Positions 1 to 41,808 of a DNA stretch of 41,808 bases are shown one piece after another. The notes beneath the pieces were generated by a model. The model worked only from the letters and a program-made list of their open reading frames with translations, was not told the origin of the DNA and made no database searches. The translations under genes were made by a program, and so were the position numbers. The number at the start of each line of letters is the position of its first letter. Position 1 is the first letter of the stretch. Origin of the DNA: Rhodocyclaceae bacterium (lineage in GTDB: Bacteria; Pseudomonadota; Gammaproteobacteria; Burkholderiales; Rhodocyclaceae); the NCBI GenBank assembly GCA_030682175.1, contig JAUXOM010000090.1:1-41808 (forward strand), written 5' to 3'.

Positions 1-318
1 GCCGCCGTGTATCTGCTCTGGGCCGGCGCGTTCCGCCCCGGCGGCGCCTTCCAGGCCGGCGCGGTGCTCGCCGCCGCCGCCGTGCTGCTGCATCTGGCCG
101 GACTCGCGGCGGGTTGGGCGGCGCCCGGCATGCGGCTGCGTGCGGGCCTCGCCGCGGGTTTCCTCGTCTTCCTCGCCGTCGCCGCAGGGCTGCTGGTCGA
201 GGGCGCCTTGCTCCAGTATCCGCCGGCGTGGGCCGGAGCGCTGATCCTGCTCGTCGAGGCAACGCTGACCGTTTCGCTCGGGCTGATCCTCGCCGGGCTG
301 TTCCTCTTCCTTTCATGA
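1..318 (+). CDS. Mrp/Mnh antiporter subunit B-like protein, 3' part (start lies outside the window)
   Basis: The reading frame is open from the first base and encodes 105 residues, almost all hydrophobic. The stretch AFRPGGAFQAGAV near the N-terminal side matches the conserved loop of MnhB/MrpB (typically SPGGGFQGGV). About three membrane helices remain. MnhB is a small membrane subunit of multisubunit Na+/H+ antiporters and of the membrane arm of Mbh-type complexes. The stop overlaps the start of the next gene (ATGA), so this is an operon with the C- and D-like subunits downstream. A second, complete and clearly different mnhB lies at 11674-12108. The family call is confident; the exact subunit role is inferred from the motif and gene order. 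Confidence 0.75.
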   Translation, partial: AAVYLLWAGAFRPGGAFQAGAVLAAAAVLLHLAGLAAGWAAPGMRLRAGLAAGFLVFLAVAAGLLVEGALLQYPPAWAGALILLVEATLTVSLGLILAGLFLFLS

Positions 319-638
319 CAATGTTGACGAGCGGATTGATCTTCGCCTGCACCGGCGTTGTCCTCTTCGCGATGGGTGTGGCGGGCGTCGTGCTGCTCGA
401 TCATCTGCTGCGCCGCATCCTCGCCTTCAATCTCATGGGCAGCGGCGCCTTCCTCGTGCTCATCGGCCTCGCCCAGCGCGCCGGCGCATCCGATCCGGTG
501 CCGCAGGCGATGGTGCTCACCGGCATCGTCGTCGCCGTCGCCGCGACGGCGCTGGCGCTCGCCCTGGCGCGGCGGCTGTTCGCGCTGACGGGCGGCTACG
601 GCCTGCCGCAGAGCGACGCAAAGGATGGCGATGGCTGA
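315..638 (+). CDS. Mrp/Mnh antiporter subunit C-like (NuoK-type) protein
   Basis: A 107-residue protein with three predicted membrane helices. It has the NuoK/MnhC pattern of a small subunit, including AFNLMGSGAFLVLIG in the second helix and DPVPQAMVLTGIVVAVA in the third (the family usually reads DPlpqALvLTaIVI). The start ATG at 315 overlaps the upstream stop, and the gene overlaps the next by 14 bp. NuoK-like subunits form part of the proton or sodium path in Mrp antiporters and complex I. It is shorter than the second copy in this window (128 residues at 11291-11677), which has an acidic C-terminal tail that this one lacks. Confidence 0.8.
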   Translation: MTMLTSGLIFACTGVVLFAMGVAGVVLLDHLLRRILAFNLMGSGAFLVLIGLAQRAGASDPVPQAMVLTGIVVAVAATALALALARRLFALTGGYGLPQSDAKDGDG

Positions 639-2055
639 GCCGCTGGTCTGGCTCATCCTGCTACCGCTGGCCTGGGCAACGGGCGCGTTTCTCGTCCCCG
701 CGCGCGGCGCGTGGCTGGCGCTCGGCGGCACGGCCGCGCAACTGTGGTTGGCTTTTCAGCTTGCCGCAAAAGTCGGCGCTGGCGACACGGCGACGCATGC
801 CGTCGGCGGCTGGGGCGCGCCGCTCGGCATCGATCTGACGGCCGACGGGCTGACAGCGTTGCTGCTGATCCTGACCCAGTTCGTCGCGCTGCCGCTGTTC
901 GTCTATGCGCGCGCTTATTTCGCGGAGAAGTCGCCCGCGTTCTGGCCGCTGGCCGGTTTCCTGCTCGCGGGCATGAACGCGCTGTTCCTCTCCGCCGATC
1001 TTTTCAACATCTACGTGACGCTGGAACTCGTCGGCCTCGCCGCCGTCGGCCTCGTCGCGATGGGCGGGGGTGCGCAGCAGCTCGCGGCGGCATTGCGCTA
1101 CCTCTTTGCCACCCTGGTCGGCTCGGGACTCTACCTGCTCGGCGTGGCGCTGATCTACGGCGTGTACGGCACGGTCGCTATCGAAACCCTGACGCCGCTG
1201 GTGGCGGCCGATACGCCGCGCGCGGTGTGGTTCGCCGCCGGCCTGATGCTCGTCGGGCTGATGATCAAGACGGCGCTGTTCCCCTTCCACTACTGGCTGC
1301 CGCCGGCCCCCGGCGGCGCGCCGGCACCGGTGTCGGCGCTGCTCTCGGCGCTGGTGGTGAAGGCCTCGTTCTACCTGATCCTGCGCCTCTGGCTTGGTCC
1401 CTTCGCCCCGCTGGTCGATGTCGTCGCATGGCTGCCAGCATTGCTCGGTAGCGCGGCGATCTTCTGGGGCTCGTGGCGGGCGATTCGCGCCGTGCGCCTC
1501 AAGGCGCTGGTAGCGTGGTCCACGGTGGCCCAGCTCGGCTATCTGTTCCTGATCTTTCCGCTGCTGGGCAGCGACCAGCTCGCCCTGCACGCCGGCGGCA
1601 TGCAGCTGGTGGCCCACGGGCTGGCCAAGGCGGCGATGTTCGCGGCGGTGGGCGTGCTGATCCAGGTGACCGGCCGCGATACGGTGGCCGACGTGGCAGG
1701 CGTGGCCGCACGCCTGCCGGTGACGCTGTTCGCCTTTGCGCTGGCTGGTGTCACGCTGATGGGCCTGCCGCCTTCCGGCGGTTTCCTCGCCAAGTGGCTG
1801 CTGATCGAAGCGGCACTGGTGCGCGGGCGCTGGGACATGGTGGTCGTGATCCTCGCCGGCGGCCTGCTGGCGGCGGTATACGTGTTCCGCGTGTTGCGCC
1901 AGGCCTTTCTCCTGCCGCCCAGCGGCGAACGGCGGCGTGTGGAACGCCGCCCCGTCGCAATGCTTGAATGGACGGCCTTCGCGCTCGCCGCCGCGAGCGT
2001 GCTGGTCGGTCTGCGCGGCATGGAAATCGTGCGGCTGCTGGGAGCCGGGGCATGA
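625..2055 (+). CDS. Mrp/Mnh antiporter subunit D-like (NuoN/NuoM-type) protein
   Basis: A 476-residue polytopic membrane protein of the proton-conducting transporter family (PF00361). It keeps the family's charged residues: a Glu in DLFNIYVTLELVG, a Lys in LMIKTALFPFHYWLP, and a Lys in GGFLAKWLLIE near the C-terminus. These are the residues expected to carry the ion-translocation chain. MAMAEP (625) and MAEP (631) are both possible starts. The variable N-terminal loop KVGAGDTAT is encoded by a copy of the dispersed 24-bp repeat (768-791). The gene overlaps both neighbours. I cannot tell from sequence alone whether the exchanged ion is Na+, K+ or only H+. Confidence 0.85.
   Translation: MAMAEPLVWLILLPLAWATGAFLVPARGAWLALGGTAAQLWLAFQLAAKVGAGDTATHAVGGWGAPLGIDLTADGLTALLLILTQFVALPLFVYARAYFAEKSPAFWPLAGFLLAGMNALFLSADLFNIYVTLELVGLAAVGLVAMGGGAQQLAAALRYLFATLVGSGLYLLGVALIYGVYGTVAIETLTPLVAADTPRAVWFAAGLMLVGLMIKTALFPFHYWLPPAPGGAPAPVSALLSALVVKASFYLILRLWLGPFAPLVDVVAWLPALLGSAAIFWGSWRAIRAVRLKALVAWSTVAQLGYLFLIFPLLGSDQLALHAGGMQLVAHGLAKAAMFAAVGVLIQVTGRDTVADVAGVAARLPVTLFAFALAGVTLMGLPPSGGFLAKWLLIEAALVRGRWDMVVVILAGGLLAAVYVFRVLRQAFLLPPSGERRRVERRPVAMLEWTAFALAAASVLVGLRGMEIVRLLGAGA
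768..791 (+). repeat. Dispersed 24-bp repeat, copy 1 (inside antiporter D-like gene)
   Basis: AAAGTCGGCGCTGG followed 4 bp later by CACGGCG; two differences from the consensus. It encodes KVGAGDTA. Confidence 0.85.
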
Positions 2056-3569
2056 CCGCCAACGAATGGCTGCCGCTGGCGGTGATCGCCTCTTCGCTCG
2101 TGCCCGGACTGGCGATCTTCGCGCTGCCCGAGCGCCGCGTCGTGTTGCGCACTGCGCTCAACCTGCTCGGCGCGCTGGCGAAGATTGTCCTCGTCGCCAC
2201 GCTGCTGGCCGGGGTCGCCGCCGGGGAGGACTACGCTTTCCGTTACGCGGTGCTGCCGGGCATCGACCTTGCCTTCAAGGTCGACGCCCTCGCGCTGCTG
2301 TTCGTCACACTCTCGGCCGTGCTCTGGCTGTTCACCACGCTCTATGCGATCGGCTATCTGGAAAACGCCCCGCACCGCTCGCGCTTTTTCGGCTTCTTCA
2401 GCTTGTGCGTCACCGCGACGATGGGCATCGCGATGGCGGCCAACCTGTTTACCTTCTTCATTTTTTACGAACTGCTGACGCTCGCCACTTTTCCGCTGGT
2501 CGTGCATCGCGGCACACCGCAGGCGATGAAGGGCGGCACGATCTATCTGGCCTACACGCTGATCGGCGGCACGCTGCTCCTCGCCGGCATCGTCTGGCTC
2601 AACAACCTGGCCGGCCATGCGGAATTCGCTCATGGTGGCGTGCTGGCGGCATTGAGCGATGCGCCCGTCTGGCAGTTGCAGGCGATCTTCCTGCTCCTGA
2701 TTGCCGGCGTCGGCGTCAAGGCGGCCATCGTGCCCTTGCACGGCTGGTTGCCGCGGGCGATGGTCGCGCCCGCGCCGGTCTCCGCGCTGCTGCATGCGGT
2801 CGCGGTGGTGAAGGCGGGCGCCTTCGGCATCGTGCGCATCGTCTATGAAGTCTATGGCATCGAGTTCGCGCAATCGCTTGACTTGCTGGCACCACTGGCA
2901 GTCCTCGCCGCCGTCACCATCGTCTGGGGCAGTTTCCGGGCGCTGTTTCAGGACGATCTGAAGCGGCGCCTGGCTTTCTCCACCGTCAGCCAGGTGTCCT
3001 ACATCGTGCTGGGGGTGGCGCTGTTCGGCCCGATCGGCACGGTCGGCGGACTCGTACATCTGGTGCATCAGGGCATCATGAAGATCACGCTGTTCTTCTG
3101 CGCCGGCAACTACGCGGAAACTTTGGGCATCCACAAGGTCAGCGAGATGAATGGCGCGGGCCGGCGCATGCCGCTGACGACGCTCGCTTTCTCGATTGGC
3201 GCCCTCGGCATGATGGGTGCGCCGCTCACCGCCGGCGCGATCAGCAAGGCCTGGCTCTCCGATGGCGCGGCAGCCGCCGGCATGGACTGGGCGATCTGGG
3301 TGCTGTGGACATCCAGCCTGCTCAATGCCGCATACTTCCTGCCGATTCTCTGGCGCGCCTGGTTCAGGCCCGCGCCGCTCGCGTGGCCTGAAGAACAAAT
3401 CCCCGCGCGCGGTTGGCGCGAGACCGCCTGGCTGCTGCTCCTGCCGCCGCTGGTCACGGCGTTCATGATACTGGCCGCCGGCATGTTCGCCGAGTCGCCG
3501 GGCAGCCCGCTTGAATGGGCGAAGCTGATCGCCATGCGAGAATATCGTCAGGGAGCGACGTTGCCATGA
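2052..3569 (+). CDS. Mrp/Mnh antiporter subunit D/A-like (NuoL/M-type) protein
   Basis: A 505-residue polytopic protein of the same proton-conducting family, about 14 helices. It shows FFIFYELLTLATFPLVVH (TM5 Glu), GVKAAIVPLHGWLPRAM (TM7 Lys) and a Lys in AGAISKAWL. It is a paralogue of the minus-strand protein at 8329-9786: both share FFIFYE/LFLFYE followed by LVxHxGT, and APxPVSALLHAVAVVKAG. The start ATG at 2052 overlaps the upstream stop in an ATGA. The downstream diguanylate cyclase start overlaps this stop in the same way, so translation of the cyclase is probably coupled to this subunit. Confidence 0.85.
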   Translation: MTANEWLPLAVIASSLVPGLAIFALPERRVVLRTALNLLGALAKIVLVATLLAGVAAGEDYAFRYAVLPGIDLAFKVDALALLFVTLSAVLWLFTTLYAIGYLENAPHRSRFFGFFSLCVTATMGIAMAANLFTFFIFYELLTLATFPLVVHRGTPQAMKGGTIYLAYTLIGGTLLLAGIVWLNNLAGHAEFAHGGVLAALSDAPVWQLQAIFLLLIAGVGVKAAIVPLHGWLPRAMVAPAPVSALLHAVAVVKAGAFGIVRIVYEVYGIEFAQSLDLLAPLAVLAAVTIVWGSFRALFQDDLKRRLAFSTVSQVSYIVLGVALFGPIGTVGGLVHLVHQGIMKITLFFCAGNYAETLGIHKVSEMNGAGRRMPLTTLAFSIGALGMMGAPLTAGAISKAWLSDGAAAAGMDWAIWVLWTSSLLNAAYFLPILWRAWFRPAPLAWPEEQIPARGWRETAWLLLLPPLVTAFMILAAGMFAESPGSPLEWAKLIAMREYRQGATLP

Positions 3570-4417
3570 ATTTGAAAGCCTTGTTGCTGTTGCAACCCGG
3601 ACCCTTGATTCGATCGGGCATTCTTGTCTTGTGTATGTTGATCACGCTGCTGGTGGGCTATCTGCACACCCTGACCGGTCTGTCTTACGAGTTCCACGGT
3701 TTTTTCATTCTGCCGGTACTGCTTGTCAGCTGGTTCAACGGCAAGTGGTTCGGGTATGGGATGGCGGTGCTGGCGGCTGTCGATTGGTTCATCGCCGACT
3801 GGTCATTGGCAAGCGACCAAGCCAACGCTTTGCCCCTGATCTTCAACACCGCCATGCGCCTAGTCATTTTTCTTTTTGGTGCATGGTTTATCGCTGAAAT
3901 GCGTCGCGTCCTGTTGCGGGAGTCGCGCATGGCACGCGAGGATGCCCTGACACAACTGCCCAACCGTCGCGAGTTCCATGAGCGCGGACAACAGGCGTTC
4001 GCCCAGGCGCAGCGGCAGGGCGCGCCTTTCACGGCGGTGCTCATCGATCTCGACCGGTTCAAGGAAGTCAATGACACGCTGGGACATGAAGTTGGTGACA
4101 AGTTGTTGGCCACCGTGGCCAGCATCATTCGCGAACAGGTTCGCGCCAGCGACATTCCCGGACGACTGGGAGGGGATGAATTTTCGCTCCTGTTGCCGAA
4201 CATGAATGCCCAGGCTGCTTCCGGCTACGTCGGGAAACTGCGCGAGCGCTTGCTCGCGGCGATGAAGGAGAACGGCTGGCCAGTAAGCTTCAGCATCGGG
4301 GTCGCCTGCCATCAAGTCACGCCGCATGACTTCGGTACGCTGCTCAAGCAAGCAGACGCATTGATGTATGAGGCCAAGCGTGGCGGGCGTGATCGTATCC
4401 TGCAACAGGAATATTAG
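3566..4417 (+). CDS. Membrane-anchored diguanylate cyclase (GGDEF)
   Basis: A 283-residue protein. Roughly residues 10-110 hold three to four hydrophobic helices with no recognised sensor domain. A GGDEF domain follows, beginning near DALTQLPNRREF. The catalytic motif GGDEF is intact at about residues 202-206. An inhibitory-site RASD lies exactly five residues before it (193-196), so it should make cyclic di-GMP and be subject to product feedback. The start ATG overlaps the stop of the antiporter subunit upstream, with a purine-rich GGGAG 10 bp before it. The DUF2062 gene begins 3 bp after its stop. Co-expression with an ion antiporter suggests, without proving, that the cyclase responds to ion or membrane state. 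Confidence 0.92.
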   Translation: MNLKALLLLQPGPLIRSGILVLCMLITLLVGYLHTLTGLSYEFHGFFILPVLLVSWFNGKWFGYGMAVLAAVDWFIADWSLASDQANALPLIFNTAMRLVIFLFGAWFIAEMRRVLLRESRMAREDALTQLPNRREFHERGQQAFAQAQRQGAPFTAVLIDLDRFKEVNDTLGHEVGDKLLATVASIIREQVRASDIPGRLGGDEFSLLLPNMNAQAASGYVGKLRERLLAAMKENGWPVSFSIGVACHQVTPHDFGTLLKQADALMYEAKRGGRDRILQQEY

Positions 4418-4420
4418 CGA

Positions 4421-4975
4421 ATGTCCTGGCGCCGCCTGATTCCCACCCGTGAAGCACTGCTGGCCAATCGCTGGATGCGCTGGCTGGCGCCTTGGCTCGG
4501 CCATCGCAAACTCTGGCACTGGTCGCGACGCGGCGTGGCGCTCGGCGTGGCGCTCGGCGTCTTCTTCGGCCTGCTGATTCCGCTGGCGCAGATTCCGGTG
4601 ACGGCTGCGGCGGCCATCGTGTTGCGCGCCAATCTGCCGGCGGCAGCGGCGAGTACGCTGATCTCGAACCCGGTGACCTTCGCGCCGCTGTATTACACCG
4701 CTTACCACTTGGGCGCGTGGCTTACCGGCGAAACGGCTTTGCCGTCCGGGAATGCCGGGACGAGAGACGTGCCGGAGGAAAACAAGACCATCCTGCAACG
4801 CATAAAAGCGCTCGGCAAGCCGCTGGTGGTAGGGTTGTCGATCATGGCATGTCTGGCAGGGATGTCGACCTATGTATTGATCGACCTTCTGTGGCGCTGG
4901 CGCACGGGAACCCGTTGGCGCAAGCGCAACAATACAGGCCAGTGCCGGCTACCGGTGGACAGACGTGCCAAGTGA
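4421..4975 (+). CDS. DUF2062 membrane protein
   Basis: A 184-residue protein with the DUF2062 pattern: a basic N-terminus, a glycine-rich first helix (GVALGVALGVFFGLLIP), the conserved LISNPVTFAPLYYTAYHLG segment, and a C-terminal helix. The molecular function of DUF2062 is unknown. It directly follows the diguanylate cyclase. The last 15 or so residues (after WRWRTGTRWRKR) are polar, low in similarity to anything I recognise, and run into the decayed region that begins at 4976. The natural C-terminus may therefore have been altered by the same rearrangement. Confidence 0.8.
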   Translation: MSWRRLIPTREALLANRWMRWLAPWLGHRKLWHWSRRGVALGVALGVFFGLLIPLAQIPVTAAAAIVLRANLPAAAASTLISNPVTFAPLYYTAYHLGAWLTGETALPSGNAGTRDVPEENKTILQRIKALGKPLVVGLSIMACLAGMSTYVLIDLLWRWRTGTRWRKRNNTGQCRLPVDRRAK

Positions 4976-4996
4976 CAGATCAACCTGGAAAAAGCA

Positions 4997-5206
4997 GTTC
5001 ACCACCGAAACGCCCAGGCCGCCGGCGATTGCCTGCTTGATCGCCTCGTTGCTGCCCAGTTTCATGCGGACCTTGAGCTTGAGGCCATGTTCGGCGAAAT
5101 GGCGCTCGGTCGCCAGGCGCGTTCCCGAGCCTTTTTCCCGCAGGATGAACGGTTCTTCGGCGACTCGCGCCAGCAGGATCGAACGGCAGGCGGCGAGCGG
5201 GTGCCC
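4997..5206 (-). pseudogene. Remnant of a LysR-type regulator, CbbR-like
   Basis: The minus strand encodes about 70 residues that are clearly the middle of a LysR substrate-binding domain of the CbbR type. They run from HPLA through AEEPFILREKGSGTRLA, ERHFAEHGLKLKVR and LGSNEAIKQAIAGGLGVSV. Both ends break off into unrelated sequence, and there is no helix-turn-helix DNA-binding domain and no start. CbbR normally controls Calvin-cycle genes, but none is present here. The fragment has no stop or frameshift inside it, so the deletion may be fairly recent. It is best read as a gene relic. Confidence 0.75.
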
Positions 5207-5217
5207 GCTACCGCCGC

Positions 5218-5352
5218 GCCTGGCTGATCCGGCTGGCGAGTTGCACGGCAGAGGGCGCTTACATGGCCGATCCGGCCCATCACAAATACGCCGAAGAGGT
5301 TTTCCGCCCACGCGCCGGCGACCGGCTCAAGATCGCCTACCTGCTGGACTGA
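5218..5352 (+). pseudogene. Possible 3' fragment of a small-protein gene
   Basis: On the plus strand the frame ending at the TGA at 5350-5352 reads AYMADPAHHKYAEEVF followed by RPRAGDRLKIAYLLD. This looks like a natural protein C-terminus, of the general kind seen in small alpha/beta-barrel (Dabb-like) proteins. There is no start or N-terminal part, because the frame runs straight into the CbbR relic. It overlaps the end of the minus-strand YbaN gene by 16 bp. The family assignment is a guess; that it is a truncated gene end is more likely than not. Confidence 0.35.
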
Positions 5353-5819
5353 CGTACTGGCACGCGCCAGAGAAAAAAGGCCAGGACTACCGCGATTGCC
5401 GCCAGCATGGCACGGTGCCAGGCTAATTCCATCAACATGATCGAGGCGCCAAATGACAGCCCCATCAGCAGGAAAGCCCAGGGTTTGACACCGGGCGGCA
5501 TGCTGCGGTGTTCGCGCCACGCGCGGATGATCGGGCCGGCGACGCGGTGCGCCAGCAGCAGATTGTGAAAGCGCTCGGAGCTGCGCGCGAAGCAGGCCGC
5601 GGCGAGCAGCACGAAAGGTGTGGTCGGCAGCAGCGGCAGGAAAATGCCGAGCACGGCCAACAGCAAGGCTGCCAGGCCAAGAGCGAGAAAAATCCAGCGG
5701 ACCAGGCGGGAGTCATGCAGCCGGGATGCGGCATCCGTAGTCTCCTGCCCAATGCGGTCCGGCATTTCCGGGGCAGCCGGTGCGGCCTCCTGGACGTTGC
5801 TGCCGAAGCAGCGTGTCAT
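5337..5819 (-). CDS. YbaN family (DUF454) inner-membrane protein
   Basis: A 160-residue protein. The first 38 residues are polar. They are followed by the DUF454 hallmark LGIFLPLLPTTPFVLLAAAC, then CFARSSERFHNLLL, and two C-terminal helices. YbaN proteins are small inner-membrane proteins of unknown biochemical role. The start ATG overlaps the stop of the YqaA-like gene (ATGA), making this the last gene of the minus-strand antiporter operon. Its stop lies in the decayed gap between the two convergent operons. No obvious terminator hairpin follows. Confidence 0.82.
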   Translation of the reverse strand: MTRCFGSNVQEAAPAAPEMPDRIGQETTDAASRLHDSRLVRWIFLALGLAALLLAVLGIFLPLLPTTPFVLLAAACFARSSERFHNLLLAHRVAGPIIRAWREHRSMPPGVKPWAFLLMGLSFGASIMLMELAWHRAMLAAIAVVLAFFLWRVPVRQSSR

Positions 5820-6394
5820 CGGCTGTACCAGAGCGCGACGACGACTACCAGAGCAACGGTCAGCCAGCCGAGGCGGTCAATGTACTTGTGCAAGGCAGCC
5901 TCCATGCGGGCGCCGCCCCAGGCCATCAGGCCGGCGACCATGAAGAAGCGCGCGCCGCGCCCGATCACGGAGGCGATGGCGAAGGGTAGCAGCGCCATCG
6001 ACAGGGCGCCGGCGGCGATCGTGAAGACCTTGTACGGGATGGGCGAGAAACCAGCCACGAAAACCGCCCAGAAGCCCCAGAGTCCGAACCACTCGACGGC
6101 GGTTTGATAAGCGGGCCAGTAACGGCTCTCCTGCAACCAGGGCAGGATGGCGTCAATCGCAAAGTAACCGATCGCGTAGCCGAGCAGCCCGCCCGCCACC
6201 GAGGTCAGTGTTGTCAGCAGGGCGAGCCACCAGGCCCGTCGCGGGTTGGCGAGGCACATCGGCGCCAGCATGATGTCCGGCGGGACCGGAAAGAATGACG
6301 ATTCCGCAAAACTCATGCCGCCCAGGTACCAGGGCGCGCGCGGATGCCGGGACCAGGCCATCGCACGGCGGTAGAGCGGGGAGAAGATTTTCAT
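5816..6394 (-). CDS. YqaA family (SNARE-associated/DedA-like) membrane protein
   Basis: A 192-residue protein. It carries SFFPVPPDIMLAPM and the later GFSPIPYKVFTIAAGAL, the two re-entrant proline-rich segments of the DedA/VTT superfamily as found in the YqaA branch. These proteins are implicated in envelope homeostasis and membrane-potential maintenance; some superfamily members are lipid flippases. I chose the ATG at 6394 because it overlaps the stop of the upstream antiporter subunit (GGATGA) and begins with the typical amphipathic MKIFSPLYRR. An upstream in-frame ATG would need a longer overlap. Confidence 0.88.
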   Translation of the reverse strand: MKIFSPLYRRAMAWSRHPRAPWYLGGMSFAESSFFPVPPDIMLAPMCLANPRRAWWLALLTTLTSVAGGLLGYAIGYFAIDAILPWLQESRYWPAYQTAVEWFGLWGFWAVFVAGFSPIPYKVFTIAAGALSMALLPFAIASVIGRGARFFMVAGLMAWGGARMEAALHKYIDRLGWLTVALVVVVALWYSR

Positions 6395-8088
6395 CCAACG
6401 TAATATAGCAGCAGGTAGCCTGCCAGCATGAGCATGACCCACAGCCCCATGCTGCAGGTGGGCCTGCTGCGGCGCAGCAGGCCCTGTGGCTGGCTTTCAC
6501 GGCGCGCAAAATCGGCGACAAGCTGGATTCCGCCACTGAAGAGCGCACTACCTGCGCGCTGAACACCACCAATCAAGCCGCCGCTAAATTTGACTACCGC
6601 GGGTGCGGCGACGCGGTAGAGCCAGTCGAAGTCGAGCGTGATGGTCGGCGTGCGCTTCAGGAAGTCGAGCATGACGAAGAAGGCGAGGCCAGAGAACAGC
6701 AGCAGTTGCAGTTGCGTGATGACGTGAGCCGCTGTATAGGGCACGTAGTTCACCGCATAAGGCAGCAGCGCGTAGAGCGGATCGGGCCAGATGCCGAGCG
6801 CGATGCACAGGAAGGCGAAGAGGATCATCGCCCAGCGCATGCTGGCCGGCGGATCGGCGGGTCTCAATCCCGAGTCCTTCTGGAAAAATACGAACCACGG
6901 AAACTTGATGCCGGCGTGCAGGAATACCCCGGCGGACGCGGCGGTGAGGAACAGCCACACCATTTGCAGGTGGCCGTCGATGGCGGCCTGCGTCACCATG
7001 GACTTGGAGACGAAGCCCGAGGTGAGCGGGAAGGAGGAAATCGCCAGTGCGCCGATGGTGCCGCAGATCGTGGTGATCGGCATGCTGTGGAACAGGCCGC
7101 CGAGTTCGGAACATTTTCTGCGGTTCGTCGCGGCGAGCACCGCACCGGCGGACATCAGCAGCAGCGCTTTGTAGATGATGTGCGCGAAAGCGTGGGCCGC
7201 CGCGCCGTTCAGAGCCATCTCGGTGCCAATGCCGATGCCGGTGATCATGAAGCCGACCTGGTTCACGATGGAGTAGGCGAGGATGCGCCGCATGTCGTTT
7301 TCCAGCAGGGCATAGACGATGCCGTAGAAAATCATGAAGATGCCCACCCAGATCAGGATCTCCGTGCCGGGGAATCCGCGGATCAGCACATACACCGCCG
7401 TTTTGGTGGTGAAGGCGGAGAGGAAGACCGTGCCGCTCCACGAGGCTTCCGGGTAGGCGTCGGGCAACCAGGCGGCAAGCGGCGGCGCGCCGGCGTTGAT
7501 GAGAAAGCCGATCAGGATCAGCCAGGTGGCAAGCGAGTTTGCCTGCATGGCGTGGAAGCTGGCGTCGCCCGTCGTGAGAATCTGCCCGACCACGCCCGCG
7601 AAGAGAATCACGCCCCCGGCCAGATGCACGGCGACGTAGCGGCGGCTGGCAGCCCAGGCCGTGGGCGTACCGGCGCTCCACAGCACCAGCGTCGAGCCGA
7701 CCGCCATGAATTCCCAGAACAGGAAGACGGTGATGAGGTCGCCCGCCAGCGTCACGCCGACGGCCGAGCCGGCGTAAAGGAAGGCAGCGGGTATTTCGAG
7801 TTTGCTTTTCTGGCGCAGCGCGAACAGGCCGCCAACCGCCGCCATCAACAGGAAGATGGTGGCGAACAGGCGCGCGAGTTTGTCGACCACCAGCGGCGCG
7901 AGGGTGTAATCGAGCCACTGCACCTGCCACAGCTTGCCCTCGGGTAGCAGCCACAGGGCGATCAGCGCTAAAGTCGGCGCTGACAGGACGGCGACGTTGC
8001 GTGCCGTGCCGCGCAGAAAGGGCAGCAGCAGCGCAGCGGCGATCAGGAGCAGGGCGGGATGAAGAACAACGCTACTCATCACGCTCAT
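6391..8088 (-). CDS. Mrp/Mnh antiporter subunit D-like protein, third D paralogue of the minus-strand operon
   Basis: A 565-residue polytopic protein of the proton-conducting family. It has FLFWEFMAVGSTLVLW (TM5 Glu), INAGAPPLAAWLPDAYPEAS (TM7 region) and SGFVSKSMV (late Lys). In TM7 the usual Lys before the xxPxHxWLP segment is replaced: the motif reads NAGAPPLAAWLPDAYP, as in the MnhD/NdhF-like branch found in some Mbh/Mrp gene clusters. It is about 80 residues longer than the other two, owing to a C-terminal extension ending in a final helix (LGLWVMLMLAGYLLLYY-like). Start alternatives are 8088 and 8079. A repeat copy (7970-7993) encodes LSAPTL in the N-terminal loop. Confidence 0.82.
   Translation of the reverse strand: MSVMSSVVLHPALLLIAAALLLPFLRGTARNVAVLSAPTLALIALWLLPEGKLWQVQWLDYTLAPLVVDKLARLFATIFLLMAAVGGLFALRQKSKLEIPAAFLYAGSAVGVTLAGDLITVFLFWEFMAVGSTLVLWSAGTPTAWAASRRYVAVHLAGGVILFAGVVGQILTTGDASFHAMQANSLATWLILIGFLINAGAPPLAAWLPDAYPEASWSGTVFLSAFTTKTAVYVLIRGFPGTEILIWVGIFMIFYGIVYALLENDMRRILAYSIVNQVGFMITGIGIGTEMALNGAAAHAFAHIIYKALLLMSAGAVLAATNRRKCSELGGLFHSMPITTICGTIGALAISSFPLTSGFVSKSMVTQAAIDGHLQMVWLFLTAASAGVFLHAGIKFPWFVFFQKDSGLRPADPPASMRWAMILFAFLCIALGIWPDPLYALLPYAVNYVPYTAAHVITQLQLLLFSGLAFFVMLDFLKRTPTITLDFDWLYRVAAPAVVKFSGGLIGGVQRAGSALFSGGIQLVADFARRESQPQGLLRRSRPTCSMGLWVMLMLAGYLLLYYVG
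7970..7993 (+). repeat. Dispersed 24-bp repeat, copy 2 (inside minus-strand antiporter gene)
   Basis: AAAGTCGGCGCTG followed by GGACGGCG; three differences. Read on the coding (minus) strand it gives VLSAPTL. Confidence 0.8.
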
Positions 8089-8332
8089 CCCGCGCGTAGT
8101 AAGTATCGCCGCGCTTGAGGAACACGCCGAGCGCCTTGGCGCCGACGATCATCAGCAGGCAGGTGATAAAGCCGTAGGCGGCGCTGAAGCCGAACCACGA
8201 CTCGATCTCGAAATGCGGATGCAGATCGACGAAAGCACCGGCGATCACGGTCAGCGCCAGCACGACGAGAAAACCGCGCCAGAGTTTCTTCACATTGCGT
8301 GGTTCGTCGAGCCAATGTTCCGTTGTCTTCAT
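8072..8332 (-). CDS. Small conserved membrane protein between antiporter D subunits
   Basis: An 86-residue protein with two predicted helices (about residues 21-38 and 48-72), a charged N-terminus starting MKTTEHWLDEP, and a charged C-terminus (YYARDERDE). The start ATG at 8332 overlaps the upstream stop (ATGA), and its end overlaps the next gene by 17 bp, so it is tightly embedded in the operon. I do not recognise a named family. Its placement between two proton-conducting subunits suggests a small accessory subunit of the complex. A charged soluble tail on a two-helix hairpin would suit an assembly or linker role, which is speculative. Confidence 0.75.
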   Translation of the reverse strand: MKTTEHWLDEPRNVKKLWRGFLVVLALTVIAGAFVDLHPHFEIESWFGFSAAYGFITCLLMIVGAKALGVFLKRGDTYYARDERDE

Positions 8333-9786
8333 GACTTCACCAGTTGCTGTGCGAGCGCCAGCGGCACATCGGGGAAGAAGAACAGCGCCAGCGTGCCGGC
8401 GGCAGTAAATGTCAGGGCGATGACGATGGGCAGCGGGGCCTCGCCGTGCGGATGCGCCACGGCCTCGGCAGACAGCGGCTTGAAGAAGGCGCGCCAAATG
8501 ATCGGCAGGAAATAGGCGGCATTCAGCAAGGTAGAGAGCAAGATGACTGCCAGCGCAAACCACGCACCCTGGCTCATCGCGCCTGAAACGAGATACCACT
8601 TGCTGACAAAACCGGCGGCCGGCGGCAGGCCGATCATCGACAGCGCACCGATACCGAAAGCCGCCATGGTCCAGGGCATGCGGCGGCCGATGCCGTCGAG
8701 CTGGCTGACCTCGGTCTTGTGCGCGGCCGTGTAGATCGACCCGGCGGCGAAGAACAGGGTGATTTTGCCAAAGGCGTGGGCAGCGATGTGCAGCGCGGCG
8801 CCGACGATGGACAGCGGCGCGAGGATGGCTACGGCCAGGATGACGTAAGCGAGCTGACTCACCGTCGAGTAGGCGAGGCGGCGTTTAAGGTTGTCGGCGT
8901 GCAGGGCGACTAGCGAGGCGGCAATGATGGTGAAACCGCTGATGGCGACCAGCCAGTCGGTGGCGCCGGTCAGCGTGTCGATGCCGAAGACATAGACGAC
9001 GACCTTGACCACCGAGAACACGCCGGCCTTGACCACGGCCACGGCGTGCAGCAGCGCCGAAACGGGCGTCGGTGCGACCATCGCGGCGGGCAGCCAGCGG
9101 TGGAAGGGCATCAGCGCGGCCTTGCCGATGCCGAACATGAACAGCGCCAGCAGAATGGCGATGGCCCCCTTGTCCATGCCGGCAGGGAGTATCCCGCCCG
9201 GCTGAAAATCCGTGGTGCCGGAGATATGCCAGACATAAATTACCGCCGGCAAGAGGAACAGCACCGATGTGCCCATCAGAATGGCGAGGTAGGTGCGGCC
9301 GCCTTGCTTGGCTTTCTCGGTGCCGGCGTGGGTGACCAGCGGATAGGTGATCAGCGTCAGCACTTCATAGAACAGGAACAGCGTCAGCAGGTTGCCCGCG
9401 AAGGCGATCGCCAGCGCGGCGGCAATCGACAGCGCGAAGCAGACGTAAAAGCGCGTCTGGTGCTTTTCCTGGTTGCCGCGCATGTAGCCGATCGAATAGA
9501 CCGAATTGACGATCCACAGGCCGGACGCGATCAACGCGAACAGCATGCCCAGCGGCTCGACGCGGAAGGCGATGGGCAGGCCGGGAAGGGGTTCGAGCAG
9601 GACAAGTTCCGGCCGGACACCCGCCAGTACCGGATCGAGCAGTTGCACGACACAGGCGAAGAGTGCGGCGGCCGTCGCGAGCGTGATGCCTTCGCGCAGA
9701 TTGGGCAGCTTGCCGGCCAGCGCGATGCCGAGCGCGCCCAGCAGGGGCAGGACCAGCGCGGCGACAATGAAGTGTTCCGCGTTCAT
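8329..9786 (-). CDS. Mrp/Mnh antiporter subunit D/A-like (NuoL/M-type) protein
   Basis: A 485-residue polytopic protein of the proton-conducting family. It shows LFLFYEVLTLITYPLVTH (TM5 Glu), IGKAALMPFHRWLPAAM (TM7 Lys), APTPVSALLHAVAVVKAG and GFVSKWYLVSG (late Lys), so all key ion-path residues are present. It is closely related in design to the plus-strand protein at 2052-3569. The start ATG at 9786 overlaps the stop of mnhD (9783-9785), and the stop overlaps the start of the small 86-residue protein. NuoL/M-type subunits carry the ion-translocation half channels of these complexes. Confidence 0.88.
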   Translation of the reverse strand: MNAEHFIVAALVLPLLGALGIALAGKLPNLREGITLATAAALFACVVQLLDPVLAGVRPELVLLEPLPGLPIAFRVEPLGMLFALIASGLWIVNSVYSIGYMRGNQEKHQTRFYVCFALSIAAALAIAFAGNLLTLFLFYEVLTLITYPLVTHAGTEKAKQGGRTYLAILMGTSVLFLLPAVIYVWHISGTTDFQPGGILPAGMDKGAIAILLALFMFGIGKAALMPFHRWLPAAMVAPTPVSALLHAVAVVKAGVFSVVKVVVYVFGIDTLTGATDWLVAISGFTIIAASLVALHADNLKRRLAYSTVSQLAYVILAVAILAPLSIVGAALHIAAHAFGKITLFFAAGSIYTAAHKTEVSQLDGIGRRMPWTMAAFGIGALSMIGLPPAAGFVSKWYLVSGAMSQGAWFALAVILLSTLLNAAYFLPIIWRAFFKPLSAEAVAHPHGEAPLPIVIALTFTAAGTLALFFFPDVPLALAQQLVKS

Positions 9787-11294
9787 CGGCCGTTCTTCAC
9801 CAGTTGTTGCGCGGCATCGAGCGCGGAGCCGACGGTGATCGACGTATCCAGGCCAAACCAGATCGTCGCCGCGACCAGCAGCAGCGCGGGGATCAGCATC
9901 GACAGCGGGGCTTCGCGTTTTTCGAACCCGGCAAGCGGGGCGCGGAAGTAGGCGACTTCGACAAAACGCCAGACATAGGCGACGGCGAGCAGGGAGCTCA
10001 GCAGGATCGCGCCGACCAGCCAGAACTGGCCTTTCTCCAGCGCGGCCATGATCAGATACCACTTGCTGATGAAGCCGACCGTGCCGGGTACGCCGATCAG
10101 GGAGAGGCCGGCGATGACAATGCCGAAGCAGGTGAGCGGCATGCGCTTGGCGAGTCCATCAAGCCGATCAAAAGTCGGCGCTGGCGGTACGGCGCCATGC
10201 TTCGCAAGACCAAGCACCATGCCGCCAATGAGCAGGAAAATCGCGCCCTTGGCGATGCCGTGGTTGAACAGATGGACAATGGATGCCGTGAGGCCATTCA
10301 CCGAGTCGAAGGACAGTCCCAGCGTGATGTAACCGATCTGGCCGACGCTGGAATAGGCGAACAGGCGCTTCAGGTTGTGCTGGAAGATGGCGATGAAACT
10401 CGCCACGAACATGGCCAGCAGGGACAGGCCAAGCATGATCTGCGGCAGCGGCAGCTTGTCGAACACCAGGCTTTCGCCGAACACGGTGAAGTAAAAGCGA
10501 ATCAGCACATACACCGAAACCTTGGTGGCGGTTGCGGCGAGGAAGGCGGTGACGGCCGACGGTGCGTAGGTGTAGGCGTTGGGCAGCCACTGGTGCAGGG
10601 GAAACAGCGCCAGCTTCAGCGAGATGCCGACGGTCAGGAAGGCGAGGGCGGCAAGCACGGGGCGGTAGTTCTCGACATCGCGCAGGCGCTCGGCCATGTC
10701 GACGAGATTGAGCGTACCGGTCAGCAGGTAAAGGAAGCCGATGCCGATGACGATGAAGGTGGCGCCGATGCTGCCCATGATCAGGTACTGGTAGGCGGCG
10801 GTGAGCGCCCGGCGGTCGCGGCCCAGCGCGATCAGCACATAGGTCGACAGCGAGGAAATTTCGAGGAAGACGAAGATGTTGAAGGCGTCGCCGGTGATGG
10901 TGATGCCCAAGAGGCCGGTGAGGCAGAGCGCGAACATCGCGTAGTAGAGGTAGTGCAGTTCGCGCGGAATCTCGCGCTCGACGCTGGCGCGGCTGTAAGG
11001 CAGCACGAGGGCCGCCATGCCCGAGACAAGCAGCAGGACGAAACTGGTCAGCCGATCGACGCGGTACTCGATGCCCCAGGGCGGCGGCCAGCTGCCGATG
11101 TGGTAGGAGATGGCGCCCCCCGGGTCCAGTTGGCCCACCTGTAGCCACAGCCCGATGGCGCAGGCGAATGCCGCCCAGGCTGCGGTCGTGACGACGGCAA
11201 AGGCCAGTCCGCCGTGGCGCAACAACACGACCAGCGGTGCCGACAGCAAGGGCAGCACCACTTGCAGTGCCGGAAGATGTGCGGCGATGCTCAT
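9783..11294 (-). CDS. mnhD: Na+/H+ antiporter subunit D (MnhD/MrpD)
   Basis: A 503-residue, 14-helix protein. Its motifs fit MrpD best among the D-like proteins here: DAFNIFVFLEISSLSTYVLI (TM5 Glu), GISLKLALFPLHQWLP (TM7 Lys), YAPSAVTAFLAATATK, and PGTVGFISKWYLI (late Lys). It follows mnhC in the standard B-C-D order, with ATGA overlaps on both sides. The cytoplasmic loop HGAVPPAPTFD before DRLDGLAKRMP is encoded across a full copy of the 24-bp dispersed repeat (10170-10196), so repeat DNA has been tolerated in a variable loop. MrpD is essential for antiport in studied Mrp systems. Confidence 0.92.
   Translation of the reverse strand: MSIAAHLPALQVVLPLLSAPLVVLLRHGGLAFAVVTTAAWAAFACAIGLWLQVGQLDPGGAISYHIGSWPPPWGIEYRVDRLTSFVLLLVSGMAALVLPYSRASVEREIPRELHYLYYAMFALCLTGLLGITITGDAFNIFVFLEISSLSTYVLIALGRDRRALTAAYQYLIMGSIGATFIVIGIGFLYLLTGTLNLVDMAERLRDVENYRPVLAALAFLTVGISLKLALFPLHQWLPNAYTYAPSAVTAFLAATATKVSVYVLIRFYFTVFGESLVFDKLPLPQIMLGLSLLAMFVASFIAIFQHNLKRLFAYSSVGQIGYITLGLSFDSVNGLTASIVHLFNHGIAKGAIFLLIGGMVLGLAKHGAVPPAPTFDRLDGLAKRMPLTCFGIVIAGLSLIGVPGTVGFISKWYLIMAALEKGQFWLVGAILLSSLLAVAYVWRFVEVAYFRAPLAGFEKREAPLSMLIPALLLVAATIWFGLDTSITVGSALDAAQQLVKNGR
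10170..10196 (+). repeat. Dispersed 24-bp repeat, copy 3 (inside mnhD)
   Basis: Reference copy: AAAGTCGGCGCTGG, then CGG, TACGGCGCC. The coding strand reads GAVPPAPTF. GGCGC and GCGCC within it can pair. Confidence 0.9.
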
Positions 11295-11677
11295 GAGCCA
11301 GCCCCTTCCGCGTCTTCGATGGCATTATCCCGCGCGACAATTTCGTCTTCCTCGATCGTGCCGTAGGCCTCGCGGATGCGGACCGCCAGGGCCAGGCCGA
11401 GCGCCAGCGTGGCGACGCCGACGACGATGGCGGTGAGAATCAGCACATGCGGCAGCGGGTTGGAGTAAATGCTGTATTGCGGTGCCAGGATCGGCGCGGT
11501 GCCGCCGAGCAGCTTGCCCGGCGCGATGTAGAGCAGGTAAACCGAGGTCTGAAAAATGGAGAGACCGATCAGTTTCTTGATCAGGTTGCCGCGCGCGATG
11601 ACGATGAAGAGGCCGGCAACCATGAGAAAGACGGTGACGATGTAGCTGAAATGCTCGATCACGCCGCCGCTGCTCAT
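11291..11677 (-). CDS. mnhC: Na+/H+ antiporter subunit C (MnhC/MrpC)
   Basis: A 128-residue NuoK-like protein with three helices. It shows GNLIKKLIGLSIFQTSVYLLYI and DPLP-like SNPLPHVLILTAIVVGVATLALGLAL, both typical of MrpC. A negatively charged C-terminal tail (TIEEDEIVARDNAIEDAE) follows the last helix. The start and stop overlap mnhB and mnhD in ATGA form. It serves as a membrane subunit of the multisubunit cation/proton antiporter. Confidence 0.93.
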   Translation of the reverse strand: MSSGGVIEHFSYIVTVFLMVAGLFIVIARGNLIKKLIGLSIFQTSVYLLYIAPGKLLGGTAPILAPQYSIYSNPLPHVLILTAIVVGVATLALGLALAVRIREAYGTIEEDEIVARDNAIEDAEGAGS

Positions 11678-12108
11678 TCTTCCTTTCCCTCCCGCTGGCC
11701 GCGCGAGGCGAACATGTAGAAAATCTTCAGCATCACGCTGGATACGGTGGTGGCAACGCCGACCTCGACCCAGAAGATGCCGCGGTGCTGGCCGATCACC
11801 GGGTTCTTGTCGAGCACGAAATAATCCAGATAATTGCCGCCCAACAGCAGCCCGGCGACGCCGACACCCGCGTAAATCAGCACGCCGCCGGCCAGCATGC
11901 TTTCCACGAGCCGGTCGGGGACCGCCTGGCGTGTGTTGTCGAGGCCGAAGATCAGCGCATGGAAGACAATGCCGGTGGCGAAGATCACGCCGGCCTGGAA
12001 GCCGCCGCCCGGGCCGAAGTCGCCGTGGAACAGCACATAGAGGGCGAACAGCAGGATGAATGGGATCAGCAGCTTGCCGACCACCCTGAGCACGAGATCA
12101 TTTTGCAT
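11674..12108 (-). CDS. mnhB: Na+/H+ antiporter subunit B (MnhB/MrpB)
   Basis: A 144-residue, four-helix protein with the family signature HGDFGPGGGFQAGVIFATG after the first helix. It also has IGQHRGIFWVEVGVATTVSSVMLKIFY at the C-terminus, the segment that distinguishes MnhB (family usually ...GvelGvgltV.s.m..i.). It overlaps the end of the MbhDE-like gene by 11 bp and the start of mnhC by 4 bp. It is a membrane subunit of the Mrp antiporter module. Confidence 0.93.
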   Translation of the reverse strand: MQNDLVLRVVGKLLIPFILLFALYVLFHGDFGPGGGFQAGVIFATGIVFHALIFGLDNTRQAVPDRLVESMLAGGVLIYAGVGVAGLLLGGNYLDYFVLDKNPVIGQHRGIFWVEVGVATTVSSVMLKIFYMFASRGQREGKEE

Positions 12109-12652
12109 CGGTGTCTCGCTTGCGCCGCCTCAGCAGGGCGATGATTCCCGCGCCGGCGGTGAATACCACGGTGGTCTCGCCCAGCGTGTCATAGCCACGG
12201 AAGCTCGCCAGCACTGCCGTTACGACGTTGGGTATGTCGACCTCGTTCTGCAGGTAGCGCGGTGCGACGTGCTGATGAATCGGCGCCTGCGGGTCGGCGA
12301 AGTCGGGCAGACCCATGGCGCCGTAAATCAGCAATACGCCGGTCGTGGCGGAAAGGGCGAGCGGTAGCCAGGGCCGTTTTGCTGTCTTGGCTTCCTCGCT
12401 CTTGCACAGGTTGAGCGCGCCGAGCAGCAGCACGGTGGACACGCCGGCGCCGACGGCCGCCTCGGTCATCGCCACATCGACCGCATCGAGCGCGACCAGT
12501 ACCGTGGCCATGAGAAAGCTGTAGAGGCCGGAGAGCACGATCACGGCAAACAGGTTGCGCGTGCGGATCAGTGCCAGCACCAAGAGCACCATGAACACCA
12601 GCAGCACGTTGATGATTATGGTTTCGATGATGCCTCCGCCGGGCCGTCCCAA
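12098..12652 (-). CDS. MbhD/MbhE-like (DUF4040) antiporter-module protein
   Basis: The protein combines an N-terminal MbhD-type domain (DAVDVAMTEAAVGAGVSTVL is diagnostic) with a C-terminal MbhE-type segment (DIPNVVTAVLASFRGYDTLG, then ETTVVFTAGAGIIALL). In classic Mrp systems both domains form the C-terminus of MrpA; in Mbh complexes they are separate proteins. The gene order E-F-G-DE-B-C-D here matches the Mbh/Mbs antiporter arm. The start is uncertain. The expected start just before IETIII has ATC instead of ATG, directly after a repeat element. The only near candidate in frame is a TTG at 12652 inside that element, preceded by GGGGGGCGG. The open frame itself extends into mnhG. Confidence 0.82.
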   Translation of the reverse strand: MGRPGGGIIETIIINVLLVFMVLLVLALIRTRNLFAVIVLSGLYSFLMATVLVALDAVDVAMTEAAVGAGVSTVLLLGALNLCKSEEAKTAKRPWLPLALSATTGVLLIYGAMGLPDFADPQAPIHQHVAPRYLQNEVDIPNVVTAVLASFRGYDTLGETTVVFTAGAGIIALLRRRKRDTDAK

Positions 12653-12710
12653 GGAGGCATCCGCCCCCCCGTGGGGGGCAGCGAGCCGGGTTTGCGAGCG
12701 TGGGGGGCCA
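12629..12710 (+). repeat. Type A hairpin element, copy 1
   Basis: Stem GATGCCTCC (12629-12637) pairs perfectly with 12653-12661 around the loop GCCGGGCCGTCCCAA. A second C/G-run hairpin follows (CCCCCCC-GTG-GGGGG), then GCGAGCCGGGTTTGCG and GGGGGG. The element ends exactly at the TAA of mnhG (minus strand, 12711-12713). It covers the place where the MbhDE-like gene should have its ribosome binding site and start codon. It is antisense to the operon. Confidence 0.85.
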
Positions 12711-13031
12711 TTATTTGTTCTCCGCCGGGCCGTCAAGTAGCGGCTTGAGGCCGCGCAGCAATGCCGCGCGCGTCAGCGCATGGCTCGCCGTGGGACTGGC
12801 GAAGAAGATCAGCAGGCCGATCATCAGGAGCTTCACGGTGACCAGCGTGAAGCCTTCATGCAGCATGAGTCCGAGCAGGATCAGGCCCGCGCCCAGGGTT
12901 TCCGTCAGACTGGCGGCATGGACGCGGGTATAGAAGTCCGGCATGCGCAACAGCCCGATGCCGCCGACGATGCAGAAGAAACCGCCGCCGGCCAGGCAAA
13001 GTGCGCTCAGGATCTCGAACAGGGTCGTCAT
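12711..13031 (-). CDS. mnhG: Na+/H+ antiporter subunit G (MnhG/MrpG)
   Basis: A 106-residue, three-helix protein with the MrpG signature GGIGLLRMPDFYTRVHAAS between helices one and two, and LIGLLIFFASPTASHALTRAA near the C-terminus. It overlaps the end of mnhF by 4 bp (ATGA). MrpG is a small membrane subunit needed for complex assembly. It ends directly at a dispersed hairpin element, so read-through mRNA would carry that structure before the next gene. Confidence 0.94.
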   Translation of the reverse strand: MTTLFEILSALCLAGGGFFCIVGGIGLLRMPDFYTRVHAASLTETLGAGLILLGLMLHEGFTLVTVKLLMIGLLIFFASPTASHALTRAALLRGLKPLLDGPAENK

Positions 13032-13294
13032 GAGTCGCCCAAATTGCCCCGGTTGAAAAACTTCAGCACGGCGATGACGCCGATCACGTTGAGCAGCCCA
13101 TACACAATGGCCAGATCGAGGAACTCAGGACGGCCACCGAGAAATCCGAGCAGGGCGAGGATCAGCATGGCGCAGGTGCCGACGGTATTGGCCGCCTGCA
13201 GGCGGTCGAAAACGCTCGGACCGAGCGCCGCGCGCGCCAGCGCCAACAAGATAGTGACCAGCAGGGCGATGGCGGCGGCGGCGAGCATGCTCAA
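13028..13294 (-). CDS. mnhF: Na+/H+ antiporter subunit F (MnhF/MrpF)
   Basis: An 88-residue, three-helix protein with the MrpF pattern RAALGPSVFDRLQAANTVGT and YGLLNVIGVIAVLKFFNRG. It is coupled to both mnhE (stop/start overlap at 13291-13294) and mnhG. The length and the conserved GPSxxDRxxAxN motif make the call secure. In studied systems MrpF has also been linked to efflux of sodium and bile salts. Confidence 0.93.
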   Translation of the reverse strand: MSMLAAAAIALLVTILLALARAALGPSVFDRLQAANTVGTCAMLILALLGFLGGRPEFLDLAIVYGLLNVIGVIAVLKFFNRGNLGDS

Positions 13295-13767
13295 TGGGGC
13301 TCAAGCGCGCTGCAGCGGCGATCCATTTCACTGCCGGCGAGAGATGCGGCGCCCTCCCGGGTCAGCGCGTGCACGAGGAAGCGCCCCGCTTCGGCCTCGA
13401 CGGCGATGGTGCCGGGCGTTAGCGTGATCGAGTTGGCGTGGATCACCAGTCCGACATCCGTGCGCTGCGTCGGCGCGAATTCGACCAGCGTCGGCGAGAT
13501 CGGCAGGCTTGGCGAGAGGATGCGCCGGGTGACATCCCAGGCGGACTTGGCAATCTCCCAGACGAGCCAGGGCCAATAGGAAGTCAGCGCACGCCAAAGC
13601 ATTTCGACGGGGTGGCCCTCGTTGTCGATGAGTCCCAGGCGGCGTGCAATGAACACGACGGCGAGCGCACAGCCGAAGCCCGCGGCCAGCAGGAATGGCG
13701 TGAAAAATCCGGACAGCAGAATCCAGAAAATGTAAAGCGCTACCAGGGCGCTCAGGGAGCGGAACAT
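13291..13767 (-). CDS. mnhE: Na+/H+ antiporter subunit E (MnhE/MrpE)
   Basis: A 158-residue protein with two N-terminal helices and a soluble C-terminal domain. It shows LVWEIAKSAWDVTRRIL, then TDVGLVIHANSITLTPGTIAVE, the most conserved block in MrpE. It is the first gene of the tightly overlapping minus-strand antiporter operon. A gap of 156 bp separates it from the CBS protein gene upstream, so a promoter of its own is plausible just before it. Confidence 0.94.
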   Translation of the reverse strand: MFRSLSALVALYIFWILLSGFFTPFLLAAGFGCALAVVFIARRLGLIDNEGHPVEMLWRALTSYWPWLVWEIAKSAWDVTRRILSPSLPISPTLVEFAPTQRTDVGLVIHANSITLTPGTIAVEAEAGRFLVHALTREGAASLAGSEMDRRCSALEPH

Positions 13768-13780
13768 GGGGCGCGATTCT

Positions 13781-13808
13781 AATATAAGAAAAAGCTGATT
13801 AGCGAGAA
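13781..13808 (-). promoter_or_regulatory. Possible sigma-70 promoter of the mnhE operon
   Basis: On the minus strand TATATT (13786-13781) is preceded, 16 bp upstream, by TTCTCG (13808-13803), in an AT-rich island unusual for this window. It lies 13 bp before the mnhE ATG, so it would give a very short leader. The -35 match is poor (3 of 6). Confidence 0.28.
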
Positions 13809-13923
13809 TTATCTTCTGTCGCCGCGCTGAGCCCCTTGATGGGAGGGGGTGAGAGAGAAGGTGAGGTCATCGCGCGCAAGACTTTCATGTGCGTGGTGGT
13901 GTGTCGCCATGTCACCATGAAGG

Positions 13924-14547
13924 TTAGCGCCACAGGCTCAGCGGCGGATCATTGACCACCGCGCGCAGGATGTCGCTGCGCGAGACAAAGCCGATCAGCC
14001 GTCCGTTGTCGTCCACGATGGGTACGCCGTCGACATCATGGTCGAGCATGACGGTGGCGATGAGGCGGATGTCGGTTAGCGGCTCGGTAGCGACCACCGG
14101 CGTGGTCATGACATCGCGAACCTGCCGGCCGAGGGATTCGATGATCCGCTCAGCTTCGATATTGAGGGCGGTCAGCAGGTTGCGTTCGCTGACGACACCG
14201 ATGAGCCGTGCGGCATCGTCAAGCACTGGCGCCTGGTGGATGTGGTTTTCTTGCAGGGTCCGCCAGGCCTGCGCCACATCATCGCTGGCGGCGACGGTGA
14301 TCACCCGGCGCTGCATGACCTGCTCGGCACGATAGAGCGGGCCGCGCTCCTGATCGTTATGAATCATATCCTGGTAGGCGCGGATCGCTTCCGCGCCGGG
14401 CTGGCGCACCAGCCCGGCGAAGCTGGGCGCCTCACCCTCTTCGCCGATGGGTTGCACCGCGCGCAGGCTGTGGAGCGGGCGTACCCGAGTTAGATCTTCC
14501 AGCGAGCCGCTGAAGATCGGTCCGGAGATACCGTAAACGGAAAACAT
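13924..14547 (-). CDS. CBS-domain pair protein
   Basis: A 207-residue soluble protein with two CBS motifs in tandem. CBS1 spans roughly residues 76-130 (QVMQRRVITVAASD to LIGVVSERNLL). CBS2 spans roughly 142-200 (VRDVMTTPVVATEP to LIGFVSRSDIL). The first 70 residues are not a domain I recognise. CBS pairs commonly bind adenine nucleotides and gate transporters or enzymes. It starts 9 bp after the stop of the P-type ATPase and precedes the antiporter operon, so it may be an energy-state sensor for ion transport; that role is inference from position. Confidence 0.9.
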   Translation of the reverse strand: MFSVYGISGPIFSGSLEDLTRVRPLHSLRAVQPIGEEGEAPSFAGLVRQPGAEAIRAYQDMIHNDQERGPLYRAEQVMQRRVITVAASDDVAQAWRTLQENHIHQAPVLDDAARLIGVVSERNLLTALNIEAERIIESLGRQVRDVMTTPVVATEPLTDIRLIATVMLDHDVDGVPIVDDNGRLIGFVSRSDILRAVVNDPPLSLWR

Positions 14548-14556
14548 TTGTTGGCC

Positions 14557-17283
14557 TCAGGTTTTCCCGCGCCTGCCGGCGAGGAGGTGTAGCCCCAGTT
14601 TGCGTGCCTCTTCCAGAATCAGTGTACTCGACGCGATCGCCGTCGCCAGTAGCCAGTCGTTCAGGCTCAGATCGATGGTGTCGAATATCGCCTGCGCCGG
14701 CGCCCAATGGACGACGAGGATCTGTAGTCCGACCACTCCGGCAAGCGCCAGCCAGAGCTTGCCGTTGCTGAAGAACTGGCGATTGAAGGCGCTGCCATGT
14801 TCGTTGCGAGCGTTGAAGATGTTGAAAAACTGGAACAGCACAAAGGTGGTGAAGGCAAGGGTCACGGCATAGGCATGGCCACCCGTGCGTTCGCCCCAGG
14901 CATAGGCGGTGAGTGTACCGACCGCCATGGTCAGGCCGTAGAACATCAGGCGCGTCAGGCGGGAAGCGGTCAGGATGTTGGCGTCGGGTTGGCGCGGCTT
15001 CGAACGCATGATGCCGGGCCGGGCAGGTTCTACCCCCAGGGTCATGGCGGGGGGGCCGTCCATGATGATGTTGACCCAGAGGATCTGGATGGCGGTGAAT
15101 GGCGTGGGTATGCCGAACAGCGGCGCGCCGAGGACGGTGAGAATCGCCCCGATGTTGGTGGACAACTGGAAGCGCACGAACTTGACGATGTTGTCGTAGA
15201 TGGTGCGGCCTTCCTCGACCGCATGCACGATGCTGGCGAAGTTGTCGTCGGTGAGCACCAGGGTTGCCGCCTCCTTGGTGACCTCGGTGCCGGTGATGCC
15301 CATGGCCACGCCGATGTCGGCGGTTTTCAGGGCCGGCGCGTCATTGACGCCGTCACCGGTCATGGCGACGACATGGCCCTGCGCCTGCAGCGCCTTGACG
15401 ATGCGCAGCTTGTGCTCGGGCGAGACGCGCGCGAAGACGACCGTGCGCTCGACAAAATCGGCTAGCGCTTCTCCCGCGAGTCCCTCGATCTCGTGGCCCT
15501 CATGTACCTCATCATGCACCGCGCCGACCAGACCCAGATCGCGCGCGATGGCGGCGGCGGTGACCCGGTGGTCGCCGGTGATCATCTTCACGGCGATGCC
15601 GGCGGTGTGGCAGACGTGGATGGCCTCCCGCGCCTCGGGGCGCGGCGGGTCGATGATGCCGACCAGGCCGATCAGCGTCAGTTCGTTGGCCCAGATCATC
15701 AGGTCACCGGCCGGATCGAATTCCGCGGCAGGAATGTCGCGGCCGGCGAGGGCGAGCACGCGCAGGGCCTGCTCGGCAAACGCGGCGTTCTGTGCTGTGA
15801 ATTCGGCGCGGGCAGCATCGTCGAGCGCTTGTTCGCCCGCCGGCGCGAGCCAGCGGCTGGCGCGGGCCAGCAGCACGTCTGGCGCGCCCTTGATCCACAT
15901 GCGCACGACGGCGCCGTCATGGTGGAAGGTGGCCATGAACTTGTTGGCTGAATCGAAGGGGATTTCGGCAATGCGCGGATGGCGATCATGCAGTGCAGCG
16001 GCGATTTCCTCTGGCGTATCGGTGACATTCGCGCCCGCTGCGGCCTTCGCGGCAAGTGCCAGCAGCGCGCCTTCGGTCGGGTCGCCGATGAGTTCGCCGT
16101 CGTGAATGCGCGCATCGGCGCAGAGTACCGCCGGCTTGCGCAGGCTGTCCAGCGCCGGCGCGGGCTGGCCGTCCGCGGCGCTGATCTGGCCTTCCCCCCG
16201 GTAGCCTTCACCGCTCACGGTAAAGTGGCGGCCCATGTAATAGATGCGGCGGGCGGTCATCTGGTTCAAGGTCAGCGTGCCGGTCTTGTCGGAGCAGATT
16301 ACCGTCGTGCAGCCCAGCGTTTCCACCGCCGCCAGCTTTTTGACGATGGCGTGGCGCTTGGCCATGCGATGCATGCCCAGTGCCAGGGTGACGGTCACCA
16401 CGGCGGGCAGGCCTTCGGGAATCGCCGCCACCGCCAGCGCAATCGCGGTCATCGCCGTCTTCACCAGGTCGTCGCCGCGCAGGATGCCGATGACAAAGAT
16501 CAGGCCAACGACCACGCCCGCGATGGCCGCCAGACGCTTGCCGAGCCGGTCGAGCTGTACCTGCAAGGGGGTGGCCGATTCGGCAGCCTCGGCCAGCATA
16601 CCGGCGATCTTGCCCATCTCCGTGTGCATGCCGGTGGCGGTGACAATGGCCTCGATGCGGCCGCGCGTCACCACGGTATTCATGAAAACCATGCCACGCC
16701 GTTCCGCCAGCGCCGACTTTTCTTCGACCGCTTCCGGGTTCTTGGCCACCGCGTGCGACTCGCCGGTGAGCGCGGCCTCCGCCACCTCGCCGGCATGGGC
16801 GTGGAGCACGCGCGCGTCGGCCGGGATGCGGTCGCCCGCTTCGAGCAACAGAATATCGCCCGGCACCAGGTCGACCGCCGGGATCAGCGCGGCGTGGCCG
16901 TCTCGGCGCACGCGCGCGATCGGTGCCAGCATGTTCTTCAGCGCCGCGAGCGCGGCCTCGGCGCGATGCTCCTGAAAGAAGCCGAGCGTGGCGTTCAGCA
17001 GCACCACGATGGCGATGACGATGGAGTCCTTGAGCTCGCCCACCGCTCCGGCCAGCACCGCGGCACCGAGCAGCACGATGACCAGGAAGTTCTTGAACTG
17101 GTCGATAAATTTTAACCAGGCCGGGCGCGGCGGCTGGCTGGCAAGCTGGTTCGGGCCGTGGCTGGCGAGCCGGGTTTGCGCTGTGCTGGTGGTCAGCCCG
17201 GCGCTAACGTCAACATGCAATGCTGCCGCGACGGCTTCCGGCGGCACGGCGTGCCAGACGGGCGATTCCTGTAGTGTGGTCAT
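14557..17283 (-). CDS. Cation-transporting P-type ATPase, PMR1/SERCA-like (Ca2+/Mn2+ type)
   Basis: A 908-residue P2A-type ATPase. The N-terminal cation-ATPase domain ends in LASHGPNQLA. TGES lies in the actuator domain. The phosphorylation site DKTGT is at residues 332-336, and GDGVNDAP is near 645. M4 has AIPEGLPAVVTVTLALG and M6 has WVNIIMDGPPAMTLGVEP, matching the PMR1 group that pumps Ca2+ and Mn2+. Six C-terminal helices complete the fold. The substrate is inferred from those M4 and M6 residues. I chose the ATG at 17283 because MTTLQESPVWHAV is the usual kind of start for the family. KSALAERRG in the actuator domain is encoded across a repeat copy (16698-16721). It probably forms an operon with the CBS protein. 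Confidence 0.9.
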   Translation of the reverse strand: MTTLQESPVWHAVPPEAVAAALHVDVSAGLTTSTAQTRLASHGPNQLASQPPRPAWLKFIDQFKNFLVIVLLGAAVLAGAVGELKDSIVIAIVVLLNATLGFFQEHRAEAALAALKNMLAPIARVRRDGHAALIPAVDLVPGDILLLEAGDRIPADARVLHAHAGEVAEAALTGESHAVAKNPEAVEEKSALAERRGMVFMNTVVTRGRIEAIVTATGMHTEMGKIAGMLAEAAESATPLQVQLDRLGKRLAAIAGVVVGLIFVIGILRGDDLVKTAMTAIALAVAAIPEGLPAVVTVTLALGMHRMAKRHAIVKKLAAVETLGCTTVICSDKTGTLTLNQMTARRIYYMGRHFTVSGEGYRGEGQISAADGQPAPALDSLRKPAVLCADARIHDGELIGDPTEGALLALAAKAAAGANVTDTPEEIAAALHDRHPRIAEIPFDSANKFMATFHHDGAVVRMWIKGAPDVLLARASRWLAPAGEQALDDAARAEFTAQNAAFAEQALRVLALAGRDIPAAEFDPAGDLMIWANELTLIGLVGIIDPPRPEAREAIHVCHTAGIAVKMITGDHRVTAAAIARDLGLVGAVHDEVHEGHEIEGLAGEALADFVERTVVFARVSPEHKLRIVKALQAQGHVVAMTGDGVNDAPALKTADIGVAMGITGTEVTKEAATLVLTDDNFASIVHAVEEGRTIYDNIVKFVRFQLSTNIGAILTVLGAPLFGIPTPFTAIQILWVNIIMDGPPAMTLGVEPARPGIMRSKPRQPDANILTASRLTRLMFYGLTMAVGTLTAYAWGERTGGHAYAVTLAFTTFVLFQFFNIFNARNEHGSAFNRQFFSNGKLWLALAGVVGLQILVVHWAPAQAIFDTIDLSLNDWLLATAIASSTLILEEARKLGLHLLAGRRGKT
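16698..16721 (-). repeat. Dispersed 24-bp repeat, copy 4 (inside the P-type ATPase gene)
   Basis: One difference from copy 3. It encodes KSALAERR in the ATPase, a different frame from the other coding copies. Confidence 0.85.
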
Positions 17284-17423
17284 GATTTGGTTTTCTGTTA
17301 GAGCGTCCGCCCGGCGGCCGTGTCGCAGCATGCCCGTGAGGAACAGCTCGTCGCCGCCGCTACGGTGCCGCGCATGGCCAGGAGAGCGTGGGCGGAAAGG
17401 GTCATGTCGGGCGTCCAGTATCG

Positions 17424-18302
17424 CTAGTCGCTACGCCGTCCCGGGGTGCTGATCTGCGCTGCCATTTCCATTGGCGGAGCCAGCAGGGTCTTCAGTTCGC
17501 GGATCTCGGCACGCATGGCGCGCACCTCGCTGTGCAGGTCGGCCTCGATGTGCTCCTTGGCCTGCTCCACTGCCGCCACTGTCTCTGCCTGTTCTTTATC
17601 GTTGTAGCTTTGCATCGCGCTGACGATGATGGCGATGAACAGGTTGAGCATGGTGAAGGTCGCCACCAGGATGAAGGGCACAAAGAAGGCCCAGGCGTAG
17701 GGAAAGTTTTCCATCACCGGGCGGGCGATGCCCATCGACCAGCTTTCCAGTGTCATCACCTGGAACAGGGTGTAGAGCGAGCGGCCGATGTGGCCGAACC
17801 ACTCCGGGTGGTCGGCGGCGAACAGCTTGGTGGCGATCACCGCAAACACATAAAAAATGATCATCAGCACCATGGCGATGGAACCCAAGCCCGGAATTGC
17901 CGCGAGCAGCGCCCCCACCACCCGCCGCATGGAGGGCACCATGGTCAAGAGGCGCAGCACGCGCAAGACGCGCAGGGCGCGCAGCACGGCGAGCGGGCCG
18001 GTGGCCGGCATCAGCGCAATGGCAACGACGGCGAAGTCGAACACGCTCCATGGGTCGCGCCAGAAAGCCTGGCGGTGCACGTAGAGCCGCAGGGCGATTT
18101 CCACTACGAACACGCCAAGAATGAGCTGGTCGACCCCAAGAATCAATCCGCCCGCTGCCGCCATCGCGGCGGGCCAGGTCTCCATGCCGAGCAGTGCCGC
18201 ATTGAGCAGGATCAGGGCGATAATCGCGCCCTGCACGCGGGGATGTTCGATGAAGGCGCGCAGACGTTCACGCCCGACCGGCGCCACCGAGGTTTCAGTC
18301 AT
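17424..18302 (-). CDS. Bacterial voltage-gated sodium channel (BacNav/NaChBac family)
   Basis: A 292-residue single-domain, six-helix channel. S4 carries regularly spaced arginines at about residues 108, 111, 114 and 117 (VLRALRVLRVLRLL). The pore loop reads FQVMTLESWSMG, and TLESWSM (184-190) is the sodium-selective filter of the NavAb type. S6 has MLNLFIAIIVSAM with the conserved Asn (220). A C-terminal helix of about 45 residues (from AETVAAVEQAKEH) with heptad character should form the four-helix bundle that joins the tetramer. It starts 3 bp after htpX. Such channels admit Na+ on depolarisation; the adjacent antiporter operon could remove it again. Confidence 0.95.
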   Translation of the reverse strand: MTETSVAPVGRERLRAFIEHPRVQGAIIALILLNAALLGMETWPAAMAAAGGLILGVDQLILGVFVVEIALRLYVHRQAFWRDPWSVFDFAVVAIALMPATGPLAVLRALRVLRVLRLLTMVPSMRRVVGALLAAIPGLGSIAMVLMIIFYVFAVIATKLFAADHPEWFGHIGRSLYTLFQVMTLESWSMGIARPVMENFPYAWAFFVPFILVATFTMLNLFIAIIVSAMQSYNDKEQAETVAAVEQAKEHIEADLHSEVRAMRAEIRELKTLLAPPMEMAAQISTPGRRSD

Positions 18303-18305
18303 CGT

Positions 18306-19181
18306 TTACTGCGCTGCCTTGAGCGCGGCGATGCGCTCTTCCAGCGGCGGATGGGTCATGAACAGGCGCTTGATGCCGCCGTTGCCGCCGCCGGCGATGC
18401 CGAAGGCGGCCATCTTGTCGGGCAGCGGTTGCGGATGCAGGGCATTCAGCCGCTCCAGCGCGGCGATCATGTTGCGCCGCCCGGCCAGGCTGGCACCACC
18501 GCGATCGGCGCGGAACTCGCGCTGCCGCGAGAACCACATGACGATGATCGAAGCGAGGACGCCCAGTACCAGTTCGGCGATGATCATCGTGACGAAAAAG
18601 GCCGGGCCATGGCCGCGCTCGTTCTTGAACACCACCCGGTCCACGGTGTGGCCGATGACCCTTGAGAGGAACATGACGAAGGTATTGACCACGCCCTGGA
18701 TCAGCGCCATCGTCACCATGTCGCCGTTGGCGGCGTGGGCGACTTCATGACCCAGCACCGCCTCGGCTTCCGGTCGGGTCATCTGCTGGAGCAGTCCCGT
18801 TGAAACGGCAATCAGCGAACTGTTCTTGGTCATGCCGGTGGCAAAGGCGTTGACGTCGGGTGAATCGAAAATTCCGACCTCGGGCATCTTGATGCCGGCT
18901 GCCGATGAATATTTCCGGACGGTTTCCACCAGCCAGAACTCGGTCGAATTCGCCGGCGCCTCAATCACTTGGACGCCCATCGACCTCTTTACGGTCCATT
19001 TGGAAATCGCCAGCGAGATGAACGCACCGCCAAAGCCCATCACTGCCGCGAAGATCAGCAACGATGTCAGGTTCAGGCCTTGGGCCGTGAGGTAGGGCTC
19101 CACGCCCAACAGGCGCATGGTGACGGACAGCACCAGCAATATGGCCATGTTGGTGCCGAGGAAGAGCAGGATGCGTTTCAT
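18306..19181 (-). CDS. htpX: Membrane zinc metalloprotease HtpX
   Basis: A 291-residue M48 protease. It has two N-terminal helices, the zinc motif HEVAH at 145-149, a third ligand Glu at about 222 in [10 protein letters not shown], and two further helices between them (about 158-175 and 192-218). The C-terminal [14 protein letters not shown] is typical of HtpX. It degrades misfolded or damaged membrane proteins with FtsH. All catalytic residues are present. The gene lies 27 bp after the hibernation factor gene and 3 bp before the sodium channel gene, so it is likely co-transcribed with both. Confidence 0.97.
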
Positions 19182-19208
19182 GAATACTTTCCTTTCAGTA
19201 ACAGAGTA

Positions 19209-19601
19209 TTAGCGACGGTTTGATGCCAGCCGCGCTGGATCGCTAGCTTCTTGTAATATGGTGCTGTCTGTTGCATAGTCAATCCGCTCATGGTGTTGCT
19301 CCCGCAAGCGGCCGACCCGTCGCGCCACCGCTCGTTCCGCGCGGTCAACAGCCCGGTCGATCGCGACGTAAAGATCGGACTCGGTATCCTCAATCACCAC
19401 GTCGGGAATCCCCGGCAACGGAATCTGGATGTGGCAACGTTTGTCTATGCCGGCGCGCGGCCCGTTTACGTCGGATAAGCGTACACCGAGCTTGCTGACG
19501 TATTGGTCGGCCCAACTGAGGGCAAACCGCAGGCGCCGTTCGGTATGTTCGCGCAGGCCGTCAGTCAATTCAAAACCCTGTGCCTGAATGTCGATACGCA
19601 T
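19209..19601 (-). CDS. Ribosome hibernation/HPF-RaiA family protein
   Basis: A 130-residue short-type HPF/S30AE protein. It starts MRIDIQAQGFELTDGLREHTERRLRFAL and continues with VRLSDVNGPRAGIDKRCHIQI and a conserved acidic/basic helix (YVAIDRAVDRAERAVARRV). It is expected to bind the 30S subunit in starvation. I chose the ATG at 19601 because it follows AGGGAAGG by 4-5 bp and matches the family N-terminus; a longer frame upstream lacks similarity. The C-terminal 25 residues after REQHHERI diverge. A good sigma-70-like promoter lies about 40 bp upstream. Confidence 0.88.
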   Translation of the reverse strand: MRIDIQAQGFELTDGLREHTERRLRFALSWADQYVSKLGVRLSDVNGPRAGIDKRCHIQIPLPGIPDVVIEDTESDLYVAIDRAVDRAERAVARRVGRLREQHHERIDYATDSTILQEASDPARLASNRR

Positions 19602-19907
19602 CTTGCCTTCCCTGCCTTCTCTGGTTGAGTAAAGGCCAATACTAGGACAAAGAGAATCATCCGACAAATCGAATACTTCGACGATATACATCGAATATTG
19701 CGACGTGTTTTGAATGTGCGGCGCTGCCGACGAATGCAGTTACTCAAGCAACGCTGCCGCGGTAGCGCCTGACTGAATGTTTGCCGGTCTGCTTTTGCAC
19801 AACTTGCGCACAGCCTTTCCACAACATACACACAGTTTGTTCACTCCCCTTCAGGCAAGTCGGCGAGTAAACTTCCGGTCTTGGCAAAAGTGCCACGAGG
19901 AGAAATT
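19602..19907. other. Divergent intergenic region between hpf and dnaB
   Basis: This 306-bp gene-free stretch is more AT-rich than its surroundings. It holds the hpf promoter candidate and a small dyad (TTCGA and TCGAA separated by 9 bp, near 19677-19695). On the dnaB side it has several CACA-rich tracts and a clear Shine-Dalgarno (GAGGAGA) just before the dnaB ATG. I did not find a convincing dnaB promoter, RNA gene or reading frame in it. Confidence 0.6.
19639..19667 (-). promoter_or_regulatory. Sigma-70-like promoter of hpf-htpX
   Basis: On the minus strand TTGTCG (19667-19662), a 17-bp spacer, then TAGTAT (19644-19639). Each box matches the consensus at four of six positions with ideal spacing. 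The expected start point is about 30 bp before the hpf ATG. Confidence 0.5.
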
Positions 19908-21335
19908 ATGGCTTATGCCCCAGGCGCCCAATTGGCTGCCCAACCCTATACGCAGAATTACCTGAGCGGCAGCGCGGATGCACAGGTTGCCGCGCTCAAA
20001 CTGCCGCCGCATTCGATCGAGGCCGAGCAATCGCTGCTGGGTGGCCTGCTGCTCGACAATCAGGCGTGGGATCGCATTGCCGATCAGGTGAATGAGTCGG
20101 ATTTTTATCGCGACGATCACCGGCGCATCTTTGCCCACATCCGCAAGCTCGTTGAAGCCGGGCGTCCGGCTGACGTGGTCACCGTGTTCGAATCCATCGA
20201 ACACGCCAACCAGGCCGAGCAGACCGGCGGATTGGCCTATCTGGGTGAAATCGCCAATGCCACGCCCTCTGCCGCGAATATTCGTCGTTACGCTGAAATC
20301 GTCCGCGAGCGGGCGGTGTTGCGCAAACTGGTGACCGTCGGCGACGAAATCGCCGGATCGGCCCTCAACCCGGCCGGTCGCGACGTCAAGCAACTGCTGG
20401 ATGCCGCCGAACAAAAAGTCTTCGAGATTGCCGAGGCGGGCAACCGCTCGCTGCAGGGTTTCCAAGCGATCACGCCGATTCTCGGCGGTGTCGTCGAGCG
20501 CATCGAGGTGCTCTTCAACCGCGAGAATCCATCCGACATCACCGGACTGGCGACCGGTTTCCATGACCTTGACCGCATGACCTCGGGCTTGCAGCCGGGC
20601 GACATGATCGTCGTCGCCGGCCGCCCGTCGATGGGCAAGACGGCTTTTGCGCTCAACATTGCCGAGCACGTCGGCATGGAACTGCGCAAGCCCGTGGCGA
20701 TTTTCAGCCTGGAAATGTCCGGGCCGCAACTGGCAATGCGCTTTCTTTCATCGGCGGGCCGGCTCGACCAGACCAAGATTCGTACCGGCAAGCTGTCGGA
20801 TGAAGATTGGGAAAAGATGTCGATGGCGCTCGGCAAACTGCACGATGCGCCCATCCATATCGATGAAAGCGGCATGCTCAACGCCTCCGACCTGCGCGCG
20901 CGGGCACGCCGCCTGCACCGCCAATGCGGCCAGCTGGGGCTGATCGTCATCGACTACCTGCAGCTGATGAGTTCGGTGAAGAACAACGAAAACCGTGCCA
21001 CCGAAATATCGGAGATATCGCGCTCCATCAAGGCGCTGGCGAAGGAACTGCAAGTGCCGATCATCGCCCTCTCGCAGCTCTCGCGCAAGGTCGAGGAACG
21101 CATCGACAAGCGCCCGCTGATGAGCGATCTGCGCGAATCGGGCGCGATCGAGCAGGATGCCGACATCATCATGATGATGTACCGCGAGGAGTATTACAAA
21201 CCCGACACCACGGAAAAAGGCGTTGCCGAAGTCATCATCGGCAAGCACCGTAACGGCCCGACCGGCATGACCAAACTGACCTTCCTCGGTGAATACACAA
21301 AATTCGAGAATTTTGCTTCACCGGGTTCGTATTGA
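19908..21335 (+). CDS. dnaB: Replicative DNA helicase DnaB
   Basis: A 475-residue protein with the DnaB N-terminal domain (from PPHSIEAEQSLLGGLLLDN) and a RecA-like helicase core. The Walker A motif GRPSMGKT is at residues 238-245, Walker B-like LGLIVIDYLQLM follows, and the C-terminal block DLRESGAIEQDADIIMMMYR carries the arginine-finger region. It unwinds DNA ahead of the replication fork as a hexamer. The ATG at 19908 is chosen because GAGGAGA lies 5 bp before it; an upstream in-frame ATG at 19881 has no such site. A strong hairpin follows the stop, and the stop itself overlaps a copy of the dispersed 24-bp repeat. Confidence 0.98.
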   Translation: MAYAPGAQLAAQPYTQNYLSGSADAQVAALKLPPHSIEAEQSLLGGLLLDNQAWDRIADQVNESDFYRDDHRRIFAHIRKLVEAGRPADVVTVFESIEHANQAEQTGGLAYLGEIANATPSAANIRRYAEIVRERAVLRKLVTVGDEIAGSALNPAGRDVKQLLDAAEQKVFEIAEAGNRSLQGFQAITPILGGVVERIEVLFNRENPSDITGLATGFHDLDRMTSGLQPGDMIVVAGRPSMGKTAFALNIAEHVGMELRKPVAIFSLEMSGPQLAMRFLSSAGRLDQTKIRTGKLSDEDWEKMSMALGKLHDAPIHIDESGMLNASDLRARARRLHRQCGQLGLIVIDYLQLMSSVKNNENRATEISEISRSIKALAKELQVPIIALSQLSRKVEERIDKRPLMSDLRESGAIEQDADIIMMMYREEYYKPDTTEKGVAEVIIGKHRNGPTGMTKLTFLGEYTKFENFASPGSY

Positions 21336-21360
21336 AAGTCGGCGCTGGTGGGACGGCGCC
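21335..21360 (+). repeat. Dispersed 24-bp repeat, copy 5 (at the dnaB stop)
   Basis: Two differences. Its first A is the last base of the dnaB stop codon, and it lies just before the dnaB terminator hairpin. Confidence 0.9.
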
Positions 21361-21363
21361 AAA

Positions 21364-21398
21364 ACAACAATGGCCCGCACGCAGCGGGCCATTGTTGT
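21364..21398 (+). terminator. Intrinsic terminator after dnaB
   Basis: A perfect 15-bp stem (21364-21378 with 21384-21398) with a 5-nt loop, ACGCA, lies 28 bp after the dnaB stop. The arm contains GGCCCGC. The downstream side is AT-rich but has no run of T longer than three, so it may also act as an mRNA 3' stabiliser. Confidence 0.65.
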
Positions 21399-21429
21399 AT
21401 CAAAACTCTTTAAATTGATTACCCCAGCA

Positions 21430-21578
21430 GTCTCGCCGCCGGGCCGCCCCAAGGCGAGACGGCACGCGCCGCCAGGCGCAATCCGCGCCTATGTACGAAT
21501 GGGGGCACCCCGTAACAAGACGAGCGCAGCGAGTCAACAGTCACCCCTCCCGCGAGGGAGGGGCTGGGGGAGGGCGGA
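21430..21578 (+). repeat. Type B hairpin element, single copy
   Basis: Stem GTCTCGCC (21430-21437) pairs with 21453-21460 around the loop GCCGGGCCGCCCCAA. It is followed by GGCACGCGCCGCCAGGCGCA, a GGGGCACCCCGTAA segment, GAGCGCAGCGAG, and a terminal hairpin CCCCTCCC-GCGA-GGGAGGGG (21544-21563). It ends 2-3 bp from the livK stop codon (minus strand), where that last hairpin could act as its terminator. It shares its whole layout with the two copies at 28314-28656. Confidence 0.85.
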
Positions 21579-21580
21579 CC

Positions 21581-22741
21581 TTAGTTCACTAGCGACCAGT
21601 CACCATTCTTGACCTCGATCAGGCGGAACGCCGACAGGTCGAGTCCCATGTGATCGGTGGGCGACATGTTGACCTTGCCGGCGGTGCCGATGAAGTCCCT
21701 GGTTTTTTCAATCTCGTCGCGCACTTTGGCCTTGTCGGTGCTGCCCGCCCGTTTGATGGCCTCGACGACCATCATCAGACCATCGAACGCGTGGCCGCCG
21801 AAGGTGGAGACATCTGCCTTGTAACGCTCGTTGTAAGCCTTCTTGTAGGCCATGACGACCGGCTTCTGCGGGTCCTTGGCGTCGAGTTTGTCGGCGACCA
21901 GCAGGGCGGCGGCAGGCAGGCGGACGCCTTCCGCAGCCGGACCGGCGAGCTTGATGAACTCCTCCGAAGCCACGCCGTGGGCATGATACAAAGGCAGCTT
22001 GATGCCGAGCTGCTGGTAGTTCTTGGTGACGATGGCTGGTCCCTGGCCGAGGCCGAAGACGAAGACAACCTGCACGCCCGGTGCATTGCGGATCTTGGTC
22101 AGTTGCGGGCTCATGTCGGTGTCCTTGGGGCCATAGGTTTCGTTGGCGACCAGCGTGATGCCCATCTTGGCAGCCATGGCTTCGGTTTCCCGCTTGCCCG
22201 ACTGGCCGAAGCCGGAGGTTTCGGAAAGCAGGGCGACCTGGGTCAGGTTGCGCTTCTTCATGTCCTCAAAAACCTTTTCGGCCGCCATGCGGTCGGTATG
22301 CGGTGTCTTGAAGACCCATTTCTTCACCGGTTCGACGATGACGACCGCGCCGGCCAGGGAAATGAAAGGCAGGCCGGCCTTTTCAACCAGGGGCACCATC
22401 GACATGGTGCTGCCGGTCGTCGTGCCGCCGACGATCAGGTCGACCTTGTCCTCTTCGATCAGTCGCTTGGCAAAGCCGTTGGCCTTGCCGGCATCGCTGC
22501 CGTCGTCGTAGTGCGTGAGTTGGATCTGCCGGCCGAGCACGCCGCCTTCCTTGTTGATCTTCTCGACATACATCTGCAGCGTCTTGAGTTCCGGATCGCC
22601 GAGAAACGCGGCAGGGCCGGTGACCGACAGTACCGAGCCGAGCTTGATCGGCTCGTTGGCGAAGGCACTGGAAAGCGTCAGGGCGCCAGCGATGGTGGCG
22701 CCGGCAACGGCCAGGCCAATTTTTTTGAATATCTGTTTCAT
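21581..22741 (-). CDS. Periplasmic substrate-binding protein of a Liv/HAAT-type ABC transporter
   Basis: A 386-residue protein with a Sec signal peptide (MKQIFKKIGLAVAGATIAGA, likely cleaved after SSAFA at residue 28). The mature part is a type I periplasmic binding protein fold: IKLGSVLSVTGPAAFLGDPE, IVGGTTTGSTMSMVPLVEKA, AFDGLMMVVEAIKRAG. This is the LivK-like family that binds branched-chain amino acids, amides or aromatic acids. GAGGAG lies 9 bp before the ATG. It follows paaK by 47 bp and is divergent from its probable permease genes livHMGF. Nearness to paaK makes an aromatic acid such as phenylacetate a reasonable ligand, but this is inferred. Confidence 0.9.
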   Translation of the reverse strand: MKQIFKKIGLAVAGATIAGALTLSSAFANEPIKLGSVLSVTGPAAFLGDPELKTLQMYVEKINKEGGVLGRQIQLTHYDDGSDAGKANGFAKRLIEEDKVDLIVGGTTTGSTMSMVPLVEKAGLPFISLAGAVVIVEPVKKWVFKTPHTDRMAAEKVFEDMKKRNLTQVALLSETSGFGQSGKRETEAMAAKMGITLVANETYGPKDTDMSPQLTKIRNAPGVQVVFVFGLGQGPAIVTKNYQQLGIKLPLYHAHGVASEEFIKLAGPAAEGVRLPAAALLVADKLDAKDPQKPVVMAYKKAYNERYKADVSTFGGHAFDGLMMVVEAIKRAGSTDKAKVRDEIEKTRDFIGTAGKVNMSPTDHMGLDLSAFRLIEVKNGDWSLVN

Positions 22742-22770
22742 TTTGAATATCTCCTCTTTGTTTTGAAAAA

Positions 22771-22806
22771 TTATGGTTTTCTGCGTTGTTATGGTTTGCT
22801 GCGTTG
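22771..22806. repeat. 18-bp tandem duplication at the end of paaK
   Basis: Copies at 22771-22788 and 22789-22806 differ at one base. On the minus strand each reads CAACGCAG(C/A)AAACCATAA, that is, the last five codons plus stop of paaK. The second stop lies in frame behind the first. Confidence 0.9.
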
Positions 22807-24111
22807 ATCGATGACCCGCTGGGCCTTGCCGCCCTGGATGCGCGGAATGGAACCAGAATCCATCACCCGGACTTCGGTTGAAACACCAATCAGCGATTTG
22901 ATGTGGTGACGCAGCAGATGGGCAACTTCCTGGCGTTCCGCGCCGGTCACCTTGAAGGTCGCATCGCGCTGCAGTTCGCATTGCACTTCGAGCGCATCGA
23001 GATGGCCTTCACGGGTGACGATCAGCTGGTAATTGCCGGAAAGGCGCTTGTCCTTGAGAATCAGTTCCTCGATTTGCGTCGGGAAAACGTTCACGCCACG
23101 AATGATCAACATGTCGTCGGAACGACCGACAATCTTGCCGATGCGGCGCATCGTGCGCGAAGTCGGCGGCAGCAGGCGGGTGAGATCGCGCGTGCGGTAG
23201 CGAATGACCGGGAAGGCCTCCTTGGTCAGCGAGGTAAACACGAGTTCGCCTTCTTCGCCATCGGGCACCACCGCGCCGGTTTCCGGGTTGATGATCTCGG
23301 GGTAGAAATGGTCTTCCCAGATCACCGGGCCGTCTTTCGACTCGAAGCATTCGCAGGCGACGCCCGGGCCGAGCACCTCGGAGAGGCCATAGACATCGAC
23401 GGCGTCGATATTCATCTTGGCCTCGATCTCGCCCCGCATGGCCTCGGTCCACGGTTCGGCACCGAACATGCCCATGCGTAGCGAGGAGGCGCGTGAGTCC
23501 AGGCCTTGCTTTTCGAATTCCTCGGCCAGCACCAGCATGTATGAAGGCGTCACCATGATGATGTCGGGCCGGAAATCGTTGATGATCTGGATCTGCTTTT
23601 CGGTCTGGCCGCCACTCATCGGGATGACCGTACAGCCGAGGTGTTCGGCGCCGTAGTGGGCGCCCAGGCCACCCGTAAAGAGACCGTAACCGTAACCCAC
23701 ATGGACGATGTCGCCGGGGCGGCCGCCCGCGGCGAAAATCGAGCGGGCCATCAGGCTCGACCAGGTGGCGATGTCGTTCCGGGTGTAGCCGACCACGGTC
23801 GGCTTGCCGGTCGTGCCGGAGGAGGCGTGCACCCGCACCACTTGCGCGCGCGGCACGGCGAACATGCCGAACGGATAGTTTTCGCGCAAATCGGATTTGG
23901 TCGTGAACGGGAACCTGGCCAGATCCGCTAATTCATGGAAATCGTCCGGATGAATACCGGCCGCATCAAACTTGCTGCGATAGTGGGGGACGTTGGCGTA
24001 GACGTGCTGCAGGGTCTTTTTCAACCGCTCCGTCTGTAGCGCGGTAATTTCGTCGCGACTGGCTGTTTCGATGCTTGCAAAAGCTTGCGCTTGCGGTCTA
24101 TTGGCCGCCAT
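22789..24111 (-). CDS. paaK: Phenylacetate-CoA ligase
   Basis: A 440-residue AMP-forming ligase of the PaaK family, at the usual length. The nucleotide loop is SSGTTGKPT (97-105). DVYGLSEVLGPGVACEC follows, then the hinge and C-terminal domain with RYRTRDLTR, GRSDDMLIIRGVNVFPTQIE and the catalytic lysine region IPRIQGGKAQR. It converts phenylacetate, CoA and ATP to phenylacetyl-CoA, the entry step for both aerobic (PaaABCDE) and anaerobic phenylacetate routes. No other paa or pad gene is in the window. It heads a minus-strand unit with the binding protein gene, opposite to livHMGF. Confidence 0.95.
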   Translation of the reverse strand: MAANRPQAQAFASIETASRDEITALQTERLKKTLQHVYANVPHYRSKFDAAGIHPDDFHELADLARFPFTTKSDLRENYPFGMFAVPRAQVVRVHASSGTTGKPTVVGYTRNDIATWSSLMARSIFAAGGRPGDIVHVGYGYGLFTGGLGAHYGAEHLGCTVIPMSGGQTEKQIQIINDFRPDIIMVTPSYMLVLAEEFEKQGLDSRASSLRMGMFGAEPWTEAMRGEIEAKMNIDAVDVYGLSEVLGPGVACECFESKDGPVIWEDHFYPEIINPETGAVVPDGEEGELVFTSLTKEAFPVIRYRTRDLTRLLPPTSRTMRRIGKIVGRSDDMLIIRGVNVFPTQIEELILKDKRLSGNYQLIVTREGHLDALEVQCELQRDATFKVTGAERQEVAHLLRHHIKSLIGVSTEVRVMDSGSIPRIQGGKAQRVIDQRSKP

Positions 24112-24157
24112 GCTCTTCTCCCGGCTGCTGATTTATTTTTGGCAAAGCATGAAAATT

Positions 24158-24176
24158 ACCACATTGAACAAGTGGT
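24158..24176. promoter_or_regulatory. Inverted repeat in the paaK-livH divergent region
   Basis: ACCAC (24158-24162) and GTGGT (24172-24176) flank a 9-bp spacer, 47 bp upstream of the paaK start. The arrangement suits a dimeric repressor of the TetR or similar type. The arms are short, so it could be chance. No clear -35/-10 pair is visible for livH; a weak CATAAT lies near 24235. Confidence 0.3.
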
Positions 24177-24315
24177 TGCGAAAATCATCGCCCGCCATGT
24201 CGCTTCAAGGCAGCTTGGAACAGGCAGTTCAGGGCATAATGGCGCTCCTGATCCACTGGCCCGCATGTGCAATAAGAGGTCACGGATCAACCAGAATCCC
24301 GGGAGGAGGGGCTTC

Positions 24316-25203
24316 ATGAACGGCGAGTGGCTGCCGCAATTTCTGCAATTTCTGTTTTCCGGCATTACGGTCGGCGCTGCCTATGCCTTGGCGGCGTTGG
24401 GGTTTACGCTGATTTACAACGCCAGCAACGTGATCAATTTCGCCCAGGGCGAATTCATCATGCTCGGTGGCATGTTGACGGTGTTCTTTCTGCAGGCCGG
24501 TTTGCCGATGCCGCTGGCCGTGCTGCTGGCGATCTTCATCCCGGCCCTGGTCGGCATCCTGATCGAAAAGCTGGCGATCGAACCGGCCAAAAACGCCGAG
24601 GTGACGACGCTGATCATCATCACCATCGGCGCCGCGCTGGTGATCCGCGGCGTGGTGCAGATCTTTCTCGGCAAGGGCACGCACAGTTTCCCCGCGTTTT
24701 CGGGGTCCGAGCCGATCGCCATTGCCGGTGCCACGCTGTTGCCGCAAAGCTTGTGGGTGCTGGGCGTGGCGGCGCTGGTGGTGGCCGCGCTGGGCTGGTT
24801 TTTCAGTCGCACGCTGATGGGCAAGGCGATTCTCGCCACTTCCTATAATCGCCTGGCTGCCCAACTGGTCGGCATCAACACGAGCCGCGTGCTGTTCATC
24901 AGTTACGCCCTGTCGGGTGCGCTCGGTGCGATTGGCGGCATCCTGCTGACACCGCTGACCCTGACTTCCTACGATGTCGGCATCATGCTGGGACTCAAGG
25001 GCTTTGTTGCCGCCGTGGTCGGCGGGCTGGGCAGCGGGCTGGGTGCGGTGGTCGGCGGCCTGCTGGTGGGCATCATCGAGGCCATGGGTGCCGGCTACAT
25101 TTCTTCGGCCTACAAGGACGCGATCCCCTTTGTGATGATCCTGATCATCCTGTTCTTCATGCCGCGCGGACTGTTTGGCGGCAAGGTCACGGATCGGGTT
25201 TGA
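24316..25203 (+). CDS. livH: Branched-chain/aromatic acid ABC transporter permease LivH-type
   Basis: A 295-residue membrane protein with about eight helices and the LivH signature GITVGAAYALAALGFTLIYNASNVINFAQGEF split over helices one and two. The C-terminal IIEAMGAGYISSAYKDAIPF is also typical. The start is fixed by GGGAGGAGG 7 bp before the ATG. It forms one half of the HAAT-family translocation pore together with LivM. It is the first gene of the plus-strand transport operon. Confidence 0.94.
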   Translation: MNGEWLPQFLQFLFSGITVGAAYALAALGFTLIYNASNVINFAQGEFIMLGGMLTVFFLQAGLPMPLAVLLAIFIPALVGILIEKLAIEPAKNAEVTTLIIITIGAALVIRGVVQIFLGKGTHSFPAFSGSEPIAIAGATLLPQSLWVLGVAALVVAALGWFFSRTLMGKAILATSYNRLAAQLVGINTSRVLFISYALSGALGAIGGILLTPLTLTSYDVGIMLGLKGFVAAVVGGLGSGLGAVVGGLLVGIIEAMGAGYISSAYKDAIPFVMILIILFFMPRGLFGGKVTDRV

Positions 25204-25205
25204 CC

Positions 25206-26135
25206 ATGCCGAGATCACGTTTTACCGGATTGATCATCATTGCGGTCGTGCTGGCCGTGCTGCCATTTCTGCTGCCGAACAACTTCTACCTCGATCTGGC
25301 GATCCGCATGCTGATCAATGCCTGCATCGTGCTCGGGCTCAATCTGCTGATCGGTTTTGCCGGCCAGATCAGCCTCGGCCACGCCGGCTTCGTCGGCATT
25401 GGTGCCTACGCCACGGCGGTTTTGACGACACACTACGGTTGGTCGCCGCTGGCGGCCATGCTGGCCGGCGCGTTGGGGGCAGGGGTGCTGGCGGCGCTGG
25501 TGGCGCGCCCGATCTTCAAGCTGAAGGGACACTATCTGGCGATGGCGACCCTGGGGCTTGGCATCATCATCTCGATCATTGTCAGGAACGAGGCCGCCCT
25601 GACCGGCGGGCCGGACGGCATGCCGGTGCCGGCGCTGGCATTGTTCAGTTTCGAGTTATCTGGGGAAAAGCAGTGGTACTGGGTGGTTTCAGGCATCCTG
25701 CTGCTCAGCCTGTGGGCTTCGCTGAACCTGATCAACTCGCCGTTCGGGCGGGCGCTGCGCGCCCTGCATGGCTCGGAGGTGGCTTCGCAGGTGGTGGGTG
25801 TCGACGTGGCCAAATACAAGCTGGCGATCTTCGTGCTGTCGGCGGTATTCGCCAGCCTGATGGGTTCGGTGACGGCGCACTATGTCGGTTTCGTGACACC
25901 CAACGTGGCGGATTTCTTCCATTCGATAGAACTGGTGACCATGGTCGTCATCGGCGGCATGGCCTCGATTTATGGTTCGGTGATCGGCGCCGTCCTGCTG
26001 ACGGCTTTGCCGCAGGCGCTGGCCGGTTTCGAGGGCTGGGAGACGGTCGCCTTCGGCGCCATTCTGATGTTCTGCATGATCTTCATGCCCAAGGGGCTGG
26101 TACCGACCCTGGCGGCCAAATTCGGGAGACGATGA
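25206..26135 (+). CDS. livM: Branched-chain/aromatic acid ABC transporter permease LivM-type
   Basis: A 309-residue permease with the LivM motif GLNLLIGFAGQISLGHAGFVGIGAYATAV split over two helices. It continues with ARPIFKLKGHYLAMATLGLG (cytoplasmic coupling loop) and ends in AILMFCMIFMPKGL. The ATG at 25206 is 3 bp after the livH stop; a TTG at 25200 in the same frame is an alternative start. livG follows with adjacent stop and start codons. There is no C-terminal ATPase fusion of the kind seen in some LivM proteins. Confidence 0.94.
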   Translation: MPRSRFTGLIIIAVVLAVLPFLLPNNFYLDLAIRMLINACIVLGLNLLIGFAGQISLGHAGFVGIGAYATAVLTTHYGWSPLAAMLAGALGAGVLAALVARPIFKLKGHYLAMATLGLGIIISIIVRNEAALTGGPDGMPVPALALFSFELSGEKQWYWVVSGILLLSLWASLNLINSPFGRALRALHGSEVASQVVGVDVAKYKLAIFVLSAVFASLMGSVTAHYVGFVTPNVADFFHSIELVTMVVIGGMASIYGSVIGAVLLTALPQALAGFEGWETVAFGAILMFCMIFMPKGLVPTLAAKFGRR

Positions 26136-26897
26136 ATGGCGCTCCTCGAAGTCAGCAACCTCACCAAGATTTTTGGCGGCGTGCGTGCCGTGCAGAATGT
26201 CAGTTTTGCCGTTGATGCCGGGATCGTCTATTCGGTCATCGGTCCGAATGGCGCCGGCAAGACAACGCTGTTCAATCTCATCACCGGCATCTATGTTCCG
26301 AGCGAAGGGCAGATTCGCCTCGATGGGCGTGACATTGCCGGCGTTGCGCCCCATGAACTGGCGCGTTTCGGCATGGCGCGCACCTTCCAGAATCTTCAGG
26401 TATGCATGAACATGACGGCGCTCGAGAATGTCATGGTTGGCGCGCACCTCAGGCTTGATCGCAACCTCTTCAAGGGAGCGCTGCGCTTCCCCAGCATTGC
26501 CCGGCGCGATGCCGTGCTGCGCGAAGAGGCGGCTGAGTTGATGCGGCTGGTCGGATTGGAGGCTTTCATTGATGCCCACGCCGATGCCATGCCGTATGGC
26601 GCCCTGAAACGGCTGGAAATTGCCCGGGCGCTGGCCGCCCAGCCACGCGTCCTGTTTCTCGACGAACCTGCCGCCGGATTGAACCCGAAGGAAACCGGCG
26701 AGGTCGATATCCTGGTACGCAAGGTCGCCGACTCCGGGGTGACGGTGGTGCTGGTGGAACACGACATGAAAATGGTGATGAATATTTCCGACCAGATTCT
26801 GGTGCTCGACTATGGCCGCAAACTTGCCGAAGGCACGGCGGCCGAAGTGCGGCGCAATCCGGATGTCATCGCGGCCTATCTCGGCACCCATCAATGA
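26136..26897 (+). CDS. livG: ABC transporter ATPase LivG-type
   Basis: A 253-residue ATPase. It has Walker A GPNGAGKT near residue 38 and the LivG-specific GMARTFQNLQVCMNMTALENVMVG (Q-loop) split after the first helix. The signature motif is degenerate, reading PYGALKRLEIARAL instead of LSGGQ-type PYGxQRRLEIARAL; family LivG proteins normally show YGxQR. Walker B is VLFLDEPAAGLNP and the H-loop is LVEHDMKMVM. It starts directly behind the livM stop. It powers the transporter with the LivF-type subunit encoded next. A hairpin element begins right at its stop codon. Confidence 0.94.
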   Translation: MALLEVSNLTKIFGGVRAVQNVSFAVDAGIVYSVIGPNGAGKTTLFNLITGIYVPSEGQIRLDGRDIAGVAPHELARFGMARTFQNLQVCMNMTALENVMVGAHLRLDRNLFKGALRFPSIARRDAVLREEAAELMRLVGLEAFIDAHADAMPYGALKRLEIARALAAQPRVLFLDEPAAGLNPKETGEVDILVRKVADSGVTVVLVEHDMKMVMNISDQILVLDYGRKLAEGTAAEVRRNPDVIAAYLGTHQ

Positions 26898-26976
26898 TCC
26901 CACCCCGCAAACCTGCGCTTTGCTCGGTTCTCCCCTCAAGGAGCAGAAACTCTTGGGGCGGCCCGGCGAGTTTCTT
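26898..26976 (-). repeat. Type A hairpin element, copy 2
   Basis: In minus orientation the stem AGAAACTC (26945-26952, plus-strand reading) pairs with 26968-26975 around the loop, which reads GCCGGGCCGCCCCAA on the minus strand. A G/C-run hairpin, ACCGAGC and GGTTTGCGGGG follow. The element starts immediately behind the livG TGA and ends 14 bp before the start of the hemerythrin-LivF gene, filling the whole intercistronic gap. Confidence 0.85.
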
Positions 26977-26990
26977 GTAAGGCAACAACC

Positions 26991-28310
26991 ATGCGCAGCC
27001 TGACATTGCGAACGATTACCGATGAACACCGCAACCAGTGGCAACTGGGCCATGCGATCGCCGACCTGGCCGATGATATCGAGCATGGCGCACAGCCCGA
27101 CAAGCGTTTCTTCGAGGCGGTGTTCACCTATATCGACGAGTACTCCAACCACATGCACAATCCGCGCGAGGAGTTGCTCCTGTTCGGCTTGTTGCGCGAA
27201 CGCGACCCGACGCTGATTCCTCTCCTTGACGAGCTGTCTCTCGAGCACGTCGATGGCGCACCGCTGATTGCCCGGCTGCGCGCTGCCCTGGACGAGTCGC
27301 ATAGCGAAGCCGGCCGGCCGCTGTTTGTCGAGGCGCTGCGCGAACTGGTGGCGGAGATTCGCAGTCACATCGGCAAGGAGGAGGGCAAGCTGCTGCCGCG
27401 CGCCCACAAGGTGCTGACCGCCGAAGATATTCAGAAACTCGATGCGGTGCTGTCCGACGCGGATCATCCGCAGTTCGGCACCAAGCGCCAGGCGGAGTTT
27501 CGCGAGCTCTACCATCGCGTGGTCAATCTGGCCCCGGAATCGGTCGGACTGGGCGGATCGGCCGCCGGACAACTGATGCACGACGCCGCGGCTCCGGTGC
27601 GCCAATCAGTGCTTGCCGTGCGCGCCGTCGATAGTTGCTATGGACGCATCCGGGCCATCAAGGAAATCAGCCTGGAGATTCGCAGCGGCGAACTGGTGGC
27701 CCTGGTCGGCGCCAACGGCGCGGGCAAGACGACCCTGCTCAGGGCCATCTCCGGCGTGCAGCCCATCGTCGGCGGAACCATCATCTTCGACGGCGAAGAC
27801 ATCACGCAGCTCAGTCCCGACCGGCGCGTCAGCCTGGGCATCTGCCAGGTGCCCGAGGGACGCCAGGTGTTCGGGCCCCTGTCGGTCGAGGATAACCTCC
27901 GCCTGGGCGCCATTACGCAATCCAAAGGCCGACTCACGGTCGGGCTGGAGCGGGTTTATGAGACTTTCCCGGTGCTCAAGGAAAAACGTCACCTGCCCGC
28001 CGGCACGCTCTCCGGTGGCCAGCAGCAGATGCTGTCGATCGGCCGGGCACTCATGGGACGGCCGCGCTTGCTGTTGCTCGACGAGCCGTCGATGGGGCTG
28101 GCGCCGCTGCTGGTCGAGGAAGTCTTCAACGTCGTGCGCACCCTTAAAGCGCAGGGCATGACCATTTTCCTGGTCGAACAGAATGCCTATGCCGCCCTGG
28201 AAATCGCCGACCGCGGCTATGTCATGGAAACCGGCTCGATCACCCTGACCGGCACGGGGCAGGAACTGCTCGACAACGAGCAGGTGAAGGCGGCCTATCT
28301 AGGCATATAA
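26991..28310 (+). CDS. Hemerythrin (HHE) domain fused to a LivF-type ABC ATPase
   Basis: A 439-residue two-domain protein. Residues 1-175 are a hemerythrin/HHE cation-binding domain with all expected ligands: H13 (DEHRNQ), H56 and E60 (HNPRE), H86 (LEH), H126 and E130 (HIGKE). The four-helix spacing is normal. A linker of about 30 residues follows. Residues 207-439 are a complete LivF ATPase: Walker A GANGAGKT 240-247, signature LSGGQQQ 340-346, Walker B LLLLDEPS 360-367, and LVEQN as switch. LivF normally has no N-terminal extension (about 235 residues). The HHE part is in frame with no internal start that matches livF better. A di-iron O2, NO or redox-responsive control of uptake is an inference. 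Confidence in both domains is high. Confidence 0.93.
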   Translation: MRSLTLRTITDEHRNQWQLGHAIADLADDIEHGAQPDKRFFEAVFTYIDEYSNHMHNPREELLLFGLLRERDPTLIPLLDELSLEHVDGAPLIARLRAALDESHSEAGRPLFVEALRELVAEIRSHIGKEEGKLLPRAHKVLTAEDIQKLDAVLSDADHPQFGTKRQAEFRELYHRVVNLAPESVGLGGSAAGQLMHDAAAPVRQSVLAVRAVDSCYGRIRAIKEISLEIRSGELVALVGANGAGKTTLLRAISGVQPIVGGTIIFDGEDITQLSPDRRVSLGICQVPEGRQVFGPLSVEDNLRLGAITQSKGRLTVGLERVYETFPVLKEKRHLPAGTLSGGQQQMLSIGRALMGRPRLLLLDEPSMGLAPLLVEEVFNVVRTLKAQGMTIFLVEQNAYAALEIADRGYVMETGSITLTGTGQELLDNEQVKAAYLGI

Positions 28311-28313
28311 ACT

Positions 28314-28455
28314 CCCGCCCCCCTTCGCCCCCCTCGCGGGGGGTTCTTTAGTGCTCGCTACGCTCGCCTATCACGGGGCACTCCGTTGGTAAGATTGCAC
28401 GGGTTGCGCCTGGCGGCGCGTGCCGCTTTCCCTTGGGGCGGCCCTGCGGGAAAGC
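28314..28455 (-). repeat. Type B hairpin element, left arm of a 343-bp palindrome
   Basis: This is the minus-strand copy. The stem GCTTTCCC (28425-28432) pairs with 28448-28455 around a loop that on the minus strand reads GCAGGGCCGCCCCAA (one base off consensus). The outer end is the CCCCCC-TCGC-GGGGGG hairpin, 3 bp behind the livF-fusion stop. The first 34 bp (28314-28347) are the exact reverse complement of 28623-28656. With the right arm it occupies nearly all of the 356-bp gap 28311-28666, which has no gene. Confidence 0.9.
28328..28349 (+). terminator. Intrinsic terminator of the liv operon, supplied by the repeat
   Basis: CCCCCC (28328-28333), loop TCGC, GGGGGG (28338-28343), then TTCTTT. 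It lies 18 bp behind the stop of the hemerythrin-LivF gene and forms the outer end of the repeat element. Confidence 0.6.
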
Positions 28456-28467
28456 TGCTGTTAAATT

Positions 28468-28493
28468 GCGCCGTCCCGCCAGCGCCGACTTTT
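28468..28493 (-). repeat. Dispersed 24-bp repeat, copy 6 (centre of the 343-bp palindrome)
   Basis: One difference over 24 bp. It occupies the unpaired centre between the two type B hairpin elements. Confidence 0.9.
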
Positions 28494-28514
28494 CCAGCGT
28501 AACGAACCACAGCA

Positions 28515-28656
28515 GCGTTTGCGCCGGGCCGCCCCAAGCAAACGCGGCACGCGCCGAAGGCGCAACCCGCTCAGCAGTAAATACGACAGCTCCCCGTAAT
28601 ATCCGCGCGCAGCGCGCTAACGAGAACCCCCCGCGAGGGGGGCGAAGGGGGGCGGG
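28515..28656 (+). repeat. Type B hairpin element, right arm of a 343-bp palindrome
   Basis: Stem GCGTTTGC (28515-28522) pairs with 28538-28545 around the loop GCCGGGCCGCCCCAA. GGCACGCGCCGAAGGCGCAA and the same trailing modules follow as in the other type B copies. The outer end (CCCCCC-GCGA-GGGGGG, 28627-28642) lies 24 bp from the phoH stop and could terminate phoH on the minus strand. Its inner half matches the left arm closely, except in the stem, where both strands differ together. Confidence 0.9.
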
Positions 28657-28666
28657 CGTATTTGTT

Positions 28667-30115
28667 TTACAGCACTTCCGCAGCGTGATCGGCCAGCCGC
28701 GAGCGTTCGCCGCGCAGCAGGGTGATATGACCGGAATGCGGCCAGCCCTTAAAGCGGTCGACGACGTAGGTCAGGCCGGATGAACCCTCGGTCAGGTAAG
28801 GCGTGTCGATCTGGGCGATGTTGCCCAGGCAGACCACCTTGGTGCCGGGGCCGGCGCGGGTGATCAGGGTTTTCATCTGCTTCGGGGTGAGGTTTTGCGC
28901 TTCGTCGATGATGACGAATTTGTTCAGGAAGGTGCGGCCGCGCATGAAATTGAGCGACTTGATCTTGATGCGACTCCTGATCAGGTCCATGGTTGCGGCG
29001 CGGCCCCATTCTCCCGAATAGCTGCCGGAGTAGCCGCTGCCGGCCTTTTCGCCTTCCTCGGCGGGTTTGTTGAGTACATCGAGGTTGTCCTCCAATGCGC
29101 CCATCCATGGCGTCATTTTTTCTTCCTCGGTGCCGGGCAGGAAGCCGATGTCCTCGCCGACCGGCACGGTGACGCGGGTGATGATGATTTCGGCGAATCG
29201 CTTCTGCTCCAGTGTCAGGGTCAGCGCGGATGCCAGTGTCAGCAGCGTCTTGCCGGTGCCGGCCTGGCCGAGCAGGGTAACGAAGTCGATGTCGGGATCC
29301 ATCAGCAGGTTGAGGGCAAAATTCTGCTCGCGGTTTCTGGCCGTGATGCCCCACACCGCATGTTTGGCATGGCTGTAGTCGATCAGAGTCTCGATTTCCG
29401 CCGTCTTGCCGGCGCCGACTTTTACCAAGGCCTGCAGGGGCTGGACGCCGTCCTGCCAGACGAATTCATTGACCAGCAGATCTGGGCAGAGCGGGCCCTT
29501 GATCCGATAGTAGGTTCGGCCGTCCTTCTTCCAGGACTCCAGACCCTTGCCGTGCGTGTCCCAAAAATCTTCAGGTAGCTCCAGGCTACCGGTATAGAGG
29601 AGATCAGTGTCTTCCAGTACCTTGTCGTTGAAGTAATCCTGTGCATCGAGGCCCAGTGCACGGGCCTTGATGCGCATGTTGATGTCCTTGGTGACCAGAA
29701 TCACCGGCCGTTTCGGCTGCGTCTGATGCAGATGCAGCGCCACGGCGATGATCTGGTTATCGGCGCGCGAAGTCGGCAGCGATGCGGGTAGGACACTGTT
29801 GATCGCTTCGGTTTGCAGGAACAGGCGCCCGGTCGCCAGCTCGTGCGAGGGTCCGGCCAGTTCGATGCCGTCTTTGATGCTGTCTTCACAGCAACTGACA
29901 ATCTCGTCGAGCATGCGGCTGGTCTGGCGGGCATTGCGGGCCACTTCCGACATGCCCTTCTTGTTGGCGTCGAGTTCTTCGAGCGTCATCATCGGCACGT
30001 AGAGGTCGTGTTCCTCGAAGCGGAACAGGGAGAGCGGATCGTGCATCAGCACATTGGTGTCGAGCACAAACAGCTTGGTGGACTTGCTCGGCTTGGTGGT
30101 GCGTTTGGCGTTCAT
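28667..30115 (-). CDS. PIN domain-PhoH ATPase fusion (PhoH2 type)
   Basis: A 482-residue protein. An N-terminal PIN nuclease-like domain (about 14-160) carries acidic residues in FVLDTNVLMHDP (D19), TLEELD and VTKDINMRIKA. A C-terminal PhoH P-loop ATPase (about 250-480) has GQAGTGKT at 283-290 and FVIIDEAQNLTP. PhoH2-type proteins couple RNA unwinding and cleavage in the species studied. Residues 232-239, KVGAGKTA, in the linker come from a dispersed repeat copy and only look like a second P-loop. It follows the PrxQ gene by 21 bp on the same strand. Confidence 0.94.
   Translation of the reverse strand: MNAKRTTKPSKSTKLFVLDTNVLMHDPLSLFRFEEHDLYVPMMTLEELDANKKGMSEVARNARQTSRMLDEIVSCCEDSIKDGIELAGPSHELATGRLFLQTEAINSVLPASLPTSRADNQIIAVALHLHQTQPKRPVILVTKDINMRIKARALGLDAQDYFNDKVLEDTDLLYTGSLELPEDFWDTHGKGLESWKKDGRTYYRIKGPLCPDLLVNEFVWQDGVQPLQALVKVGAGKTAEIETLIDYSHAKHAVWGITARNREQNFALNLLMDPDIDFVTLLGQAGTGKTLLTLASALTLTLEQKRFAEIIITRVTVPVGEDIGFLPGTEEEKMTPWMGALEDNLDVLNKPAEEGEKAGSGYSGSYSGEWGRAATMDLIRSRIKIKSLNFMRGRTFLNKFVIIDEAQNLTPKQMKTLITRAGPGTKVVCLGNIAQIDTPYLTEGSSGLTYVVDRFKGWPHSGHITLLRGERSRLADHAAEVL
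29399..29424 (-). repeat. Dispersed 24-bp repeat, copy 7 (inside phoH)
   Basis: Four differences, the most diverged copy. It encodes KVGAGKTA in the PIN-PhoH linker. Confidence 0.65.
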
Positions 30116-30136
30116 GGAACTCCGATCGGGAAATTT

Positions 30137-30616
30137 TTACAGCGCTTGCAGGGCGGTCAGCACCTCGGCCGCATGGCCATCGGCCTTGACGGCGCGCCAC
30201 TCGCGGGCCAGCTTGCCGTTGCGGTCGATCAGAAAGGTGCTGCGCTCGATACCCTTGACCAGCTTGCCATACATGTTCTTCAGTTTGATGACATCGAACA
30301 GGATGCAGGCGGTTTCTTCGGCGTCGCTCAACAGTTCGAAGGGCAGCCCCAGTATGCTTTTGAAATTCTCATGCGACTTGATGCTGTCGCGCGACACCCC
30401 CCAGACGCTGCCGCCGGCCTTGACGAATTCGCCATGCAGGTCGCGAAACTGTTGTGCCTCGGTGGTGCAGCCGGGTGTGCTGTCCTTGGGATAAAAATAA
30501 ATCACCAGCGGATTACCGCGTTGCGCGGAGAGGGTGAAGGTCTTGCCGGCGGTGGCCGGCAGGGAGAAATCGGGAACTTCCAGACCAACGGCGGAAGGGG
30601 TGGATGAATTGCTCAT
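30137..30616 (-). CDS. bcp: Thioredoxin-dependent peroxiredoxin, Bcp/PrxQ type
   Basis: A 159-residue peroxiredoxin with the active-site motif YFYPKDSTPGCTTEA; Cys50 is the peroxidatic cysteine, with Thr and Pro positioned as expected. The position five residues later, where many PrxQ proteins have a resolving Cys (CTTEAC), is Gln here. The only other Cys is at about 104 (ETACILFD). It may thus be a 1-Cys enzyme or use the distant Cys. It reduces hydrogen and organic peroxides in the cytoplasm. The start overlaps the stop of the ArnD-like gene (ATGA). Confidence 0.93.
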   Translation of the reverse strand: MSNSSTPSAVGLEVPDFSLPATAGKTFTLSAQRGNPLVIYFYPKDSTPGCTTEAQQFRDLHGEFVKAGGSVWGVSRDSIKSHENFKSILGLPFELLSDAEETACILFDVIKLKNMYGKLVKGIERSTFLIDRNGKLAREWRAVKADGHAAEVLTALQAL

Positions 30617-31542
30617 GTGGCTTGCCTCCAGTCGGATAAAAATTCGTTGCCCTGCAACAGCAGGGTACCGTGGCGTCCCGGCACCTTGCCCACCACGATC
30701 TCATGTCGGGGAAGTTTATCCACGGCAAGGCCGGTAGCCAGCGTCTGAATAGATGTCAGTTCGTAGCCCTGTTCCCGCCAGCCGGTCAGTAATGCCTCGA
30801 TCAGTTCGACACGCTGCGTCGCGCCGGGTTCGATGCGCAGGGTGAAGACATGGCCGGTCGGGGATGGCGTGGCGGTGAGCGCCAGCAATTGCTCGCACAT
30901 GGAGTGCGGGTCAGGTTTTGCTGCATTGGCGAGTTCGTCCAGCGTGGGCAGGGTGGTGGGAAATTGCGGGCAGCGCACGATCTCGCCATGCCACACCGGT
31001 ACAAAGGGATGGCGGCCGCGAGTGTCGCTGGCATAGGCGAAATTGCAGCGCTGGGTCAGGCGCAGGCTATGCGGATTGCCACGCCAGCCGGGGGCGGCAT
31101 GCAGCAGGGGGGGCGTGGAGAAAATTTCCTCGAAAGCAGCCATGGCGCGCTTGAGCTGCGTTTCGCTCCAGGCAGGACCAGCCTTGTCCACTTCGGCCAG
31201 CCAGCGCAGCGTGTCCCAGCCGTGCAGGCCAAGCTCGAAACCATGGTCGCGCACGCTGCGCAAAATGTCGGCACAGCGCCGGCCGATATTGGGTGCCGGC
31301 AGCAGGGTGCCGTAAAGCAGCGAGCGCAGTCCGAAGTGTTCTGTCAGCGTGGTGTTGCTGGCGCGACCATGCAATTGCGGTTGCCAGGCATGGCCGAGCG
31401 CCCGTCCGGAGCGGTCGGGGCCAAGGGCAAACACAAAGCTCGCGCCGGCGCGGTGGCGACGCAGCAGGTCGGTCAGTACCGGCACGCCGTTACAGGCAGC
31501 GCGGTAGCTGGGAACTTCAATTTTGAGAGCGATGCGCGGCAT
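30613..31542 (-). CDS. Polysaccharide deacetylase, ArnD-like
   Basis: A 309-residue NodB-fold protein that follows ArnD throughout: LKIEVPSYRAACNGVPVLTDLL, SFVFALGPDRSGRALG, FELGLHGWDTLRW and AAPGWRGN. ArnD removes a formyl group from undecaprenyl-phosphate-Ara4FN in lipid A modification. No other core arn gene (arnA, B, C, T) is in the window. The next gene upstream in the operon is a small ArnE/EmrE-like transporter, so the pair could serve a related glycolipid modification. An exact Ara4FN substrate is not established. Confidence 0.85.
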   Translation of the reverse strand: MPRIALKIEVPSYRAACNGVPVLTDLLRRHRAGASFVFALGPDRSGRALGHAWQPQLHGRASNTTLTEHFGLRSLLYGTLLPAPNIGRRCADILRSVRDHGFELGLHGWDTLRWLAEVDKAGPAWSETQLKRAMAAFEEIFSTPPLLHAAPGWRGNPHSLRLTQRCNFAYASDTRGRHPFVPVWHGEIVRCPQFPTTLPTLDELANAAKPDPHSMCEQLLALTATPSPTGHVFTLRIEPGATQRVELIEALLTGWREQGYELTSIQTLATGLAVDKLPRHEIVVGKVPGRHGTLLLQGNEFLSDWRQAT

Positions 31543-31612
31543 GGAGGGCTCGAAAATTCGGGGTTGAGATGACCATTACTGGCCTGCGGTGCAGGATCCT
31601 GGCCCGGTCAGC

Positions 31613-31984
31613 CTAGGAACGGGCAATCAGCCAGACGCCGAGGACGATGAAGCCGATGCCCAGCAGTTTCTGCGCGCCCAGCGGTTCGTTGAGCCAGGCC
31701 CAGGCGGCGAGGGCATTGATCAGGTAGCCGATCGACAGCATCGGGTAGGCAATGCTGACCGGCACGCGCGAGAGCGCCATGATCCAGACAACCAGGCTGA
31801 TGGCATAGCAGGTCATGCCGGCCAGGATGGCGGGGTGCATGGCCAGCTTGATGCCGACGGGGAAGGCGTTCTGCCAGTGAAACTCGAAATGGCCGATGGC
31901 GTTGGTGCCGGCCTTCAACAGCAGCTGGGCGACGGCATTCAGCAGCACGCCGGTAAGCACCAGGCTCAAGCTGACGGCATTCAT
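31613..31984 (-). CDS. SMR/EamA-type small transporter (ArnE/F-like)
   Basis: A 123-residue, four-helix protein. It shows GVLLNAVAQLLLKAGTNAIG in the first helix, ALSRVPVSIAYPMLSIGYLIN in the third, and NEPLGAQKLLGIGFIVLGVWLI in the fourth. That is the half-EamA form of the drug/metabolite transporter superfamily used by ArnE and ArnF to flip undecaprenyl-phosphate-aminoarabinose. It precedes the ArnD-like gene by 70 bp and overlaps the end of the Mth938-like gene. EmrE-type drug export is an alternative but less likely beside ArnD. Confidence 0.82.
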   Translation of the reverse strand: MNAVSLSLVLTGVLLNAVAQLLLKAGTNAIGHFEFHWQNAFPVGIKLAMHPAILAGMTCYAISLVVWIMALSRVPVSIAYPMLSIGYLINALAAWAWLNEPLGAQKLLGIGFIVLGVWLIARS

Positions 31985-32367
31985 GGGGCGGACGAAATTT
32001 CGATGATCAACGCCGCGGCCACTACGCGGCCCTCGGTCATCAGGATGTTATAGGTGCGGCAGGCGGCCTGTGTATCCATCACTTCGATGTTGCGGCCGGC
32101 TTCGATCAGCGGCCGCAGCAAGGCGGGCGAGGGAAAGCGTTGCCGGTTGCCGGTGCCGAGCAACAGGACATCGCAACGCAGCGTCGCCAGTGGTTCGAGG
32201 TGGGCATGGGCGAGCGCGGCGAAGTCGTCCGGACCCCAATCCAGGTCGAGATGGTCTGGCAGCAGCAGCAGGCTGCGCCGCAGTTCGCGGCCGTCTACGG
32301 AGACGTGGTGGTCGCCATAGCCGGTGACGGCGTGGCGGGTGCTGAGCGAGTCGTCGTGAAGTTTCAA
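31981..32367 (-). CDS. Mth938-like domain (DUF498/NDUFAF3-like) protein
   Basis: A 128-residue protein of the Mth938 fold family. It shows VTGYGDHHVSVDGRELRRSL, then CDVLLLGTGNRQRFPSPALL and IEVMDTQAACRTYNILMTEGR, the conserved C-terminal part. The eukaryotic homologue assists complex I assembly; the bacterial role is unknown. Its stop overlaps the start of the SMR-type gene. It is the first gene of the minus-strand block, with about 115 bp to the divergent alaA. Confidence 0.9.
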   Translation of the reverse strand: MKLHDDSLSTRHAVTGYGDHHVSVDGRELRRSLLLLPDHLDLDWGPDDFAALAHAHLEPLATLRCDVLLLGTGNRQRFPSPALLRPLIEAGRNIEVMDTQAACRTYNILMTEGRVVAAALIIEISSAP

Positions 32368-32417
32368 GGCGGTGGCGTGTGGTGAGAACGTAATTTCTGA
32401 TCGTTGGGTTGCCGCGG

Positions 32418-32447
32418 TTCTGGCTCAGGCTGGGTTAAGATTATAAC
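32418..32447 (+). promoter_or_regulatory. Possible promoter of the alaA-hom-thrC operon
   Basis: A TATAAC hexamer (32442-32447) sits in an AT-rich island 35 bp before the alaA ATG. The best upstream box at 18 bp is TTCTGG, a weak -35. The region between 32368 and 32482 holds nothing else I can recognise. Confidence 0.3.
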
Positions 32448-32482
32448 CTTTCACTTTTATCGCCTTCGTGCCCCAAACCACC

Positions 32483-33709
32483 ATGCAACCCGTCCATAAA
32501 TCCGCCAAACTCGCCAGTGTGTGCTACGACATCCGTGGGCCGGTGCTGGCGCGCGCGCGCCAGATGGAAGAGGAGGGGCACCGTGTCATCAAGTTGAACA
32601 TCGGTAATCCGGCGGCGTTCGGTTTCGAGGCGCCGGAGGAAATCGTCGTCGATGTGATCCGCAACATCCGCGATGCCTCCGGCTACTCTGACTCCAAGGG
32701 CTTGTTCGCCGCACGCAAGGCGGTGATGCACTATTGCCAGCAGAAGCAGATTGCCGATGTCACCATCGATGACATCTATCTCGGCAACGGTGTTTCCGAA
32801 CTGATCGTCATGTCCATGCAGGGGTTGCTGGACAATGGCGACGAGGTATTGGTGCCGGCTCCCGACTATCCGCTATGGACGGCTGCCGTCACCCTGTCCG
32901 GGGGCACGCCGCGGCACTATCTCTGCGACGAGGGCGCCGGTTGGCTGCCCGACATTGCCGACATGCGCGCCAAGATCACCCCCCAGACCCGCGCCATCGT
33001 CGTCATCAACCCCAACAATCCCACCGGCGCCTTGTATCCGGATGACCTGCTGAAAGAAATCGTCGAGCTGGCGCGCCAGCATCAGTTGATCATCTTCGCC
33101 GACGAAATCTACGACAAGGTGCTCTACGACGGCCGCACGCACACCTCGCTGGCCAGCCTGGCCGACGACGTGCTGTTCATCACCTTCAACGGCCTGTCGA
33201 AGAACTATCGGGCCTGTGGTTTTCGCGCCGGCTGGATGATCGTTTCCGGCGAAAAACGCCATGCGCAGGATTACATCGAGGGGCTGGGCATCCTCGCCTC
33301 GATGCGCCTGTGCTCCAATGTGCCGGGTCAGCACGCGATCCAGACCGCGCTGGGCGGCTATCAGAGCATCGATGAACTGGTGGCGCCGCAGGGTCGTTTG
33401 TCCAAGCAGCGCGACGTGGCCTGGGAACTGCTCTCGGCGATCCCCGGAGTTTCATGTGTCAAGCCACAGGCGGCGCTTTACTGCTTTCCGCGCCTCGACC
33501 CGAAAATTTACCCGATCAGCGACGACCAGCAGTTCATTCTTGAACTGGTAGAAACGGAAAAGGTGCTGCTGGTGCAGGGGCGCGGCTTCAACTGGCCGAC
33601 CCCCGATCACTTTCGCGTCGTGTTCCTGCCCAACGTCGATGATCTCACCGAAGCCATCGGCCGCATCGCGCGTTTCCTTGATCAATATCGCAAGCGGCAC
33701 GGCACCTGA
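32483..33709 (+). CDS. alaA: Alanine/glutamate-pyruvate aminotransferase AlaA type
   Basis: A 408-residue fold-type I PLP enzyme. N-terminal SAKLASVCYDIRGPVL matches the start of AlaA proteins, which is why I chose the ATG at 32483 over the GTG at 32468. NPNNPTGALY, FADEIYDKVLYD and the PLP lysine K240 in FNGLSKNYRACGFR are intact. It makes alanine from pyruvate and glutamate. In many betaproteobacteria this gene precedes hom and thrC, as here; hom follows after 28 bp. No good Shine-Dalgarno is visible. Confidence 0.92.
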   Translation: MQPVHKSAKLASVCYDIRGPVLARARQMEEEGHRVIKLNIGNPAAFGFEAPEEIVVDVIRNIRDASGYSDSKGLFAARKAVMHYCQQKQIADVTIDDIYLGNGVSELIVMSMQGLLDNGDEVLVPAPDYPLWTAAVTLSGGTPRHYLCDEGAGWLPDIADMRAKITPQTRAIVVINPNNPTGALYPDDLLKEIVELARQHQLIIFADEIYDKVLYDGRTHTSLASLADDVLFITFNGLSKNYRACGFRAGWMIVSGEKRHAQDYIEGLGILASMRLCSNVPGQHAIQTALGGYQSIDELVAPQGRLSKQRDVAWELLSAIPGVSCVKPQAALYCFPRLDPKIYPISDDQQFILELVETEKVLLVQGRGFNWPTPDHFRVVFLPNVDDLTEAIGRIARFLDQYRKRHGT

Positions 33710-33737
33710 TCAATCTTTCTCACTTTTCCGAGTATTT

Positions 33738-35048
33738 ATGAAACCAATCAATGTTGGATTGCTGGGCATCGGCACGGTCGGTGGCGGCACATTTACAGTT
33801 CTTTCCCGCAATGAAGCGGAAATCACCCGGCGCGCCGGCCGACCGATTCGCGTCACGCAAGTTGCCGACAAGAATCTTGAGCTGGCCAGGCAAGTTACCG
33901 GGGGCAAGGTGGCGGTGACGGATGACGCCTTTGCCGTGGTGAGCAACCCCGAGATCGACATCGTTGTTGAACTGATCGGCGGCTGCGGCATAGCCAAGGA
34001 ACTGGTGCTGAAGGCCATCGAGAACGGCAAGCATGTTGTTACCGCCAACAAGGCTTTACTGGCGATGCATGGCAATGAAATCTTCGCCGCCGCCCAGAAA
34101 TTGGGGGTGATGGTCGCCTTCGAGGCGGCCGTGGCCGGTGGCATCCCGATCATCAAGGCGCTGCGCGAGGGCCTCACCGCCAACCGCATCCAGTGGATCG
34201 CCGGCATCATCAACGGCACCACCAACTTCATCCTTTCCGAGATGCGCGACAAGGGCCTGACCTTCGATGTCGTGCTCAAGGAGGCGCAGCGCCTGGGCTA
34301 TGCCGAGGCTGACCCGACCTTCGACGTCGAAGGCGTCGATGCCGCGCACAAGCTGACCATCATGTCGGCGATTGCCTTCGGCATCCCGATGCAATTCGAC
34401 AAGGCGCACATCGAGGGCATCAGCAAGCTTGAAGCCGCCGACATCAAGTACGCCGAGCAATTGGGCTACCGCATCAAGCTGCTGGGCATCACCAGGCGCA
34501 CGCCTGACGGCGTGGAGTTGCGCGTCCATCCGACCCTGATTCCTGCCCGGCGCCTGATCGCCAATGTCGAGGGAGCGATGAACGCCGTGCTGGTGCAGGG
34601 CGACGCGGTCGGCGCCACGCTTTACTACGGCAAGGGCGCCGGCGCCGAGCCGACCGCCAGCGCGGTGATCGCCGATCTCGTCGATGTCACCCGCATGCAA
34701 ACCGCCGATCCGGAACACCGCGTGCCGCATCTGGCTTTTCAGCCCGACCAGATGGACGACCTCAAGGTATTGCCGATTGGCGAGGTGCGGACCGGCTACT
34801 ACTTGCGCATGCGGGTCGAGGACAAGCCGGGGGTGCTTGCCGACATCACGCGCATCCTTGCCGATCAGCAAATTTCCATCGACGCCATGATCCAGCGCGA
34901 ACCCGCCGAGGACGAGACGCAGACCGAAATCATCATGCTGACCCACATCGTGCGCGAAAAGCAGGTCGATGCGGCGATGCGCTTGATCGAGGCCTTGCCG
35001 GTCGTGACCGGGAAAATCGTGCGTTTGCGCCTCGAAGAGTTGAGCTGA
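33738..35048 (+). CDS. hom: Homoserine dehydrogenase
   Basis: A 436-residue monofunctional enzyme. The NAD(P) loop GLLGIGTVGGGT is at residues 7-18. VTANKALLA and AGIINGTTNFILSEM follow, with the catalytic domain up to about residue 340. A C-terminal ACT domain (GYYLRMRVEDKPGVLADITR onward) gives feedback control, usually by threonine. It reduces aspartate semialdehyde to homoserine. The start ATG is chosen by the family N-terminus. It lies between alaA and an unexpected membrane-protein gene that separates it from thrC. Confidence 0.97.
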   Translation: MKPINVGLLGIGTVGGGTFTVLSRNEAEITRRAGRPIRVTQVADKNLELARQVTGGKVAVTDDAFAVVSNPEIDIVVELIGGCGIAKELVLKAIENGKHVVTANKALLAMHGNEIFAAAQKLGVMVAFEAAVAGGIPIIKALREGLTANRIQWIAGIINGTTNFILSEMRDKGLTFDVVLKEAQRLGYAEADPTFDVEGVDAAHKLTIMSAIAFGIPMQFDKAHIEGISKLEAADIKYAEQLGYRIKLLGITRRTPDGVELRVHPTLIPARRLIANVEGAMNAVLVQGDAVGATLYYGKGAGAEPTASAVIADLVDVTRMQTADPEHRVPHLAFQPDQMDDLKVLPIGEVRTGYYLRMRVEDKPGVLADITRILADQQISIDAMIQREPAEDETQTEIIMLTHIVREKQVDAAMRLIEALPVVTGKIVRLRLEELS

Positions 35049-35060
35049 CAGCTCCAGCAG

Positions 35061-36215
35061 ATGCTGGTCTATCTCGGCATCTGCGCCGTTCTGGCCTTTC
35101 TGGCGGCGCTGTTCGCGGCGTTACTCGCCGTACCGCCAGCGCCGACTATTCATATCGCCTTTGCCGCCGGCGCAATGCCACTGGTATTCGGCGCCATCAT
35201 TCACTTCGTGCCGGTCCTGACCCGGACCGCCACGCCCGGGCGCCCGCTGCTGCTCCTGCCGCTCCTCGTCCAGCTTGCTGGCATTGCCACTCCGCTCGCC
35301 CTGGCCGGAATCCTGCCTGGTTGGAGCCTGCATGCCGCGGCGAGCGGGGTTGCGCTGGCAGCCCTGCTTCTGCTGGTGTGGATCACGCGTCGCCTGCGCG
35401 TCACGCTGGGCTCCCCGCATCCTGGTGCGCGCTGGTACGGGGCCGCGCTGCTCTGTCTGTTTTTTGCCGTCAGCCTGGTGCCGGTCTGGCTGGCACGGCC
35501 CGAACTGGGCGCGGTCTTGCGCCTGTTTCACCTGCATCTCAATACCGTGGGATTCATCGGCCTGGCGGCCCTGGGCACGCTGCCGGTGCTGGTGCCGACG
35601 GTGCTGGGACGCCCCGATCCGGCTGCCGCCGCCCGCTTGCGCCGTGAGCTGCCGATTGCCGCAGGCGGGGTGGTGCTGGTCGCGGCAGGAGCGGCCGGCG
35701 GTAACCCGGTCGGTGCCTGGCTGTCCCTCGGCGGTGCCGCGCTGCTGCTCTGGGTGGTCGGTAACAATCTGCTGGCCTGGCGGCGTACCTTTGGCTTCGC
35801 CGCGATAATCAACGCCGGAGCGGCGGCGTCATTGCTGGCGGCCACCACCGGCCTGGCGCTGCTGCTGCTGCTGGGCATGGCGCATGGTCTGGGGCTAATG
35901 TCAGCGCGCCCGGCGATTGCCAGTTTCGTGGCGGCCTTCCTGTTGCCGCTCGTCACTGGCGCACTAAGCCACTTGTTACCGGTCTGGCGCCATCCGGGCG
36001 CTAATTTGCCGCAGCGCCGCATCCTGCATGCACGTCTGGCCTGGGGCGGTCGCTGGCGTGCCGTGCTGTTTCTGGCGGGCGGGCTCTGGCTCGCGTTTGA
36101 CGATGCGCGTGGGTGGCTGCCCGTGGCAATCGGCATGCTGCTGTTTGCCCTGCAGCTGCTGCGCGGATGGGTGGACAGGCCAGAACCCAGCGACGATAAT
36201 TCCCGTCCGCATTAG
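35061..36215 (+). CDS. Polytopic, histidine-bearing membrane protein (NnrS/heme-copper-oxidase-I-like)
   Basis: A 384-residue protein with about twelve helices. Conserved-looking histidines fall within helices or at their ends: GAIIHFVPVLTRT, LFHLHLNTVGFIGLAALG, GMAHGLGLMSARP and ALSHLLPVWRH. This pattern resembles NnrS-like and cytochrome-oxidase-subunit-I-like heme proteins. I cannot name the function; heme or metal binding in the membrane is the best inference. It sits 12 bp after hom and 23 bp before thrC, so it is part of the operon. AVPPAPT in its second helix region is encoded by a repeat copy (35126-35147). Confidence 0.8.
   Translation: MLVYLGICAVLAFLAALFAALLAVPPAPTIHIAFAAGAMPLVFGAIIHFVPVLTRTATPGRPLLLLPLLVQLAGIATPLALAGILPGWSLHAAASGVALAALLLLVWITRRLRVTLGSPHPGARWYGAALLCLFFAVSLVPVWLARPELGAVLRLFHLHLNTVGFIGLAALGTLPVLVPTVLGRPDPAAAARLRRELPIAAGGVVLVAAGAAGGNPVGAWLSLGGAALLLWVVGNNLLAWRRTFGFAAIINAGAAASLLAATTGLALLLLLGMAHGLGLMSARPAIASFVAAFLLPLVTGALSHLLPVWRHPGANLPQRRILHARLAWGGRWRAVLFLAGGLWLAFDDARGWLPVAIGMLLFALQLLRGWVDRPEPSDDNSRPH
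35126..35147 (-). repeat. Dispersed 24-bp repeat, copy 8 (inside the NnrS-like gene)
   Basis: Matches over 22 bp with no difference; the flanking A-tract is broken by a T. It encodes AVPPAPT, the same frame as in mnhD. Confidence 0.85.
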
Positions 36216-36238
36216 TCACTCGATAGCCAATACATCCC

Positions 36239-37753
36239 ATGAAATACATTTCCACGCGCGGTGGTGCCGCACCGCAGAACTTCAGCGACATTCTCCTCGG
36301 CGGCCTGGCATCCGACGGCGGCCTTTATCTGCCCGAAACCTATCCGCAGGTCAGCGCTGCAGAACTCGCCGCATGGCGCGAACTGCCTTATGCCGGGCTG
36401 GCGCTGCGCATCCTCGAAAAGTTCATCGACGACATTCCTGGCGACACGCTAAAGGATCTGGTTGAACGCGCCTACACGGCCCATACCTTCCGCCATACAC
36501 GCCCCGGTTGCGATGCTGCTGACATCACGCCATTGACTACGCTCGAGCCGGGATTGCAAGAAACACGCCGGGCCGCCCCAAGTGTTTCTTTGCCCCCGAG
36601 GGGGGAAGCCGAGCGCGGCGAGGTTTGCGGGGGGGGGCTTTATCTGCTCGAACTGTCGAATGGCCCGACGCTGGCCTTCAAGGACATGGCGATGCAACTG
36701 CTCGGCAATCTGTTCGAGCATGTGCTATCTGTGCGCGGTGAAACCATCAATATCCTTGGTGCAACCTCGGGCGATACCGGCTCGGCGGCCGAGTACGCCA
36801 TGCGCGGCAAGCACGGTGTGCGCGTCTTCATGCTGTCGCCGCATGGCCTGATGTCGGCTTTCCAGCGCGCCCAGATGTATTCGCTGCAGGAACCGAATAT
36901 CTTCAACATCGCCATCGAGGGCATGTTCGACGACTGTCAGGACATCGTCAAGGCGGTTTCCAACGACGCCGCCTTCAAGGCGCAATACAAGATCGGTGCG
37001 GTCAACTCGATCAACTGGGCGCGCGTGCTGGCCCAGATCGTTTATTACTTCAAGGGCTATTTTGCGGCAACGCGCAGCAACGATGAACGGGTGTCATTTG
37101 CCGTGCCGTCGGGAAATTTCGGCAACATCTGCGCCGGCCACATCGCGCACCAGATGGGTTTGCCGATTCACCGGCTGGTCCTGGCCACCAACGAGAACGA
37201 CGTGCTCGACGAATTCTTCCGCACCGGCGTCTACCGGCCGCGTGGCGCGAGCGATACCTGGGTGACATCGAGTCCATCGATGGATATCTCCAAGGCGTCG
37301 AATTTCGAGCGCTTCGTCTTCGACCTGGTCGGCCGCGATGCGGCGGTGGTGCGCGAACTGTGGGCCAAGGTGGATACGGGCGGCAGTTTCGATCTCAATG
37401 ACACACCTTATATCTCCCGGCTTGCCGACTTCCGTTTCGTCTCCGGCAAGAGTACCCATGCGGATCGTCTGGCCACGATCCGCGCTGTCTGGCAGCAGCA
37501 TCGGTTGATGATCGATACGCACACGGCCGATGCGCTCAAGGTGGCGCGCGAACAGCGTGAAGCGGGCATACCGATGATCGTGCTGGAAACGGCCCAGCCG
37601 GTGAAGTTCGCCGAGACCATCCAGGAGGCGCTGGGTTGCGATCCGCAACGGCCCGCGGACTTCGATGGCATCGAAAAACTCCCGCAGCAGGTCGCGGTGA
37701 TGAAGGCGGATGTGCAGGCGGTCAAGGACTTCATCGTCAGCCATTGCACATGA
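36239..37753 (+). CDS. thrC: Threonine synthase with an in-frame repeat insertion
   Basis: A 504-residue PLP enzyme of the long (fold II, E. coli-like) ThrC group. It starts MKYISTRGGAAPQNFSDILL. SNGPTLAFKDMAMQLLGNLF contains the PLP lysine K148. ILGATSGDTGSAAEYAM and VPSGNFGNICAG follow. It makes threonine from phosphohomoserine. Residues 107-132 (ETRRAAPSVSLPPRGEAERG core) have no place in the family, where the conserved GLYLLELSNGPT directly follows the preceding strand. They are encoded by a type A hairpin element. The insert lies about 15 residues before the active-site lysine but in a surface-loop position. The gene is otherwise intact, so the enzyme is probably functional. Confidence 0.95.
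   Translation: MKYISTRGGAAPQNFSDILLGGLASDGGLYLPETYPQVSAAELAAWRELPYAGLALRILEKFIDDIPGDTLKDLVERAYTAHTFRHTRPGCDAADITPLTTLEPGLQETRRAAPSVSLPPRGEAERGEVCGGGLYLLELSNGPTLAFKDMAMQLLGNLFEHVLSVRGETINILGATSGDTGSAAEYAMRGKHGVRVFMLSPHGLMSAFQRAQMYSLQEPNIFNIAIEGMFDDCQDIVKAVSNDAAFKAQYKIGAVNSINWARVLAQIVYYFKGYFAATRSNDERVSFAVPSGNFGNICAGHIAHQMGLPIHRLVLATNENDVLDEFFRTGVYRPRGASDTWVTSSPSMDISKASNFERFVFDLVGRDAAVVRELWAKVDTGGSFDLNDTPYISRLADFRFVSGKSTHADRLATIRAVWQQHRLMIDTHTADALKVAREQREAGIPMIVLETAQPVKFAETIQEALGCDPQRPADFDGIEKLPQQVAVMKADVQAVKDFIVSHCT
36558..36637 (+). repeat. Type A hairpin element inside thrC, copy 3
   Basis: Stem AAGAAACAC (36558-36566) pairs with 36582-36590 around the loop GCCGGGCCGCCCCAA. CCCCCGAGGGGGG and GCCGAGCGCGGCGAGG follow, then TTTGCG and a G run. 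At about 78-80 bp the insertion keeps the reading frame of thrC and contains no stop on that frame. Confidence 0.9.
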
Positions 37754-38370
37754 AAATCGACCAGGCCGCGCTCTGGTCCGAACGTTATGCCGAGGCCGGC
37801 ACGGAATATCTGTTCGGCACGGCGCCCAACAAGTTTCTGGCCACGCAGCTGCGGCGGCTGCAACCGGGCTGGACGGCGCTTGCGGTGGCCGACGGTGAGG
37901 GGCGCAACAGCGTTTTCCTCGCTGAGGCAGGGTTGAACGTCACTGCCGTTGAAATCTCGCCGGTCGGCTTGCACAAGGCGCAGCGTCTGGCGGTAAGCCG
38001 TCATGTCGCGGTGAACTTCGTGCTGGCTGACGTGCTGCAGTGGCGGGCGTCGCTACAGTTCGACGTGGTAGTGGCCATCTTTGTGCAGTTCGTTGGTCCG
38101 GAAGGACGCGCCGTGCTGTTCGAACGGATTCGCTCTGCCGTGAAGCCTGGTGGCCTGCTGCTGATGCAGGGCTATACCCCGAAGCAGCTTGAATACGCTA
38201 CTGGCGGACCGTCCGGCGTGGAAAACCTCTACACCACAGAATTGCTGGAGAAGGAATTTTCCGATTGGGAGATGCTGGAACTCCGCGAGTACGAGGACGA
38301 CCTCGCCGAGGGCGCCGGCCACAAGGGCCATTCAGCCCTGATTGATCTGGTGGCGAAAAAACGGCGCTAG
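37750..38370 (+). CDS. Class I SAM-dependent methyltransferase (TehB-like)
   Basis: A 206-residue protein. SERYAEAGTEYLFGTAPNKFL at the N-terminus and motif I in ALAVADGEGRNSVFLAEAG bind SAM; an acidic residue follows in VTAVEISPVGLHKA. FDVVVAIFVQFVGPEGR and AVKPGGLLLMQGYTPKQLEY complete a small Rossmann fold. This matches the TehB/thiopurine-like methyltransferases widely found in proteobacteria. The substrate is unknown. The start overlaps the thrC stop (ATGA). Its last 4 bp overlap an opposite-strand small ORF. Confidence 0.9.
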   Translation: MKIDQAALWSERYAEAGTEYLFGTAPNKFLATQLRRLQPGWTALAVADGEGRNSVFLAEAGLNVTAVEISPVGLHKAQRLAVSRHVAVNFVLADVLQWRASLQFDVVVAIFVQFVGPEGRAVLFERIRSAVKPGGLLLMQGYTPKQLEYATGGPSGVENLYTTELLEKEFSDWEMLELREYEDDLAEGAGHKGHSALIDLVAKKRR

Positions 38371-38504
38371 AGGTAGATGACCGCCGGGAAGACCGTGACT
38401 GCCAGTACCAGCACAATCCATTCCAGGTTGTAGCGGGCCAGTATGCCCGTGAAGTGCAAAACCAGAACCGTTATGGCGACGATGTAATACAGAATGAAAA
38501 ACAT
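38367..38504 (-). CDS. Small membrane protein, 45 residues
   Basis: The minus strand holds an ATG-to-TAG frame that encodes MFFILYYIVAITVLVLHFTG, then ILARYNLEWIVLVLAVTVFP and a short end. It has two hydrophobic helices split by the charged ARYNLEW turn. GGGAG lies about 9 bp before the ATG. There is no competing gene on either strand for most of this interval, and only 4 bp overlap the methyltransferase end. I do not recognise a family. The composition and ribosome binding site support a real gene; lack of homologues would weaken this. Confidence 0.55.
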   Translation of the reverse strand: MFFILYYIVAITVLVLHFTGILARYNLEWIVLVLAVTVFPAVIYL

Positions 38505-38632
38505 GAAGACGATCTCCCGAGTCCGCTTTGGTGCATGGTCGTGCATGGTCTTTGTGTGGCTCGATTATAGGCACAAATGTTGCGCGAAGTGCCTTGCCAT
38601 GCGGCTTCCATCGAAAAAAACGCATCAACCGC

Positions 38633-38663
38633 TTGACGCCGGGGCGGGTTGTCCAGTTACAAT
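38633..38663 (+). promoter_or_regulatory. Possible promoter of the HU gene
   Basis: TTGACG (38633-38638) and TACAAT (38658-38663) match the sigma-70 boxes well, but the spacer is 19 bp, longer than ideal. It lies 43 bp before the ATG, which has its own GAGGAG site. Confidence 0.42.
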
Positions 38664-38705
38664 GATTTTTGGCTATGTGGCCTTTCATCTGAGGAGCAGA
38701 CCAAT

Positions 38706-39002
38706 ATGAACAAAGGGGATCTCATCGAAATCGCAGCCAAGGAAGCCGTGATCAGCAAGGCTGCCGCGGGCAAAGCGTTGGACGCGATTGTCGGTGCCGT
38801 TGTCAAGTCAGTCGCCAAGGGCAATCCTGTTACTCTGGTCGGTTTTGGCACCTTCAAAGCTGCCAAGCGCGCCGCACGTACCGGCGTGAATCCGAAGACC
38901 GGCGAGAAATTGAAAATTGCGGCGACCACCGTACCGCGCTTCACCGCGGGTACCGGTTTCAAGACCGCGGTCGCTGGCAAGAAAAAGGTTGCCAAGAAGT
39001 AA
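38706..39002 (+). CDS. HU-family DNA-binding protein
   Basis: A 98-residue HU/IHF-family protein. MNKGDLIEIAAKEAVISKAA begins the typical helix pair. VTLVGFGTFKAAKRAARTGVNP gives the conserved core and the start of the DNA-binding arm, and KTGEKLKIAATTVPRFTAG the end of it. A short lysine tail (KKKVAKK) follows. It bends and compacts DNA. GAGGAG lies about 9 bp upstream of the ATG and a clear terminator follows. It forms its own transcription unit. Confidence 0.95.
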   Translation: MNKGDLIEIAAKEAVISKAAAGKALDAIVGAVVKSVAKGNPVTLVGFGTFKAAKRAARTGVNPKTGEKLKIAATTVPRFTAGTGFKTAVAGKKKVAKK

Positions 39003-39028
39003 GCGGGCAGTCTTAGTGGCATTCAGGG

Positions 39029-39062
39029 GGGCGCGGCGTCAAACCGCGCCCCTTGTTATTTG
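39029..39062 (+). terminator. Intrinsic terminator after the HU gene
   Basis: GGGGCGCGG (39029-39037), loop CGTCAAA, CCGCGCCCC (39045-39053), then TTGTTATTT. A perfect 9-bp stem lies 26 bp after the stop. Confidence 0.8.
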
Positions 39063-39068
39063 CGGGCC

Positions 39069-40271
39069 TCAGGTGACGGATTTCACGCGCTGCAGGTAAA
39101 CAATCCCCAGGCCGAGTGCCAGCAGTCCGCACAGCAGCAAGGTCGGGCGTACGCCCAATAGCTCCCCGATAGTGCCGATCGCCAAGCTGCCCAGCGGTGC
39201 AATGCCCAGAAATGCTGTCGAAAAGATTGCCATGACGCGGCCGCGAAAGTCTTCTTCGACCACTGTCTGGATCAAGGTGTTGCTGCCGGCTACGGTGATG
39301 ACGACGCAAAATCCCAGCGCGGTCAGTAGCGGGTAGGCAATGGTGACGGTGGGTGCCAGTGCGAAGGCGGCCAGCGCAATGCCAGCCGTCAGCGTGGCAT
39401 ATGCCGACAGCCTGTCCAGGCCGGTGGCGAACCCGCCAGTACCCCGCAGCGCGAGGAACAGTGCGGCAGACAGGGAACCGATGCCGGCACTGCCCACCAG
39501 AAAGCCATACATTTGCGCATCGCCATGAAAAATGTCGCGGGCGAAGGCCGGCATCAGCACGGCATACGGCGTGACGAAAAAACTGAATCCCGCCACCATG
39601 AAGAGCGGCAGGCGAATCTGCGGGTGCGTAAACGCGTAAGTCAGCCCGGCGCGCAAGGCGGTCAATGCCGGTTGCACACGCACCTGGCGCGGTGCGACAC
39701 GGATGGCCGCCAATGCAGCCAGCACCGCCAGATAGGAAAGCGCATTGACGAGGAAACAAGCCGCTTCGCCAGCCGCCGCGACCAGCAGTCCCGCCAGCGT
39801 CGGTCCGACAAAGCGTGAGCCGTTCATCAGCAGTGAATTAAGACCAATGGCATTGGGCAGGTCGGAGCGGTCGGTGACCAGTTGTGCCACAAATGCCTGG
39901 CGTGCCGGCAGGTCGATGGCGTTGATACAGCCCAGCAGGAAGGCGATCATCAGCAATGCCGCCGGTGTGATGGCGCCGCTTACCGTCAATCCGAACAGCG
40001 CCAGCGCCTGCAGCAGGGAAAGAAATTGCGTCAGCAGCAGCAGTCGGCGCCGGTCGATCCGGTCGCTCCATACCCCGGCCAGGGTGCTGAACAGCAAGAT
40101 CGGAATCTGGCTGGCAAAGCCGACCAGACCCAGCATGGCGACCGAATCGGTGAGACGGTAAGCCAGCCAGATCATGGCGATCTGCTGCATCCAGGTACCG
40201 ATCAGCGAGATCAGTTGTCCGGCAAAAAACAGTCGAAAGTTGCGTGAGCGCAGTGCGGGCATTGCCTTCAT
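39069..40271 (-). CDS. MFS transporter, EntS-like (MFS_3) exporter
   Basis: A 400-residue, 12-helix protein. It begins with RSRNFRLFFAGQLISLIGTWMQQIA and has GVWSDRIDRRRLLLLTQ between helices two and three. The centre has LPNAIGLNSLLMNGSRFVGP, and FRGRVMAIFSTAFLGIAPLG lies in the C-terminal half. This is the MFS_3 group (EntS-like), which exports siderophores or small organic molecules. No siderophore genes are nearby, so the substrate is unknown. It faces the HD-GYP gene divergently, and its stop is close to the HU terminator. Confidence 0.9.
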   Translation of the reverse strand: MKAMPALRSRNFRLFFAGQLISLIGTWMQQIAMIWLAYRLTDSVAMLGLVGFASQIPILLFSTLAGVWSDRIDRRRLLLLTQFLSLLQALALFGLTVSGAITPAALLMIAFLLGCINAIDLPARQAFVAQLVTDRSDLPNAIGLNSLLMNGSRFVGPTLAGLLVAAAGEAACFLVNALSYLAVLAALAAIRVAPRQVRVQPALTALRAGLTYAFTHPQIRLPLFMVAGFSFFVTPYAVLMPAFARDIFHGDAQMYGFLVGSAGIGSLSAALFLALRGTGGFATGLDRLSAYATLTAGIALAAFALAPTVTIAYPLLTALGFCVVITVAGSNTLIQTVVEEDFRGRVMAIFSTAFLGIAPLGSLAIGTIGELLGVRPTLLLCGLLALGLGIVYLQRVKSVT

Positions 40272-40313
40272 GCCGCAATGCTACGGGATAAGCGACAAGG
40301 TCTGTCCGCAAAA

Positions 40314-40338
40314 AAAAGTCGGCGCTGGCGCTACGGCA
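40314..40338 (+). repeat. Dispersed 24-bp repeat, copy 9 (upstream of the HD-GYP gene)
   Basis: AAAGTCGGCGCTGG after an A-run, then CTACGGCA; two differences. Intergenic, 24 bp before the promoter candidate. Confidence 0.85.
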
Positions 40339-40361
40339 CAACTTGGGGGCAACTGATGCTG

Positions 40362-40390
40362 TCGACTGTGCGGCCGGACTCGCCTAGAAT
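40362..40390 (+). promoter_or_regulatory. Sigma-70-like promoter of the HD-GYP gene
   Basis: TCGACT (40362-40367), a 17-bp spacer, then TAGAAT (40385-40390). The -10 matches at five of six positions and the -35 at four. It lies 43 bp before the start codon. Confidence 0.5.
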
Positions 40391-40433
40391 CAATCGCCAA
40401 CCTTTCGAGATCGTCCAGCTTGTTTATTCAACC

Positions 40434-41534
40434 ATGAACAATCCGACCGACAAGCCTGTAGTTCTGGTGGTGGATGACGTACCCGAAAATCTGGCGATGC
40501 TGGGTGATCTCCTGCAGCACGAGTATCTTGTCAGAGTCGCCAATTCGGGAGCACGGGCGCTCGCGATTGCCGCCTCGCTGCCCCGCCCCGACCTGATATT
40601 GCTTGATGTCATGATGCCCGACCTGGATGGCCACGCCGTGCTCAACAAATTGCGTGCCGCTGCGGCGACGCGTGATATTCCGGTGATTTTCGTGACCGCC
40701 ATGAATGCCGATGCCGACGAGGAACTGGGGTTCGCATTGGGTGCTGTCGACTACATCCACAAACCAATCCGGCCGGCGGTAGTGCTGGCGCGCGTGCGCA
40801 CTCAGCTGGAACTCAAGTCGGCACGCGACCGCCTGCGCAACCAGAATGCCTGGCTGGAGTCTGAAGTGGCGCAGCGCATGCGCGACAACCAGGTCGTGCA
40901 GGATGTCGCGATGCGCGCCCTGGCCAGTCTGGCCGAAACACGTGACAACGAAACCGGCAACCATATTCGCCGCACCCAGGGCTACGTCCGTGTCCTGGCA
41001 TCGGAACTGGCGAAAAATTCGCGCTTTGCCGGACTGCGCGCTGCAGGCGTCATCGACACCATCGTCAAGGCGGCGGCACTCCATGACATCGGCAAGGTTG
41101 GCATTCCCGATTACATTCTGCTCAAGCCCGGTCCGCTCGCCCCGGAGGAATGGCGTTTGATGCAGGGTCATGCCCGCCTGGGCGCCGACGCCATCGAGGC
41201 GGCATTGACCGACGAAGCGGACCATGCGCCACTGGCCTTTTTGCACATTGCCATGGACATCGCCCAGTTCCATCACGAATGGTGGGATGGCACGGGTTAC
41301 CCGGAAGGACTGAAGGGAGAAGCCATTCCCTTGCCGGCGCGTCTGATGGCCGTGGCCGATGTGTTTGATGCGCTCATCTCCCAGCGGGTATATAAACCGG
41401 CCTTGCCACTTGAAAAGGCCGTCAATATCATTCTGGCCGGGAAAGGCAGTCACTTCGACCCGGACATCATCGCTGCGTTTACCGATCGCTTCGAGGATTT
41501 TCGCCAGATTGCCGAACGCTTTGCCGATGCCTAG
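40434..41534 (+). CDS. Response regulator with HD-GYP c-di-GMP phosphodiesterase domain
   Basis: A 366-residue two-domain protein. A receiver domain (about 8-125) has the phosphoacceptor D58 in LILLDVMMPDLDG and Lys110 in DYIHKPI. A coiled segment (130-160) leads to an HD-GYP domain (about 160-350) with HD at 217-218 (AALHDIGKVGIPD) and GYP at 288-290 (HHEWWDGTGYPEG). It should hydrolyse c-di-GMP on phosphorylation by an unknown partner kinase; none is in the window. The ATG at 40434 is chosen by the receiver start. Its TAG stop lies inside the terminal CTAG of the palindromic element that follows, so the C-terminus may be set by that element. Confidence 0.94.
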   Translation: MNNPTDKPVVLVVDDVPENLAMLGDLLQHEYLVRVANSGARALAIAASLPRPDLILLDVMMPDLDGHAVLNKLRAAAATRDIPVIFVTAMNADADEELGFALGAVDYIHKPIRPAVVLARVRTQLELKSARDRLRNQNAWLESEVAQRMRDNQVVQDVAMRALASLAETRDNETGNHIRRTQGYVRVLASELAKNSRFAGLRAAGVIDTIVKAAALHDIGKVGIPDYILLKPGPLAPEEWRLMQGHARLGADAIEAALTDEADHAPLAFLHIAMDIAQFHHEWWDGTGYPEGLKGEAIPLPARLMAVADVFDALISQRVYKPALPLEKAVNIILAGKGSHFDPDIIAAFTDRFEDFRQIAERFADA

Positions 41535-41804
41535 CAGCCTGTCGGACTTTATTCGTGGGTGCGACGGGGTCTATTTTGGATGCAGCGCAAGGCGCGCCGA
41601 CGAAGCTTTGGTGGCCCCCAAGCGAGGAGGCGCAACGCTGCGATGCGCCAAAATAGCCCCCGTCCCGAAGGGTTGTCGGCAAACCGGGCGTCTGCGGCGT
41701 TGCACCGCTTGGCAATGGAACAACCATTGCCCGCGCGGCGCGCCTTGCATCCATCCCGGTTTGCCGGCAACGCATCCCACGAATAAAGTCCGACAGGCTG
41801 CTAG
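41531..41804. mobile_element. 274-bp nested palindromic element with 29-bp perfect terminal inverted repeats (MITE-like)
   Basis: The ends 41531-41559 (starting CTAGCAGCCTGTCGGAC) and 41776-41804 are exact reverse complements over 29 bp. CTAG at both ends could be a 4-bp target duplication. Inside are further inverted pairs: 41563-41579 with 41648-41664 (16 of 17), 41673-41689 with 41756-41772 (16 of 17), and a small CAATGG/CCATTG hairpin. No reading frame in it looks like a transposase. It is therefore a non-autonomous element or a structured repeat. Confidence 0.75.
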
Positions 41805-41808
41805 CGGC

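Follow-up and report, generated by a model that had tools for sequence, protein, structure and literature searches.

Hairpins with a constant 15-nt loop and covarying stems as probable heads of a short interspersed repeat family of Betaproteobacteria

By analogy, the closest published relatives of the hairpins described here would be the BRE of Bordetella, the REP sequences and the Rickettsia palindromic elements. BRE (Beta-proteobacterial repeat element) is described as a short, GC-rich repeat on the chromosomes of Alcaligenaceae, Comamonadaceae and Azoarcus, with a mean G+C of about 69% (63.7–78.9%), full-length units of 75–91 bp in Bordetella and no more than 29 copies per genome (PMC3110155). 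It is intergenic, at times tandem and in some cases within coding sequence. It lies beside lexA in three Bordetella genomes, its context conservation is moderate, and its function was left open in 2011 (PMC3110155). REP/GTAG palindromes are reported as hairpins in high copy number, whose stems have alternative complementary residues and G·T pairs and which form head-to-head dimers; one family has loops of 9–15 bp, and otherwise the loops are mostly short, the units 20–40 bp and the tag GTAG or CGTC (PMC3733652). The Rickettsia palindromic elements, of about 150 bp, are reported in frame in unrelated genes (PMC10969869). MITEs, ERIC, BOX and NEMIS are described as non-autonomous short repeats with structured transcripts.

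The window analysed here is a whole stretch of 41,808 nucleotides from a Rhodocyclaceae bacterium. A preliminary description had listed six hairpins in it, with a constant loop and closing stems of 8–9 bp, and all six loops and stems were re-found as listed. The 15-nt loop GCCGGGCCGCCCCAA, allowing up to two mismatches, occurs at exactly these six sites, while dinucleotide shuffles of the window average 0.52 and none of 100 reaches six. Two of the loops are variants: GCCGGGCCGTCCCAA at 12638 and GCAGGGCCGCCCCAA at 28433. Only nine of 41,748 15-base intervals in the window are closed by at least 8 bp, and six of the nine are the loops. RNA folding retains the stem in all six elements, the one at 36567 having a single bulged base in its outer part, and the minimum-energy forms have a small GGG/CCC helix within the loop. 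The folding energy is unusual only at 21438 (z of −3.4; the other five range from 0.2 to −1.5). A search of the window against Rfam at gathering scores gave no matches. With an E-value threshold, 28300–28680 has four matches to microRNA models, which we take as chance matches to GC-rich inverted repeats, the best having 49 bits (E of 1e-7) against a gathering score of 268.

The hairpins belong to elements of several types. The first is a type D element on the plus strand (12629..12709; arms 12629–12637 and 12653–12661, loop 12638–12652), with a tail hairpin CCCCCCC..GGGGGG extending to about 12709, a right end predicted from the family pattern. It sits where two minus-strand cation/proton antiporter genes meet and overlaps the predicted start of the second. 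A type A element on the plus strand (21430..21574, right end approximate; arms 21430–21437 and 21453–21460, loop 21438–21452), with further hairpins in its tail, lies between the convergent dnaB and a substrate-binding-protein-like gene that scores below the NCBIfam cut-offs. Its ortholog in the sister species (G009) has a mismatched, chimeric stem, and the relative G010 is without the element. Two ABC-transporter ATPase-like genes flank a type B element on the minus strand (26894..26976; loop 26953–26967, arms 26968–26975 and 26945–26952), which is present in G015 and missing in G009 and G010, where the empty sites hold neither arm. Next come two head-to-head type A copies, one on the minus strand (28310..28455; loop 28433–28447, variant GCAGGG.., arms 28448–28455 and 28425–28432) and one on the plus strand (28515..28655; arms 28515–28522 and 28538–28545, loop 28523–28537), both with approximate tail ends. 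The spacer between them (28456..28514) carries a copy of a repeat, R2, and the spacer and both adjoining stems are inverted as one in G009. The last is a type B element of 84 bp on the plus strand (36558..36641; arms 36558–36566 and 36582–36590, loop 36567–36581) within thrC, the threonine synthase gene (36239..37753, plus strand; TIGR00260 at 233.9 bits, cut-off 167.1). The insert is in frame and adds 28 residues, giving a protein of 504 aa here and 476 aa in the element-free gene of G009.

Beyond the window, the loop occurs 283 times at up to one mismatch in the bacterium's own genome (G000), against 6 for the reversed pattern. The 749,860 bases of that genome that were examined hold 123 of these, and with 118 from examined stretches of G009 they make up the set of 241 copies used below. 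At least five contiguous stem pairs close 84 of the 123 and 89 of the 118. Exact copies number from 0 to 185 per genome among 19 genomes of the same genus. The loop is also found in Achromobacter, Rhodoferax, Delftia and Acidovorax, and most of the 80 titled matches listed for it are betaproteobacterial. Among the 132 exact loops in the named genomes, 70 have at least four contiguous pairs and about half have no contiguous stem at the loop; some of the loops lacking one have interrupted stems. The 15-mer string was not found in the literature searched. Spread by phage or plasmid is not favoured, because one 128-base query returned no phage and eight plasmid records. At least four kinds of interspersed element (types A, B, C and D) are topped by the loop; these were set by regular expressions, and at least four copies listed as type D carry type B stems. 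We consider it rather probable that the hairpins are the heads of a short (about 80–150 bp), non-autonomous, modular and mobile interspersed family of Betaproteobacteria.

The stems vary together. In an alignment of 60 type A rows, four of which resemble type C or D, eight of the nine closing-helix pairs have changed on both sides, and 94.3% of cells pair; shifting the partner by one to three columns takes the paired share from 93.9% down to at most 46.8%. RNAalifold recovers the stem unaided, with 7 of 11 pairs compensated. Cells changed on both sides number 133 against 37 in shuffles, none of 500 shuffles reaching 133, and G·U pairs in distinct stems favour the loop strand (42 against 19, p = 0.004; p = 0.044 and 0.049 in repeat tests), where neither count is made up of independent events because the copies are related. 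When arms are swapped between copies, only 6.1% can form at least 6 bp, against 68.0% as observed (241 copies). Selection for structure, one of two readings offered in the preliminary description, is supported by compensatory changes beyond all 500 shuffles and by the strand preference of the G·U pairs. That description had also called every stem different. This is so among the six of the window; across the genome, however, stems recur in classes, so that the finding it had named as a refutation, stems drawn from a few families, is borne out in part. Stems appear, from the sequences, to have been exchanged between copies; outcomes of exchange and of inversion are seen between orthologs, and recombination is the process we infer.

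For a mobile family, these patterns can be put together as follows. A trans-acting factor would recognise the loop strand, folded as RNA or as single-stranded DNA. With a loop that hardly varies and a stem that has only to be paired, stems would drift through paired changes, and copies would later swap segments by recombination so that whole stems move between sites. Copies would survive where they are least harmful, namely at gene ends, at operon junctions and at frame-preserving sites inside genes; at operon junctions one arm would adjoin the start codon and often be Shine-Dalgarno-like.

The placement of the copies bears on whether they are instead hairpins that the host uses in cis. Gene calls came from a home-made codon scorer, which makes the distances to start codons predictions. 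Only 39 of the 241 copies lie inside predicted genes, though 89% of the examined G000 sequence codes. Since frame-breaking inserts escape in-gene calling, it is within that limit that 15 of the 39 span an ortholog in one frame, adding 27–50 residues; the hosts include uvrA, murC, fmt and pgi as well as thrC, and one case, L207+7038, is doubtful (55.7% identity, gap of 50). For intergenic copies, the tail-side gene is antisense in 33 of 36 of type D and 99 of 110 of type A, with no such bias in B (11/20) or C (13/22). A predicted start codon stands at one fixed distance from 13 D and 8 C copies, and the start-proximal arm is often GGAGG or GGCGG. The fixed distance, these arms and the orientation bias of A and D are what would be expected if selection were for sequestering a Shine-Dalgarno sequence or stabilising a 3′ end, and not for mobility. 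However, the excess of G·U pairs falls on the loop strand, a strand that in A and D is mostly antisense to the flanking genes, the sites are patchy among close species, and in-gene copies have the same loop and paired stem. We regard this explanation as unlikely.

The other reading in the preliminary description was a mechanism that writes the reverse complement of the target flank on insertion. One arm would then be host sequence, and the element-borne arm would be, or become, its reverse complement. Filled and empty ortholog pairs were found for copies of the elements, and 71 copies with an empty ortholog were used to look for the arms at the junctions. The 5′ arm is at the empty junction in 2 of 31 type A copies (0.8 expected), 0 of 17 type B and 0 of 6 type C, and the 3′ arm in 3 of 71 overall (2.8 expected), all three being type A (3/31, 1.3 expected); for types A, B and C, neither arm is significantly above chance. 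In type D outside the R2 sub-family, the 5′ arm is present in 2 of 11 against 0.3 expected (p = 0.03), one of the two being a partly deleted copy. In wider windows around 87 pairs, the 5′ arm has a modest excess (19/87, shuffled rate 0.139, p = 0.028), coming mainly from type D (12 of 25 pairs), and the 3′ arm has none (14/87, p = 0.41). A smaller set of 36 pairs from 34 copies gave each arm 8 times, with shuffled rates of 0.16 for the 5′ and 0.13 for the 3′ arm.

One sub-family, with stem AAAGTCGGC/GCCGAC, is an exception: it lies in R2, which supplies one arm. Of its six copies, three have the 5′ arm in the empty junction (0.9 expected) and none the 3′ arm. At L202+1147, R2 is bare in G009, and in the filled site GCGCCGAC stands on either side, followed by ATT or TTT; at L202-8940 (copy -11045), where G009 and G015 show bare R2 or a variant close to it, GCGCCGACTTT stands on either side. 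However, the R2-associated unit also occurs as a repeat in G009, G010 and G015, so that one founding insertion may explain the exception. Elsewhere, a few copies have flank repeats matching their own arm. As tail identity between type D copies rises, their mean stem difference drops from about 4 of 6 positions to about 2 and levels off there between 85% and 95% identity, as copying could produce. Against this, the arms of a C copy in L226 and of D copies in L228 and in L181 of G009 are missing from the empty alleles. At the A, B and C junctions examined, the unit gained or lost includes the 15-nt loop with its two arms, as well as a tail in which there are further hairpins. Exact and local-alignment matching of arm to far flank did not find a general target-site duplication, the direct repeats numbering 6 for D (2.6 expected), 3 for A (2.1), 3 for C (1.3) and 1 for B (0.4). 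Copying is therefore mostly refuted for these elements, although the R2 sub-family and type D retain some sign of a pre-existing 5′ arm; as a general explanation it is quite unlikely. As a point against mobility itself, some of the empty sites could be precise losses. It is very unlikely that the stem serves to recognise targets, with the element-borne arm pairing with a complementary flank at the insertion site (Shine-Dalgarno and start codon, or R2); if true, it would make a programmable mobile hairpin whose target shifts with the arm.

REP elements of the ordinary kind, mobilised by a RAYT (Y1) transposase, would also be mobile hairpins, and REP stems are reported to vary by complementary changes (PMC3733652). 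Of 120 type A copies, 81 have GYAG ahead of the inner stem (as GTAG in 14), and there are three Y1 genes in the bacterium's own genome and one in G009. However, by eye the tag is not in B, C or D, and Y1 gene counts do not follow loop copy number across genomes, no Y1 match being found in G008 (78 copies, 85% complete) or G015 (103 copies, 83% complete). The linked transposase that the preliminary description had suggested looking for was not borne out for Y1: with 1.5 kb of flank where the contig allows, four of eight Y1 loci have R2, and L242 alone has the loop at up to one mismatch, the two lying about 1.4 kb apart. Copy number is not tracked by reverse transcriptases (RVT_1) either, and on this phylogenetic profile both were rejected as mobilisers. 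The REP/RAYT explanation is thus quite unlikely. Mutational correction, in which template switching perfects imperfect palindromes without selection, is very unlikely. It has been put forward for perfect inverted repeats elsewhere (PMC6649704) and would suit the several stem classes that are one or two pairs apart, but it does not predict the G·U strand bias or the nearly invariant loop, and there are still departures on one side only, 58 of 960 type A stem cells being non-Watson-Crick.

Read as a mobile family, the elements resemble each of the described systems in part. Unlike REP, a single 15-mer loop is common to several kinds of element, and of the eight Y1 loci only one has it. Unlike MITEs, no regular target duplication was found, save in the R2 sub-family. 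The constant loop with covarying stems serves as an experiment in natural mutagenesis that probes the requirements of a hairpin-recognising mobility system. The likeness to the Rickettsia palindromic elements is in-frame insertion into unrelated protein genes; it is one of description, in a different host, and the available part of that account does not mention a fixed loop with covarying stems (PMC10969869). Apparently mobile DNA in frame within core enzymes would be a betaproteobacterial parallel to those elements. The likeness to BRE is also by description and not by sequence. The present elements are betaproteobacterial and mostly intergenic; 17 tandem units in the named genomes have a median of 82 bp (60–117, with 12 of 17 within 75–91) and a mean G+C of 75.9% (64.3–84.5%), the six window elements having 60–79%. 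As a test of identity, lexA was looked for near exact loop copies in two Achromobacter genomes and was not there. The BRE account, in its available part, has no loop or stem anatomy, covariation or reading-frame analysis (PMC3110155). If the family is the BRE of Bordetella, then an anatomy has been gained for that repeat.

The preliminary description reported six copies of a 15-nt loop in the window. All six are present, starting at 12638, 21438, 26953, 28433, 28523 and 36567, and each is closed by a perfect stem of 8–9 bp. The expected number of loops is 0.52, and none of 100 shuffles reached six. Across the window, a closing stem of at least 8 bp flanks only nine intervals of 15 bases, the six loops among them. 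The source genome contains 283 loops with no more than one mismatch versus six matches to the reversed pattern. The 19 genomes of the genus hold between 0 and 185 exact copies each, and four are rich in them: the source genome (G000, 185), its sister species (G009, 175), G015 (103) and G008 (78). Six of 274 genomes sampled across the class contain a match, one of them G000. Two others belong to another family of the same order, with 42 and 2 copies, and the other three have one copy each, no excess over the reversed control, which matches in eight genomes. A scan of a genome collection returned at least 119 stretches with the loop. Among the matches listed, Betaproteobacteria make up most of the 80 titled rows, and a contiguous stem of at least 4 bp adjoins 70 of 132 exact loops; some exact loops lacking one have interrupted stems. 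One locus, labelled as a Thiobacillus sp. MAG, shows 99.2% identity over 4.7 kb. In several loci, among them L049, L073, L087 and L097, the loop follows ATGAGC, from which translation is possible (ATGAGCACCGCCGGGCCGCCCCAAGG..), and L049:5905-6039 contains three such units spaced 60 bases apart.

An element comprises a head, which is the loop with its 5' and 3' stem arms, and a tail. Among 241 distinct copies from fetched stretches of G000 and G009, the tails separate at least four kinds: 120 copies are type A, 55 type D, 32 type B and 25 type C, and 9 fit none. The loop is present in all 241, and the stem is paired in most. At 12718-12734 of the window, directly past the type D element at 12638, there is a partial head (TTCTCCGCCGGGCCGTC). 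That every stem differs, as claimed for the six, gives way genome-wide to recurring stem classes: the perfect 8-bp stems of type A come in 18 sequences, and three of these account for 56 of the 120 copies. Of the two origins proposed for the changing stems, selection for structure is supported, since the stems change in pairs. On alignment A1 (60 rows) RNAalifold recovers the stem without guidance, and 7 of its 11 pairs show compensation; under a structure that we specified, 93.9% of cells are paired, and 133 cells are double-changed versus 37 in shuffles. Stems with 6 or more bp form in 6.1% of cases when arms are swapped between copies, versus 68.0% as observed. Among distinct stems, the loop strand has more G·U pairs than the other strand (42 versus 19), and another count yielded 36 versus 20 for the fetched genomes and 13 versus 4 for named genomes; we take the loop strand to be the folded strand, with the caution that the copies share ancestry.

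The other proposed origin, copying of the reverse complement of the target flank, was judged from orthologous sites, identified by flank matching, that are filled in one genome and empty in the other. The elements at window 26953 and 36567 have empty sites in G009, with neither arm there. In a first test of 36 pairs each arm was found in 8 (shuffled rates 0.16 for 5' and 0.13 for 3'). Across all 87 pairs, 19 had the 5' arm (rate 0.139, p = 0.028), 12 of them type D, and 14 had the 3' arm (rate 0.148, p = 0.41). Confined to 48 bases at the junction, for 71 distinct copies, the test found the 5' arm in 2/31 A, 0/17 B, 0/6 C, 2/11 D and 3/6 of a sub-family associated with a second repeat, R2; the 3' arm was found in three type A copies and no others. 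On this result, both arms of types A, B and C are gained or lost with the element, and flank copying is not supported for them. It keeps some ground in the R2 sub-family and in the small 5'-arm excess of type D; of the two D cases, one is a copy with a partial deletion. Stem similarity follows tail similarity only in part, and D pairs whose tails are near 95% identical still differ, on average, at 2.1 of 6 stem positions.

R2 (GCCGTCCCGCCAGCGCCGACTTT) is a second high-copy repeat, found in loci L199-L238 and the window (G000), as at about 28475-28500. Allowing up to 3 mismatches, G000 has 142 copies in 749,860 bases and G009 has 238 in 1,357,040. It occurs in 4 of 8 Y1 loci, flanking the gene on both sides in L245. 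The sub-family, with stem AAAGTCGGC/GCCGAC, is located inside R2. At two of its sites a bare R2 forms the empty allele, and GCGCCGACTTT or a one-base variant stands on both sides in the filled one; there one arm comes from the host. The composite of R2 and element is repeated in G009, G010 and G015, so a single founding insertion that then spread may explain it.

Arms and tails also vary between orthologs. In the G009 ortholog of window 21438 the two arms come from different stem classes, and between further orthologs the difference lies in these two classes or in tail modules. Comparing L181:8693-9042 (G009) with window 28309-28660, the spacer between the head-to-head copies 28433 and 28523 is inverted with both stems; such a pair may recombine as inverted repeats. 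We read the rearranged orthologs as probable recombination between copies. In L218 and L260, the D tail of one species has an additional small hairpin, TCACCGCTTCGGGTGA or CCCCCTCCGGGGG, that its ortholog lacks. At orthologous intergenic sites in L095:73-320, L225:7532-7875 and L222:14864-15163, a different repeat (CACCACGGAG.. or ..GGAATGACGGG) replaces type A, as if such sites were landing places common to different repeats.

Presence or absence between close species, arms gained or lost together with the element (A, B, C), paired stem change and rearranged orthologs are all observed. On this basis we infer that the elements are mobile, and a trans-acting factor would recognise the folded loop strand. 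Y1 transposases and reverse transcriptases were rejected as mobilisers, as the occurrence of neither tracks loop copy number.

Predicted genes hold only 39 of the 241 copies, though fetched G000 is 89% coding. Intergenic type D copies lie at operon junctions in antisense, with an opposite-strand gene on the head side in 34/36 and on the tail side in 33/36. Type A tails point toward the 3' end of an opposite-strand gene in 99/110 intergenic copies; for types B and C the tail side is unbiased and the head side weakly biased (15/20 and 17/22). From loop centre to predicted start codon is exactly 13 bases in 13 D copies and exactly 16 in 8 C copies, and the arm nearer the start codon, taken on the strand of the gene, is often GGAGG or GGCGG, just 5' of ATG. 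Within genes, 15 of the 39 copies keep a single reading frame across an ortholog and add 27–50 residues, 6 span an ortholog with a gap of at most 10, and 18 have no spanning match in fetched sequence. This in-frame result reflects survival, not targeting, because frame-breaking inserts would escape in-gene calling. An NCBIfam scan of 13 of the 14 genes with in-frame inserts named thrC, recC, biotin carboxylase, priA, uvrA, lnt, murC, hrpA, fmt, pgi and trhA; a partial parC-like gene scored below its cut-off, and one gene (L212) received no name. The window's thrC has 504 residues versus 476 in G009, the extra 28 lying just ahead of the LLELSNGPTLAFKDM segment, and priA (L208:198-1862) has two different in-frame elements, one type B and one type C.

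Some of these features have precedents: alternative complementary stem residues are already known in REP families (PMC3733652), and in-frame insertion in Rickettsia palindromic elements (PMC10969869). Within a limited search of parts of the literature on BRE, REP and Rickettsia elements, we found no 15-nt loop common to several kinds, strand-specific covariation, empty sites or named in-frame inserts. The nearest published repeat is the Bordetella BRE, compared here by description. It is described as about 90 bp, chromosomal, at times tandem and at times in coding sequence, with hosts in the same families of Betaproteobacteria as the elements here (PMC3110155). The lexA context expected from BRE tested negative in two Achromobacter genomes. 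The G+C here seems somewhat higher, and unit length and distribution agree with BRE.
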